Source of the DNA: Chloranthus sessilifolius | Taxonomy: Eukaryota > Streptophyta > Magnoliopsida > Chloranthales > Chloranthaceae | Direction: 5' to 3' | NCBI GenBank assembly: GCA_021018995.1 | Contig: CM037598.1 | Location: 42,400,685-42,464,684 of the forward strand | DNA: 64,000 nt | Part shown: positions 1-64,000 of the stretch, in pieces | Position numbering within the stretch: the first letter of the stretch is position 1 | Layout of the letters: every line of letters starts with the position of its first letter | Program-made: the position numbers and the translations under genes | The notes under the pieces: model-generated | The model's input: the letters and a program-made list of their open reading frames with translations, nothing else | What the model was told of the DNA's origin: nothing | Database searches by the model: none

Positions 1-16
1 TAAATATTTAATTTAT

Positions 17-300
17 ATGAAAAAATTTCAGCAAACGATAGATGAACGACTTGCGGAGGGCTCACAAGAGTCCACTGGACGAGATGATGTATTATCTCAG
101 GTATTGGGATCAGACACACGTGGCCGCGTCCGAGGCTTTGGGGGGGCAGTGACCCCAGCAAGCATTTTTGGACCGTCGTCGTCTAGGGGAGGGGGGCAGG
201 AGGTCCGCCAATTGAAAGAAGAAGTGAGCACCTTGAGAGAAGATCTTGAAGAAATGAAGTGGTTGATCACTCGATTGATCGGAATAATGGTAAACATTAC
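17..300 (+). pseudogene. CACTA transposase-type ORF, C-terminal fragment (Transposase_24-like)
   Basis: The reading frame contains a stretch ending in VLSQVLGSDTRGRVRGFG, then an S/G-rich linker and a coiled-coil-like segment (EVRQLKEEVSTLREDLEEM). The VLG..RG.VRG.G pattern followed by a coiled coil is typical of the C-terminal part of plant Ptta/En/Spm transposase-family proteins (Pfam Transposase_24). A GT donor-like site (GGTAAAC) follows around 290, so the apparent ORF to 352 probably runs into an intron. The N-terminal part is upstream of the window. It is likely the second ORF of the CACTA element spanning 1-5782. No catalytic residues are visible in this fragment. Confidence 0.65.
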
Positions 301-1169
301 TTTAAAACTTTTATACAATTTTTTCTCTTGTAGTTTTCTATTGTCATGTTAACAAACATTCATTTTCTTTCTGTAGCCCCCTCCACCGCCGCCGCCTCAA
401 CAATAGGCTCTCCTCTACAATACTTTGAATGGGTGCACATTTTGGATGAGTATGTTATTTATTGATGAAGTTACTGATTTTTTAATCTGTAAGAGGCTAA
501 TTTTTGGGGAGCTTCAGAAGATAATTTTTGTTCATAACCCCTGAAATTATCTTGCTTCATATGTTTAGATTGTTCCTACTGTTATCTTCTCCATATTCTA
601 AGTTAATAATGTTGTCCATTTTTTTCATATTGTTCACTGATTTGTTATTCTATTGGGTGATGGGGTGAACGACTATTGATTTGAGTAATTCATTTAGCTA
701 TTTTAGGTTCCAAAAATGACCAAGTTGAAGAGGAGATTGGAGTAGGTGAAGCTGAAGAGACTGAAGCAGGCAAGGATGATCGTGCTGATGTTGATGAGAT
801 GGTGATAGCGTGGAAGAGTGAGGATGGTAATGGTAGTGTTGGTGATTGTGGTGATCGTTGGTGGATTGTTGGTGATTGTGGTGGTTTGTTATTCTAATAC
901 ATTGGTTTGACGATCTTATTTTTTATTTTTTAGCGCATTTGTAATTCTATCTTGTATGTATAAGATTTTAGTTTTCCAGAAGCATCTTTCAACCAATTAT
1001 CTTGTATGTATAAGAGCTGCCATCAGATTTTAGTTTTCAGGTTTTGAAACTGTTACATACGTGCTGTAGGTATGAGATATTGATATATTAAATTTGTTAA
1101 CTAGGTTAGCTTATTTGGAGTTCAACAGATGATGAGATTCTGAAATGGATATTTATATCGATATCAGGG
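301..1169 (+). other. CACTA internal sequence, no recognised gene
   Basis: A short proline-coding stretch near 378-405 may be the last exon of the transposase-type ORF. A GAT/GTG-rich segment at 715-895 could code an acidic tail but carries stops. Direct repeats of TTGTATGTATAAGA occur near 950 and 1000. I see no RNA gene. Confidence 0.4.
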
Positions 1170-1989
1170 GGCTTTCACTCATCAAGATTTTGGGGGTACA
1201 AGGACACCATCAGAACTGGTGATTTGCAGGTATGAGTATTTGAACTAAGATCCTGTCATTTTATAGTTATAATATTTAGATATAGAAATATATAATTTAT
1301 GTATGCTACATCATACATATATAATATGATAAAGAGCAGTAAATGGTACCATTGGTACATGTTTATATATATATATATATATATATAGGAAGAAGAGATT
1401 ATTAAACTGAAACTGAACTGATTCGATTGTTTCAGTTTTTTTTTTTTTGTTACAGTTTGAATTAGATTTTTTTAAAATAGTGGTGCAGATGGTTTCATGA
1501 TCAAAATGTGAGATGGTAGGAACTTAAGATGTGTCCATAACAATCCTCAAGGTGGATACCTGCCAGACTATGCTCCACATCCTGCTATTGTACTAAAGAT
1601 GGAAGACGGGAGTGATCTTCTTCTTCCTATTATTGTCTGTATTTATTTTTTCCAAGAGTCTCTGTTCAGGATATTACTAAAGACAATATTTTACTAAATG
1701 GTGTTTTCTTGTCTTTTGATATATTTCTTGTTTTTGTTGGGCTGTTGGGCTGCAGTGGAGATGCCAAGTGTGTTGCTTATGGCTGCAGTTCGCAATGTTC
1801 AAATTGTATGTGTGTTTGTTCGCTAGATTGGTTTTGTCAATATCTTTTTGAAATTCAATTTATATTAGCTTGTATTGCATTTTGTACCAATACTACTCTG
1901 GGAAGGTGTCAAATCCTTTATTTGTGCATCAGGCTAGGCCCACTCTTTATCAAATCATGAAGGAGATGATTGAGAAGATGAGATATTCG
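1170..1989 (+). pseudogene. Captured fragment of a bifunctional nuclease (BBD type, DUF151): four exons
   Basis: Four exon-like blocks with consensus splice borders: about 1170-1228 (reads FWGYKDTIRTGDLQ in one frame, resembling the N-terminal region of plant BBD proteins), about 1514-1638 (RCVHNNPQGGYLPDYAPHPA, then IVLKMEDGSDLLLPIIV), 1756-1806 (EMPSVLLMAAVRNVQI) and 1933-1989 (ARPTLYQIMKEMIEKMRYS). The last three join in phase at AG/GT borders and match the DUF151 bifunctional-nuclease core known from plant BBD1/BBD2. Later exons, including the rest of the domain, are missing after the donor at 1990. The first exon is the least certain. A fragment captured by the surrounding CACTA element, not a functional gene. 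Confidence 0.75.
1364..1387. repeat. (TA)n microsatellite
   Basis: An uninterrupted run of about 12 TA units lies in an intron-like position between the first and second BBD exon blocks. Confidence 0.9.
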
Positions 1990-2279
1990 GTAAGTTTCTG
2001 TTACTTTAGTCCATCTCTTGAGTCCCAAAACTATAGCTATCTGATATATAATAGCACAATGTGTCATATTTTAGGTGCCTTAATACTTCGAAGCAGATTT
2101 ATTATCCTCGATAGCTTTAGGAGACTGATTTCTTCAATGTTGGTGAGAACCTTAACGGCTGTAACTTGGATGTTCAATCATTGTATTTGTCTCTTTTTTC
2201 TGCTGTAGCTGCTGTAATTATTGTTTTTTTTCCTTTGAAGAAGTTGGAATCATAAATTCTGCCTTGTATCATTAGGATA
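1990..2279 (+). other. Intron-like sequence after the captured nuclease exons
   Basis: Begins with GTAAGT, a good donor. An AG-bordered block at 2074-2170 has open frames but I do not recognise it; it does not match the next BBD exon. Confidence 0.4.
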
Positions 2280-2674
2280 GGTTGGTGTTACTACCACATC
2301 ACTTTATGTTATAGCCACCTCACTTAATCAAAGGAAAAAACGGTTGACTACTTTAAATCAGACAATGAAGATCATTTTTTGCCCCTATCTTCTATACAAT
2401 AGTTTTTTAGATCATGGGCCTACTATTAGACATCCCAAAAAGTGAACGTGAGCCATGTGTGATGGTACGCTATGATCATGGACGTTGTGGGATGTGTGCC
2501 ACTTGGAATCAACATTTGACCATCTGATGGTAGGATTATGAACTCAAGATCTATTGTATGGAAGATTGGGAAGAAAATGATCAGCATCGTCTGATTTAAA
2601 GCAGTCAACAATTTTTTTCTTTTGCTTAAGTGAGGTGGTTATAACATAAAGTGTGTGTGGTAGAAACACCAGCC
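2280..2674. mobile_element. MITE with ~105-bp terminal inverted repeats, probably Mutator-like
   Basis: The left end (GGTTGGTGTTACTACCACA) and the reverse complement of the right end (GGCTGGTGTTTCTACCACA) stay alignable inward for roughly 105 bp with few differences. Flanks are ATTAGGATA (2271-2279) and TTTAGGATA (2675-2683): a 9-bp duplication with one mismatch, or an exact 8-bp TTAGGATA if the border shifts by one base. Long TIRs with a 9-bp duplication fit a Mutator-derived MITE; an 8-bp duplication would suggest hAT. No ORF. It sits inside the CACTA element and is younger than it. Confidence 0.8.
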
Positions 2675-2765
2675 TTTAGGATATCCAATCTGTCATTATT
2701 TTATTATTATTTTCTTTTAGTGACTGACTATTATGTTTGGGTTCCTTTTCTCTTACCTTTTAAGG

Positions 2766-2878
2766 ATGCTGAACATGGTGACGATGATCAAGATGAGGAC
2801 AGGCCTCGTGATGTAGACCCAGAGGGACGGATTGAAAAATACACTGGAGTAAAAGTGAAGGCACGTTGCTACTTCTAG
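2766..2878 (+). other. Exon-like block of unknown origin in the CACTA element
   Basis: After an AG border an open frame encodes DAEHGDDDQDEDRPRD followed by VDPEGRIEKYTGVKVKA and a stop soon after. The acidic run and VDPEGRIEKYTG look like real protein, possibly another captured host exon, but I cannot name the family. Confidence 0.35.
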
Positions 2879-4445
2879 AAGCTTGCAATTCCATTATAAA
2901 TGAATATTGACAATAGCCATGAGATTTTATAAAACATAGTTAGCTCCAAGTGGCGTGCAATGTCTTATTTCTTGGTGTTTCTGCCTGTTCGATTTTACGA
3001 GTCACCTTCCATTTCTACATGGCGACTTTGATGCAACTTACTTGCCAAACTTTGTAAGCTCTTGAAATAACTTCCTTTTTTTCCTTAAATCTAGAGGAAA
3101 AAGAAAAACTGGATATCTGGAGCTGCAATTATGGGTGATTTGGTTAATCAAGATCAGTAAATGATCATTTGTGGATTTTATATAATTTCCAAACTCTTGC
3201 AAAATTTGAATGCTCGGCTACTTTTACCAACGAAAATGAAAAAAGAACATAATTATGAGTATTTATCAGCTGATATCCACTAATATCCTTATCCCCACTG
3301 AGATATACCTATAGTTATGGTACAAAAAGGTGCTAGGCACAGTCTAGCAGTTTGTCCCTTTTAATATAACGACAAGGCACGTGGCGATATATCGTTAATA
3401 AATATGAGATGAATCCGCATTGGTATGCAATAAACCATTTATTCGAAAGTTAATTATTTGAAATTCAAGCTCACTTATGGTAGGTTTCTTTTATCGCCAA
3501 GGTGAGACTCACCAATGAAGCAACTATCTGGGGGCGTAAAACGTTATAGCCTTGACGCCGATATTTGTAATACAACGGTGATCCTCGCTCCGTTCTATCT
3601 ATTCGATGAGATCGATGCGATTAGATCCTCAAAGACAGATTGCCGTTGGAAGTATCCTCCATCTTGTTTATTAAAAAATGAAGCTCTTAGATCGCCCTTT
3701 TTAGCATGGTTAAATGAAAAACTCTTATTTTTGTTTGTAAACAAACCAAGTTAACAACAATCAGTTTTAAATTTACGCAAAGTTCAAAATCTCCAATTTA
3801 AAAACTATTCGCATACCCTGTTTTTTTCTTCCATATTTTTTTCTCTACTTCATTAATATTTTCGACCTTTCCCGACTTTCCATTTTTTGCTATTTTTGTG
3901 CAAATATTTTTCTTGCCGAATAATTCCTGAATTTTGATTGGTGATTATGGTTCTACTGTTTCCTGTTGATGAGGGCAGACCCAATCCTGGAGACAAATTG
4001 GGGTGTTGTTGCCTAATAAGATGAAGTGCATTTGAGCATCTACCAATCAATTGATGAAACAAACAATTGGTTTGGCCACCAAAATATTACTATGGTTATT
4101 TTCAAGTCTTCTTAATTTCTCATTTTTCATTATATTTTCCACTTCAATAAATTATTGGTTTGCTCTCTTGGAATCTTAACTTTCTTTTAAGATATGATCA
4201 GTCCCTAAAGCTATCGAAATCACTCAATCACTCATTATAGTGGAACTCAGTTGTTTGCTCTGTAAGTATCTCTTGAGAAGCTCAGACATACTTGATTTAA
4301 TCACTATTAAAATATTGAAATCGGCTAAACCTTTCATGCACCAAGATATTTACTAATATATATGAAACAATAATTCCTAAAGTTGATTGCATTTCATCTT
4401 ATTCGCGTGATATCACCTAATATGTTATTTTTTTGTTCGTTCCAG
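2879..4445 (+). other. AT-rich CACTA interior with no recognised gene
   Basis: Small open frames near 3515-3754 (+) and 3853-4062 (-) show no recognisable domain. The sequence before 4445 ends in a pyrimidine-rich CAG acceptor belonging to the next captured exon. Confidence 0.45.
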
Positions 4446-4601
4446 TGCAATTTTCATTTTTATACTTGCACTAGTTGGAGTATTTTATCCATACAACCGA
4501 GGAGCTCTATTTACTGCACTCGTTGTCATATATGCCCTTACATCTGGCATTGCAGGGTATACTGCAACTTCTTTCTATTGTCAGCTTGAAGGAGCAAATG
4601 G
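4446..4601 (+). pseudogene. Captured single exon of a TM9SF/EMP70 membrane protein
   Basis: Directly after a TTCCAG acceptor the frame reads AIFILALVGVFYPYNRGALF then TALVVIYALTSGIAGYTATS and FYCQLEGAN. This is the conserved transmembrane segment of plant transmembrane-9-superfamily (endomembrane) proteins, in particular the YPYNRGALFT and SGIAGY blocks. The usual GT donor after the exon is absent (AATGG followed by TTCACT), so the capture border or a mutation lies there. Only one exon is present, too little for a functional protein. It runs in the same direction as the PP2C exon 146 bp downstream and the transposase fragment. Confidence 0.85.
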
Positions 4602-4747
4602 TTCACTCATTTTTGTTGTATATCTTTGTTCTTTTTGTATGAGCCTTATACCCTTGTGATACATTATTCATTTTATAGTTATTTCAGTTATCTTGCCTTT
4701 GTTTCTTTATGGTTATGGTTAATGTTTATATTGCCTTCATTTCATAG

Positions 4748-4876
4748 GAGGCCGTTTCCATGGTTAAATCCATCGAGGACCCAGAACAGGCAGCCAGGAG
4801 GTTGACTGAGGAAGCTAGTGAACGAGGCAGTTCAGATAACATTACTTGCGTAGTTGTCCGTTTCTTGTCCGGCTGA
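4748..4876 (+). pseudogene. Captured last exon of a protein phosphatase 2C gene
   Basis: After a TTTCATAG acceptor the frame reads [42 protein letters not shown] and a TGA stop. The [11 protein letters not shown] block is the conserved C-terminal PP2C motif whose Asp binds catalytic metal; EAV..V....DPEQAAR..LTEEA..RGS is the usual preceding helix in plant PP2Cs. The following 100 bp resembles a 3' UTR. No upstream PP2C exon is visible, so this is a terminal-exon fragment, intact in frame. Placed about 900 bp inside the CACTA terminus. Confidence 0.88.
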
Positions 4877-5229
4877 CGGGAGACGGCCATTTAGTAACAG
4901 CTCTAGGAATGGATCGTTAGATTCATTTTTGAATGGTGCTCTATGTTCGCCTCCAATGAACATGGAGAAATAAAAGAACTACTACTGTTTAAAAGCCGTA
5001 GAAGAAGAAAAAACTACGATTGAAGAAATACATTAGGAGACTTTGTTATTTTGAGAAGCAATGGCCAACTCAGATACAACTTCGTATATACTGTTTTCTC
5101 GTAATCAAAATAAAAATGGTTCCAATCAATTAAAGGAGTTCAATCCAGAGAAGGATTTCTCAATTGTGCATTCTTTCTATTTTAATAGCTGGAGGTATCA
5201 TTATATGATGTCTACACCATTATCTTGTT

Positions 5230-5470
5230 CTTGGAATATAAAAAATTGCTTTAAAAAAAGTATTAAAAAAATGCATTAAAAAAAATTGCATTAAAGCAAT
5301 TGCATTAAAAAAAAATAGTATTTAAAAAAAAAATTTGCATAAAAATTGTCGACGTAAATTTAAAAAAAAAAAAAAAAAATTTCATAAAAAAACCACTGCC
5401 AAAAAATTTTCATAAAAAAACCACTGCCAAATATATTTAAAAAAAATATATATTTAAAGAAAAAAAAAAA
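5230..5470. repeat. A-rich low-complexity tract with short direct repeats
   Basis: Poly-A runs alternate with GCATTAAAA units and a direct repeat of TTTTCATAAAAAAACCACTG near 5378 and 5407. Lies between the PP2C fragment and the CACTA subterminal repeats. Confidence 0.7.
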
Positions 5471-5765
5471 TGTTGGAGATGGCTTTTAGCCGTCTCCAAT
5501 AATAGGAGGTCACTTATTGGAGACGGCTTAAAGCCGTCTCCAATAAGTATTGGAAATGGCTAGATGACTTATTAGAGATGTCTCTAACATATCTTTGGAG
5601 ACGGCCATATGCCGTCTCCAATAACCTTGACTATTAGGGACGACTTCCATTTGGTCTCCAAAGACAATGGAGACGGGACTATTTGAGACTACATGGAAGC
5701 CGTCTCCAATACTATTGGAGACGACTTAGACACCTTTGGAGACGGCCAAAAGCTGTCTCCAATAA
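5471..5765. repeat. CACTA subterminal inverted-repeat cluster
   Basis: About a dozen copies of TTGGAGACGGC and its inverse GCCGTCTCCAA, several arranged head-to-head as hairpins (for example around 5513-5548 and 5600-5622). In En/Spm the comparable subterminal motifs are the binding sites of the element's TNPA protein; that role here is by analogy. Confidence 0.85.
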
Positions 5766-5768
5766 ACA

Positions 5769-5782
5769 CATTTTTTGTAGTG
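5769..5782 (-). repeat. CACTA terminal inverted repeat (right end)
   Basis: The minus strand reads CACTACAAAAAATG. It is followed on the plus strand by TGTTTTG, so the 3-bp duplication would be TGT if the left flank agrees. Confidence 0.85.
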
Positions 5783-5799
5783 TGTTTTGATAGGTATTG

Positions 5800-6073
5800 T
5801 GTGACAACCCGATTTTTCCCCACACAAAATTATGGGAAAAATCGGACCTTCTTATGTGCAAATGCTCTGATACCAACTGTGACAACTTGATTTTTTCCCA
5901 CACGGAATTCTGGGAAAAATCGGACCGTCCTATGCCTACTCTCTGATATCAACAGTGACAACCCCGATTTCCACACGCGGAAAGATAAGACGTGGAAACT
6001 CCGAGCCATCAGATCCTAGGACACAATCTGAATTATAGAATCATCTTTGGTATCGGGTTGCTCGAAACCCCAT
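5800..6073 (-). repeat. Tandem LTR-end/primer-binding-site units
   Basis: Units start at about 5800, 5878 and 5954 (TGTGACAAC...), followed by the LTR proper at 6074. Units 1 and 2 are about 77 bp; each has an inner hairpin (GATTTTTCCC / GGGAAAAATC) and closes with a CTCTGATACCAA-type sequence. On the minus strand TTGGTATCAGAGC (5864-5876) is complementary to the 3' end of initiator-Met tRNA, the usual chromovirus primer site, directly after TTGTCACA, an LTR end. So an LTR-end/PBS junction is present more than once in tandem. Confidence 0.65.
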
Positions 6074-6782
6074 GTGACAGCCTGATTTTCCTCCTCATTA
6101 GATATCTGGGAAGATCAGACCATCAAGCACTCAACAAATCCATATATGTGCGGAAGCAAGGCAGATAAAATATAAGGCAAAATGAACAAATAATCTCCAT
6201 CATTTCCAACATGAACAAAACTGTACAAACCACCGGTGACGGCCGATCGTCACCTAAATGGTGGTAAAAACTATACTAAAGATACATAAGTCTAGTCTAG
6301 AGAATGTACCAAGTACAAAACACAAAATAGATCCACACTATGTGGAGTCTAGAAAAAGTCCTCAGGTGGTAGATCTTCGCCTGCCTCCGGAGTGTAGTCA
6401 GGAACCTCCTCGAGCTTCGGATCCCGCCCTACGTCTTCACCCATACCTGTGACATATAGACAGGGTGAGCTACAATCGAAGCTCAGTAGGGGGAAAATCA
6501 ATGCCAAATCACATTTATCATTCTAATTCATAGACTTGATGAACAACTTTAAATTCTCATATTAATTATAATAAAATAAACACTCAGTTCGAAAGCATGA
6601 ATCTAAAACATGGCATGTACTGACGCTGAGCATATGAGAAATAATTTTGTGGTAGAGCATGGACATATCAAAGCACAGAGAACATATCAGGGTACATGAT
6701 ATATCAGAGAATAGAATAAATAAATGAACAAATATATCGGAGAATGAAGCGTATCATTAGAAGGAAACATTAGATCAAACTA

Positions 6783-6985
6783 TCCCATAGCGGGAACAAG
6801 GTCGTAACCTCGGGGACTCCACCCCCCTCTTGGAGCCTCCACTCCCCTTTGCAACTAATGTGGAACCAACACGTATAGCCAAAGTATCCCGTAGAGGGAA
6901 TAGAGTATTCTGTAGCGGAAATAAGGTTTAAAACCTTGAGGACTCCACCCCCCTCTTGAAGCCTCCACTCCCCTTTGCACTTGAT
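6783..6985. repeat. Two tandem ~125-bp units in the G LTR
   Basis: Both units contain GGACTCCACCCCCCTCTTG and CCTCCACTCCCCTTTGCA preceded by a TATCCC.TAG.GGGAA block. They lie in the part of the LTR transcribed last. Confidence 0.75.
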
Positions 6986-7360
6986 TTCAGAGTCAGAATA
7001 GTTCATATCGGAATTCGAGAAATTGAAATTCAAAGATTCAAAGTGTGTCAACATGTGAAAGTACGAAATTCAATTGATCATGTTCCAAAAATCAAATCGT
7101 TAACCGTGCAAAGAGATTCAAATTATTTTCTTTGCAAGAAATTCAATCTATGTATTAAATTAATTTCCATCAGCGACCATAATTCGAAGAAAAATAATCG
7201 TGCAGAACAATGGCGAGAATCACATGAGAGCTCTATCAATGGTTTCCCACATTCCACCTAGATCATAATAGTTCATAAACCATGTATGACAGAATTTGCA
7301 TAACTCATGTCTTCACAACCTTTTAAGAGGAAAAACTGAGACAGTCCAAAGACAGGGGAA

Positions 7361-7604
7361 TTCGCTCGAGTGAGTTCCAAGGTCACTCGAGCGAGTTCAC
7401 ATGGCACACCAAAACTCACTCAAGCGAGTTTTACCAGAACTGTTTTAGCCTGAATTTTCTTAGTGCACTCGCTCGAGCGGGTTTTTCAGAAGGAATCTCG
7501 CTCGAGTGAGTTACAATTCGCTCGAGCAAGTTGGTCCGAACTCTCCTTTTTAAACTTGAAGAATTCTCGCTCGAATAGTTTTCCAATCTCCCTCAAGCGA
7601 GTAT
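7361..7604. repeat. Array of CTCGCTCGAGCGAG palindromes (family G)
   Basis: Eight recognisable copies of the palindrome ACTCGCTCGAGCGAGT, with cores near 7365, 7386, 7419, 7472, 7501, 7521, 7570 and 7592. Several neighbours are 20-22 bp apart. Degenerate copies mostly change CG to TG or CA. On the minus strand the array lies about 600 bp downstream of the TATA box, so it should be in the transcribed leader. Confidence 0.85.
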
Positions 7605-8193
7605 GTTAGGTTCTAAAAATTTTAGAACTCGCTCTTCTTCCCTAATTTCGAAGATAAAAAATCTAATGCATCCATTCACGTACTCTCTACTCGAAGTTCA
7701 TCCTATCTGATCAAATCAATAATCCTACCTTAATTTTCACACATGCAAAGATTTTGGTGATCGATCATAGGGGTATCGGTGTTTGCGCTTCTCACGCATC
7801 CGATCCTCGAAACCCTTGCATGCGACCCATACACACGTAATTCAAGACCTACTTTTCTAAATAAAGACCCATACAATGCGTGACGGTGTTTACCTTCTCA
7901 GATTCACACATGCAGAGTTCACAATCGTCGGTGCCGAGAATTACTCTTACGTCCAATAGTTTGATCTTTCTTTGCTTTGATCATGACGATATCGTGATCG
8001 AAATTCCTTTGCGATCAAAGTGGAGATCGTCTCGAAGCAGAAAGAGAAATCGAGAGAGATCTAATGGCTGAGATCTCTTGAGAAAGGGAATCAAAAGGAG
8101 AAGGAAAATGAAATCTTCTCTCGTTTTTTCTCTCAACGATCTTCAACGAGTTGGCTATTCTAAACTCATGCATAGCTTATGCGTGAGAAGGGG

Positions 8194-8199
8194 TTTATA
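8194..8199 (-). promoter_or_regulatory. TATA box of the G LTR
   Basis: The minus strand reads GTTATAAACCCC, followed by a pyrimidine/purine-rich leader with TTTTCTCTC runs. The position about 330 bp into the LTR is plausible for the U3 promoter. Judged from sequence only. Confidence 0.5.
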
Positions 8200-8525
8200 A
8201 CAAAGGCACTGATTCGGTGTGCAGTCGGCACATCAAACACAGTATATTGGCTTGTAAAATAAAAATAAAAATAAAAGAATGGAAGTCAAGGTCTAATGCA
8301 CTCGACAGGTTTTGATACTAAGACCTTGTGCTTACAAACCCAGTTTTTTAATAGTCGTGCTGTCAAGGAGCCTGTGTAACCTTTTACCCTGTTTAATACC
8401 TATACCTTATTAGAAAGGTACACCTTACAAATTAATACAGTGATTGGTTTCAATACAAGGCGCAGATTGCTCTCGGTCATTGAACACATTACATACTCGG
8501 TGTATTTAATTCGGAATTTCTAGGG

Positions 8526-8559
8526 TCCCCCTTAAAAGAATTTTCATCCTCGAAAATTC
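8526..8559 (-). other. Polypurine tract and pol-LTR junction motif of element G
   Basis: Minus strand GAATTTTCGAGGATGAAAATTC is followed by TTTTAAGGGGGA. In Tekay/Del-type chromoviruses this palindromic 'TTTCGAGGACGAAA'-like sequence and purine run stand just before the 3' LTR. Confidence 0.6.
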
Positions 8560-9254
8560 ATCACGGAAGTTCAAAGTTCTTAAGTAGGATACCCTTAAGA
8601 AGGTCTTTGACCACTGTAACCATAGTTAAATCTGTCCCTGGGGTTCCCATTTACCACCAAGTCTTACTCATTGCTCATAAGAAGTTATTCTAGACTACGT
8701 GGGTCACATGTCAAGTTAACCATTGTTGTCATCTACCATTGTCAAAATGTAAAAGCTTACGGTAAACATCACATGTTCAGTTAACCATTGAAATCAAAAT
8801 ATTATGCGATCATGCATTCACAACCATTTACATTACTAATAACCATCAAGCCTAATATTAACATCACTATACTACATCAACAATTTTAACGTGAATAACC
8901 TATCGAGGTAAACATCATTACGAAAGCTAATCCATTCATCAAAAGCTTAACCACATGTCAAATTAAGCTATTCGTTTACACATTAGCATGATAACAAAAG
9001 CTTAACCTATTCATCAAAGTTTAACAAAATTTCACACTTTTATAGATACAAATTCACCATTGTTCAAGGCATCTCAGTGCCATAACCCAAAAGAGGACAA
9101 ATTGTTTACCGATTATTGGATCCATCATCGATCCGCATGCTCACCTGGCTGATCTGTTGGCTACTCCTCATGACATCTTGCTCCAGAATCAGATGCACAT
9201 GTTGTATACCCTGTTGTATACTCCCTTCAAATAGTTATGAATGGGGTGGAGCTG
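8560..9254 (-). other. Internal retroelement sequence without recognised coding
   Basis: AT-rich sequence between the G LTR and the ORF remnant upstream on the minus strand. Short repeats of AGCTTAACC(A/T) and CATCAAAAGCTTAACC type occur at 8750-9020. No recognisable integrase or chromodomain. Confidence 0.4.
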
Positions 9255-9643
9255 GTCGGGTATGCCTACTGCATTAGATTCAATAGCAGGGCCTCTTGGA
9301 AGTCCAATCGTCGATGCACGATGCTCATCTGCCTATTGAATTTTGTCAGTGTGAGGACATCTCCTTCCGGGGCAGGTGGTGGTTGAACTGGGACCTGTTG
9401 AGGTGGGGGCATTTGGGGTGCATCCATGGGTGCGAGCTGTTCCGGTTCATCCTGAACACCTTCTGCCATCTACCGAAGGCATCAATTTTGTACACTGATT
9501 TTCAACTTTTTGTGGCTCAACTGCCACTCATGCATGGTATATTTGCGAATCTTATCAGTCCATTTTTCTTCGCTTGTTGAAATTTCGTATGGGCCATCAT
9601 TATCATCATTTTCACATCCTTCTAAGAGTTGGGAGATAAGCCG
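9255..9643 (-). pseudogene. Retroelement accessory ORF remnant, C-terminal half (unassigned)
   Basis: On the minus strand from the solo-LTR border the frame reads RLISQLLEGCENDDNDGPYE and continues to a TMHEWQLSHKK region. A following frame starting at 9469 encodes MAEGVQDEPEQLAPMD, a Pro/Gln-rich linker (PQMPPPQQVPVQPPP) and a helical tail (FNRQMSIVHRRLDFQEALL). A globular domain, Pro-rich linker and C-terminal helix resemble the 'putative plant transposon protein' ORFs found in many plant retroelements. Stops separate the pieces. It continues across the solo LTR into 12175-12452. Confidence 0.45.
9639..9643. repeat. Target-site duplication AGCCG (left copy)
   Basis: AGCCG directly precedes TGTAATAGCCC at 9644 and is repeated at 12170-12174 directly after the closing TGTCACA. 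Confidence 0.85.
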
Positions 9644-9854
9644 TGTAATAGCCCGAAAAATTACACTAAACTATAACCTCGGGATCCGTGCCCGATCGGT
9701 CACAGGTTTGACCAATTAGGAGTTCGATAGTTAGCGTAGAGTGTGATGAGTGAATGAGATGAGATGGTTGTGAGGCTATGTGGTGTGTGTTGTGAATCTG
9801 AAGTCACATACACCTATTGAGGTGCATGTGCTCAACACACAAGCTAAGGGGGGG

Positions 9855-9860
9855 ATAAAA
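9855..9860 (+). promoter_or_regulatory. TATA-like box of the solo LTR
   Basis: GGGGATAAAAGGG is followed by an AG-rich leader (GAGAGAGAAG) of the kind seen after retroelement promoters. A weak consensus match, supported mainly by position. Confidence 0.35.
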
Positions 9861-10230
9861 GGGTTTAATAACCCTAAAACCAATAGCTTTGGTTGTTGAG
9901 AGAGAAGTAAAGAAGAGAGAGAGAAGGAGAGCATAGTTAATGCAAGGAGTAAATGCTAGTTGAGGAAGGGGGATTCGAGCAATAAACGTCGGATTCGATG
10001 CGAGGGATCCGCTAGAAGCAAAGCTGGAACCCTAGCCTTCCAACCACTTGATTTGAAATCAATTGGAGATTGATTCAAGGTAAAATTTTTGTGAATAAAA
10101 TGCATAGATTGTAGAGGTTAAATTGCAGTTAAAAATGGTTTAAATCATAGGATCATGGTTTAGAAAAATAGAGGAAAAAGTGTAGAGAAAGATTGGGAAG
10201 AACAGCTCGAAAGGGGCTGAATCTGGCAAT

Positions 10231-10708
10231 TTCGATTAATCGAAATTGGGTTTCGATTAATCGAAATTGGCCAAGAAGTTGAAAAGTCAGGAAACCTGAT
10301 CTCGATTAATCGAATTGAATTTCGATTAATCGACTTTGGATTTCGATTAATCGATTTGGGTATCGATTAATCAACTGGGAACCTCCAGTGGACCCCAGGG
10401 GGCTGGAGGAAAAGACTTGGGAAAATCGACTAATCGAAATGGGATTTCGATTAATCGATTTCAATTTTTGATTAATCGATTTGGAATCGATTAATCGATT
10501 TTAGGAACTCGATTACTCGAATTGAGAATCGACTTGGCTGAACAGAGAATTTCGATTAATCGAATTAGGATTCGATTAATCGAATGAAAATCTCGATTAA
10601 TCGATTTGAGAATCGATTAATCGATATTGACTTTTGATTAATCGATTTTAGAAATCGATTAATCGAATCAGATTCGATTAATCGATTTTGGAGTTCGATT
10701 AATCGACT
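10231..10708. repeat. Array of 19 TTCGATTAATCGAA palindromes
   Basis: Nineteen copies of the palindrome TCGATTAATCGA, most of them perfect. Starts fall near 10231, 10252, 10301, 10321, 10342, 10362, 10446, 10467, 10486, 10571, 10592, 10612, 10633, 10653, 10672 and 10693, plus degenerate copies near 10425, 10509 and 10548. Within clusters the spacing is 19-21 bp. Flanking bases vary, so this is not a simple tandem duplication. It lies about 370 bp downstream of the TATA-like box and should be transcribed. Confidence 0.92.
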
Positions 10709-12174
10709 GAGATAAATTATGTTAACTTTTGAGTTTGACTTTAAGATTCTTGGAGGGTCTTGGACCTTCTTTATTGCATCCTTAGTGATGTGTTTCACCT
10801 GTTATGTGGTACCATAAGTGGTACGTGTGAACTAATGCACAAGGAGCCACGTGGGACCTTGATGCGTTGAGCAAACAAAGACTTGAGGTAGGGAACACCT
10901 TGAACATGTACTTTATTTTACAAGAGCATGTATGTAGTGATATAGAATTCAAATTCAAATATTTATTGCTTAAGAATTGTGAAAAGTGTATGTGAGTAAC
11001 ACCCATAAGAGTAAGTATAATGAGCCATCCCCAGGGGATGAAGAAGTAAAGAGATAAGAGCATCGTGTGATGTAGTAAATGGATACATCCTGTGGATGTA
11101 TCCAAGATTGAATCATGATTGATAAACGATATAAGATAGCACATTTACACGGTGAATAACTATATGTAAGGCACGATATTTTTGTTATTTGAGGTTTGAT
11201 AGGGTACCCACCGACGTGGCGGGATATCCACGACCCGACTGACAGATATCCGTGACCGATACTGGCCAAAACCGTAGGGCCGGTGAGGCTTATCCGTACA
11301 TAGTAAGTACACCTCAGGGGTGTTGATTTGAGACAAGTGAAACCCCGCCACCAATCCCCAGGGGAAAGGGGCTTGGGTACTATATGGTATTCCCAGGGAA
11401 TACGTTAAAAGTGTCTATATAGATGACGATGAAGGGTACCTCATCGGGGCTCGATGCTATATTGCTCGGGGACTACTTAAGTTGAAAGTTTAAGTTTTGC
11501 TTTAGGCCTTTTCAGCATCATTCATGAATAAACGAAAACATAAGTAATTAACAGTAAAATGAAATGCTTTTTAACTGTTTTCATCAATAACTGCATAGAC
11601 ACATCATGCATGGCATATCATGGAATATATGTGAGTAATAAATTATATGTTCAACTGTGTTTTGTTCCCTATTGAGCTAGGATGTAGCTCACCCTATAGA
11701 CTATACGTCGCAGGTCCACTACTAGCAGCTGCCGAGGCTTCAGGAGACGCTGACCCCGGTGAGTCGGACCTTGCGGCCGGCGAAGAATTGGAGCCACCTC
11801 CTGAGGACTTCTTCTAGAGGACTCCGTTGTGCCACTTTGAGGGCTTTTGAGAGAGATTAGTACGGCTCGGTATGTCAAGCCTTGTTTTGTTTAAATCATG
11901 TATATATTGAGTTAGGATTATTCTTTTGGGACGAACCATCCGTGATGATTGCTATCATCGATGGTTCGGATCGGTTCTCCATTCATGCAGAGGCATGAGG
12001 GTAGAACTGCCTTTTGGAGAATTACTTAATATAGATTTAAATTCCGCAGCTCCTTTATTGTTTCATTTTATGCTTGATATGCTAATGTTCCGTGCTTAGC
12101 TAAGGGGCACGGTCAAGATGATCGTGCTGATGGCACGGGTTTCGGGGTGCCAAAATCTGGGCTGTCACAAGCCG

Positions 12175-12452
12175 TGTCTACGACATGGAGTTTAATGGTT
12201 AAGTTGTGGTGTTCAACATTTGTTCATGGGCGTAAGTGATGCCGTCCTAAACGACATGTGGGGTGTTGAACCATCGATTTTCATGTGCGAAAAAGAAGGC
12301 TTGGAGGAGAGTGTCCCATGACTCTTATTCGTGTTGGAGGGGGTATAAGTTCTTCCTAAAAATGTCATCCAACGGCCACATCTTGGCCGGTAGTTGGGCT
12401 CTCCTCATAGATTTGCCGGTCTCTGATAGCGGCTTGTTTATGTCATCTAATT
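12175..12452 (-). pseudogene. Retroelement accessory ORF remnant, N-terminal half
   Basis: Minus-strand translation gives WPLDDIFRKNLYPLQHE, then ESWDTLLQAFFFAHENRWFN and DGITYAHEQMLN, with several in-frame stops. It joins the 9255-9643 piece across the solo LTR when one AGCCG copy is removed. It looks like the globular domain of a plant retroelement accessory or gag-like protein; I cannot place the family. The left border of element H follows at about 12458. Confidence 0.4.
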
Positions 12453-13178
12453 AAGTCTTAACTTATTGCAAGTGCACAATAAAAATTATAATACTATCAA
12501 AGGATCGTTCCCACAGAGATAGGTTATATTATATTAATTTAATTTTTCTAAAAACTTATACTTATCTTTTATGATTCTAAACTACTGGAGAAATACGAAT
12601 AAAAGAATTTATTTTTTAATCTAAATTGCAGAAAATAAATCCTAATCTTCAAACTTCAGATTATCGTCATCAATCATAATATTCTGCTATCAGATATTTA
12701 TTAAATTAAATAGTACAGTTATACTATATCTCAAGTATCCTAGTGTTGGTCGTCAATCAAAACTAGAATCCTATCAATACAGAATTAATCTAATCAACAA
12801 TCTCCTAAAACTTGGGCGTCAATCAGATTCTAGAAAACTAAAGATGGAAAAGTAAAATTGTTACACTAATCTCTAAACTTCAACCCGAGTCATCAATTCA
12901 AATTAAAATATGAAGATGTTTACAAAGCATGAAATAAAAGAAAATAAAATCTAAACTAGAAAGCAAAATAAATCTAAATTAGAAAGCAAAAGTAGAACCA
13001 TCCAAAGGGTTGATCTTTCAGCTTCCTCAGCCTTGGTTGTCAGGCAAGACCTTAGAGAACTGTGGACGATGTTACCATGTAAATCCTAAACTATTTTTGA
13101 TCGGGAGAAAACACAAACCTTAGTTGTTAATTGATGCAGTGAAATTCTTCGATGGTTTATTCCTACACCAGGCTCTCT

Positions 13179-13186
13179 TATTTATA
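13179..13186 (-). promoter_or_regulatory. TATA box of the H LTR
   Basis: The minus strand reads CTATAAATAAGAG, a strong TATA consensus, about 720 bp into the LTR and downstream of the palindrome cluster, as in elements A and B. Confidence 0.6.
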
Positions 13187-13476
13187 GATCATAAGGAGTC
13201 GGTTTACAAGTTCTAAGTCTAATTAAAAAAATAAAAGATTTCTATTATAACTATAATTCTATTTCTATTCTTTCTTGCTTTCTATTCTTTTGATACACTC
13301 CTGGTTTGTTTCTTTTTTATTCAGCAGCAGTCCTCTTAAGATTCTTCTTCGCCAATCTCCTAGATCCGTGATTAGCCAAACTTCTAATTAATAGTTCTTC
13401 TAATTTTGCTCATGGCGGTGGAGATTTTCACGTGATCAACAACAATAGTAGCAGTAGGAAAGCTTCTATTAGTACA

Positions 13477-13740
13477 ATTGTAAATCATGATTGTCTCTTT
13501 TCTACTTTTTCTAGAAAATCGTAAATCATGATTTTCTATCTTTCATAGCTCTCTCTCTCTGGACGATTCTTTGTTTTACAATTCATCACTTTTTCTTCTA
13601 TATCACTTCAGCTTCTTGAACGTCTTCTAAAGAATCGTAAATTATGATTTTTTATTTTATTCTTTATTCACACCACTCAATCATCTTTTCACGATTTTCT
13701 AGCTTTCAGTATATAGCGAATCATCTTTTACGCTTAATCG
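13477..13740. repeat. Cluster of AAATCGTAAATTACGATTT-type palindromes (family H)
   Basis: Degenerate copies include TTGTAAATCATGATTG, AAATCGTAAATCATGATTTT, GAATCGTAAATTATGATTTT and CGATTTTCTAGC. They sit upstream (on the minus strand) of the LTR TATA box. More diverged than the arrays in the other families, so the consensus is tentative. Confidence 0.55.
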
Positions 13741-13904
13741 TCTTTTACTGTTCTTTTTGGATTTATTTTAAAAAAGATTATCATTCTGGCTCTCTTTTAC
13801 TAATTATCTTTAATATCTGCACATCATTAGATTATTAGTAACAAACTAAGTCCTAGCATCACTAAGTTAAGGGTGATAAATTGGTTATTATGTGACTGAT
13901 CACA

Positions 13905-16088
13905 CCCCAAAACTTACGTTTTGCTAGTCCCTAGCAAACAAGGAAATATAAACTGATAACACAAATTAAATGCCACTTTTATAGGGAGCGCGATTGCATT
14001 TAAGAGATGCAACAAGCCTTTAAACCCCTAGGTGATTCCTAGTGGAGGAGTTGTAGTCTCCTGAAGGTTTTCAGTGAAGTTACCTACAAACTTTAAATAT
14101 TTTTGAATTTTTCAAAATATTATTTTTTAAAAATTAAAAATTCTAAACTAATTTTGTACACTAAGTTAATTAAATTGACTAAGTTATCAAATTGTCAACA
14201 CATAGTTTGTTACGATTTTCTAAAATTACCAATCATTTATTCTTACTTTCTATTATAACGGTTATCTTTGATTAAAACTCCCACAATTTCAATTCATAAT
14301 AAGTAGGGAGTGTATGCATCAATGAACAGTTTATTCTTCATAAAATTTTCTAAACTGCAGATTTAGAAAATATTTTTATTCAAAACTCACTATTGACTTA
14401 CTCTCAAGAGGATATCGAAACTTTTTGGGTTCTCTCAATATATTTTTTAGAAAAAATTTAGTCAAAGATACTTGTGAAAATTAATGAATCTCATGGACAA
14501 GATAATCTATTCTATTCATATAATTTCCTATACAATCTATAGTATCGAATATTCATATCTCTACTAGGCTTATGCTTTTGTAAATCATAAATCAGAAAGG
14601 TCTTTCCTTCAACTTGTAATGAGGCTTTGGGTTTCAGAAGGTATCAAAGAAAGGTAGAAGGATTCAAAGTTTTCTGAGAATTTAGCTCTTCTTTCTCCTA
14701 TCTTCTTCTTCTTCTATTCTACTTTAATAAGTAACCATGATTGGATAACTTCTTCCCATTTTTTTTTCCTTTTTTATACATCCCAGTTCTTCAGTTGTAA
14801 AATCATATTTTGCGAATTTTTTTCTTTTCAAAAGCTTTTCGCTAAATCGTATATATATTTTTTTCAAATCGTTTATTTACGATTTTTCTTTCCTTTATCA
14901 TATTCTTTTTATTTCTTCAACTGTACCCTCTTTTCTTAGCATACCCTTATCTATTCTACTTTTACTCCTTCCACTCCCTCTACTGTCCTTCTTTTATATT
15001 CTAAAATCTCAGAAAATATAAGGGTTAAAGGTTGAAAGCTTTGGTAGTACATATGATTAAAAGTTTATCGGATTTTGGTACAAAGAAATTCGATTTAGGC
15101 TTCTAATATGGGTTCAAAAGATCAAATTTATTATGGGATTTTGGCTTTTTTGCTCTGATTTAAATAATATATGACCTTAAATCATCTTTATGATTTACTA
15201 GCATAGATGTCTTATTGCTTTGATATTTCTAATAAATAGTGCTAGACAAAAAATCAGTTTATCATATTCATAGAATATTTTGATTCTAAATTATCAATAT
15301 GAGATTTCATAGCAGTGTAGAAGTTCAATTTTTTTTTGTGATGAATAGAAACAGTCTCTCTGAATAAAAGAGGAAATATGGCTCAAAATCTCGCTGGTTT
15401 ATAATTTTGAAACGATGGTCAAAATTTTATAGTTTAGATCAATCTATTGTTTTAAGCATCCATTCTAATACAGTGTTCAACGAGCTAAGCATGAATTGTA
15501 ACTGTTTTATATTCTAATTATTAAACTTCTACTATAATAAATCATAAGTTTTTTAAGATTTGTAATTTTTTCTATTATAATTCCTATGTACTGATTAACT
15601 TAAAAATTTAATTTTGTTTTTTACAAAAATAAACTACTAAACTAACTATTGATATACTACTTATATTAGACAGATGTTGTGTATCCCCCCCAAACTTAAA
15701 TCGGACAATGCCCTCATTGGCACAAAAATAGGGGACACTTAAAACTATTTTCTAAAAATCATTGATATAACTGATCGTTACTAGATGTGAAAAAAATTCT
15801 GTAAGGAATGTTCCCCCAAACTTGAAGGAAAACAGATCTGTTTGCTTCTCAAAGATATCAATGACAAAAATTAAAGAAATGTTAGTAATACTTACACAGA
15901 AAAAAAAATTAGTCAAAAAGAAAATTTCATATACATTACTAAATATTTACAATAATCAAGAAATTAAAAACTAATTACATAAACGAAAACTTAAGAAAAA
16001 TCTAGACACACAAATTTATACATCACACTAGCAGCAATGTCCGAGATGAAGATATCGTCAATAAAGATTGGTCCAAAATTGTGCTGCC
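13905..16088 (-). other. 3' untranslated region of element H with two PPT-like motifs
   Basis: A terminal PPT at 13905-13915 (minus AAGTTTTGGGG) and a second PPT-like motif at 15685-15701 (minus ATTTAAGTTTGGGGGGG, preceded by GAGGGCATTGTCC). Similar double motifs occur in B. A second cluster of the H palindrome (AAATCGTTTATTTACGATTT, near 14858-14880, and relatives from 14795) lies here. No coding sequence recognised. Confidence 0.55.
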
Positions 16089-16747
16089 CTAAAAAGGTTC
16101 GCCCTCCCTTGAGTAGGTGGGTCCAATAGAAAAGAAAAATGTTAAGAAGGTGGAGAAGGTGAAGATGGAGAAGACTGTTGGTGGTCTGGGGAGGAAGGGA
16201 AAGTTTCGACCGTCGGTTTCAGAATGAGAGAGGATGGGGGATGGTTCCTGGCTGCTTTTGGTCATATTTTTGTAAAACAGTCTCACTAATCTAGGATAGA
16301 CTGGTGTGACTCCTGGCCTTAAGAAATAATTCAGCCCGACATCCTTAAAATATTTAATGGCTTCTCCACCCATTTCCAATTTTTCTAAAGAGTCATTGTT
16401 TACTGCAATTTTGGCTCCCACGATATGGTGTTTTATTGAAGTAGGGAGTCTATCTGTTGGCGTAGCAGAGGACGCTGGCCTTTTTACCTTTATCTAATTT
16501 CGACCCTTTTTAGGGACATACACAGATTCTGTCTCATTTGTGTCTTTAGGATTTTCTCTTCCAACTACCCGAAAGATTTTGACTTCTTCTTGGGTGGGTA
16601 TGCTACTTTTGATTTGGCCTTAAGGGTAGCAGACAGTGCAATACGGTTAATGATTGGGTTGTTATCAAAACTATTACCTTCTTCTTCTTCTTCTTCCTCT
16701 TCTCTTTGTCGCTTGCTTGTCTCATTAGCTATGCTACTACTCTTTTC
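16089..16747 (-). pseudogene. Element H accessory protein (Transposase_32-like), N-terminal part
   Basis: On the minus strand an acceptor (TTTTGTAG) at about 16748 opens a frame with KRQREEEEEEEGNSFDNN and then YPPKKKSKSFG, a basic/acidic NLS-like start. After a few stops, the frame at 16421 gives AIKYFKDVGLNYFLRPGVTP followed by VYPRLVRLFYKNMTK, aligning with VYPRLVKLWYQNLTKK of element B and VFPRLVQLFY of element A. It ends early compared with A and B. A possible 5' UTR intron runs from GTAAGG at 16849-16844 to 16748. The same accessory family as in A, B and C, here decayed. Confidence 0.6.
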
Positions 16748-16849
16748 CTACAAAAGTTAATAATACCATTAATTAAACTTAATTCCATGTATTGAATAAA
16801 AATTTCTTGTAGAAACCCTTTCATTCGTTTATTAGAATCGTCACCTTAC

Positions 16850-17085
16850 CTCTTGTCGATTAAAACCCTAATTTATAATTGTGGAATAAAATGCACGTAG
16901 GGTTTTCCAATATAAAATAGAGGAAGTAAGGGGTCTATAGGAAAATAAACGATTGGGTTGAGTAGAAGAACGATTAAAATTAGGGCATTTTGAAAAAGAG
17001 AGGGAAGGTAGGACGAGAAAACTAAAAGGATTTGAAAATGGGGTCGACATATCCTTTTTACGAATATGTAGGTCTTGTTTTCAGT
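16850..17085 (-). promoter_or_regulatory. Putative leader and promoter of the H accessory ORF
   Basis: On the minus strand CTCTATTTTATATTGG is followed by GAAAACCCTACG and, after 60 bp, a GTAAGG donor. The ACCCTA-containing leader and donor mirror those of elements A, B and C. No clear palindrome array upstream. Confidence 0.35.
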
Positions 17086-17329
17086 GATAACTTGTTGAGC
17101 CGGTCATCACTTAAGTTTTAACCTAGAATTGTTGGTTGATTCTAGCTTTCAGTAAGTAAGAAATGCAATCGTTATGATTCGGATAGACGTAATGACAATC
17201 AATTGTAAATCCATACGCTTGTTCGTTATAATGTACAATAGGTATAATTTACGGTCTATCATTTTAGGTCGTATTATAATACCTAAAGAAAAAGAGAAAG
17301 AAATAGTTTACATAATTTACAATTGGTGC
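17086..17329 (+). other. Unassigned stretch with an LTR-like start
   Basis: Begins near TGATAACTTGTTGAGCCGGT followed by CATCACTTAAGTTTTAACC, recalling Athila LTR starts. It separates the gag and accessory parts of H and may be an LTR scrap or deletion junction. Confidence 0.3.
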
Positions 17330-17890
17330 TACGGATGAGTCGGTAGCTCTACGATCCAAGAGGTCTTTATATTTGATTTTGGGGCGGCAATGTCTCTCCC
17401 AAGAACACTTGTCCTCAGGGATTATTCACTGGCTACCCAGGGAATTGACCACTCTCCCTTTTGGCCACTAGAGAAGCTAGCTGGCCTATATGGCTTTCTA
17501 GCTTCGAAATAGATTGCATGTGTGAATTAAGTACTTGAGAGAATTGAGCAAGCTGGTGTAAGTCTTTCGAGTACTGATACAACTGTTGCTATAAATCCCA
17601 GATGATTTGAACAACTATGGCATCAGGTGCATTGCTCTATGGTCTAAATTCGGGATGCACGGCTGACAATTGAGGTATTTGTTGGAAAATTTGAGTATGG
17701 GGAAATTTGGGCTGCACAGCTGTCGGTGTCAGTTGTGCTCCTCCTGTGGAACCATAATTAAATCTAGGGTGGTTCCTTCATGACGAGTTATAGGCGTTCC
17801 CATAGTCTCCCCTTTGAAAAGCCATTACTTGTTTATTTTCCGCTACCTCCTGGTATGGTGGCGTAGTTAGCTTTTTAGTAAAATTATGAG
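17330..17890 (-). pseudogene. Element H gag, C-terminal fragment
   Basis: Minus-strand reading contains HMQSISKLESHIGQLASLVA-like sequence (frames change) followed by KRESGQFPG and PVNNP. This matches the Athila gag tail, comparable with SIKKIEDYLGQLSNALTKRE...LPSQPL.NP in element B. Several stops and frame changes. The 5' side is interrupted by insertion of element A at 17908/17909. Confidence 0.65.
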
Positions 17891-17903
17891 TCTGTCTATT
17901 AAA

Positions 17904-17908
17904 GTAGC
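17904..17908. repeat. Candidate target-site duplication GTAGC of element A (left copy)
   Basis: Five bases directly before TGTTATTC, the first bases of the A LTR. The matching right copy is not in the window, so this is unverified. Confidence 0.35.
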
Positions 17909-18227
17909 TGTTATTCATTGAAAAGTATCACTTTTCACCTCTTAACCTAGCCTTTACTACACCTTAAAGCTGACTAATAACTCTTTGTTTACCTTATTTT
18001 ATAGTTAGTAATAATTGTGCAGCTTAATACAAATGTATGCCATTGGTGCCCAAAAGAAAAAGAATTAAAGCCAGAGAGGACTGCTAAACCAAGGACTGAT
18101 GGAACACCATGGTGACTACTTGCATGTCAAGGTGGACCAAAGAAGTCCAGCAGATGAGAGAAGTATGGATGTGAGTGGAGAAATGTGCAACAGCAGCAGC
18201 TGCATGCAGTAGAGAAACAAAAGTGTG

Positions 18228-18910
18228 TTATCTCGCGCAGTCACAAGTGTGCCCTGCATTGTTGAAGTTTGCAGTAAAGTCTCCTCGTGCAGCTGATACA
18301 TGCAGCACAAAGGAACTCACGAGGAACTCACGCACTTAGTGAAGGAGTGGTCTCAGTGAGTTACTTCGCGCAGTAGTCGCGCACCTCTTATGCTCTCAAC
18401 ACTTAAAGTCTTCGCGAAGTTCTCACGCACTATAACCTTTAGGAATCTAACTCGCGATGCCCTCGTGAGGATCAAGCCTCACATAGCCGCGCACATAGTC
18501 TCGCGAGATCAATTTACACTAAAGAATTTAAGAAAGCTCGCACAACTTTCGAGTAGTTCAAGGGGAGAGAGAGCTCTAGAAATCCCCTCGCACAGCTCTC
18601 GCGCGCATAAAAGCCTAAAGCCTTCTGCGTGAGCTGTGCTACCCAATTCACAAGGAGCCGAGCGAGATTGAAAGTCATCCATGTGAGATCCTCATGACAA
18701 GAAGAACCTGAAGCTCTACTACGCGAGCAGAGCCAAAGCAATATAAACTCTTCCTCGCGAGTGCATTAAAAGCCAGAGCAGCTGTGCGACCAATTAAAGG
18801 CCTTCTGCGTGAGTGATAAACCTTCCAAGCCAAGTTTGACCTCGCGAACACTCTGCTATCTGTGCGACTGAATTAATGAACCAAAGTCAGCCTTGCAAAG
18901 CTCGGGCTCT
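18228..18910. repeat. Array of CTCGCGAG / CTCGCGCAG motifs in the A LTR
   Basis: About twenty degenerate copies, for example TCTCGCGCAG near 18230, TTCGCGAAG near 18412, TCTCGCGAGA near 18500, CTCGCGCGC near 18596, CCTCGCGAG near 18752 and CCTCGCGAAC near 18840. Many variants show CG changed to TG or CA (CTCACGCAC, CTCGTGAGG). The array ends about 180 bp upstream of the LTR TATA box. The same motif recurs before the accessory ORFs of A and C. Confidence 0.85.
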
Positions 18911-19084
18911 CCACTTCTCATTTCATATCCAGGGACCTTTTGGGAATTTCCCCAGGTCCAGGGCACACATCCCGAGGCCTTGATCTCGATGCACACATCC
19001 CAAGGCGTCCAAGGGTTATAACAAAGACACATCTACTAGAAAATTAGGGTTAATCTTCTCTTAGCCAAGGCATTATAGACTGAG

Positions 19085-19091
19085 TATATAA
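19085..19091 (+). promoter_or_regulatory. TATA box of the A LTR
   Basis: GAGTATATAAGATG, a strong TATA match, downstream of the palindrome array and about 470 bp before the first leader hairpin, the same distance as in element B. Confidence 0.65.
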
Positions 19092-19557
19092 GATGTAAAT
19101 ATAACTTAGAAAAATATCTCTCCTTCAACCTCAGTCAATTGTGAGCTCTAGCAGATTAGGGTTAGGGTTTGATCACCTATTTTTCCATTTTTTTCTTCTT
19201 CCTTAGTCCAGCTCTTGCTGGCTAAGTTCTCTATAATCAATTAGACTTAGTTTTATCAGTTTTGTAATAGGTCTTGTAAACATTGGGAGTAGTTGATGAG
19301 CTGTTATGCACAAGGCTGCTACCTTGAGGACATCTCATTGTAAGTATTGGTTTAGTCAATGAATGTCTATTTTAATGTGTATTCAATTTATTATTTTTCT
19401 ATATGCCAATAGTTTAGTTCAATCTATGCCATGCATTTAGGATTTGAGCTGATTTAAAATACCCATGGGAGCTTGAGCTTGTAGCCTTGAGACCATGGTG
19501 GCAGCAGTAATTTACATATTCCATCTCAGGCCTCTGTGGTGTGGATAACCTCTATGG

Positions 19558-19589
19558 ATAGCCTGTGACCATTTAAGTGGATAGACTAT
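19558..19589 (+). other. Leader hairpin 1 of element A (32 nt)
   Basis: Arms ATAGCCTGT and ATAGACTAT enclose GACCATTTAAGTGG. Eight of nine pairs form when G-U is allowed. Confidence 0.6.
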
Positions 19590-19952
19590 AGCCCTAGGGT
19601 GATTCCAAGCCACAGATCTGAGGAGGATTCTTCTCCTTTGCACTTGAGTTGTAGCCTTGTGAGAGGTTGTTGCAGGAACAAGCTCCCCTCTATTTTACTT
19701 GACCAACATCAGATATTAGATCTGATTTCTCTGAAGAGATTGCAGGCTTGTGAGCTGAGTCATTGCAAGCCTTTTGTAGCAATGACCAACTGCGTTTAAG
19801 TCCCCAAATAGCTTTTGAACTACTATGGTTTCCACTAGTTTTTCAAGAACTATTTACTTTCATGGATGCCTGAGCTTGTAGCCTGGCAAATGTGGTGTCT
19901 GCAATGATTTTCATGATCTGATTTGACCCATTAGATGGAGGACATCTATTAG

Positions 19953-19984
19953 ATAATTTGTGACCATTTAAATGGACAGGTTAT
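19953..19984 (+). other. Leader hairpin 2 of element A
   Basis: Arms ATAATTTGT and ACAGGTTAT enclose GACCATTTAAATGG; all nine positions pair with two G-U wobbles. Followed by AGCCTTAAGA. Confidence 0.65.
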
Positions 19985-20061
19985 AGCCTTAAGATCAGTC
20001 TATTCCATTGGATCAGATTGGTTTTCTGATTTAATTCATGTGATTTGATCCTCCCTATTGG

Positions 20062-20093
20062 ATAGCCTGTGACCATTGAAGTGGATAGGTTAT
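20062..20093 (+). other. Leader hairpin 3 of element A
   Basis: Arms ATAGCCTGT and ATAGGTTAT enclose GACCATTGAAGTGG; all nine positions pair with wobbles. Followed by AGCCTTAAGA. GCTTGTAGCC modules alternate with these hairpins through 19470-20160. Confidence 0.65.
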
Positions 20094-20624
20094 AGCCTTA
20101 AGAAACCAGGTCAAACCATAAGAGTTAAGTTAGATACTTCTTCCTTGCAGAAGTGCTTGTAGCCATCTGAAGGACTGTTGTAGATACAGCCCTAAATCTG
20201 AGTTACATAATTGTATTAACCTTAGCTTAATTACCTAGTTTCCATTATTTTATCTTTATTTTAAAACACACCATCACTACCTTCTTTATTACCCTTTCTT
20301 TAGGTAGGACTGCACTTCATTTTTCTTCTTTTAGTGTTAATTTAGTGTAGTTGTGACACCCAACTCCCTTTCTCTAGGATTGTCAGATCTGTTGCCAGAT
20401 CTGGAGGCCAACTAACATAACTCATTTTGGGTTTTAGATTAATTTCTCTCTGGGACAAACTCTTACTTACTCAAAGCTTGGTATAATAGGTCTGTATCTT
20501 ACAGGCTGTGTATTTCAGAATTGCTGTTTTAACCAATTTTATTTCTTCACTTTTAGATTTATATTTCTTCACCACTATTTTCTCACCAATAACAAGACAA
20601 CACCTGAAGTAAACCAACAATTTT

Positions 20625-20642
20625 TGGCACCGCTGCTGGGGA
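20625..20642 (+). other. Primer-binding site of element A
   Basis: TGGCACCGCTGCTGGGGA, five bases after the LTR end, corresponds to the Athila/Tat primer site seen intact in B as TGGCGCCACTGCCGGGGA. CpG losses suggest decay. Confidence 0.75.
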
Positions 20643-20942
20643 TATTGATCTTTTTAGTAGACCTAAGTTGAATTATATTTTAGTCTAGAAAATTCTTTGT
20701 AGCTGTGCCTTAAATTGAATAAAAAGTACTGTTGATTTTTGTGGAATTTTTACAGAATTGGATAATAGCAGTAGGGAAAAGCTAGAGCTGCAGCTGGAGT
20801 TTAGCTAGCTCTGTTTGCACTTCTTTTGTCCTAAATCTCAGTCCATTTGTATTGAATTCCTTGTCATTAGTTTAGTTGTAAATTTTGTTTGCAAAGTTTT
20901 TATGTGCTGTGAGCATTTTCTTTAGCTGCTGATTCTGTATGT

Positions 20943-23028
20943 ATGTTTGGTAGAAGGTCCCTTAATCCTAACTTGGAACCTGAGGTTGAAAGGGTCCTTA
21001 GACTGAGAAACACCACACCAGCCCCTACTGTTGAAACTGAGCCAACTGTCATAGCTGAGAGGCAAAGAACTCTGAAGGAATACAATGTACCTAGGGATTA
21101 CGCATCTACCTTTTGCATACAATTCCCTTCAGTTGAGGAAAATTATGAAATTAAGTCCTCCACCATTAACATGCTGCCATCTTTTCATGGGCTCAGTAAG
21201 GAAGATCCTTACAAGCACATTGATCAATTCTTGGCACTTTACACCACATTTAACATTGCTGGCCTGGGACCTGAAGCCACTAAACTTAGACTTTTTCCTT
21301 TTTCCCTAAAGGACAAAGCCAACACCTGGCCCTCACAGCTCCCAACCAATAGCATCCAGACATGGAGTGACCTCCAAAGCTAATTTTTGGCTAAATTCTT
21401 TTCCATGAATAAAACTAGTCAGATGAGGACAAACATATTATCATTTACTCAGTCCTCAACTGAAGATTTTTATGAGGCATGGGAGAGATTTTAAGAAATA
21501 TTAAAACAATGACCCCACAACCAAATTCCACAGTGGCAACTTGTGCGAGTATTTTACTAAGGAAATTATGAAATTAAGTCCTCAGTGGCAACTGAAGATT
21601 TTTATGTGCATACAATTCCCTTAAGTTGAGGGAAATTATGAAATTAAGTCTACCATTAACATGCTATCATCTTTTCATGGGCTCAGTAAGGAAGATCCTT
21701 ATAAGTACATTGATCAATTCTTGACACTTTGCACCACATTTAACATTGCTAGCCTGGGACCTGAAGCCACTAAACTTAGACTTTTTCCTTTTTCCCTAAA
21801 GGACAGAGCCAGCACCTGACTCTCAAAGCTCCCAACCAATAGCATCCAGACATGGAGTGACCTCCAAAGCCAATTTTTGGCTAAATTCTTTTCCATGAAT
21901 AAGACTAGTTAGATGAGGACAAACATATTATCATTTACTCAGTCCTCAACTGAAGATTTTTATGAGGCATGGGAGAGATTTCAAGAAATGTTAAAACAAT
22001 GCTCCCACCACCAAATTCCACAGTGGCAACTTGTGCGAGTATTTTATTAAAGAATTAATCCCAAGAGTAGGGACATGGTGGATGCCTCATGTGGGGGTAG
22101 CTACCTCCACAAGACAGCTGATGAGGCATGGGAGTTGTTTGACATTATTGGTGAGAATTTCATGTAGCAGGAGTCACTGTCTCACAATGACAGCCAGGCC
22201 CCAACGAAGTTGGTGAAAGAATCCACCCTTAGAGGTGGAATGTATGAGGTTAAGGTGCAGAGTGAATTAGAAAGGAAGGTGGACAATCTGAGTTTAAAGT
22301 TTGATAAATTGATGAATGTAATGTAGCCTAGGATGGCTGCACAAGTGGAAGAGGCATGTCTGATATGCCAATATCTCACACATTCACTTCAAGAATATCC
22401 ATCAGCCAACTAATTCCTTGATTTAGTTATGGAGCATGCCAATGCTGCCCAAGCATATGGGTAGTAATCTGCTGGGTACACATGGAGAAACCACCCAAAT
22501 CTGAGGTGGAGATAAGACACATACCAACAACTCCAGCAGCAGTAGTTGGCAGCCCCATACAGACCTCAGCATCAGTTCAACCAAGGATATGCACCAAGGG
22601 AGAATTTTCAATTGCCTGCCGCATAGCCCAATCAGTTGATCTTGCCCCCACAGTAGCCCAGATCCTCTTCCTTTGAAGAGAAAATACTGGCATCAATGCA
22701 AAATTTGGGAAACTTGGTAAAAACTGTGAACTCTCATGGGCAAAGCATTAAAAAAATAGAGGACCAGCTGGGTCAAATTTGTAATGCTTTAAATAAGAGA
22801 GAGGAGGGCAAGTTGCCTAGTCAATCCTTGGCCAACCCTAAAGGGCAGTATATGATTGGAGAAGGCTCCTCTACCCATAAAAAGGCTAATGCAATCACTA
22901 CCCTAAGGAGAGGTAGGGTGGTTGATAATTTAGTGGGCAGGGCAGCTGAGGAGGCCATGGAGAGTGAAAATGAAAGAAATATAAGTATTGAAGAGCCAAT
23001 GAATTCATCCCCGACTGTAGAGCAGTAA
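20943..23028 (+). pseudogene. gag: Element A gag (Athila type), broken
   Basis: Start ATG at 20943 gives MFGRRSLNPNLEPEVERVLR, matching MFGRRTLQPQIVPLNPEVER of B. The capsid-like region includes FPSVEENYEIKSSTINMLPS and GLSKEDPYKHIDQFLALY. A stop interrupts it at 21381. A 440-bp segment is then tandemly duplicated (21114-21557 and 21607-22049). A zinc-knuckle-like CLICQYLTHSLQEY at about 22356 has lost its last Cys to Tyr. The tail at 22696-23028 carries QSIKKIEDQLGQICNALNKR. Several stops and frame changes make it non-functional. Confidence 0.82.
21114..22049 (+). repeat. Tandem duplication of ~440 bp within A gag
   Basis: Copy 1 (about 21114-21557) and copy 2 (about 21607-22049) both run from TGCATACAATTCCCTT to GTGGCAACTTGTGCGAGTAT and are nearly identical. 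The linker between them is a scramble of gag pieces. Confined to this element; B has a single copy. Confidence 0.8.
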
Positions 23029-23382
23029 GGATAAAATAAAGGGACTGATGTTGAGCCCCAACAACAAACAATAGATGAAGAAAAGAGAAAAAAGCAAAAA
23101 TTTGACCACGATATTATTAGGCATGCAGCTGTGGCACCAGCAGTCCCACAGCTGTCATTTCCTCATGCACTTGCTGGCTCATCTCCTTTTGATAAGGGGA
23201 ATGCGCATATGGAGGAAATGCTAGAGACCTTCAAGTAGGTCAAAATTAATTTGCCATTACTTGATGCTATAAAACAGGTTCCTGCCTATGCCAAATTCTT
23301 GGAGGACCTCTGTACACAGAAAAGAAAAGCAAGGGTGTAGCTGCCCAAAAAGGTTTTTATTGTTGAATATGTTGAATCAGTT
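23029..23382 (+). pseudogene. Gag-protease linker of element A
   Basis: Frames encode LDAIKQVPAYAKFLEDLCT, which matches the LLDAIKQVPTYAKFLKELCT segment preceding the protease in B. Interrupted by TAG codons at the former Gln/Trp positions. Confidence 0.6.
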
Positions 23383-23903
23383 TTGTCCATAGCCACACCT
23401 AAGAAATTGCAGGACCCAGGGGTACCTACTATCTCCTATATAATTAGAAATCACACCATTGGTAGAGCACTCTTGGACTTAGGGGCCAGTGTGAACCTGC
23501 TCCCATATTCTGTGTATGAGGAGCTAGGTTTGGGGGAGCTAAAATCCACATTAGTTGTGCTTCAGCTGGTTGATAGGTTTGAGAGAAGACCTGTAAGTGT
23601 AGTAGAGGATGTTTTGATAGGGGTGGACAAGTTCTACTATCCTGCTGATTTCCTAGTTTTGGACATGGACCCTTGCAAAAGAAAACCCCAATTCTTGCCA
23701 TCCTTGGCAGGCCATTCTTGGCCACTGCCAATGCTTGCATTCAATGCAAGTCAAGGGTGATGGAGGTGACCTTTGGTAACATGAAGGCCCAATTAAATGT
23801 GTATAATACTGCTAGACAACCTCAGATGGGCATTGAGGATTGCTGTGCAATAGATATACTAGGTGGCCTCGTGGAAGAGGAATTATCCAATCTGCTGGAT
23901 TAG
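23383..23903 (+). pseudogene. Element A aspartic protease, frameshifted
   Basis: The frame encodes TISYIIRNHTIGRALLDLGA followed by SVNLLPYSVYEELGLGELK. ALLDLGASVNLLP is the Athila-type active-site region, in which Leu replaces the usual Thr/Ser of DTGA. GVDKFYYPADFLVLDMD follows. Around 23690 the frame shifts; the second half (ILAILGRPFLATANACIQCK) lies in the neighbouring frame at 23673-23903. Role: would process the Gag-Pol polyprotein. Inactive because of the frameshift. Confidence 0.8.
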
Positions 23904-24068
23904 GATAATGTTGCTGAAAGCCTAAAAAATATTTGGAGTGTGGTGGAGATGGAGGCCTAAGCTCTTATGACAGAAGACAACACCAAAATAGACTCTTCTG
24001 TGGGCCTAGTGCAGCATTTCAGCTAGAAACCTACATTGCTGCCCCTTCCTTAAACCACCAAGGCACCT

Positions 24069-25160
24069 TTGTTGCCTTCCACTGAAAGTCTCCCTGATCT
24101 GGAGCTGAAACAGGTCCCAGACACATTAAAGTATGCCTTTTTAGAGCAAAATAAAAAGCTTCCAGTGACTATCTCTTCCTCTCTCACTAGTGAGCAGGAG
24201 GAGGAATTATTGAGTGTTCTCAAGAAGCACACAAAGGCAGTGGGGTGGACAATTGCTGATCTTGGGAGAATTGATGCCTCAGTTTGCATGTATAAAATTC
24301 ACTTTGAAGAGAGTGCAAAACCCTCTAGGAAGATGCAGAGGAAGCTTAATCCTCACATGCAAGAGGTGGTCTTGAAAGAGATAGTAAAACTGTTGGATGC
24401 AGGAGTGATTTACCCCATTTCAGATTTAGAGTGGGTGTCACTTATCCAGGTGGTACCCAAAAAGTCAGACATAGCAGTTATTACTTCTGATTCTAGAGAG
24501 TTGATGCCAGCCAGGAAAACCACTGGCTGGAGAGCTTGCATTGATTACATAAAACTCAACTCCAAGATCAAGAAAGACCACTTCCCTCTCCCTTTCATTG
24601 ACTAAGTTCTAGATAAGTTGGCTGGGAAGGCATTTTACTATTTTCTTGATGGATACTCAGGGTATAACCAAATTCATGTGTATCCTCATGATCAAGAAAA
24701 AACTACTTTCACATGTCTCTTTGGCTCCTTTGCTTACAGGAGGATGCCTTTCGGATTGTGCAATGCCCCAGCCACATTTCAGAAGTGTATGTATGTAATT
24801 TTCTCTGATATGATTGACAAGTTCCTGGAAATCTTCATGAATGATTTTTCAATATATGGGGACAACTTTAGCCAATGCTTGAGTCACCTTGACCTAGTTT
24901 TACAAAGATGTGAAGAGATCAATTTAGTCTTAAGCTAGGAAAAGAGCCACTTTATGGTTACACAAGGAATTTTATTAGGCCATGTGGTCTCCCACAGAGG
25001 GATAGAGGTTGACAAGGCTAAAGTGGACCTGATTTCACACCTGCCCCCACCCAGGACTGTTAAACAAATAAGATCCTTCTTAAGACATGCTGGATTTTAC
25101 AGGAGGTTCATTAAGGACTTCAGTAGAATTACAAAGCCATTGTGCCACCTGCTATGTTAG
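24069..25160 (+). pseudogene. Element A reverse transcriptase, inactivated
   Basis: Domains in order: LNPHMQEVVLKEIVKLLDAG and the GVIYPISD entry motif, CIDYIKLNSKIKKDHFPLPF (finger/palm), YYFLDGYSGYNQIHVYPHDQ (first catalytic Asp region), TFTCLFGSFAYRRMPFGLCN and ATFQ, then FMNDFSIYG at the catalytic turn, where an Asn stands in place of one of the two metal-binding Asp residues, and KQIRSFLRHAGFYRRFIKDF (thumb). In-frame stops at 24603 and 24937 and at the end of the block near 25158. Relatives are Athila RTs. Clearly dead. Confidence 0.87.
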
Positions 25161-25275
25161 GATGTGCCATTTGAATTTTTTGCTGAGTGCCTTAAGGCCT
25201 TGTGAGGTCTTAAAAAAGTGCCTTACCACTGCTCTTGTAATCTAGGCCCCAGATTACTCACTCCCCTTTGAACTA

Positions 25276-25620
25276 ATGTGTGATGCATCAGACTTGGCCA
25301 TAGGTGCTGTCCTAAGACAGAGAAAAGATAAGCTAGTTGTAGTGATTTATTATGCAAGCAAAATACTAGCTGAGGCTCAACTCAATTACACCACTACTAA
25401 GAAGGAGCTGCTAGCTGTTGTGTTTGTTGTGGACAAGTTTAGACCCTACTTGCTTGGGTTTAAAATTATTATTTTTACTGATCATTCAGTCCTGAAATGC
25501 TTGTTGGCTAAGGATTCCAAACCAAGGCTGATCAGATGGATCCTCCTATTGCAGAAATTTGATCTTGAGATCAAAGATAAGAAAGGAGTTGAGAATGTGG
25601 TGGCTGACCATCTCTCTAGA
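25276..25620 (+). pseudogene. Element A RNase H domain
   Basis: [19 protein letters not shown] contains the first catalytic Asp of the Ty3/gypsy RNase [21 protein letters not shown] holds the Glu and [20 protein letters not shown] the second Asp. It ends in [12 protein letters not shown], the standard border to integrase. The domain itself is open in one frame and continuous with the integrase ORF, but it is cut off from the RT by a stop and a frame change near 25160-25275. Confidence 0.85.
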
Positions 25621-26631
25621 ATTATGCTGGAAGAATGTGCAGCAGTACCTGTCAATGAATTGTTCCTTGATGAGCAATTATTTGCTATTAAGTTTAGTAT
25701 GCCTTGGTTTTCACACATTGTGAATTTTCTTACTGTTGGTAGGATCCCCCCTCACTGGTCCAAGATGGATAAAGACCTATTTTTCTCTCAGGTCAAATAT
25801 TTTCTGTGGGAGGATCCATACCTATATAAGCATTGTGCAGATCAGATTTTTAGGAGATGTGTACCTGAAAGTGAGTTTCACAGTATTCTTTCTATGTGCC
25901 ATGAGCAGGCCTGTGGAGGTCACTTTAGTAACAAAAAGACAGCTGCAAAAGTATTGCAATGTGAGTTTTATTGGCCCTTTTTGTTCAAAGATGCACACAT
26001 ATATTGCAAAGCCTGTGAAAGATGTCAAAGGTTGGGAGGCATTTATAAGAAAGATTCAGTGCCATTGCAACCCATCCTTGTAGTAGAACTATTTGACATC
26101 TGGGGGATTGATTTTATGGGCCCCTTTCCTCCTTCTATGGGTTTCAATTTTATACTTGTGGTAGTGGAATATCTGTCTAAATGGGTTGAAGACATTGCCA
26201 CAAGGACAAACGACCACACAGTTGTCCTCAAAATTTTGAAAGACACTATTTTCTCTAGATTTGGCCCCCCCAGAGCTATCATTAGTGATAGGATAGTCAC
26301 TTCTGTAAAAAGACTTTTGAGAACTTGCACAAAAAGTACTCTGTTATACACAAGATTGCAACTCCCTACCACCCATAAATCAGTGGGCAAGTTGAAATTT
26401 CTAATAGGGAGATCAACACATCTTGGAGAAGACTGTGAGGGCAGACAGAAACTAAATGATGCCTTGTGGGCTTATAGGATTGCCTATAAGGCCCATATTG
26501 GTATGTCCCCTTTTAGGCTGGTCTATGGCAAGGCCTGTCACTTGCCAGTGGAGTTAGAGCACAGAGCCTATTGGGCTATTAAAATACTAAATTTTGATCT
26601 AACTGCTACTGGTTCTCACAAGACATTGTAA
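25621..26631 (+). pseudogene. Element A integrase, core disrupted
   Basis: The HHCC zinc-binding region reads [20 protein letters not shown] and [11 protein letters not shown]. The core begins [15 protein letters not shown] (first Asp) and [17 protein letters not shown]; the second Asp lies in AIISDRI, where the usual glycine-rich continuation is lost. The region of the catalytic Glu is in the wrong frame after about 26290, so the DDE triad is incomplete. [20 protein letters not shown] is a conserved Athila integrase tail. Continuous with the RNase H ORF. Confidence 0.85.
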
Positions 26632-26962
26632 ATGTCTGAGCTTGATGAGCTGAGACTGGAGGCCTATACAAATGCCAGAATTTATAAGGAGAAATCTAAG
26701 GCATTCTTTGACAAGAAACTAATGAGAAAGGGCATCAATGGTGGTACCAAGGTTTGGCTTTTCAACTCTAAATTAAAATTATTTCTAGGAAAGTTAAAAT
26801 CTAGATGGGATTGACCTTATACTATCATCCATGCCTCCTAATCTGGTGCTGTCGAGATTTTGGATCCCATATCTGGGAAGATCATAAAAGTGAATGGTCA
26901 AAGGCTAAAAATTTGTGTAGAAAATTCTATGGAACCTCCTCAGATCATCCACCTGCATGAAC
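26632..26962 (+). pseudogene. Element A integrase C-terminal region
   Basis: Continues in the same frame after one stop: LDELRLEAYTNARIYKEKSK, VWLFNSKLKLFLGKLKSRWD, then after further stops GAVEILDPISGKIIKVNGQR. This is the GPF/Y-type module at the end of Ty3/gypsy integrases. The matching tail of element C is visible on the minus strand at 63960-64000. Confidence 0.75.
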
Positions 26963-27194
26963 CTCCCACTTATTAGTGATCCACAGCTCTGTACACTGTG
27001 TAACATATTTGTTGAATTTGTGTGTTGTTTTGTTTACAAATCTGTCATGTGTTGTTTGTGTTGTGTGTTTATATGCATGTTTGTTTAGAGTTGTGTTGTG
27101 GTTGATGTGATATGTATGCTTTGTCATCTGAATTTGATATGCATGGACCTGCTATTGATATGCATGTTTTGTTGCTGATTAAGTGGTTGACCTG
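26963..27194 (+). other. Spacer of element A, left of the B insertion
   Basis: TG-rich sequence (TGTTTGTGTTGTGTG) with no gene. It continues at 38108 after element B. Confidence 0.6.
27190..27194. repeat. Target-site duplication ACCTG of element B (left copy)
   Basis: ACCTG precedes TGTTAAGTAG at 27195 and recurs at 38103-38107 directly after CCCCAACA. Confidence 0.9.
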
Positions 27195-27475
27195 TGTTAA
27201 GTAGTAAAAAATGCAAGTTTTCACCCCTTAACCCGACCTTTGCAGGACCTGTGAGCACATTAATAAACCTCTGTTGAGTCTATTTTATAGATAGCAATAA
27301 AAGATAGGAAAATGCAGGAAACCACTCAAGAATGCCACACAAGGAAGTTTATCTCTCAGCACAGTACAAACCCATCAATAGCACACTAGAGGGCTGCACA
27401 CCATTGGGCCCTTGGGGCATGTGGCAACAGCAGGGCAAGGCGAAGGAAGTGAAAATAAGCTGAAAACATCCTATC

Positions 27476-28024
27476 GAGAGGTTATCTGAAGACTTCGATA
27501 GGAGCTGAGAGCTAAAAAGGGAGGAATTCATGCAGTTAGAAAGGCTTCGATAGGATTTGAAGGCAGAGAAAGGATGAATTCGTGTGGATTGAGGAGTTCG
27601 ATAGGATCCAAGAACATATCGAGCAGCTGAAAGAAAGGAAGAAACCATCCTATCGAAAGTCTACATGAGGTAAAAGGGGAACCTATTGAATGGTTTCCTG
27701 AACTTGTCGGATGGTGGCATGGACCTATCGAGATGGAGACGCTGGAACAGAACCTATCGAAGGGTGCTTGAGCCTTTCGATAGGAGTGAGAGCAATCCTA
27801 TCGAAATGATGGCATGCAGAGCTGGACCTATCGAAATGGTCCTCCAACCTGTCGAAAAGCTTTTCTAATCTGTCGAATGCTCCAGGCAAAGGGCTGAGAA
27901 TGCTGAAGCTTTAAGAGAAGGCTCATCCTATCGAAACCTGTCGAAGAGATCTGAGAACCTAGCGAAAGGACCAAAAAGCTCCATTTGAACCTATCGGAAG
28001 CTTCCCCAACCTGCCGAAATTGTG
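27476..28024. repeat. Array of CCTATCGA(T/A)AGG motifs in the B 5' LTR
   Basis: About 20 copies in both orientations (CCTATCGAAA and TTCGATAGG), consensus palindrome CCTATCGATAGG. TCGA cores near 27686, 27707, 27728, 27757, 27777, 27831, 27852, 27873, 27941, 27962, 27994 and 28014 fall mostly 20-21 or 29-32 bp apart. The array lies 200 bp upstream of the TATA box. The same motif forms the internal array at 32551-32786. Confidence 0.9.
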
Positions 28025-28204
28025 TGAAGAACTTCTCAGAAAATAGGTTGTTCACACGTTGTGATTTGATGACTTGCTACATGTAAACTGAGGCACATTG
28101 GTGACTAGAACGATGATCTAAAAGATGCGTTAGGAAATCCTAACCAACCCATGTGCTCTAACAGAACTCTAACAAACTCTGAGGACCTTCTAGAAGGGAA
28201 TATT

Positions 28205-28213
28205 GGCGGGAAA
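28205..28213 (+). promoter_or_regulatory. E2F-type motif GGCGGGAAA in the B 5' LTR
   Basis: GGCGGGAAA is the reverse complement of TTTCCCGCC, a canonical E2F site, 16 bp upstream of the TATA box. Retained in the 3' LTR at 36925-36933. Function inferred from the motif only. Confidence 0.45.
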
Positions 28214-28228
28214 AATAAGAGAGAAAGC

Positions 28229-28236
28229 TATATAAT
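28229..28236 (+). promoter_or_regulatory. TATA box of the B 5' LTR
   Basis: CTATATAATGAG, conserved in the 3' LTR at 36949-36956, with a run of GAGATCCCCAATT after it. Confidence 0.65.
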
Positions 28237-28696
28237 GAGATCCCCAATTAGAATTGGGGGAGATCGAGATTTGGATCAAATTCTGAAGATCAGAGCTGGC
28301 AGCAAAATTTCATTTTCCCTCTTTTAGCTCAACTATAGTTGGCTAATTCCCTAGGAGCAGCAAGGAGAGAGGTTAGATCTATAATTGGGTAAGGCTGACA
28401 GATTACAGATCTGAGAGCATTTTATTGTAGAGCAAGTTTTATTGCAATGTAAATGTTATTTTTATTATTTTAATTGGATCTATAGTTCCTTTAGTTTCAT
28501 TTGGTGCTCGATCAGATTTGTGTAGAGGAGTCTGTTGATCAGTTTACCCACTTAACTGGTAGACCTCTTGGATACCATCTGATTTCCCTAGATCTGATAT
28601 CCCTATAATTTCTTGTGTCTGTGACCTGGAAATTACAGCATCTGTAGTGGTTTTAATGCTCTGGTTGAAACCTTTAGTTTGGAGGAATTCCCTAGG

Positions 28697-28728
28697 ATGA
28701 TCTGTGACCATTAAAGTGGACAGATCAT
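28697..28728 (+). other. Leader hairpin 1 of element B
   Basis: ATGATCTGT and ACAGATCAT are exact inverse complements enclosing GACCATTAAAGTGG. The 3' LTR copy is at 37444-37475. Confidence 0.7.
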
Positions 28729-28806
28729 AGCCTTAAGAGTAGTCCAATCTCTGGTTTCAATTGGATTCTTCTACCATAAACCTCAGGATCAGATGAAGTC
28801 TATAGG

Positions 28807-28838
28807 ATGGTTTGTGACCATTGAAGTGGACAGACCAT
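28807..28838 (+). other. Leader hairpin 2 of element B
   Basis: ATGGTTTGT pairs with ACAGACCAT (one G-U) around GACCATTGAAGTGG. The 3' LTR copy is at 37554-37585. Confidence 0.7.
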
Positions 28839-29359
28839 AGCCTTAAGATCAGTTAAATCCTTTGATTTAGAGTGGAGCCTTCTACCCTGTAGCTGTGCTT
28901 GTAACCAGCTGAGGGATTTGTGTGCCTTGAACCCTTGTAACATGATCAGCTCAACCTGATTGCATTGAGACCAATCTCCAAGCAGCTCTTCTCCATTTTC
29001 TATTTTTAAACCCTTCCATCTGCAAGATCTATATCTCTAGACTCGATCTCAGTTAGTTGCATTTTATTTGTAGTTTAGCTTAAGTGACAACCCTTTTTAA
29101 ACTCTCCTGTCTTTTAGCTGACTTAGTATTAGTTAGGGTGCCAGATCTCTTACAGATCTGGAGATTTACCATATTTTGAATTCACCTCCCTGTGGACATT
29201 CTCTTACTTTTCTTTTAAAACTTGTTACAAAAAGACCCTGTATCTTGTAGGTCTAGGATATTTTTGTTGTGCTGAATCCATCCCTTGTTTTACTCTGATT
29301 TTATTTTATCTTTATCATTACACAATAAATCAGCACATTGAAATTCCCCAATAAGTTTT

Positions 29360-29377
29360 TGGCGCCACTGCCGGGGA
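29360..29377 (+). other. Primer-binding site of element B
   Basis: TGGCGCCACTGCCGGGGA, six bases after the LTR end; the standard Athila/Tat primer site. Confidence 0.85.
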
Positions 29378-29680
29378 GGTGTTTTTGAAATTGGTAGATC
29401 TAAGTTTGATTTAGTTTGGACCATAGATCTGTAGTAGTTTGTTTGATTTTTCACTAACTCTGTTTGTAAGTTTTGTTTTTTTCCAGTATTCTGTTTGTAT
29501 TTCATCAGATCTGAAGCTGCTGCGAAAGAGGAGCATTGTGCTGGAAGCTGCTCTTGAGTTTGCATTCCTCTACTCCCCTTTATTTGTCAAATCTATTAAT
29601 TTTTAGATTCAGTAGTCATTTGTTTTTGTTCCTGCTTGTTGTGTTTAAAGATTTGCTCTGCATTAGATCTTGAGTGGTGT
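29378..29680 (+). other. Untranslated leader of element B
   Basis: Between the PBS and the gag start. No ORF or structure recognised. Confidence 0.5.
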
Positions 29681-31666
29681 ATGTTTGGGAGAAGAACTCT
29701 CCAACCTCAGATTGTCCCATTAAATCCAGAGGTTGAAAGGCTTCTCAGATCTAGACAAACTCCACTCACATCTGTTGCAGCTAAATTTTTTGAAATGGGT
29801 GAGCAACAGCAGCCTAGAACTCTCAAGGAATTTAATGCACCAGGGGTTTATAATCCCCCCTTCTACATTCAGTTCCCAGCTGCCCAAGGAAATTATGAAA
29901 TAAAGTCTTCCATAATCCAGATGCTACCCTCATTTCATGGCCTGACCAAAGAGGATCCTTATAAGCACATTGATGAATTCTTAGGACTCTGTACCACTTT
30001 CAACATCACAGGTTTGGGGGAGGAGGCAACCAAGATGAGACTCTTTCCTTTTTCATTGAAGGATAGAGTCAGGACCTGGTTATCAATGCTTCCACCCAAC
30101 AACATTCAGTCCTGGAGTGATATTCAATGTCAGTTTTTGGCCAAATTCTTCCCCATATCTAAAACAAGCTAGTTGAGGAAGGGCATCATTTCATTTGCCC
30201 AAGATCCAACTGAGGATTTTCACCAAGCTTGAGAGAGATTCAAGGAACTCCTAAAGAAATGCCCCCACCATCAAATCCCTGAATGGCAATTGGTTCAAAA
30301 TTTTTATCAAGGGATTGATTCGAAAAGCAGAGACATGGTAGATGCTTCTTGTGGTGGCACCTACCTCCATAAAACTGTTGAGGAGGCCTGGGAGTTGTTT
30401 GATATCATTAGTGAGTACTCCATGCAGAGAGAGACCTTGTTTAGGGACTTAGATCCTCCTAGATTGGTAAAAGAGAATACCACTAGAGGGAAGATGTTTA
30501 AGGTAAATGTACAAAGTGATTTGGAGAGGAAAGTGGACAGCCTGACACTGAAATTTGATAAGCTCATGGGAGCAATGCAGTCACCCATGGCTACTAGGGT
30601 GGAGGAGGCATGTGCTATCTGCCAGTCCCCTACCCATCCTATTGAAGAATGCTCATCAGCTGTCCAGTTTCTAGATTTTGTAATGGAGCATGTGGCTGCC
30701 ACTCAGTCCTATGGGAAACAACCTGCTGCTGGGTACCAATGAAGGAACCACTCCAACTTGAGGTGGAGACAAGATGCATACACAAACTACCAGCAGCAGC
30801 CACAACAACCCATGCCCTACAAAAATGCTCAACCCCACCACCAAAGTTATATTCCAAAGCCTCATTACCAGCAGCCCATGACCCAGCTTGTGGGCCAGCC
30901 TGTGCAGCAACCTACACCCCCTCCAGCTGTGAGATCACTCTCTTTTGAGGAACAAGTTCTGGCCTCATTACAGAATTTGGGACCCTTATCTCAAACTGTG
31001 CTCTCTCACAGTCAAAGCATTAAGAAGATAGAAGACTATCTTGGTCAGCTGTCTAATGCTTTGACTAAGAGAGAGGAAGGGAGGCTGCCTAGCCAACCAC
31101 TAGATAACCCAAGGAGATAGTATGTAGTGGGTGAAGTTTTCTCCACCTATGAGGAAGCCAAATCCATTACTATATTAAGAAGTGGAAGGCTGGTGGATAA
31201 CCAAGTTGGCTGGGAGACTTTGAGAAATTTTGAAAAAGGCAAAGAGTTTGTTTTCGAAAGGACACAACAAGGGCCACTAGTGGTGGACATGAAGGAGCAA
31301 CCAAATGAGAATAAAGAGGATAATAATGATCCTCAAGAAAAGAGAAAAATCAAAAAGAAAGATAACCAATTGGTTAAGGCCGCAAATGAGGGAGTAATCC
31401 CACATTTGCCATTTCCTAAAGCATTGCAAACACCTTCCCCTTTCGATAAAGGGCAAGGTAAAATAGAGGAAATGATGGGAACTTTCAAGCAAGTGAAGAT
31501 TAACTTACCTTTACTTGATGCAATTAAACAAGTTCCAACCTATGCCAAGTTTCTGAAGGAGTTATGCACCCATAAAAGACAGTCTATGATACATTTATTC
31601 AAAAAGGTCTTTTCAGTAGAAAAGGTAAAGCAAATTCTGTCGATTGCTATCCCCATAAAACTTTAA
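29681..31666 (+). pseudogene. gag: Element B gag, one frame with in-frame stops
   Basis: I choose ATG 29681 (MFGRRTLQPQ) because element A starts at the same motif; an upstream Met at 29636 is less likely. Capsid region NYEIKSSIIQMLPSFHGLTK and EDPYKHIDEFLGLCTTFNIT; FYQGIDSKSRDMVDASCGGT; a perfect CCHC zinc knuckle CAICQSPTHPIEEC at about 30611-30652; a Gln/Pro-rich stretch; tail SIKKIEDYLGQLSNALTKRE. The frame is unbroken by indels through the protease but has stops at 30170, about 30231, 30740, 31118 and 31664. Each is a one-step transition from Gln or Trp codons, consistent with cytosine deamination. Confidence 0.87.
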
Positions 31667-31675
31667 GACCCTGGA

Positions 31676-32200
31676 GTGCCCACTATCCCCTGCATCATTG
31701 GGGATCATAAAATTGAGAAAGCCTTATTAGATATGGGAGCCAGTGTGAATTTACTGCCATATACAGTATATGAGAAGCTGGGCTTAGGAGAGTTGAAACC
31801 CACACAAGTGGTCTTACAATTGGCTGACAGATCTGAAAGGAACCCTATGGGGGTCATTGAAGATGTCCTGGTGGGAGTTGACAAGTTCTTTTACCCTGCT
31901 GACTTTTTGGTGCTAGACATGGAGCCAAGTAAATGTGTTTCTTCCATACCTGTGATTCTAGGCAGGCCCTTTTTGACCACTGCTAATGCTTGTATACAAT
32001 GTAGGTCAGGTGTCATGGAAGTCTCCTTTGGCAACATAAAAGTAAAGCTGAATGTGTACAACACAACTCATCAACCCCCTCTATATGAGGCCTATTTTTT
32101 TATTGATGTACTAGAGGAGGTTGTGCATGAAAATCCACATCAGCTGATGCAGGGCAATGTTTGGTTCACAAATATAAAACAACACCCAGGGAATGGACAT
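31676..32200 (+). pseudogene. Element B aspartic protease
   Basis: CIIGDHKIEKALLDMGASVN followed by LLPYTVYEKLGLGELKPTQV is the active-site region (D-M-G-A instead of D-T/S-G-A). GVDKFFYPADFLVLDMEPSK and VILGRPFLTTANACIQCRSG form the second half. In frame with gag, separated by one TAA at 31664. The domain looks complete; the frame then runs into the deletion junction near 32150-32257. It would cleave the Gag polyprotein. Confidence 0.85.
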
Positions 32201-32300
32201 TTGCTGCAGAGAAGATCCACGAAGGTGCCAAGTTTGATGAGCCTGAGGAGACCGTAGACCTTTCAGATCCACGAAATTATCCCCTGAAGTTCAGTATGTA
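32150..32300 (+). other. Pol deletion junction of element B
   Basis: Protease coding (LEEVVHENPHQLMQ) passes within 60 bp into a frame reading WTFAAEKIHEGAKFDEPEET then VDLSDPRNYPLKFS. No RT, RNase H or integrase lies between. In element A the corresponding interval is about 2.9 kb. Confidence 0.7.
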
Positions 32301-32550
32301 TTATATGTACCATACTTTGCTTTTGTTTTAGGTGTTTACTTTGTTGTTGATTGATATATATATATTTTTTCCTGAATAAAAACTGCCATGCTAAATACTA
32401 GGCCATCATTTCAATATTACCAACTATCCTGAGATAGTGGGAGCTTGTCCACAAGGGAAACAAACTGTAGAGCAGCACAACAGAAGAGCTTGCTGAGTTC
32501 TGAGGTTGAGAGTGCCCAGGAACACAACCTTATTTGGGTTTTGGGAGTTT

Positions 32551-32786
32551 TCGATAGGTCAAGTTCACCTCTCATTAGGACACATGGTGATTTCGACAGG
32601 ATATTTGATGGTTTCGATAGGCACTGAGACCTATCGAAAGGATGGTTCCACCTATCGGGATCCTATCGAATCATCCCTTTTGAAAGCTTTGTCAGCTAAG
32701 CTTTCGACAGGACGCATGAACCTATCAAAACCATCCAATTCATCCTATCAAAATCGTATTTCACCCCTTATATACCTGTCGATAGG
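32551..32786. repeat. Internal CCTATCGATAGG array of element B, at the accessory promoter
   Basis: Copies with TCGA cores near 32551, 32593, 32613, 32634, 32655, 32666, 32704, 32725 and 32748, and a near-perfect CCTGTCGATAGG at 32775-32786. Neighbours are mostly 20-21 bp (once 11) apart. The last copy abuts the TATA box at 32768-32774. Confidence 0.88.
32768..32774 (+). promoter_or_regulatory. TATA box of the B internal (accessory ORF) promoter
   Basis: CCCCTTATATACCTG followed by a pyrimidine-rich leader with AAAACCCTAGCTC. A GTAAGT-like donor at 32904 suggests a 5' UTR intron before the ATG at 33098. Confidence 0.6.
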
Positions 32787-33097
32787 TCATTTGTGCCTCA
32801 TTCCCTACCCTCTGCAAAACCCTAGCTCTCTTCCTCTCTCTTTCGCCTCCCTCTTTCTCCACAAAATCCTCGCAGAGCCTTCAGCTATTCAGTCTGCCAT
32901 TTCGTAAGTGCATTGAGTTTGCGCAGAGGAGCATTTTGCATCTAATTTTGGAGAAATTAGAGCTGTGCATTGCGATCTCTGTTAAATCCTAGGAATTTTG
33001 GGGTAGGTTGCCTTCCCACCGCCAATCTGTTGTTGTTCTAATTGTTAAACTCGATATTCCATTACAAGTTGGTGAGTGAGCAATCCCTGAGAGTAAA

Positions 33098-34066
33098 ATG
33101 ACTAAGCTTGAGGAAACCCTAGCAAACCTACTCCGGAGACCAGCTGCTTCTACCCCCAAATCTTCCAAGAAATCGAAGCCAGCTTCCAAACCACCTGTTA
33201 AGAGGAAGCTCTCTGAAGAGACACCCAAGAAGGCCCCTAAAGCCAAGAAAGCCAAAGCTATAGAAATTCAGGGGCCTGAGGTGGAAACACCCTTAGAGAG
33301 AGCTGCTCCTGCAGCAGACCTTCCAGCTAGGTTAACTACCCCCAATGACTTTGTAGAGAATTTGAGTCTTGTCCTTGAGACAGACTTTGATCTGGCATAC
33401 TTTGCCAACATTGGGGAGTGCCAGGAGACATTGGAATATTTGAAGAAAGAAGGTTTGTTGCCCATGCTTTCACCCTTGAAGGAAAATGTGTACCCCAGGT
33501 TGGTGAAATTATGGTACCAGAACCTGACAAAGAAGGTGATGCCTGGGGCTGAGGATGTACTAGAAATCGTGATTGATGACTGGCAGCTGATTGTCGATTA
33601 CAGAGACATTGGGATAGCTTTGGGAGTCCCATATCAATTTGACTCCACCAGAGCTGAGGGAGCACCTATAGGGGCTACATTTAGGGAAATGACTAAACAG
33701 CTTACCAACAGAATAGTGGGTTCTGGTGAATCTCTGATGAGAAGAGACCTCCATCCTATCCTAAGACTCATTGATACCATTTTGAGGAAAAATGTATGTC
33801 ACTGGGCATTTGCAAGTGAGAAGGGCCCCATTAGTGGATGCCCTATACTACTGTTCAAAGGGGCTATTCGTGAATGCACCTAAGCTGATTTTTGAAACAA
33901 TGGTGGATATCAACGACAAGGTGCTGAAGAGATAAGCTTTTGCTAAGGGAGGAGGTCTGCCCTTTTGCAGACTCATCACATGTCTGCTCAAGACTGGAAA
34001 GTATGTGATCAAGAGAAATGAGCTAATGGAGAAGCTGAACACAAAAGTGTATGGAAAACAGGAATA
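33098..34066 (+). pseudogene. Element B accessory protein (Transposase_32-like, NLS-like N-terminus)
   Basis: An open frame of 261 codons starts MTKLEETLANLLRRPAASTP and has a strongly basic segment at residues about 23-52 (KSSKKSKP, PPVKRKL, KKAPKAKKAKA) resembling a nuclear localisation signal. A globular part follows: DFVENLSLVLETDFDLAYFA, KENVYPRLVKLWYQNLTKK, GIALGVPYQFDS, LMRRDLHPILRLIDTILRKN. Near 33850 the frame shifts; homology resumes as LFVNAPKLIFETMVDINDKV and ends by about 34066. The family matches 'putative plant transposon protein' ORFs. In Athila this position is called env-like, but I see no signal peptide or membrane segment. Its own promoter and array lie upstream. Confidence 0.72.
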
Positions 34067-35890
34067 GATGTGGCAGTTTGAAAAACCTGGATGACCTCTA
34101 TGGGTGGCCAGATGATGTCTGTAAATAGATGTGGCAGTTTGTTGTTTTAATTTTCTTTTTCACTTGTCTCATGTATATATTTGACTTATCAATACAATTT
34201 TGTCTTCATGTATTTTTGTTTTTTTTTTTACTGTGTCGATATTTTCTTACCATGCCTCTCTACTGATTTCATAGTGTACAACAGTGGGGACACTGTTTAG
34301 TTTAGGTTTGGGGGTATGGCAGGTATGCCAATGAAATGAGTTAATGATAGTGTAGTTAGGCTAAAAGGAGTGTTTGGAATTAGAGTAAATTCTCGCTTGA
34401 TTTTTTTTGGAAAAGAGGAAATTAAAAAACTTTTTGAAACTGAAATAAGCTATAGTCTAACAGTCTTCATGAAGCAAATGTCAACGATTTTCAAAATTTT
34501 TTTGATGTGTAGTGAACCTGAAATAAGGTAAAACTGTAAGGATACACCCTAGAAAATTTGATGGAAGGCCATACACAGTAAGATTTGGGCCTGAATTTTT
34601 TTTTTTGAAGAGTGTCTTGGCAATTTTTCTGCTCTAAGGACTGATTGGATTTAGTTTTGATCACTAGAACTTAGGCAAATCCAAGTTGAAACAACCTGAC
34701 AACATTCATAACATGGAAGACATGAGGTAAGGCCATCCCTTGGACAGTTTGAGCTTAAAGATCCTACCCTTTTGAACTGCCCTTGATACACACCTTCTGA
34801 GCCTTAAACATCCCAGTTTTCTTTCACGAAAACCAGAAAATTTGAACCCAAAACCTTTTAACCTATTTCAGTTCACCCTGAATCTGAGAAATCAAGAAAA
34901 ATGAGAAGTGAGGTTAGAGGAGCAAGGTTCGAGGATTGGTTGAAAGAGAAGAAAACTCATTTGGTGGTGTTGTGGCATTCCGGCCTATACATATATAAAA
35001 AAAAAAAACAAAGGAAAAGAATGAGAAAGAGAAGTCACTTCATTTGAAAATCTACAAGAAGATAAGAAGCTGATGAAGCTAATCACTTCAAGTCTGAAAT
35101 GTAAAAAATGAAAGTGAAGAGGTGCTGAAATGAAGAAGGTGTTGTCTAGACCACCTCCTTACCTTTACTAATTTCTCAATTTGAATCCATTTTACCCTTC
35201 TATTCTTTATTAACTTCACCCATAAGCCACACTACAACCCAATAAAAAGACCTTACTGATCTGAAATGGAGTGAGTTATCATGTGGAGATAAGGATCTGC
35301 TTAATCTATGGCGTAAAGAGTTAGAAAATTTCAGGAATTAGAGAAATGCCTATGCTCATGCTTGCAGTCCTATTTGAGGGCTGTAACTGCTCTTGAGTTG
35401 TGTAAAATTCTACACCCTTCAATTTTTGTTGTTGTGAGTGAACAACCCTGGTGAGACTTGGGTCTGAAATCTAATTTGATGGGGGTAGTATCAAAACAGA
35501 ATTCTCAAGTGAAAGGTGAGCCATGCATTAATTTTTAGGAGAAATGCCTTGGCATGAGCTGAGTGATGGTGAAGGATTATAGCAGACTTTTAAGTTTTGA
35601 ACTGATGCTTTTTCTGATGAAATTCCTCTAATGAATTGAATGAACATGATGTGAATTTATTTTATGTACTTGAACTCTGTTTTAGCAGGATGCACTATTA
35701 TTAACCAACTTTATTGGAAAAGTTTGTGGGTACCTTTACTGAAAACCCTTAGGAGACTTCACTCCTCCACTAGGGATCACCTAGGGGTTTAAAAGGCTTG
35801 ATGCATATGCTAAATGAATTCGTAATCCCTACGAAAGTGACATTTTTAATTTTCTTTGTTTCTCCTTTGCTCAGGGACTAGCAAAGCTTA
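34067..35890 (+). other. 3' region of element B with an internal PPT-like motif
   Basis: At 34288-34316 GGGGACACTGTTTAGTTTAG precedes GTTTGGGGGT, which repeats the core of the terminal PPT (AGGTTTGGGGG at 35890-35900). Similar 'GAGGACA...GTTTGGGGGT' sequences occur in A (about 42797-42831), E (about 48643-48672) and H. Otherwise no gene. The block before 35890 aligns with H. Confidence 0.6.
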
Positions 35891-35902
35891 GGTTTGGGGG
35901 TG
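35890..35902 (+). other. Polypurine tract of element B
   Basis: AGGTTTGGGGGTG lies directly before the 3' LTR start TGTTAAG at 35903. Confidence 0.75.
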
Positions 35903-38102
35903 TGTTAAGTAGTGAAAAATGCCAGTTTTCACCCCTTAACCTGACCTTTGCAAGACCTGTGAGCACATTAATAAACCTCTGTTGAGTCTGTTTTGTAGAT
36001 AGCAATAAAAGATAGAAAAAATGCAGGAAACCACTCAAGAATGCCACACAAGAAAGTTTATCTCTCAGCACAGTACAGACCTAGCAATAGCACACCAGAG
36101 GGCTGCACACTATTGGGCCCTTGGGGCACGTGGCAACAACAGGGCAACGCAAAGGAAGTAAAAATAGGCTGAAAACATCCTATCGAGAGGTTATCTGAAG
36201 ACTTCGATAGGAGCTGAGAGCTAAAAAGAGAGGAATTCGTACAGTTGGAAAGGCTTCGATAGGATCTGAAGGCAGAGAAAGGATGAATTCGTGTGGATTG
36301 AGGAGTTCGATAGGATCCAAGAACCTATCAAGCAGCTGAAAGAAAGGAAGAAACCATCCTATCGAAAGCCTGCCTGAGGTAAAAGGGGAACCTATCGAAT
36401 GGTTTCCTGAACCTGTCGAATGGTGGCATGGACCTATCGAGATGGAGACGAGATGGAGACGTTGGAACATAACCTATTGAAGGGTGCTTGAGCCTTTTGA
36501 TAGGAGTGAGAGCAATCTTATCAGAATGATGGCATGCAGAGCTGGACCTATCGAAATGGTCCTCCAGCTTGTTGAAAAGTTTCTCCAACCTGTCGAATGC
36601 TCCAGGCAAAGGGCTGAGAATGCTGAAACTTTAAGAGAAGGCTCATCCTATCAAAACCTGTTGAAGAGATCTGAGAACCTAGCGAAAGGACCAAAAAGCT
36701 CCATTTGAACTTGTCGAAAGCTTCCCTAACCTGTCAAAATCGTGTGAAGAATTTCTCAGAAAATAGGTTGTTCAGATGCTGCGATTTGGTGACCTGCTGC
36801 ATGCAAATCGAGGCACATTGGTGACCGGCACGACGATCCAAAAGATGTGCTAGGAAACCCTAACCAACCCATGTGTTCGAACAGAACTCTAACAAACTCT
36901 GAGGACCTTCTAGAAGGGACTATTGGCGGGAAAAATAAGAGAGAAAGCTATATAATGAGATCCCCAATTGGAATTGGGGGAGATTGAGATTTGGATCAAA
37001 TTCCAGAGATTAAAGCTGGCAGTGAAATTTCATTTTCCTTCTTTTAGCTCAACTATGGTTGGCTTATTCCCTAAGAGCAGCAAGGAGAGAGGTTAGATCT
37101 GTAATTGGGTAAGGCTGAGAGTGTTATTGTGGGTTAATTACTGTACATACTACAGATCTGAGAGCATTTCATTGTAGAGCGAGTTTTATTGCAATGTAAA
37201 TATTATTGTTATTGTTTTAATTGGATCTATAGTTCCTTTGGTTTTATTTGGTCCTCGATCGGATTTGTGTAGAGGAGTTTGTTGATCAGCTCACCCACTT
37301 AACTGGTAGACCTCTTGGATACCATCTGATCTCCCTAGATCTGATATCCCTGCAATTTCTTGTGTCTGTGACCTAGAAATTACAGCATCTGTAGTAGTTT
37401 TAATGCTCTGGTTGAAACCTTTAGTTTGGAGGAATTCCCTAGGATGATCTGTGACCATTAAAGTGGATAGATCATAGCCTTAAGAGCAGTCCAATCTCTG
37501 GTTTCAATTGGATTCTTCTACCATAAACCTCTGGATCGGATGAAGTCTATAGGATGGTTTGTCACCATTGAAGTGGACAGACCATACCCTTGAGATCAGT
37601 TAAATCCTTTGGTTTAGAGTGGAGCCTTCTACCCTTTAGCTATGCTTGTAGCCAGCTGAGGGATTTGTGTGCCTTGAACCCCTGTAACATGATCAGCTCA
37701 ACCTGATTGCAATGAGACCAATCTCCAAGCTGCTCTTCTCCATTTTCCATTTTAAAACCCTTCCATCTGCATGATCTATATCTCTGGACTCGATCTCAGT
37801 TAGTTGCATTTTATTTGTAGTTTAGCTTAAGTGACAACCCTTTTTAAACTCTCACCTGTCTTTTAGCTGACTTAGCATTAGTTAGGGTGCCAGATCTCTT
37901 ATAGATCTAGAGATTTACCATATTTTGAATTCACCTCCCTGTGGACATTCCCTTACTTTTCTTTTAAAACGTGCTACAAAAAGACCCTGTATCTTGCAGG
38001 TCTAGGATATTTTTGTTATGCTGAATCCATCCCCTGTTTAACTCTAATTTTATTTTGTCTTTATCATTACACAATAAATCAGCACATTGAAATTCCCCAA
38101 CA
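35903..38102 (+). repeat. 3' LTR of element B (2200 bp)
   Basis: Starts TGTTAAGTAG, ends CCCCAACA. Includes the palindrome array (36178-36738), the GGCGGGAAA motif (36925), a TATA box (36949) and both leader hairpins (37444, 37554). At several palindromes CG in one LTR is TG or CA in the other. Confidence 0.9.
36178..36738. repeat. CCTATCGATAGG array in the B 3' LTR
   Basis: The counterpart of 27476-28024. Decayed copies include CCTATTGAAG, CCTATCAAAA and CCTGTTGAAG, where the 5' LTR still has TCGA, and the reverse at CCTATCGAATGG. Confidence 0.88.
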
Positions 38103-38107
38103 ACCTG
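38103..38107. repeat. Target-site duplication ACCTG of element B (right copy)
   Basis: Matches 27190-27194 exactly. Confidence 0.9.
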
Positions 38108-38309
38108 CTGTCATGTAAATGTTCATGAATCTGCTATAATTGAAAATCATTTGCATTCTGAATTTTTGCTATGCATATGTTGGGAATGGGGTACAATTAT
38201 GAAATGGATTACATTTGAAGGAAGTTGGTGCTGATGCACAATGGCTAGGTGCATGTTAGTATGGATGCACTGGCCAATGTGTAGCACTTAGAAAGAGTGA
38301 GCTTTGCCT
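38108..38309 (+). other. Spacer of element A, right of the B insertion
   Basis: Continues the A spacer; GATGCACAATGG and GGCCAATGTG blocks align with element C on the minus strand at about 63580-63630. Confidence 0.6.
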
Positions 38310-38775
38310 TGTCGCAAGGCTCAAAGGCCTCAATTTCATACTCGTGAGTCAATTTTGGGCTTTCTCGCGGGGCTCTGTAATGACCTGTGTTGCCTCGCGA
38401 GAGCCTTGCGAGCGAATTGCTTGAAGGAAGCCAAAGATGGATCCTCGCGAGGCTACGTCTTCTCCGCGACAATGAGCTGTGCAAAAAATGGAAATCACGC
38501 ACTTTGTTCCTCATGAGAGCCTCACGAGCAAACTTCTGAAGCTCGTACTGAAACATACCTGGTGAGGCCCTTGGCTCACTGAATACATTTTCCTCTTGAG
38601 GTCCTTTACTTCAGCTGCACGAGAGATAAACATGCCCTCTCGCGCAACTCAGTTACAACGTCAGCTCCGTGATGGACCTCGTGAGACTCTTGAGTCCCTT
38701 AAAAGGCATTTCTAGCTAGATGGCATTTATACTGCGCGAGAAATTTTTTTGCCAGGCGAGAACTGCGCGAGTCAC
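38310..38775. repeat. Internal CTCGCGAG array of element A, upstream of the accessory ORF
   Basis: About fifteen copies, e.g. CTTGTCGCAAGG near 38309, CTCGTGAG at 38341, CTCGCGAG at 38394 and 38444, CTCATGAG at 38510, CTCACGAG at 38521, CTCTCGCGC near 38637, CTCGTGAG near 38689 and CTGCGCGAG near 38732 and 38762. The same motif as in the A LTR. It precedes a pyrimidine-rich leader. Confidence 0.85.
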
Positions 38776-39152
38776 GGATTCACATACTTAAACCCTGCGA
38801 TTTCTTTATTTTTCTCATTTCTCTCTCTTTGCCCTAGCTTCCATTGAACACCACCGAGCTCCTCTTTCTCTTCTTTCTTCCCTATTGCCAAAACCACTCC
38901 AACTCGGCCACTTATCTCCTACCATTGTGTTCCACAACACCTCCTAATCATTTTGCACACAGTTTGAGGAGATTTGATACAGTGGACAACTTTTGAACCT
39001 CTCTTATGGTAAGTGTGCTCACTCTCCCATTTGGATTGAGTAGTCTACTATTTTAGGTTGAAGGGATTAATTTTTGTGAAAAACTATCTTTGGAGTGTGC
39101 ATTACATAATCTGTGAGTTTAAAGATCATATTTTGAAGAATTGGAATAGCCA
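38776..39152 (+). promoter_or_regulatory. Putative promoter and leader of the A accessory ORF
   Basis: CATACTTAAACCCTGCGA followed by CTCATTTCTCTCTCTTTGCC. A good donor (ATGGTAAGTG) at 39009 suggests a leader intron. The stretch just before the ATG (GTGTGCATTACATAATCTG) is conserved in element C. Confidence 0.5.
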
Positions 39153-42100
39153 TGGCCACGGGTTCTAATTTATTGGTACCTTGGCTGCCATGTTAAACCT
39201 ACACCTACTGGCAGCCCTATGGCCACTAGGAAATCTGTGAGAATTGTAGAGGCCTCCATTGTGGAGACCTCTGAGGTACCTACACCATCTGTGGAGCCCC
39301 AAGTGGAATTAACTAAGAAAAAGGTTGTCCCTGTGAAGAAGACCAGATCTGTAGCCTTTGATGCCCCTGCTCAAAAGAAGAAATCTGCCCCTAGGAAGAG
39401 GGCCAGAGCCCACCCACCTATTAAAAGCCCTGAGAAACCAAAGAAAAAATAGAAGAAGGGCAAAGATGTGACCCATGAGGTCCCTATGGTTGTCCCTGAG
39501 GAGGAAGATAATGAGTCACTCAAAATCCCCTTTGAGTATATGGCTGCAATTAAGCTTGAGGCAGAGACTGCCTTTGGCAAGGCCTTCTTTGAGGATGAGC
39601 CAGAGACAACTACTTGAATTGAATACCTAACCAAGGCCACACTGCTACCCCTTCTCAGGCCCCCACTGCAGCTGGTCTTCCCTAGACTAGTGCAACTATT
39701 TTACTAGAACATAAGGGAGAAGACTGGAGATGATGGGAACCCTGCAATGCTAGTATTGATAGATGATTTTGAGATATTGTTTAACCAACTAGTCATTGCT
39801 GAGATACTTGAGAAACCAGTCAAGTACAACCCAGAGTGTGGCTTGGGACCTCCTTTGACAGCCACAATCCTAGAAATTGCCAAGGAGCACACAGGAGGGA
39901 TCACAGCCTTAGGGCTGTCCATTAGGAAGAGAGACCTGCACCCAGGCCTGTAGTTTATGGATGGAGTGTTAAGAAAAAATGTATACTGCTCTGGGCACCA
40001 ACAGGAGAGGAGGTTCCCCATTACTGATGCCTTCTACTCCTTCCATTGCAACCACTACATAGATGCTGCAAAGCTTATTTTTGAAGGAATGAAAGACATA
40101 AATGAAAAGGTGAAGAGGGAGCAGAAACCCCATTTCTTGCCCTACTGCAGGCTTAATACAGCCCTCCTACACCTGGGAGGCTACCACTTCAACATGAATG
40201 AGGAAACTCTCAATTTGGCCCCCATCAAGTGTGGTAACAAGAAGTGGGGGATTAGTGGTACCTTGATTGAAAAGAAGAAGAAGAAGAAAGAGGAGTTTCT
40301 AGCTTAGGCAACCCCAACAATTCAAGAAGCAGCTGCTGCTGCCTCTGCTACTGCCAGCTCTACTGTTGACTCTCAAGCAACCACCTCAAGTGTGCCAGCT
40401 ATCCCCACCTCCAGTCCCTTGTCAGCCATTATACCAACCATCCATACACTCATTACCTCTACAACAAAAATCTCATTACCATCTCAACCCATTCCACCAT
40501 CATCAGCTACACAAACACCTTTCACACTCACTTCCATTCTCATTCCAGTTATTTTTCCAGCCAGTACTACCTTACCCACCACCACACCAATCCCACAATC
40601 CTCCACAGCTGAGCTAATTTTTCCCATTATTACCACAGCCACCATAACCTCAACAACCCACACAATACCTGCTGTGACTTTAACATTACCATCCTCCATT
40701 GCTTACCTCAGCCCACCTGTTACAGTCACATACAAAAAGAGAAAACAAGCCAAAGCCCCCACTGAACCCGAACCTACATATATATCCTAACCTTTACCTA
40801 TCCCTGAAACAACAACCATTCCAGACCCAACCATTGACATACAACCACCCTCACTAGCCCAAGCCTCTTCAATATCCCATGTTGAGAGTGAGCCCCAAAT
40901 TCTTAACATTCCATACAGCTCCCCACTAGCCTCACCTCAGCCCATTTAACCCTCTACCACAATTGAACCTGATATATTTGAACCTTTGGGCCAATCCATT
41001 CCTTATTCCCCTACCCATGACCAAGAACCAGACCCCTTTTCAGTAGAGGGGTACTCAACTATGATGACCTCTATCATAGGGGACATCAATTATGAATTTA
41101 CTCATCTTCCTGATTCACCACAGCCCCATCACTTTAACCCTACCCCTACTTCCCCACATCCAACTACCTTTCATCATGCACCCACTTCACCATTTCAACC
41201 AATTACAACCACCCAACCCACATCCCCTATCATCCCTGATCCCCTGCCTCAAATCCTTAACCTTCTCCTCTCTCTTCAAACTCATGTGATGACCAACACC
41301 CGATCCCAAACATCCATTGAGGCCAACCTTCAAGCCATGAACTCCACCCTCCAAAATCAGGCCTTAATTCAAACCAGTTTATAAGCCATCCAATCAACCT
41401 TGTCAACTTTAACCCAACCTGTCCAACAACCATTTATCCCTCCACCTATACATATACCTACACCACCCCCATCTCTCCAACCCTTAACCATATCATCATC
41501 ACCTGTTGCTGCTACACCCATTGAAACTATTCAAGAAATTCCTCCAATTACATTTACCACGACCTCCACACAAATTGACCCTAAACCTGAACCTCAACCT
41601 GACCCTATCCAGCCACCCATTATTGCACCACATTTGGAACTCATTTTCCCACAACCCCAACTTGCAACCCCACCTGTAGTAGCCACATGTGATGTTATCA
41701 CAAATGTTGAAAACCTAATCCCTACCTCCTTAAAAGCCTCCCAAACAGACCTAGAGATAATAGACCTCACCCTACCTGAACCTAAAGTCCTCTAGCCTAT
41801 ACGCTCTACTTCCACTCTACCCATACCATCATCCATCCCTTCATCTTCATCCACACAACCTCAATAGCTGATTGACCCTCCTTCCACAGCTGATGACACC
41901 ATACTACCTACCTCTTTCAACCCCATGCCTCCATACTCCACCCTCCTAAGAGCAATAAAAGAAAATGCATACATCAAAAGGGATGTTGTTAGAGGCATGG
42001 CAGACCTCAAAACCATAGTGAGGCAGCCCTTCCTAGATCAAATCAAGTTTCTAGAACTCACTCATAAGATGGAGGAAAAGAGACTCAAGCATGGATAGAG

Positions 42101-42532
42101 GGAGACCCTGTTAAAATACAATGAAGAGAAGAATAGAGCTAATAGGATGGAGGATGTGATCAAGAATCTACAGGTGGCCTTGAGATTGGTGGAGGAGAGG
42201 GCCAATGATTATGCTAAGACTACTTTAACATTACAGTAGACCTTGTCTGATATTGGTGACAGAGACTTAGAAAAAGCGCAACCAAACTCTTCACTGGTGT
42301 TGCCCCTCCCCTGCCAACTGGCCCTAAGCCGAAAGAGCCAAGAAAAATCAAGCCTGACATCAACATAAAGGAGTCTGCTTTAAAGCCAGAGACAACTCCA
42401 AAGAAGAGGAGCAACACCAAGCAAAGGAGGACTACTTCAAAGAGATCCCAGTCCACTGCTGCTACTCTCAAGAAAGCAAAAAGCAAAGGTGTCCAAGACA
42501 AGATTGATGCAGCAGAAAATTCAGATGATTAG
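39153..42532 (+). pseudogene. Element A accessory protein (Transposase_32-like, Pro-rich tail), broken
   Basis: ATGGCCACGGGTTC at 39153 matches the start in C; a small indel then shifts the frame to 39219. Order: basic NLS-like region (KKKSAPRKRARAHPPIKSPE), domain with ATLLPLLRPPLQLVFPRLVQ, KYNPECGLGPPLTATILEIA, IRKRDLHPGL, FMDGVLRKNVYC, AAKLIFEGMKDINEKVKREQ and WGISGTLIEKKKKKK, then a Thr/Pro-rich linker of about 450 residues (40366-41795), a helical part, and a basic C-terminus (TPKKRSNTKQRRTTSKRSQS) ending at 42532. Stops at 39450, 39615, about 39702 and 39951, plus frame changes. The stop at 39450 is also in C. Probably a nuclear protein; function unknown. Confidence 0.72.
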
Positions 42533-43400
42533 ATTTGTACATGTAGTTAGTTAGATTTTTTTTGTAGAATCTTTTTGTAGTTATTTTCACTTGCATTGCA
42601 CAAATTCCTATGTTCTAAATGAAAATTCTCTTTGGTAGCTTTTATCTCAAGTTTATTTGGTCTACTTTATTTATACTATTTGTTTGTTTAGTTATTGTAC
42701 TTGTTTGTGTGAGTGTGGTTTGCTACTTTTACTTACCTTGTTTGCTATCCTTTTTTTACCAATATACCCTGCTGCACATGTCCTTTATCTTTGAACCAGT
42801 GAGGACACTGTTCCTCATAAGTTTGGGGGTGTGGCAAGGTATGCCAATGATGGAGTTAATCTAAGTGCAGCAGAATCAAGTGAGTAAGATAAAAATAGAG
42901 CTGAGTCACCTATGAAACTTTGAAAATAAGGGATGTTAAAATTCTGCAGACCTGTAGGCATTAAAAGCATTTAAATTTTAATATTTCCATGAGGTGAACA
43001 TCAAGAAAACTCATTTGTGTCAGCACTTAGTGAACCATCAAAGAGGGAAAAAGGTAAGGACATGCCTATGAGTTCAATGGAAGACCATACCTAGTGAGAT
43101 TTGGGCCTACAAATTTTTTTCTCTTTGAGGAGTGTCTTAGGCAATTCTTTTTGCTCTAAAGATTGGCTGAGTCTATTTCCTCACTAGAAGTTAGGCATCT
43201 CCAAGTTGAAACAACTAACAGTACCCCTGACATTTAGGAAAGGATCAAGGTCGTCTCTTGGACAGTTTGAGCTTAAAGATACCAAACCCAATAACCTGCC
43301 CTTGTGCATACACCTTTTGAGCCTTAATTTCTAGTTTTCTTCAAAATATATCGGAGTATTTATACCTAAACCTATGGACCTGATTCAAACCTGCTCCCAC
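42533..43400 (+). other. 3' region of element A with a PPT-like motif, then truncation
   Basis: GAGGACACTGTTCCTCATAA precedes GTTTGGGGGTGTGGCAAGG at about 42797-42839; the text after it aligns with B 34316-34860. At about 43400 the similarity stops and Tat-like sequence begins, so the 3' LTR of A is not present here. Confidence 0.6.
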
Positions 43401-44302
43401 TATGAGAATTCAGAAGGTAAAGGAGAAGGAGTTAAAGATGGACAAGCAAAAAGAGTAAAAAAGAAAAGAGATAGAAAAACCATGGGGCATGTACAATCAA
43501 AAACCCCAAGGAAGAAGTGTATTACGACAACTGGAATCCAATCAAGGAAACCATTTAATCCGAGAATACCTTCAAAATTCCTAACCCTTTCAAAGCCATG
43601 GCCAAGATACATCCCTAGAAAAAGCCCTCTTTAAGGTCTATGAGCAGTCAGAGTATCTATTATGTCAGCACGAGCCAAGCAGAGAGACAACAAGAACTCC
43701 ATCCAGTCGGCTATGACGGAGCCAACGTCCATGTCGTGGCCTTTGAGAAAATAAAGAGAAAAGAAAAAGGAAAAGCTAAAAGTAAAATGGACATGGTGAA
43801 CACTCGAAAGGGTGTCATTGGTAAAAACATCGAGCTTGTGCGGACCAGGAGAAAACTCGAAAAGGCACCTGAGGTAAAAATGCATACCAACAAATGTAAT
43901 GAAAACCTGAAAAAGGCACTACGGGTAAAAAGAGGGCAACAACGGGCACGACAAATACCCATCTTGGGTGTTGTGAGTAAAAATATTTTAAAATAAAAAG
44001 AAAAAATGAAAAAAGGAGAAAATCTTTGTTACTCCCTTGGTTACATTCCCGATCCATCTGGTCGCCACATGGGCTGCTCATGTTACCTCAAATCAGGTCC
44101 TGATCAGGTATGTCTTTGGACCGCACCATCAAATGCATGACCCGAGATAAGGAGAAAGGGTCGATTCAATCAGAAGGGATCGATGTTCCAACCTTGGTAA
44201 AAAATGTTGAACCTCACTCTGGCCAAACCACAGGAACGGGTTCGGCTATACTCCGAATGGGACTTGTCACCTCATCTGAAGGTTGAGGCATCAAAAAAAA
44301 AG
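43401..44302 (+). other. Non-coding 3'-type region of F
   Basis: Units such as AACACTCGAAAGGGTG, GAAAACTCGAAAAGGCAC and GAAAACCTGAAAAAGGCAC repeat at about 43800-43940. This spaced motif is common between integrase and the 3' LTR in Tat/Ogre-type elements. The ORF at 43640-43996 is probably incidental. Confidence 0.45.
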
Positions 44303-44790
44303 GAAAAGGAGAAAACCACACTTATAGAAGATAATAAATTTCCCTTTTCCATTTTCTTGCTGGCATTGTGCACACACCACGAAAAAGATGGTAGGTGTGA
44401 TGCCCGGTTTCTTCCTTTAAGGAGAGGAGAAGACCACACTTATAAAAGATAATAAATTCCCCTTTCCCATTTTCATGTCGGCACTGTGCACACCACACCT
44501 CGCAAAAGATGGTCAGTGTGATGCCAAATTCCTCCCTTCAAGGAGAGGAGATGAACACACTTATAAAAGATAATAAATTTCCCTTTCCCATTTGCATGCC
44601 GGCACTATGCACCACATCTTAAAAGGATGATTGGCGTGATACCCGGTTTCTCCCTTTTACAAAAGCAAAGAAAGACAATGACTGTGTAAGATAATAGATT
44701 TCCCTTTTCCATTTACATGTCTGTACTGTGCTTACACCACATCTTAAAAAATAATCGGTGTGATGCCTTATTTACCCTTTTATAAAATTG
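44303..44790. repeat. Four tandem ~120-bp repeats
   Basis: Each unit holds CCACACTTATAAAAGATAAT, AAATTTCCCTTTCCCATTT, GGCACTGTGCACACCAC and GGTGTGATGCCCGGTTTC. Units start near 44303, 44428, 44549 and 44670 and become more divergent to the right. Confidence 0.8.
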
Positions 44791-44879
44791 AAAAGCAATA
44801 AAAAATATTAAGAAAATATATATATCAAAAAATATCTAACAGGGGTTCTTATGCCCCTCCCTGTGGTGTTTTGATCTTT

Positions 44880-46222
44880 AGAAAAGGATATGTGTAGGTC
44901 TAGGTCAACGACGTAACTCACGCTTCAAAGCTTGAATCTCTGCATGTAAAGGGGCCTCTCGGACATTCCGATCTATCATCCAGCGACCATGAAAGCCCTT
45001 GTATCAGTTTCGGGAGGCATCAGTAGCACTAAGAACATCATTTAAGGCTCCTTCCAGATGAAGGACCTCACACTCTGCAACATCAGCTCTTGCTTTTGTA
45101 ACATCTGCTCTAACCTACTATTTCTCTAAATACTCGTGCAGGACCCATTTCTCATCTACTAACAGCTCAATCCGAGCCAGTAGTGCCAACTCCTTCCTTG
45201 GTCAAGGACCCTCTACACCATTGCTCTCCGCCCGATCTAAGCAATGGATAGAAGGCTTCTCGAATAACAGCCAAGTCTCATACTCTCGAGAAGTCAAGAG
45301 AGAACACCCTGCCTCCAAGCCACACATATGCATTGACTAATGCATCTCCCAAAGAGCGGCTATCCTATCCATGTTCCCAAAGGATCCCCAACATAAAATC
45401 AGTCAGCACAAGGGAGGTCTCTCCGAGCAGGGCACCTACTGAATATAACCAAACTGGTGCAGCACTCGAGATGGGAAATAATAGGTACTGCCAGTCAAGC
45501 CAAGAAGGGTGATACCCTCATTAGCATCAGTGCATGCTCTGGCTCAATGATGATATCCATCTTTGGCTGGTTCAGATCCACCAACTTGTCAGCATCAAAC
45601 TGGTCTATTAGTCAGGATAGCTTCACCTTGGAGCCAGTCATATCCTGGGACGAAGGGTAATCCTCGATCATCTCAATCACCTTTGCATGATCTGGTTCAT
45701 GGGGGCAAACCACTGGTATCCCTCCTATCCTGATCCCAGTAATCATTGACCAGTCCATAGGGGTGATGGTCATCTATGCTATGAACATGTGAAAGGTCAT
45801 CGTCTCAGGATGAAACCGCTCCACCAGGGCCTTCACGTAGGCCTTATCCCCCCTCATAGTCGGGCATGACAAGAAGTCCCCAAATCCGGCCTGGGCCAAA
45901 AGGAACCTCACGACTTGGGGAAGATGAACAAAGAGGCGCTGAAGGTCTTACAGACCTCTGTGGAACATGATTGGGGGCGGAGACTACATCAAAGAGGCCC
46001 GAGCAGATAAAAACAACCAAGGGATACATCTTTTACCTTACTGGTTCTGCCGAAGTTGGAGATGTGGGTGTAATGCTGATGCAGTAATCCACCGCGGGCT
46101 GCTTCGCCCTGCATTTCCCACCAGTCACGAGAAGAACGCTACACCTGAATAAGGTGCTCCCCCCTGGTACCATAAATCAAATCGGGACCACCTTCCTAGC
46201 CCTGTTCCTCTTCACTTGACAT
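44880..46222 (-). pseudogene. Antisense plant-mobile-domain (PMD)-like gene of F, rearranged
   Basis: Minus strand from ATG 46222: a frame with GGPDLIYGTRGEHLIQV, MQGEAARGGLLHQHYTHISN, a GT donor at 46036, then (after an AG near 45984) MFHRGL and DLQRLFVHLPQVVRFLLAQA, CPTMRGDKAYVKALVERFHP, MTITPMDWSMITGIRIGGIP. The latter pattern (ALVERW.PET, then MTIT..D) is typical of the PMD family. It jumps at about 45530 to a segment reading TYYFPSRVLHQFGYIQ (as in the DUF7745-like gene of D) and a coiled-coil tail (ELALLARIELLVDEKWVLHE). Several stops. Seemingly a recombined or deleted version of the two antisense genes of D. Confidence 0.65.
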
Positions 46223-46527
46223 CCTGAGAAAAAGAGAGGAAGAGGGGCACTGGCAACAAGTATAAGAGGGTAAGTATGCTCCACATAGATTCGGAGGGGT
46301 GTGTTAAACGACATTTAAAAAAATAAAAATAAAAAAACCCGCCACATTTTTTTTTCTTCTTTCTTTCTTTCAAAAAATTATCTCAAAATTTTCAACCAAA
46401 ACTCACCCAAGGCACCCACATAAATCAAGGAAAGATTCAAAAAATGTCAATATTTGCCAAGGAGCATCATTTGTGCAAAACCCTAATTCTGCTTAGTTGC
46501 TCTAATCATGGGGTTCCGTGATGGGAA

Positions 46528-47400
46528 TTGGTGCTAAGTTTCTATGAAGGTTTGAATGATCAAACCTGGCAATGGATTGATGATACCTATGGGGGTATGT
46601 TTTTATCATTTACTGCAACAGATGCATGGGCACTTTTAGGGACCCCTAGTGTCCAATCGGTGCAACCCTTAGCACAAAGACGGACTGATCCATAGAATTC
46701 AGGAAGTACATCCCCTCAACGAGGAGGGTTGTACAACTTGAAATCTAAGAAAAACTTTCTTTAAAAGATGAAACTTTTGAAGAAGATGATTTGGTCCATG
46801 TTGGGTGTAAAATCGCACCCAACATCACAAGGAGGTGTGATTCGTGGTCTTAACCAAAATCTTGCCCAAGAGGTCCATGTTGGGTGTAAAATCATGCCGA
46901 AGAGATTCGTGGTCTTAACCAAAAATCTTGCCCACAACAACCCAAATCATCCCGCTACAGCATGTTCCTTCTAGTGTTCGGACAATAATTTTGGTTGTGT
47001 AAATATTTATAATCGAACCTGGAGGAAACAACCAAATCTATCCCGGTAACATAATTCGCTATGGAGAAACACTCAGCCTTATTAGCTGACGAATGCTCCA
47101 CAATTTTTTTTGCCATTCATGGGACAACCACATTATCCACCTCAAGGGTCTAACTCATTGGAGGAAACCATATTGCAGGTAGTCCAGACCTGCCGGCAAT
47201 AAAGCCGACACCACAAGCGTTAACTCCACACTCTCTCGACATCCCAGACTACACTAGTAACTCAAATCAAGGAACTAGATAAAGGAGCAGAGGTTGGGTT
47301 GCCCATGCAGCCTGTTAATGATAGGGAAGGCAAAGTAATGGCTGGAGAGACCTTGTCTTCTTCTAATTTGCCAGTGCTTTAATGAGCGCTTTGACCCTGC
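46528..47400 (+). pseudogene. Element E gag fragments
   Basis: FYEGLNDQTWQWIDDTYGGM followed by FLSFTATDAWALL matches the Athila gag block (compare FYQGIDSKSRDMVDASCGGT in B). Further on: PFMGQPHYPPQGSNSLEETI and VTQIKELDKGAEVGLPMQPV. Many stops and frame changes. A 64-bp duplication (GTCCATGTTGGGTGTAAAAT) occurs near 46795 and 46880. Confidence 0.6.
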
Positions 47401-47517
47401 CAATCTATCAATGCATCCATAGCGCTTCTTGGGAGGTAACCCAAGCATTTGTAAAGTAACTTATTTTTAGGAGTGAGTCAGTTAAATTTGGCTGAGAACA
47501 GAGTCTCAGGTAAATTT

Positions 47518-47791
47518 CGACCGATTGAAATAGATTTTTCAACCCGTCCAATTAATCTAAAAGGAAGGAAACACAACAAAAGCCAAAGCTTTTACTACGT
47601 TCAAACTGATCGAGATAGAGTTTGATCGATCGAAATGGCGAATTACACTTCAAAGTTGAAGCAGACCTAGAGCAATCCCTTTATGCTCTATTTTTGCGAC
47701 TAGTCGAAATGGATTTTTGACCGATCGAATATACAAGTGTTGGGCTATTTAAAGCCCTTCAGACCGATCGAAATCTATTTTTGATCGGTCT
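47518..47791. repeat. Array of GACCGATCGGTC-type motifs (family E)
   Basis: Copies: CGACCGATTGAAAT near 47518, ACTGATCGAGAT near 47605, TGATCGATCGAAAT near 47623, GACTAGTCGAAAT near 47698, GACCGATCGAAT near 47719, GACCGATCGAAAT near 47762 and TTGATCGGTC near 47781. Pairs are often arranged head-to-head around (A/T)TTTTT at 17-22 bp spacing. Upstream of the E accessory-ORF start. Confidence 0.8.
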
Positions 47792-47930
47792 TGCCCTAGT
47801 TTTCCCCAACAATTTTCTTCTTCCTTGAGCCCTGTGTCATTTAAACCTTTGGCACGCGCCTTTCCACCTTCCAACCATCCATCATCCCTATTAAACAAGA
47901 CCCTTCGCCTTCTCCATAACCTTTCCTTAT

Positions 47931-47937
47931 AAAACCA
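47931..47937 (+). promoter_or_regulatory. TATA-like box before the E accessory ORF
   Basis: TTCCTTATAAAACCAGC, 70 bp upstream of ATG 48004, with the palindrome array further upstream. Confidence 0.5.
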
Positions 47938-48003
47938 GCACCCATTTTGCCCATCTCATTCATCTTTTCATCAGAAAACCTGTTTCTAAAACCCTCTTCC
48001 ACC

Positions 48004-48241
48004 ATGGCCGACGATGATGCTAGCTAGTTCGAGATTCGAGAGGTCATCGAGAATCGAATCTAGAGGGACGATCCCGGGATGTCCCGGGTCAAAATGCAGA
48101 TTTGGGAGTAAATGCTCCTACTAGCAAGGAAGGCTAAAATGGTTGGCCCTGCTTTGTCGACTTCCCCTCTTCCCCCTCCCAAGCACCACTGTCCTCAACC
48201 ATCCTCTCCACTGTCGCCCTCGGCTTGGATCCGATCGTTTT
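48004..48241 (+). pseudogene. Element E accessory ORF remnant
   Basis: ATGGCCGACGATGATGC starts a frame MADDDAS, then FEIREVIENRI, MSRVKMQIWE and PALSTSPLPPPKHHC, with early stops. Its position after array, TATA and leader corresponds to the accessory ORFs of A, B, C and H. Too short to show the domain. Confidence 0.4.
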
Positions 48242-49970
48242 AAAGACCTCGGTTTTGTCGCGCCTTATTTTGGGTCGCTCTCGCAGTTTAAACTTGTTTA
48301 ACTTTTTCCTAGGTTTTTAATTTCTTTTCAAATGGAGTGTGTAAATTATACAATGTTAATATATTGTCTCTTTTATTTTTCTATTATTATTCTTGTGGTT
48401 GCTTAATTATGTGGATGTGTTAATAGTACTGTTGAACAGGTTTGGAGGAGGTTCTTTGTTCCTCTTTGTCCATGAGTATTTTAGTTTAACAATTTTGGGG
48501 TTTTTGACCGAACCTGTCTGATGGATTGACTGCAGCATTTTAGCCTAGGTTTAACCAGGCTACAATGCTTATTGATTGGTCTTTTTCACACCTCTTTACA
48601 GTTGCCTTATTGGTTGTATAGCATTTATAGTTTTGTACAATGAGGACATAGCACCGCTTAGGTTTGGGGGTGTGTCTGTGCTTAGTGTGATTATTATTTC
48701 CATCTGTCGCATCACAAATGACCAGTATTTTTTTTATATATACCCTCAAAATTTTGTTTTAAAACCATCATGAAAATTTTATTTTGTCCTAGTTTTCAAA
48801 ATGTAGTCAAAGATGCATGTAATTTTAATTTTTAGATACCCATGCCATGATAAAATAGCGGTTGTTTAGAAAAATTAGTCCCAATGTGAACATTTAAGGA
48901 CTAGTCCGGATTCCATGCTTAGAAATTTTTTTCACCATTTGCCATGCTTAGGTCCTGAAATCAATGGACTAGTTCGAATCTGGAATTTTAGGAGTCCAAG
49001 AATCGACTCAAACCCGGAAAGCTTTAGAACCTTTGTTGTCATTCCTGATGAGTGCTAACTAAACTTGGAGTATTCTTGAAATTCGTGCTTAAACTGTTTA
49101 ATCTCATACGCTTACTTTGGTTTGTTGATCATGCATTGTTCATATTATGGCACTAGAATTCATTATATCTGAATTCAAAATAAATAGGCATCATTTCAAC
49201 CAATAAAGGGAATGATCAAAGGCCATCTATTGGCTCGTTTGGGCCCAAAATGTCCCACCTTATAGTCAGTTACCTTGTTGCACCCCTTTGAGCCTTAATT
49301 GAAATTTTTTGCCTTTACATGTTTCTTGATAAGCCATTCAACCATACCTCAACAACATTGCTGAAAATGTAAGCCCTACCCTTCAATCTCTGAAAAATCG
49401 GAAGAAGAATGGGAGCAAAAATAGGAAGTATAGGGGAGTGAGGAGATATGCTTCCAAGAAGCTTATGGAAAAACTGAGAAGAAGAAAAAGGGAGAGAAAA
49501 GGAAAAAGAAAAGAAAAATATAGAAAAGAAAATTATGAGGTGGAAATCCAAAAAGAAGTTGAAGGAATAAAAAGAAGAAAGAGTTGAGAAAAGAAAACAA
49601 AGAGAAATTATGAAAAATCGGAAAAAGAAAGAGCCAAAAATAGAAAATCAAGTTGAGTTCTTTTCTGATTTCTCAGAGTTATTTGAATCCCAACTTCCCC
49701 TTCTTTCTTAACCATCACCCAAGCCCCATTACAACCTTGAAAAAATACCTTTTTAATCCGATCTTGAGTGATAAATGCCTTGTGGTGGGTGATGATACAA
49801 TGACTATGGTACGTTGTGTAACATGCATGGGAAACAAACATCATTATTCTATAAGGTTATTATTAGATTTCTATGAGGCACCATCCTTCTCATGTCATGT
49901 GGTATCTTCTAAATTATGTTGTAACTCTATTCCACATGTGTGCAGAAAAGTAGCCCAGTCATCACTGTGA
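48242..49970 (+). other. 3' region of element E
   Basis: ATGAGGACATAGCACCGCTT and AGGTTTGGGGGTGTG at about 48640-48674 repeat the conserved PPT-like motif. CCATCTATTGGCTCGTTTGG to GAGCCTTAATTG (49215-49300) aligns with the post-ORF region of A and B. A purine-dominated tract (GGAGAGAAAAGGAAAAAG) covers 49385-49640. No gene. Confidence 0.55.
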
Positions 49971-50500
49971 CATTATTGAGAGTGTATGCCTAAAGTGAGG
50001 ATTGAGTCGAGACTTGGGATCCGACGATTCCTGATTTGGATTGATCCAAAGAAAAAAAGATTTAAGCATTGGCACCGACACACAACACTCTAGGCATGGA
50101 AGAAAGATTGGTCCAAGGATTGGAGCATTGGGTTGATTGGAATAAGCATCAATGGGATTGACACATACTTCGAGCAAGGAGTACCCCCGAGCTTTCGAAA
50201 GCATCTCCAAAACCCTTACGAATCATCTCAAAACCCTTAGGAATGATCCCAAATCCTTAGGAATCAACCTAGCCTTCTACGACCCATTAGAGACCTTCTC
50301 GGGTCCGGTTCGAAACCTCCTGAGCAATGGATAGAAAGAGCAGTGCCAAAGTTTTCATAGACCTCTTCTGTAGCTAAGGCCTATACCATTGGAAAGACAA
50401 TGTTCCCTTCTTTCCAACGAGCCTATAATCACCTCAATCCGAGTTGTATATAAAAAATTATGGCAATTTGAAAATGGTGCAAAAATGCAGGAAATTATAG

Positions 50501-50671
50501 TAGCGTGTATATTATACACGCTAAGCCAATTTTTTACTAAAATTAGCCTAGTGTGCATGTTATGCACGTTAGGCAAAATTGGTTTATTCCTCCAGAGCAG
50601 GCCCTAGATTTCCTTATTTTCTTAGGGAATACTGTTCCCAAGCTTAGCATGTATAATATACACGCTAAGCT
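50501..50671. repeat. Palindromes of the TAGCGTGTATA family in the D 5' LTR
   Basis: At 50501-50523 two 11-bp arms (TAGCGTGTATA / TATACACGCTA) flank one base: a perfect 23-bp palindrome. Diverged copies lie at about 50548-50573 and 50642-50671. Upstream of the LTR TATA box. Confidence 0.9.
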
Positions 50672-50940
50672 TAGGAATAGTATTTTTTGGGAAAATGTCC
50701 AGATTTTTAATTTGAGGTTTGACTTGTTGACCACCCCAATTTCAGGGTGGGTTTCTTGAGGACTGTTTCACCCCCATTAGTTCTATTTGCAACCCTTTAG
50801 CCATTTAAAGCACCACCCCATCATCTACCATTAAACCCATTTCCCACCTATCTAAGCTCCCAAAAACCTAGAAACCTTAGATCCCTATTACCTAATTGCT
50901 AACCCAATGAGCAGTTTAACCCTTCACTAATCCCATCCAA

Positions 50941-50954
50941 CTCTATAAATAGAG
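50941..50954 (+). promoter_or_regulatory. TATA box of the D 5' LTR
   Basis: CTCTATAAATAGAG, itself nearly palindromic, repeated in the 3' LTR at 58324-58337, each followed by a C-rich run. Confidence 0.75.
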
Positions 50955-51655
50955 AACCACCCCCCCTTACTTAAGGGCTTGAAAATTTTCAAAATGAGAG
51001 AAAATCCTATAGAGTTCCCTCTTCCCTTTTGAACACTAAACCTCCAAAATTCCATAATTGAGTTCACCCTTCTAGATCCCATTTTCCATTACCAAACCCT
51101 TAGATTTGGCTAGAATAGGCCTTAGCCTTCTTCTCCGACCTTCCAGTTTCCAAGCCTTGGAGGTTCAAACCCATTTGCTATCAGAAACTCACCGAAAGCG
51201 CATTAACACGAAGGTCGACAGCGGTGCTACAAGGGCCCAAGAGCTCCAGCTCTCCTTTCTATTCTTCTACCTTCTTTTTCTCTTCTTTAATCCTAGAATT
51301 TCAGCCGTTACGTCGCCAAAATTCCAGTGATTGCGGAGGGCTCAAATAGGATCGTAGTGCTTTTGGGCAAGGAGGAGTGCCGTTCTTTTTTTTTATTTTT
51401 TATCATTTGGACATAAGTAAAGACAACTTACGAGCGGGTTGATCGAGTGCCTAACACCTTCCTGATCAATAATCAAAGCCCCTACCCAAGAGCCTTTGGC
51501 AAAGACCGGTAAATTGGAGTCATATTTTTGTACTTTGGTGCTTACGTATTGATTTTTGAGGTATCCTGGGTCACCAAAAGCTCCGGGTGGCGACTCCATC
51601 ATTTTTTAGAGAGTGTGTATCATCGCGACGGACCTGTAAAGTCCACGGTTGCACA

Positions 51656-51674
51656 GATAGAGACTCTGCTGAGG
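51656..51674 (+). other. Primer-binding region of element D
   Basis: GATAGAGACTCTGCTGAGG directly after the LTR end. Confidence 0.55.
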
Positions 51675-51714
51675 ATTTTCAGACCACACAAGGCAGGTCT
51701 TACCGCACAAGGCA

Positions 51715-52440
51715 CATGTTGAGTATAGCCGAATTGGCGTAGCACCCGAGATGGGAAGTAATGAGTACTGCCCATCAAACCTAGAAGGGTGATTCCCTCA
51801 TAATCTCTAGGTTGAACTATCGGGAGGTACCATCAAGCCATGGAAGCCTCCTTACCAGCTCAGCCTCTTTCAGCCAAAGACACATCTCGCGTGTATTCCC
51901 CTTAGGCAACTTGGAGCATCGACCCAAAAAGCAATGAGCTACCTCTCCCCAGACCACATAAAAGCGGGGCACGGATCCGAATATAGCAAGATGCTCCCCA
52001 AGCTAGACTGGAAGAAGAGCAGGGCATCTCTAGAAGCACTCCACCTTGCGTGAGGTAAAGGCATCAAGACCACTGTAAAGCTTGGCCATCACAATACTCA
52101 TCACAGAGCAGCCACTTTGAAGCACCGCCATTACATCGCAGAGTGCAAGGGAGAAACTCTCTCGCCTCGTGTAAAAGAGGACCTTCGAGAGAAGGCAAAG
52201 GGCAAAAGCATTCACGTTATGAATATTTCTGATCAATAATTTTTGCAAACTTTCATCGTCGAAAAGTTCTCTTAGGAATTTCAAGTGTCGGTGTCAGCTC
52301 AAGAGTTCTAAAGCGGAAGACATGGGTTTTCACATCCCAATGAGAAACCGTATCATGGATAAGATCCCAAAACAAGGGAACATCAAGGAAAAAGGAGAGA
52401 CGAGCAAGCCCTGACTCGATCTAAACCCATGAGTTCACTC
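51715..52440 (-). pseudogene. Antisense DUF7745-like gene of element D
   Basis: Minus-strand frames give SGLARLSFFLDVPLFWDLIH, DTVSHWDVKTHVFRFRTLEL and TPTLE, then (after a frame change near 52290) NIHNVNAFALCLLSKVLFYT, AVLQSGCSVMSIVMAKLYSG, and finally HYFPSRVLRQFGYTQHVP. The order FWD....VFRF..LELTPTLE, then a VLFY/LSYF-type block with 'A.LY', and R.LRQFG.TQ.VP is that of plant DUF7745 / retroelement-associated proteins. No catalytic function is known. Broken by at least one frameshift and stops. Its promoter would lie at about 52500-52700, next to a palindrome array. Confidence 0.6.
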
Positions 52441-52694
52441 TCGTTCAAACTATCAAGCTAATGTTTTAGAAATTTGGGCCCTACACCCAAGGAGGGAAGT
52501 ATAAAAATCCCGCCCCGGTAGGAGCAGGGTCGTGAAGCATGTCCATGGTCATACAAAGTCATTTAAGGAATCACAATTCGATGTAGGACAATGGATCCAC
52601 CCTCGAGCAAAAAAGATAAAAAAATTTGAGCAAAATTCAAAACCCAACATAAAATGAAGAAAAAGGAGTGCATTCTCAGGTCTTATAGGCCCAC
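52441..52694 (-). promoter_or_regulatory. Putative promoter and leader of the antisense DUF7745-like gene
   Basis: On the minus strand, GATTTTTATACTTCCC at about 52500 is TATA-like, downstream of the palindrome array at 52695-52880. Confidence 0.4.
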
Positions 52695-52880
52695 CATTGT
52701 CTGAAAAACACTTAGCGTGTATAAAATACACACTCATTCAAAAATACCCAGAAAATGCCTAGAATGTATATTATACACACTATACCAAAAATGTCCAAAA
52801 AATGCCTAGCATGTATAATATACACGCTAGACCAAAACTGCCCAAAAAATGCCTAGCGTATATAATATGAACTCTAGACA
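52695..52880. repeat. TAGCGTGTATA palindrome array between the two antisense genes
   Basis: Four copies: TTAGCGTGTATAAAATACAC near 52711, CCTAGAATGTATATTATACA near 52757, CCTAGCATGTATAATATACA near 52806 and CCTAGCGTATATAATATGAA near 52852. About 46-49 bp apart, separated by AAAA(T/A)(A/T)(C)CC(C/A)AAAAATG linkers. Confidence 0.85.
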
Positions 52881-53368
52881 AAAAAATCCAAAAGAAAAGA
52901 AGGGAGAGAACAGCGAGAGAAAAATAAAGGTTGTTTTTCCCCGTCCTTTGGACCAATCCGCCTGCACACTATAAACATTCTTTTTTCTTTATAGATGGCA
53001 CCCTTAGACCGCGAGTTGGGAAACCTATGTTCACCATTTAACCTGTTTTATACTTTCTTTTATTTATAGGTACCATACTCACAACAAATAAAGGAGGAAT
53101 ACATGAACCTTGGCCATTTCAGCCAATGCACAACCTGGGGGGTCAGTTCACCATTTTCCAAACTCATAGCCCCTCCTATAAAAGAGTACATATCATTATT
53201 ACAGCTTCACACCCATCTAGCCTATTTTTGAAGACAAACATATCACATCCAAAGTGGGAGATAACAAATAGAAAGGAAAATTAAATACATCTGCTCCATG
53301 AATTATCCAAAGACGCCAATCAATCATTTTATTACATTGCTTCCAAAAATACTCAAAAATTGGAATGT
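52881..53368 (-). other. Intergenic stretch between the antisense genes
   Basis: AT-rich, no ORF of note; probably the 3' UTR of the PMD-like gene. Confidence 0.4.
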
Positions 53369-55753
53369 TCAGAAAAGGAAAAACAAAAGCTGCTCCAAGT
53401 CTTCAAGAGTTCCCTCCTCCATCAGCGCAAAGTCCTCTGATACGTCTGGACATCCCCCACCCGTGACCATGCCTGAGACAACCAACTAAGTAGTGAATGC
53501 GACTCCTCCTCATGAGCGCGCTGAAAGCATCACACCAGAAAGATTAGTTAAAGGAAAGCATATGGCAACAAAGAAACAGATAGAGCAAACCAACATCATA
53601 CTTACCACTTCAACTCCTTGAAGGTCAGCGATACGACGGTAATACTCCACCTGCTGAACAACTAACTCATATACCTGGAAGGGGGGAAGGGAGAAGTTAC
53701 CAGTGCAGAAGAAGAGATAAGAGCAAGCATGTCCCAAAAAAATAAAAAAAAATTGGGAAAAGAACTCACCCCTGGGATCAATTCGAGGGGAGGTACTCTC
53801 ATCGCCTCGGTAGAGAGGCAAGCACGCTCAGTCATGTCGGCACCCAAATCTAAGAGGAACCTAATGTCAAGATGCTTAAAAGTCCCCTAAGTCCATGTAG
53901 TAGATGTCCGTGAGGGCCTCGCACCGGAAGTCACTGAGGGTCCGACAACTGGCACATCTGAAGGACTCGAATCTACTCCCACACCAGGATCCACTCTCGC
54001 CTCGAACAAAGGAGATGAAGAAATTCAGTCAGTAAAGCAGAAACATGGTAGTCGAAAAACAAACCCACAATCAAGGGAAAGAAAGAAAAAGGTACTTGGG
54101 ATTGTGGACCTCTGAACCCTAAAAAATTGGCACTAGGCACAAAACGTGGGACGATGGACTAATAGGGGAGAGATTCATACAACAATTGATACCCCCCATG
54201 CTCAAAAAGACCATCAGTAGGAATCCCATGTCGTAGGAGCCTTCCTGTAAGCTCCTCGACCATACCCTTTAGTGCCATAATGTCCTTAGGAAGACCGAAT
54301 GACACGGTGAAGTAATCTCGACACTGATGCACTACCCTCTCCCCCAAATAGTAGGTTCAGACCCAAGAATCATAGAAGAAGACGACGCAACGATTGATAA
54401 ATAGTCATGATTGGCCAATTGCGGCGCGGTCTAAGAAGGGAGAACCAACATAAAGATCAAATACAATCTGCCCATGAAAGGAGAATCCCATTAGTCAAGC
54501 AATACAATCAAGAGTCAATAATTTAACCAATGAAGGGAGGGGGGTGTTAAACCTGCTCTGGAATCATCAAATTGAATTGGGACCTCAGACCCAGTTCTAA
54601 ATGCTTGATCCTTATGCCAGCAACTCATAAGAGGTTACGTGTACTCATCAGAAAAGAGGAGGGCGCAGCCAGGTTGAAAGTGCAAATACCCCTAAACTTG
54701 AAAAGATGGACAATTAAGAAAATATGTCAAATCAAAGATAAAAAGTGCCAGAAATGATGAACCAAGAGGGACGATAGAGCAATACCAACGGGTACCACAA
54801 TCACAGGCCAAAAGCCAAGGATAGAAGCAACCTCCCAAACTGAACCTTTAGTCAAGCTGTCCATCAGCACCACATACCTGACTCCGCCCCAATCGAAATG
54901 GTGCATCCTCCTAGTTCTCCATCAAGAAGAGGAGGGACAGTGCGACACGACCACCACTGGCATTGGCAAGGATCATTTTGCCCAGAACAAAAAGAAGCAC
55001 GATGCGAGCAAGCTTCAGGGCGCTCTCAGGCTCGACGACAATATCCATATCAGGCTGGTCCAGATCAACCAACTCATCGGCCTCGAACAGATCTGCCAAC
55101 TAAGACAACTTGAACTCGGAGCCAATCATATGGTTGGAGGGGGGTAGTCCCCAATAAATTGGATCACCTCTTCATGTTCAGGAATGCGAGGACAGACCAC
55201 TGGTACCCCTCCCATCCCAATCCCCGTGATCATGGACCAATCAACAGGAGTGATGGTCATCTTAGCCATTGACATGCAGAAGATCATCGTCTCGGGACAT
55301 AGCCTCTCCACCAAGGCCTTCACGTAGGCCGAATCACCCCTCATAGCAGGGCAAGATAAGAAGTCCCCAAAGCCGGCCTGAGCTAGAAGGAACCTCACGA
55401 CATGAGGGATATGGATGTAAAAGTGCTGGAGGTCAAACTAGCCTCGATGGAACATGACCAGAGGCAAGGACTGCATCAAAAGAACGAGGAATGTCAGATC
55501 CTAGAACAAAGAAGCACGAACAAAAGGAAGCAACCAAGGAATATAGTTTTTTACTTGGTTGGTAATCCTAAAGTTGGAAATGTGGGTGTACTTCTGATGG
55601 AGAGACCCACTGTGGGCTGCCTCGCCCTGCATCTTGTACCAACAACGAGGGGAGCGCTGCACTTGAATGAGGTGCTCACCCCTTATACCAAAGATCATGT
55701 CAGGGCTACCCTCCCGGTCTTGGTCCTCCTCACTTGAGTGACCACGTGGCATC
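53369..55753 (-). pseudogene. Antisense plant-mobile-domain (PMD)-like gene of element D
   Basis: From ATG 55752 (minus): MPRGHSSEEDQDREGSPDMI, IRGEHLIQVQRSPRCWYKMQ, GEAAHSGSLHQKYTHISNFR; donor GTAAAA near 55555; next exon MFHRG, FDLQHFYIHIPHVVRFLLAQ, AMRGDSAYVKALVERLCPET, MAKMTITPVDWSMITGIGMG, QPDMDIVVEPESALKLARIV, LLFVLGKMILANASGGRVAL; then HFDWGGVRYVVLMDSLTKGS and WEVASILGFWPVIV; later exons WERVVHQCRDYFTVSFGLPK and SEDFALMEEGTLEDLEQLLF with a TGA at 53369. This follows the PMD scheme (ALVERW.PET / MTIT..DV..L.GL / YL....LF.D.SG). A 5' UTR intron (56456-55754) ends TTTTCAG directly before the ATG. A few stops (for example in HRG*FDL) suggest recent decay. Confidence 0.7.
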
Positions 55754-56156
55754 CTGAAAAGAGATATACAAATGGTAAGCATTAGGAGATGATAAGCAAA
55801 AGGAAATCAAGTGCTTTATTAGAAACACCGGACCAAAGGAAGGTAAATATGCCTCATTCCTTCAAAAATTTTGAAAAAATCAAAGGACACGTTCAGTCAT
55901 TTAATGTCAACAAAAAACAAAAGGAGGACACGTCCCCCCCCTCCCATTTCAAAAAAATAAATACAGCCCACACATACATGTTCATATTAAATTCAAAAAG
56001 GGGGGAGGGGTGTCAAATGGTAGTTTTAGAAACAGCCCCGCTTTTTTTTGGTCACGAGGAAGGCATTCAAATTTCAAATTCCAAAGTAAAAATATCCACA
56101 CATTTCCTTGACCAAAATCCTCATTAAAAGCGTGCATACATAGGATCTTACATTCA

Positions 56157-56206
<50 letters not shown>

Positions 56207-56666
56207 TAAAAGATATCATTTTTGGAAAAATCCCTACTTACACCAATGAATCAAATCAAGAAAATAAAAAATAGGCACAAATTGATCAAGGTTTCACCAA
56301 AATCTATGCAAGTATACATACAAATTAATCAAATGGATTAGAAATAGTTACATTTCTGCAAGAAAAACCATCATTATATCACCTATAGACTAAAATCCTA
56401 ATTACATTGGGGAAAAAGCAAGAAATTCAAGAAAAAAGGGATTTTAAAATGGTTACCTTGGTTGAAAAATAAAACCCTAGATCCCATGTGGAATACGCGA
56501 TTGATCAAAATGTCAACATTGGCGTGTTGTCAAGGTTTGAATCAAATCAATGGAACAAAAGAAAGGGCTCTTATTTCGGTTTGGAGAGTGGGAGGAAGAA
56601 GAATTTTGAAAAACAGCCTTTTTTTGGGTCTCGGTTCGTACCCGCCATTTTAAACCACAAAGTGGC
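55754..56666 (-). promoter_or_regulatory. Leader, 5' UTR intron and promoter region of the antisense PMD-like gene
   Basis: On the minus strand: array (56860-56667), CACTTTGTGGTTTAAAATGG, the leader with CTAGGGTTTTATTTTTCAAC, donor CAAGGTAACC at 56456 and acceptor TTTTCAG at 55754. An (AAT)n microsatellite lies in the intron (56157-56204). Confidence 0.55.
56157..56204. repeat. (AAT)n microsatellite
   Basis: About 15 trinucleotide units inside the predicted intron. Confidence 0.9.
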
Positions 56667-56860
56667 CTAGCGTGTATAATATTCACGTTAGGCTTATTTT
56701 TCCCAGATTTGGCCTAGCATGTATAATATACATGCTAAGCATATTTTTCCTGAAATTGGCCTAGCACGTATGATATACGCACAAGGCTTACGTTTCCTCC
56801 AAGCGGTTGTTCTTTTCACCTAGGTTAAGCCTAGCAGGCATGTTGTGCACGCCAGATGTT
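56667..56860. repeat. TAGCGTGTATA palindrome array at the antisense PMD promoter
   Basis: Four copies: CCTAGCGTGTATAATATTCA near 56667, CCTAGCATGTATAATATACA near 56712, CCTAGCACGTATGATATACG near 56760 and CCTAGCAGGCATGTTGTGCA near 56829. The first three are 45-48 bp apart. Ends about 200 bp upstream (minus strand) of the predicted donor. Confidence 0.85.
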
Positions 56861-57564
56861 GGACTCTCGTATATATATAATAATATATAAACCCAAAAAA
56901 AATAAAAAATATGTAAAAATATATAAAGATAAAAAAATCACAAAGAAAAGAAAAAAAAAAGAAAGAAAAATGGTGATAAGTAGCTGTCATAAAAGTGGCA
57001 CACACTCCCATGCGATATCAATATTCGCTCTGCTCGGATAGTTTTGCTAAATTATTTCTGAGATCGATGAGTTCGCTGAAACATCTTGAACCCTACTTCA
57101 CGTAGGGGCACCCGTGGCCGATCAAATGGGGCAATCAATGCCTCATGAGTTGTGGCACAGACTGTGGATCTTCGCGTCATTGCTTTACGCTAATCTTTAA
57201 GTGTGGGTCAATCAGCCTCCCACTCACGAGGCAGCCTTGTTCGAAATGAATCTAAAATATTGTGCATTTTGAAATACACCATCACATTTTTTCTCAGTAA
57301 TGTCGCTAAGTGCATGGGGACCGGTAGCCTTGAGGAACAGACGTTTTCCAAAGTGTTGGGCTTCTGCAACTCACGAGTGATGCATGTTTTCCCAAGTGTT
57401 AGTGGCTTATGTCACTTTCCATTTAGTTATTTTTCTATTATATTATTGATGTTTGAGGTTCTCTTTGAATACAATAGACAAGTGAGTGGTGCCTTGGTCC
57501 TCTTCGGATGTCTCTTTCTTTAGCATGCGATCACTACTGATCGGATACTAAAGAGGAGCGTCTG
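56861..57564 (+). other. 3' internal region of element D and PPT
   Basis: No gene recognised. TACTAAAGAGGAGCG just before 57565 is the likely polypurine tract. A (TA)-rich stretch lies at 56870-56890. Confidence 0.5.
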
Positions 57565-58924
57565 TAGACACCACAATTTGGCCCAATGCCCAATCAACAC
57601 ATACTTTGAGCAAGGTGTACCCCAAAACTTTTGAAAGCATCTCCCAAACCTTTATGAATCAACCCTAGCCTTCCCCGACCCATTAGAAACCCTCCGGGGA
57701 CCGGTTCGAATCCTCCTAAGCAGTGGATAGAAAGAGGATTTTCAAAGCTTACATAGACATATGTGGGAGCTAAGGCCTATACCAGTAGAATGATGATGCT
57801 CCCAGCTTTCCAACGAGCTCAGAATCGCCTCAATCCGAGTCGTATATAATAAATTATGGAAAATTGAAAATGGTGAAGAAATGTATGAAATTACACTAGC
57901 GTGTATATTATACATGCTAGGCCAATTTTTGATCACGCTAGGAAAAATTGGCTACTTCCTCGAGAATTGAGCTCCAGAGCAGGCCGCAGACTTCCCTAAT
58001 TTCTAAGGGAACATTGTTCCCAAGCCTAGCATGTATAATATACACGTTAAGCTTAGGAATAGTGTTTTTTGGGAAAATGTCTAGATTTCGAATTTGGGTT
58101 TGACTTGTTCACCACCCCAAAGTCCGGGGTGGGTTTCTTTAGGACTGTTACACCCCCATTAGTTCTATTTACAACTCTTTAGTCATTTAAAGACCCACCC
58201 AATCATCTACCATTAAACCCATTTCCCACCTATCAAAGCTCCCAAAAACCTAGAAATCCTTGAATCCCTATTACCTAATTGCTAACCCAATTAGCCCTTT
58301 AACCCTTCACTAATACCATCCAACTCTATAAATAGAGTCTCCCCCCCCCTCCCCCCCCCCTTGCTTAAGGGATTGAAAAATTTCCAAAAGATAGAAAATC
58401 CTAGAGAATTCCCTCTTGCCTTTTGAGCACTAAACCTCAAAAATTCTAGAACTGAGTTCACCCTTCTAGATCCCATTTTCCATTACCAAACCCTTAGATT
58501 TGGCTAGAACTAGGCCTTAGCTTTCTTCTCCTACCTTCTAGCTTCCAACCCTTAGAGGTTCAAACCCATTCTTCAACCCATTTGCTATCGGAAGTTCACT
58601 GGAAGTGCATTAATGCGAAGGTCCATAGAGGTGCTACATGGACCCGAGAGCTCCGACTCTCCCATCTATTTCTCTACCTTCTTTTGTTTTCCTTCCATCC
58701 TAGAATTTAAGTCATTACGCTGCCAAAATTTTGGTGATTGTGAGGGGCTCAAATAGGATCGTAGTGCCTTCAGGCAAGGAGGTGTGTCGTTCTTTATTTT
58801 TATACTTCGGTGGTTACGTATTGATTTTTGAGGTATCCTAGGTCATAAAAAGCTCCGGATGGCAACTTCATTCTTTAGAGAGTGTGCATCGTCGCAACGG
58901 ACCCGCAAAGTCCACGGTTGCACA
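57565..58924 (+). repeat. 3' LTR of element D (1360 bp)
   Basis: Starts TGTAGACACCACAATTTGGC, a typical Tat LTR start; ends AAGTCCACGGTTGCACA. Palindromes at about 57897-57922 and 58021-58052; TATA at 58324; a C-run (58338-58362). Shorter than the 5' copy near its start. Confidence 0.8.
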
Positions 58925-59600
58925 GGCTTCAAATATGGGTTCTAGAGGTAAATTGTCAGGGATTTTAGCTTTTTGGCTCAGACTAATCAAAAGATGACAT
59001 CCTCTAAAACTAATCACTTGTAATGATGCCATGTTGTGTCAACACTTATAATAAACAGTTCTAGAAAAATTGATAACACAATTGTAGTCTTGGGTTCAAA
59101 TAGAAAATATGATATTTTAGTTAAAACAGTTAAGAAGTTCAAGGAAACTTGGAAATATATAAGCATTACAGTCTCTCTCAATGAAAGGATTAGGCCCCAA
59201 AAGATCACAGGATAAATTATTTCTGAAACTATATTCTAAATTTTGCAATTCAAAGCAATAAATAGTTTCAAAGACTCAGTTTTGATACAAGTGTGCAAAT
59301 GGACAAAACATGAATATTAACTGCATCCTATAGGTGATTTCGAATTTGTTTTAGGATGACGGTGCTATGTTTGGAATAAAATTTTATCTAAAATTTACTC
59401 ACATAAAATGGTTAACTAAAAACAAACCTAAATACAGAAATAAGCACTAAAACAAAACATAACAAAAAGAAATTTGATTTATACACAAAAATTTGTACAA
59501 TGTAAGGGAAAAGGACTACACAAAAAATAATGTAAAGACATCCTAACTAACTACAGGTGCATATCTAGACATTCTAATTATCTGCTGGCTCAGTCTTGAC
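58925..59600 (-). other. 3' untranslated region of element C
   Basis: Starts (minus) with GTAGTTAGTTAGGATG as in A after its ORF (GTAGTTAGTTAGATT), then diverges. The PPT-like motif found in A, B, E and H is not seen here. Confidence 0.5.
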
Positions 59601-62600
59601 TTAGGGTCCTTTTCCTTTTTCTTTCTCTTTCTCCATAGTAGCAGCAATTGTACTAGTAGGAGGGGTGGTCTCAGCTGCCTGTGTAGGATCTCTGTCAGTT
59701 AGTTCAGCACCACTTCTTTCAAAAATTTCTACCTTCTTTTCAGTAAGCATAGTTCTAGTTTCATAGAGTTCCCTGGTGGCCTTTACGACCACTTTGAAGG
59801 CAGCTAACCTTTTTTCTAGACCATCTGCTCTCAGCTTCTCAGTTGCTATAGTATGCTTTTCTGCTTCATATTGAATCAAGATTCTACCCCACCCTTTTAA
59901 TATATCCAACAGTTGAACTCTGTGATCCAACTCCATGCGACTAATTTTTTCTTCATAGGGCTGCCTGATGGAGGTTCTAATGGTAGCTTTGCCTTTAATG
60001 ATATCCTTTTTCAAGTATGTGTTCTTTTGTATGACATGGAGGAGAGTGGAGTATGGAGGTATGAAAAAGGTTGAGGCAGGTAGAATGGATTGCTCATGAC
60101 TGAAGGAAGGGCCAGCCAGCAAGGGAGAGGGGATGGATGATGGCATCGGTGGGATGGAAGTAGATGGAATGAGTTGAGGGAATTCCAATTCAGGCTCAGG
60201 TTGGGGTTCTATTTGTGTTGGTGTTGAGGAGGTTGGTAGTAAGTCCTCCACATCTGTTGCAGCATCAGAGGTTGCTGCAACAGGTGGGATATCAGGTAGG
60301 GGAATAATGGGCAACTGGATAGGGTCAGGTTCAGTTCTAGTTCAGGGTCAGTTTGTGTGAAGGCATTGGTAAATATAGTTGGAGGGAATTCTGGGATAGT
60401 TGTAATGTGTGTAATAGCAGGTGTGGTGACAGCTGAGGTTATGGGTTAGGGAGAAAGAGGTGGAGTAGGTAAATGGGTTAGTGGAGGGATAGGCTGCTGT
60501 TGTGATGTTTGGGTTAAAAGTGACAAGGTGACTTGGATGGCTTGTAAGATGGTTTAGATTGAGGCCTGGTTTTGGAGGGTGGAGGTCATGGCTTGAAGGT
60601 TGGCCACAATGGATGATGGGGTTTGAGAGTTGGGCAACACTTGGGCTTGAAGGGAGAGCAATAGGTTGAAGATTTGGGATAGGAAATCAGGGGTGATGGG
60701 TGGAAGTGGTTGAAATGGGGAAGTGGGTGCATGAGTGAAGGCAGTTGGCTGTGGTGATGGAGGTGGAGGGGCAAATGGATGGGGGTGTGGTGAATCTGGA
60801 GGAGGGGTGAAATGAGAAGGGTGACAGGAGTTTGGGAGAGGGGTAAACTCATAGTTGATGTCCCTTATGATAGAGGACATCATGGCTGAATATCCCTCTT
60901 CTGAAAAAGGGTTTTGGTCATGGGTAGGTGAAAATGGGATGGATTGGCCTAAAGGCTCACAGGTAATAGTTTCAAAAGGTGTGGAGGTTTCAATGGGATG
61001 AGAGGGGATAACTGGTGAGATGTGAGGGATTTCAAGGGTGTGAGGCTCTGGGTCAGAGGCTTGGGCTGTTGAGGGTGGTGGCAGGTCAATGGTTGGGTCT
61101 GGGATAGTTGTGGTTTCAAGAATTAGGATGGATTGGGAGATATAGGCGGGTTGGGGCTCCTTGTGGACTTTGGTTAATATGCTTTTCTTTTTATAGGTGG
61201 TTTGCATAGGTGAGCATGTTGGAGGTACTGGTATGGTTTCATCAAATGTGGTATGGATGGATGGGCTTGGTGTGGCTTATGTGATCGGTGGGGGTACAGT
61301 TAAGGTAGCAGTAGGTTTGGTGGCTGTGATAGTTGATAGAATTGGCTGGGGTGAGGGTAATGGGACTATGGGAGGTTGTGAAGCCGAGGTTAAGGGAGTA
61401 GTGACTGGCATGGAAGTTGAAGGGGTGGCTGGTGAGGTAATGGCTTTAGATGTGGAGGTGGTGCTGGCTGGCACACTTGAATGGGCTGCCAGATATAGGG
61501 CAGCAGAGCTTGCAGCCACAGAGGCAGTAACAGGAGCACATCAACAGTTGCTTCTTGAATTATAGGGGCTGCCAGAGCTAAAAAATCTGCCTTCTTCTTC
61601 CTCTTCTCAATTAGAGTACCACTGATCCCCCATTGTTTCTTTCCATATTTTCTGAGGGCCAAGGTGATGGTCTTCTCATCCATTTGAAATTGGTACCCCC
61701 CAACTTCCGTAAAGCTGTAATGAGCCTGCACTAGGGAATTGAGTGGGGCTTCTTCTTGGTCTTCACCTTTTCGTGAATATCTTTTATCCCCTCAAAGATC
61801 AACTTGGCCGCTTCCAAGTAGTGAATCATGTGGAATGAGTAAAGTGCACCCGCAATAGGAGACCTCCTCTCCTGCTCATGGCCATAGCAATACACATTCT
61901 TCCTCAACACCCCATCCATAAATCTAAGGTTTGTGTGCAGATCTTCTTCCTAATTGAAACTCCTGAAGCTGTGACCCCTCCAGTCAGCTCCTTGGCTATC
62001 TCTGGGATGGTGGCTATTAAAGGGGGACCCAAGCCACATTTAGGGATATACTTGGCTGGTATGCTAAGTATTTTTGCTATTGCAGCTTGATTGAAAAGCA
62101 TTTCAAATTTGTTAATCAACACTAGCAATGTTGGATTCCCATCATCCCCAGTCTTTATTATGATATTCTGATAAAACATCTGCACTAGTCTAGGGAAGAC
62201 TAGCTGCAGTGGGGGCCTCAATAAGGGCAGTAGAGTTGCCTTGGTTATGTACTCAATGGAGGCTGATGTCTCTGGTGTCTCCTCAAAATAAACTTTATCA
62301 AAAATTGTTTCAGCCTCCAGCTTAATGGCAGCCACCCACTCAGAGGGGGTTCTAAGGTATTTAGTATCCTCCTCCTTTCCAACTGCAACCTCAGGGACCT
62401 CTTGGGCCACTTCCTTGCCCTTTTTCTATTTCTTCTTGGATTTTTCAGGGTTTTTGGTCGGTGGGTGCTCTCTGGCCCTTTTCTTGGGGGAAGCTTTCTT
62501 CTTAGCACCTTAGGCACCAGTGGCCACAGCCTTGCCCTTCTTCACTGGGGCTGCCTTCTTCTCATTTTGTTCAATTTGGGGCTCCGCAGTGGGTGCAGTT

Positions 62601-62728
62601 ACCACAGAGGTCCCCACAATGGAGGTCTCTACAATCCTTACTAATTTTTGAGTTGCCCCAGGGGTTCCAGTGTGTGGAGGGTTGAGCATGGCAGCCACTG
62701 TGTCAAAAAATTTCGAACCCGTGGCCAT
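59601..62728 (-). pseudogene. Element C accessory protein (Transposase_32-like), broken
   Basis: Start MATGSKFFDTVAAMLNPPHT at 62728; basic NLS-like region AKKKASPKKRAREHPPTKNP and EKSKKK; domain ATLLPLLRPPLQLVFPRLVQ, YIPKCGLGPPLIATIPEIAK, MDGVLRKNVYCYGHEQERRS, AKLIFEGIKDIHEKVK and KKQWGISGTLIEKRKKK; a Pro/Ser/Thr-rich linker (about 61520-60560); a coiled-coil-like C-terminus (EAEKHTIATEKLRADGLEKR) ending EKEKEKGKGP at 59601. Stops at about 62513 and 62426 and frame changes near 61960, 61730, 61500 and 60300-60550. Closest relative here is A. The coiled coil would allow dimers, which would suit palindromic sites, but DNA binding is only inferred. Confidence 0.72.
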
Positions 62729-63116
62729 GGCTACTCAACTTCTCCAAATTAGGGCTTACAACTCTCAGATTATGCAATGCACACTTCACGAATGATATTG
62801 CACCCAAAGTCTTCCCTTCTTAACTCTAACTTATTATTCAAACAAAGCAACAAAGAGAGAGCAAGAGATCTTACCAATTTGCAGCTAGGGTTCCACTTCA
62901 AATGTTGCACAACGGTTCGAATACCCCCAAACCTAGGTCAAAGTGATCAGGAGGTGATGGGGAGTAAACTGGTAGGAGGAAACTTTCTAAGGTGGAGTGG
63001 ATTAGGTTGTAGGGAAGAGAGAAGGGAGAGAGAAGCTCAGTTTTGCTCAGAGGAGGCTAGGGCAAAGAGAGATATAATGGAGAGAATGGAGAAATCACAG
63101 GGTTTATAAGGCTGAT
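62729..63116 (-). promoter_or_regulatory. Putative promoter and leader of the C accessory ORF
   Basis: On the minus strand GATCAGCCTTATAAACCCTG is TATA-like, followed by a CTCTCTTTGCCCTAG leader and a donor (TTGGTAAGATC) at 62874. GTGTGCATTGCATAATCTGA before the ATG is conserved with A. Confidence 0.5.
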
Positions 63117-63515
63117 CTCGTGCCTCGCGCGGCTGTCTCTAGGTTCTCACGAAGTAGATTTCTTATGCACTTAACATCCAACCTCATGAGAAGTATTGTC
63201 GTGAAGAAGAACAGAGCCTCGCGAGGACAGAATTAGAGGCTCTATGTGCCTCGCGAGGTCATTCATGAGTGAATCTGGCCTTAACGCGAGGCGCCTTACA
63301 TCCTCACTAGAGTAGCAAGCTTAAAATCTGAGTCTCAGGCACCTCGCGAGGTAGAAAATCTGTGAATTATGTTCTTCGCAGAGTTCCATATTGCTGCCAA
63401 GCTAGAGCCTCACAAGGCTCACTATCAGCCTTCAGCAAGTGCCTTTTGCTCGCGAAGCTCTCGCGCGATACAAAATTTTCATCAGAACTTTGTGAGAAAG
63501 CTTCAAGTGGCTCGC
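63117..63515. repeat. Internal CTCGCGAG array of element C
   Basis: Copies include GCCTCGCGCG near 63123, GCCTCGCGAGGAC near 63221, GCCTCGCGAGGTC near 63249, ACCTCGCGAGGT near 63341, TTGCTCGCGAAG near 63446, CTCTCGCGCG near 63461 and GCTCGCGAGTG near 63512. The position relative to the accessory ORF is the same as in A. Confidence 0.87.
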
Positions 63516-63959
63516 GAGTGTGTAATTCCTGCCATTTAGCCTTGCATGAAAACAAAATTTTAATCCTTTGTCTCAGTGCTGCACATTGGCCAATGCATCC
63601 ATACTGTTATACACCTATCCATTGTGCATCAATACCAAATCCTTCACATGTACTCTATTTCATCATTATCATTGTGTGCCCATTATCAACATCTATACAT
63701 CAAAAATATAGAATTCTAAAGATAGACTTTCAGATCAAATTAATGACATTTATTATGAGAGCACCTCAACCATCAACAAAAAACATGGACATCAAATTCC
63801 GATGATAAATATGCACATGTACTCAAAATAGAATAGAATAAAACAAAATCAAACACAAGCAAATCCTCATCACCCTAAAAGCGGTAATTGAAAATTTTCT
63901 AAACAACACAAAGCAAGAAGACACATTCAACACATATGGTACACATTTTTACAAAGCTA
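63516..63959 (-). other. Spacer of element C
   Basis: CATTGGCCAATGCATCCATA and CATTGTGCATCA align in inverse with A at 38230-38280. No gene. Confidence 0.55.
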
Positions 63960-64000
63960 TGGATCACTGAGCAGTGGGAGGTTCATGTAGGTATATGGTC
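63960..64000 (-). pseudogene. Element C integrase tail (edge of window)
   Basis: The minus strand reads CTACATGAACCTCCCACTGC followed by TCAGTGATCC, matching the end of the A integrase region at 26950-26985. Confidence 0.55.

Follow-up and report, generated by a model that had tools for sequence, protein, structure and literature searches.

Family-specific, mostly phased palindrome arrays at LTR and accessory-gene promoters of plant retroelements suggest that each family makes a protein recognising its own DNA

TNPA reads short subterminal repeats of its own En/Spm (CACTA) element. In the VANDALs, Mu-like DNA transposons of Arabidopsis, the VANC proteins are encoded by the elements and a short motif is dense in non-coding sequence; the motif differs between related families, and motifs and proteins turn over together (PMC5735166). 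The VANC21 motif, YAGTATTAY, is described there as non-palindromic, in one orientation and often in tandem repeats. Foamy virus Tas is a single transactivator encoded by the element that acts on both the LTR and an internal promoter (PMC8670036, PMC4929722). In plant LTR retroelements, Retand TRP28, Grande gene23 and the Athila aORFs are accessory ORFs located between pol and the 3' LTR, some of which are predicted to be DNA-binding or nuclear and for which a regulatory role has been suggested (PMC11963269, PMC7264820, PMC11728184). The Grande gene has its own promoter (PMC7264820), and whether Tork and Athila accessory ORFs affect epigenetic state has been asked (PMC12844716). The sections of these four reports on which we draw name no target motif for the Retand, Grande or Athila ORFs. 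Host genes that need the plant mobile domain (PMD) proteins MAIN and MAIL1 share a promoter motif, 'DOWN', direct DNA binding being left open in that account (PMC7156037).

The window analysed here, a 64-kb stretch of Chloranthus sessilifolius DNA, shares features with each of these systems. As in VANDALs, a dense family-specific motif occupies non-coding regions and the element encodes a candidate reader; the motif here, however, is palindromic and in element B lies in both orientations. VANDALs are DNA transposons, and TNPA, which reads the short repeats of its own element as the candidate proteins here may do, serves transposition at DNA transposon ends, whereas the phased palindromes in the window lie in retroelements, at their LTR and accessory-gene promoters. 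As in the Tas circuit, LTR and internal promoter of a single element have the same candidate response element, in plant retroelements rather than an animal retrovirus. We know of no relation between Tas and the accessory proteins here, nor of phased palindrome arrays with family-by-family turnover in the description of Tas. The Retand and Grande accessory genes are antisense, whereas the Athila-type gene here is in sense, paired with a motif and, in element J, Transposase_32-like. MAIN and MAIL1 are host genes, unlike the accessory-like ORFs of D and E, which match the same PMD domain below cut-off. The proposed circuit would work like that of Tas and resemble VANC.

An initial annotation had placed palindrome arrays beside nearly every retroelement promoter in the window. 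Counted against shuffled sequence (Table 1), the arrays of G, the solo LTR, A, B, C and D stand far above the controls, and those of E and H are weak. An unbiased scan for 6-mer palindromes picked out 21 of 637 scan windows against 1 in one shuffled pass, including AAGCTT (8701) and AGATCT (29101-29401) outside the named arrays. With 8-mers the scan extended to 94 kb, and 51 of its 446 scored scan windows exceeded the best shuffled one. They take in G, the solo LTR, A, B, C and E, a single D array by way of its edge TAGGCCTA, the neighbouring elements I and J, and both the LTR of C and the end of a CACTA element. Of these 51, four lie outside named arrays (GGTTAACC at 8601 and 8701, ACAATTGT at 17101 and CGAATTCG at 35801). 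The arrays extend past the window, to the LTR of C, to I and J and to other loci of the genome. A CACTA-like end with short repeats lies in the window at 5475-5783.

Table 1 Features of the window. Counts give the motif in the interval claimed by the initial annotation versus 100 dinucleotide shuffles.
Feature	Position	Strand	Evidence
G array, CTCGCTCGAGCGAG, 8 sites	7361..7604	.	7 vs 0.01
Solo-LTR array, TTCGATTAATCGAA	10227..10710	+	19 sites, mostly 19-22 bp apart; 19 vs 0.76
H candidate array, weak	13477..13740	-	2 vs 0, allowing 5 mismatches of 19
H second candidate array, weak, with a single good site	14795..14880	.	1 vs 0.01, allowing 5 mismatches of 19
H accessory-like ORF	16092..16493	-	no array 5' of it
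A 5' LTR array, CTCGCGAG	18228..18910	+	7 vs 0.53; TATATA at 19085
A gag-pol, Ty3 type	20913..26628	+	interrupted downstream by B
B, complete Athila-like LTR element	27195..38102	+	gag and protease-like region, internal array, accessory gene; TSD ACCTG
B 5' LTR array	27470..28019	+	17 sites CCTATCGAAA, <=2 mismatches, both orientations; 11 vs 0.19
B internal array, 5' of accessory gene	32549..32786	+	5 vs 0.19; TATATA at 32769
B accessory ORF, 261 aa	33098..33883	+	basic NLS-like N terminus (by eye)
B 3' LTR array	36178..36738	+	9 vs 0.15
A internal array, CTCGCGAG, directly 5' of A accessory region	38310..38775	+	7 vs 0.36
A accessory gene region, decayed frames, C-like	38789..42643	+	73-76% identity to pieces of 63106-59454, other strand
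E antisense PMD-like remnant	45615..45947	-	PF10536 E=0.003, 17.2 bits for 45777-45947, below cut-off 34.9
E array, GACCGATCGAAA type, weak	47518..47791	.	2 vs 0.11
D LTR array, TAGCGTGTATAATATACACGCTA	50501..50671	+	3 vs 0
D internal array, TAGCGTGTATAATATACACGCTA, period 47	52695..52880	+	4 vs 0.01
D antisense ORF, PMD-like	55129..55437	-	PF10536 E=2.1e-7, 30.9 bits, below curated 34.9
D array about 1.2 kb 5' of antisense PMD-like ORF	56667..56860	-	3 vs 0
D second LTR array	57897..58052	+	2 vs 0
C accessory gene region	59454..63106	-	73-76% identity to A accessory region
C internal array, CTCGCGAG	63117..63515	-	6 vs 0.37
C LTR array	82550-83088, right of window		examined as DNA not seen before; motif present

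As claimed, LTR and internal promoter were found to have one motif in common within each of the elements A, B, C and D, and also within two elements elsewhere in the genome, L063 and L065. The latter were selected by their LTR motif and their upstream DNA was fetched blind (a third selected element was not testable). Predictions on unseen DNA were borne out at the LTR of C, in L063 and L065, and at three Transposase_32 genes: four such genes were drawn from 150 listed ones, and all three that were testable had an array 5' of the gene, in two cases with a new motif, ACGGACGTCCGT. Element J is consistent with the pairing, its LTR being judged mainly from its family mate L052; its own 3' LTR had too few TCGA cores for the filter. 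With L052 standing in for J, 2 of 720 permutations attained the own-pairing trace between LTR and accessory-promoter motifs of six elements: the true pairing itself and the swap of the sisters A and C, which scores slightly higher; A and C have CTCGCGAG in common. In E a single array was found (where GACCGATCGAAA fits better than the consensus first proposed, GACCGATCGGTC), and no array was found 5' of the accessory-like ORF of H. The solo LTR and G have arrays but no assigned accessory gene.

Such co-occurrence would also arise if the arrays were host transcription factor sites, different families exploiting different factors and the same factor co-expressing LTR and accessory promoter. Plant LTRs do carry repeated host-factor boxes, such as BII of Tnt1, and phasing and palindromes would fit any dimeric factor. 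The motifs of B and L063 also overlap: the LTR matrix of each scored the other's accessory promoter at least as high as its own (z 4.2 vs 4.1 and 5.6 vs 4.9), and across the LTR matrices the own promoter was best in 5 of 8 rows. Against this, Athila-type elements of this one genome have five motif classes (A/C, B, J, L063 and L065) and a sixth lies beside Transposase_32 genes of elements without assignment, so that many factors with related sites would be required. Moreover, the motifs were amplified along with their families (CGGACGTCCG in 2,806 pairs and TCGATTAATCGA, the solo-LTR core, in 131,234 close pairs genome-wide), and the testable Transposase_32 genes all had arrays. We consider host factors an unlikely explanation, albeit one to be taken seriously.

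The motifs do not differ completely between families as was first thought: most TCGA or CGCG families have a common outer frame, AACCT-N-TCGA-N-AGGTT or AACCTCGCGAGGTT. The motif turns over among families that have a common 3' internal signature and similar LTR heads, the latter in the 23 of 30 loci in which the LTR start was recognised. In these 30 loci, selected by the 3' internal signature, the LTR was enriched in TCGA in 14, CGCG in 11 and GCGC in one (L046, which is GC-repeat-like and also among the 11 CGCG loci); the other 13 four-nucleotide palindromes were enriched in none of the 30 LTRs, and the adjoining internal sequence was enriched in 1 of the 30. Five of the LTRs had neither a TCGA nor a CGCG core, and the top palindrome of L043, GCAGCTGC, is CpG-free. 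The B motif proved to be a pseudo-palindrome, CCTATCGAAA, rather than a true one. In 30 B-family LTRs, divergence outside CpG was alike in motif and linker (0.043 vs 0.047); hence these copies show no sign of selection.

Spacing of the sites adds an observation that the initial annotation lacked, the phasing of palindrome centres. In 152 TCGA spacings from 13 arrays the top period was 10.50 bp (6-20 bp scan; mean cosine 0.60); none of 20,000 jittered sets was as good, and 10 of the 13 arrays individually fell below 0.02. Genome-wide, the 50 listed of the 2,806 CGGACGTCCG pairs gave a cosine of 0.69 (null maximum 0.43) and the 78 listed of the 131,234 TCGATTAATCGA pairs one of 0.75 (null maximum 0.38). 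Phasing was weak in the CGCG families (0.25, p=0.0015) and not significant for G when its spacings were pooled (p=0.37). Such periodicity suggests that the reader is a protein contacting one face of double-stranded DNA, and sites at multiples of about 10.5 bp would make cooperative binding possible.

Phasing could instead follow from unit length if short palindromes had expanded neutrally, like minisatellites, within LTRs and the 3' internal parts of the elements; tandem repeats are known to arise in LTR elements of plants. Retand has family-specific tandem repeats of unknown function that provide a precedent (PMC11963269), D has a fixed 47-bp unit, and the solo LTR has near-constant spacing with partly conserved flanks. 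However, the TCGA-family spacings are mixed multiples of about 10.5 bp (20-22, 31-33, 42-43, 52-54), not one unit, and the linkers of B, A, C and G are mostly unrelated though the motif is kept (bases between sites in B, A and C share mostly < 0.7 bits/position). The motif is also met again elsewhere in the same element, away from the first array, and in the 30 LTRs enrichment was confined to TCGA and CGCG apart from the one GC-rich GCGC locus. Neutral expansion thus seems to us very improbable.

We think it scarcely credible that the palindromes act in RNA (dimerisation, packaging, kissing loops) rather than DNA. The arrays of the solo LTR and G do appear, by eye, to lie in the transcribed leader, but helical phasing pertains to double-stranded DNA, and in the LTRs of A and B a script placed the TATA-like box (19085 and 28229) 3' of the array. 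The claim that arrays lie 5' of such a box stood for these two LTRs and less well for the accessory promoters: one B site lies just past the box, and the script found no box for A in 38700-38830.

The coding content of these elements was compared with protein profiles. The A gag-pol, which we presume to be Athila by resemblance, is Ty3-type and encodes RNase H and integrase (PF17917, 2.5e-32, and PF17921, 7e-12, over cut-off; rve PF00665, 8.7e-6, below it). B has an LTR pair (27193-29351 and 35901-38100, 91.7% identity), a Retrotrans_gag match (2.6e-6, 29600-30169) and a TSD, PBS-like and PPT-like sequence identified by eye. The space from its protease region to its internal array is too small to hold RT and integrase; thus a family that encodes a protein need not consist of autonomous copies. 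In the C accessory gene a conserved N-terminal part (61907-62425, 33% identity to B) is followed by a proline-rich stretch and a C-terminal part that is coiled coil by eye. The J accessory protein has, like that of B, a basic NLS-like N terminus by eye, and matched Transposase_32 (PF20167; E=2.6e-8, 34.4 bits) below the curated cut-off of 45, which all 150 scored matches of 13,856 candidates genome-wide exceeded. The B, C and H accessory ORFs had no PF20167 match, and that of B no Pfam match up to E=10. A published Athila aORF of the Transposase_32 class is predicted to be nuclear (PMC11728184). Neither D nor E exceeded the PF10536 cut-off, both ORFs being fragments, and two structure models were unusable (pLDDT 38 and 35), so no DNA-binding fold was derived. 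Most likely the reader would be the 'env-like'/Transposase_32 protein of Athila, whose N terminus is basic, or, in D and E, a PMD protein.

The arrays and their helical phasing, the pairing within single elements, the turnover of motifs on a common frame and their amplification across the genome were observed directly. Family-specific, mostly phased arrays at the LTR and at the element's own extra gene suggest that each family makes a protein recognising its own DNA. That each family encodes such a reader is favoured by the pairing, the turnover and the basic N termini of B and J, and tempered by the B/L063 cross-match and the B copy lacking room for RT and integrase. We think it rather probable that the element itself encodes a nuclear protein and that each array serves as an operator for it, giving a predicted feedback circuit in which motif turnover would separate families. 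In Athila-type families the reader would be the product of the accessory gene that follows pol and precedes the 3' LTR (Transposase_32/'env-like'), in D and E a PMD-type protein. It would bind the CpG palindrome as a symmetric unit, probably as a dimer, with successive dimers on one helix face and possibly cooperative. With one operator shared by the LTR and the promoter of the accessory gene itself, a feedback loop would close, in which a little protein may switch on, or clear of silencing, the gene that encodes it as well as the genomic promoter. When palindrome arms or core change and the protein follows, families would separate. The full combination strikes us as evenly poised: the Athila-type 'env-like' (Transposase_32) proteins would be sequence-specific dimeric DNA-binding regulators and not envelope, reading their own family's CpG palindrome from one face at the LTR and their own promoter, and a code of common frame with changing core and arms would split tens of thousands of copies, by signature count, into mutually incompatible groups.

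The role of accessory genes in plant LTR retroelements is called unknown in the papers cited, or regulation is speculated on (PMC7264820, PMC11963269, PMC12844716), and a paired cis-element with a physical binding signature makes their function directly testable. If the proposed circuit is correct, plant retroelements possess a counterpart of foamy-virus Tas and VANC, and families escape cross-activation by altering a short code. That code would be readable from sequence alone, allowing elements to be grouped and mutually activating families to be predicted.

The window (C15:42400685-42464684 of a 2.17-Gb genome, judged from its content probably that of a plant) holds nested LTR elements. The initial annotation had placed arrays, clusters of short palindromes with a CpG in each consensus, beside the LTR promoters and internal or antisense promoters of these families. 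Arrays stood far above dinucleotide shuffles in the G, solo LTR, A, C, B and D families, whereas those of E and H did so only weakly. Because both were weak, neither H as a complete example nor GACCGATCGGTC as the motif of E is put forward. A palindrome scan without a preset motif, run over the window plus 30 kb around it, recovered most of the claimed arrays and added those of the neighboring elements I (right) and J (left), of the LTR of C and of a CACTA terminus. Upon alignment of the array sites the core was conserved, bases between sites in B, A and C mostly carried less than 0.7 bits, and the flanks in the solo LTR and D were partly conserved. The array observation is sound and, for most families, stronger than first stated. 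Element B has gag and protease-like coding with no space for reverse transcriptase (RT) or integrase before its internal array, and looks like a non-autonomous element that retained its accessory gene (the extra ORF between pol and the 3' LTR) and arrays.

Features in and around the window
Feature	Position	Description
Element A		Encloses B; RNase H and integrase-type domains
Element B, complete	27195-38102; LTRs 27193-29351 and 35901-38100	LTR identity 91.7%; target duplication and primer sites by eye
Element C		Minus strand; 73-76% likeness to A
LTR of C, outside the window	82550-83088	Six CTCGCGAG sites with at most one mismatch, two exact
Element D	LTRs ~50.2-51.7 and 57.6-58.9 kb	LTRs 82% alike across the main piece
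Element I (L009/L010)	67705-77769	Right of the window, nested in C; LTR identity 93.6%; CTCGCG-type arrays in both LTRs
CACTA (En/Spm)-like terminus	5475-5783	CACTACAAAAAA at 5771, minus strand; subterminal GGAGACGGC/GCCGTCTCC repeats
Transposase_24 match	2-349	Weak; same window as the CACTA-like terminus
Inverted repeat	2279-2675	Arms of ~150 bp, 82% identical
Tandem repeat	44300-44787	Units of ~120 bp, downstream of the A accessory region
Four palindrome-enriched scan windows outside all described arrays, in three intervals	8601-9200; 17101-17600; 35801-36300	GGTTAACC; ACAATTGT; CGAATTCG, respectively

The claim that the motif of an internal array recurs in the LTR of the same element was borne out on fresh DNA, since the LTR of C carries CTCGCGAG, as predicted beforehand. 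In element J, CTTTTCGAAAAG-type sites lie immediately upstream of an open 355-residue accessory frame. The 3' LTR of J has related degenerate sites by eye, with too few TCGA cores for the LTR filter; the motif is clear in a J family mate, L052, which was assigned by its LTR head and by clustering with L042. We also took upstream DNA for three of the 30 signature loci described below, picked for strong or new LTR motifs. Both usable loci had the LTR motif there as well: in L063 the motif CCTGTCGAGAGG directly follows the integrase frame, with the accessory gene past the end of the stretch, and in L065 the motif CTGCTCGAGCAG immediately precedes the accessory frames. The third stretch (L074, upstream of L049) fell inside another LTR copy and was left out of the count. 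Arrays also preceded Transposase_32 (PF20167) genes in all three usable cases, two with ACGGACGTCCGT and one with CTCGCGAG, from four picked among 150 listed hits. The fourth, L075, was left out of the array count; there, the Transposase_32 gene is joined to copia-type RT coding. Many of the 150 hits listed share an open frame of 395 residues, which may mark a young family. Counting against recognition by each accessory protein of its own palindrome, H had no array at its accessory frame.

When up to two mismatches were allowed, a 30-base 3' signature common to B and J, and nearly to H, was matched 24,658 times in the genome, against 0 for the control. In the first 30 loci among the matches listed, all on C1, TCGA was enriched in 14 LTRs, CGCG in 11 and GCGC in one (L046, GC-repeat-like and counted within the 11 CGCG LTRs). 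The other 13 four-base palindromes were enriched in none of the 30 LTRs, and five LTRs (L042, L047, L053, L057 and L068) were enriched in neither TCGA nor CGCG. Enrichment in the adjoining internal 1.5 kb was seen in only one of the 30 loci. The LTR start was recognized in 23 of the 30, with heads alike and arrays differing. Most TCGA loci share the frame AACCT-N-TCGA-N-AGGTT and CGCG loci lean toward AACCTCGCGAGGTT; departures occur in the arms (J, L065 and also G) and in the core (the ACGGACGTCCGT Transposase_32 genes). Hence, the earlier view that the motif differs completely between families gives way to that of a shared frame within which core and arms turn over.

To test pairing, CpG-palindrome profiles at the accessory promoters of the six elements A, B, C, J, L063 and L065 were compared with those of the LTRs. 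Own-family correlations ranged from 0.58 to 0.81, and the own-pairing sum was matched by only two of 720 pairings, namely the own pairing and the exchange of the sisters A and C, the latter slightly higher. When LTR weight matrices were used, the own accessory promoter scored best in five of eight rows; the A matrix fit its sister C best, and the promoters of B and L063 traded places. Taken together, the profile pairing and the matrices show motif specificity that is clear between classes but not between B and L063.

The spacing of sites bears on how the palindromes might act. In the window, 54 spacings (B, G, A/C and E) peaked at 10.50 bp, with borderline values for G (p 0.047) and A/C (p 0.063) tested singly. 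The 152 pooled spacings of 13 TCGA arrays, which are partly related (L070 is B-like and L048 resembles L063) and thus represent fewer than 13 independent cases, had a period of 10.50 and a mean cosine of 0.60, a value reached in none of 20,000 jitters. Tested singly, 10 of the 13 gave p below 0.02, the misses being L043 and L072 (four spacings each) and G (p 0.37, a crude count). CGCG families phased more weakly (63 spacings, cosine 0.25, p 0.0015). All 16 further 4-mers for which 60 or more spacings were available scored lower than TCGA, the top being CGAG (0.47) and ACCT (0.40), both pieces of the motif itself, followed by AAAG (0.39). Genome-wide, CGGACGTCCG formed 2,806 pairs 18-48 bp apart and TCGATTAATCGA 131,234 (control, 0 for each), the latter number indicating that the solo-LTR family is very abundant. 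The 50 CGGACGTCCG pairs listed lay 20-23, 33, 40-41 and 44 bp apart, and of the 78 TCGATTAATCGA pairs listed 60 were at 19-21 and 11 at 41-42 bp; these pairs come from related copies and hence are not independent. Phasing at ~10.5 bp speaks against an RNA role of the palindromes and against plain repeat expansion; it implies that proteins would sit on one face of B-DNA.

As to the putative reader, the accessory proteins of B and J have N-terminal basic, NLS-like stretches, and those of C and J have proline-rich stretches further on, followed by a C-terminal part that resembles a coiled coil by eye. The J protein matched PF20167 at 2.6e-8, under the curated cut-off. In sunflower, an Athila aORF that matches Transposase_32 has been predicted to be nuclear (PMC11728184). 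In place of such a gene, D and E carry antisense frames that resemble the plant mobile domain (PF10536), with scores under the cut-off. The B accessory ORF had no relatives among 1881 candidates, no Pfam match and nothing convincing among PDB sequences (best E=0.22), and accessory-protein models (pLDDT 38 and 35) gave no usable fold. RT matches were set aside because the eight loci examined read by eye as chromovirus-like or LINE.

Among 30 B-family LTRs, including both from the window, motif and linker divergence were equal outside CpG; this absence of motif conservation speaks against an element-encoded reader, and the solo and G arrays, to which no accessory gene is assigned, also count against it. 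CpG columns of the B array are concentrated within motifs (35 of 48, although motifs make up 170 of 551 columns), which is suggestive only. Our literature searches showed no paper that names such arrays. A candidate accessory protein acting as the family-specific reader of its arrays is the best available explanation of these sequences, and the CACTA-like terminus provides a comparison case within the window for subterminal motifs read by a protein.
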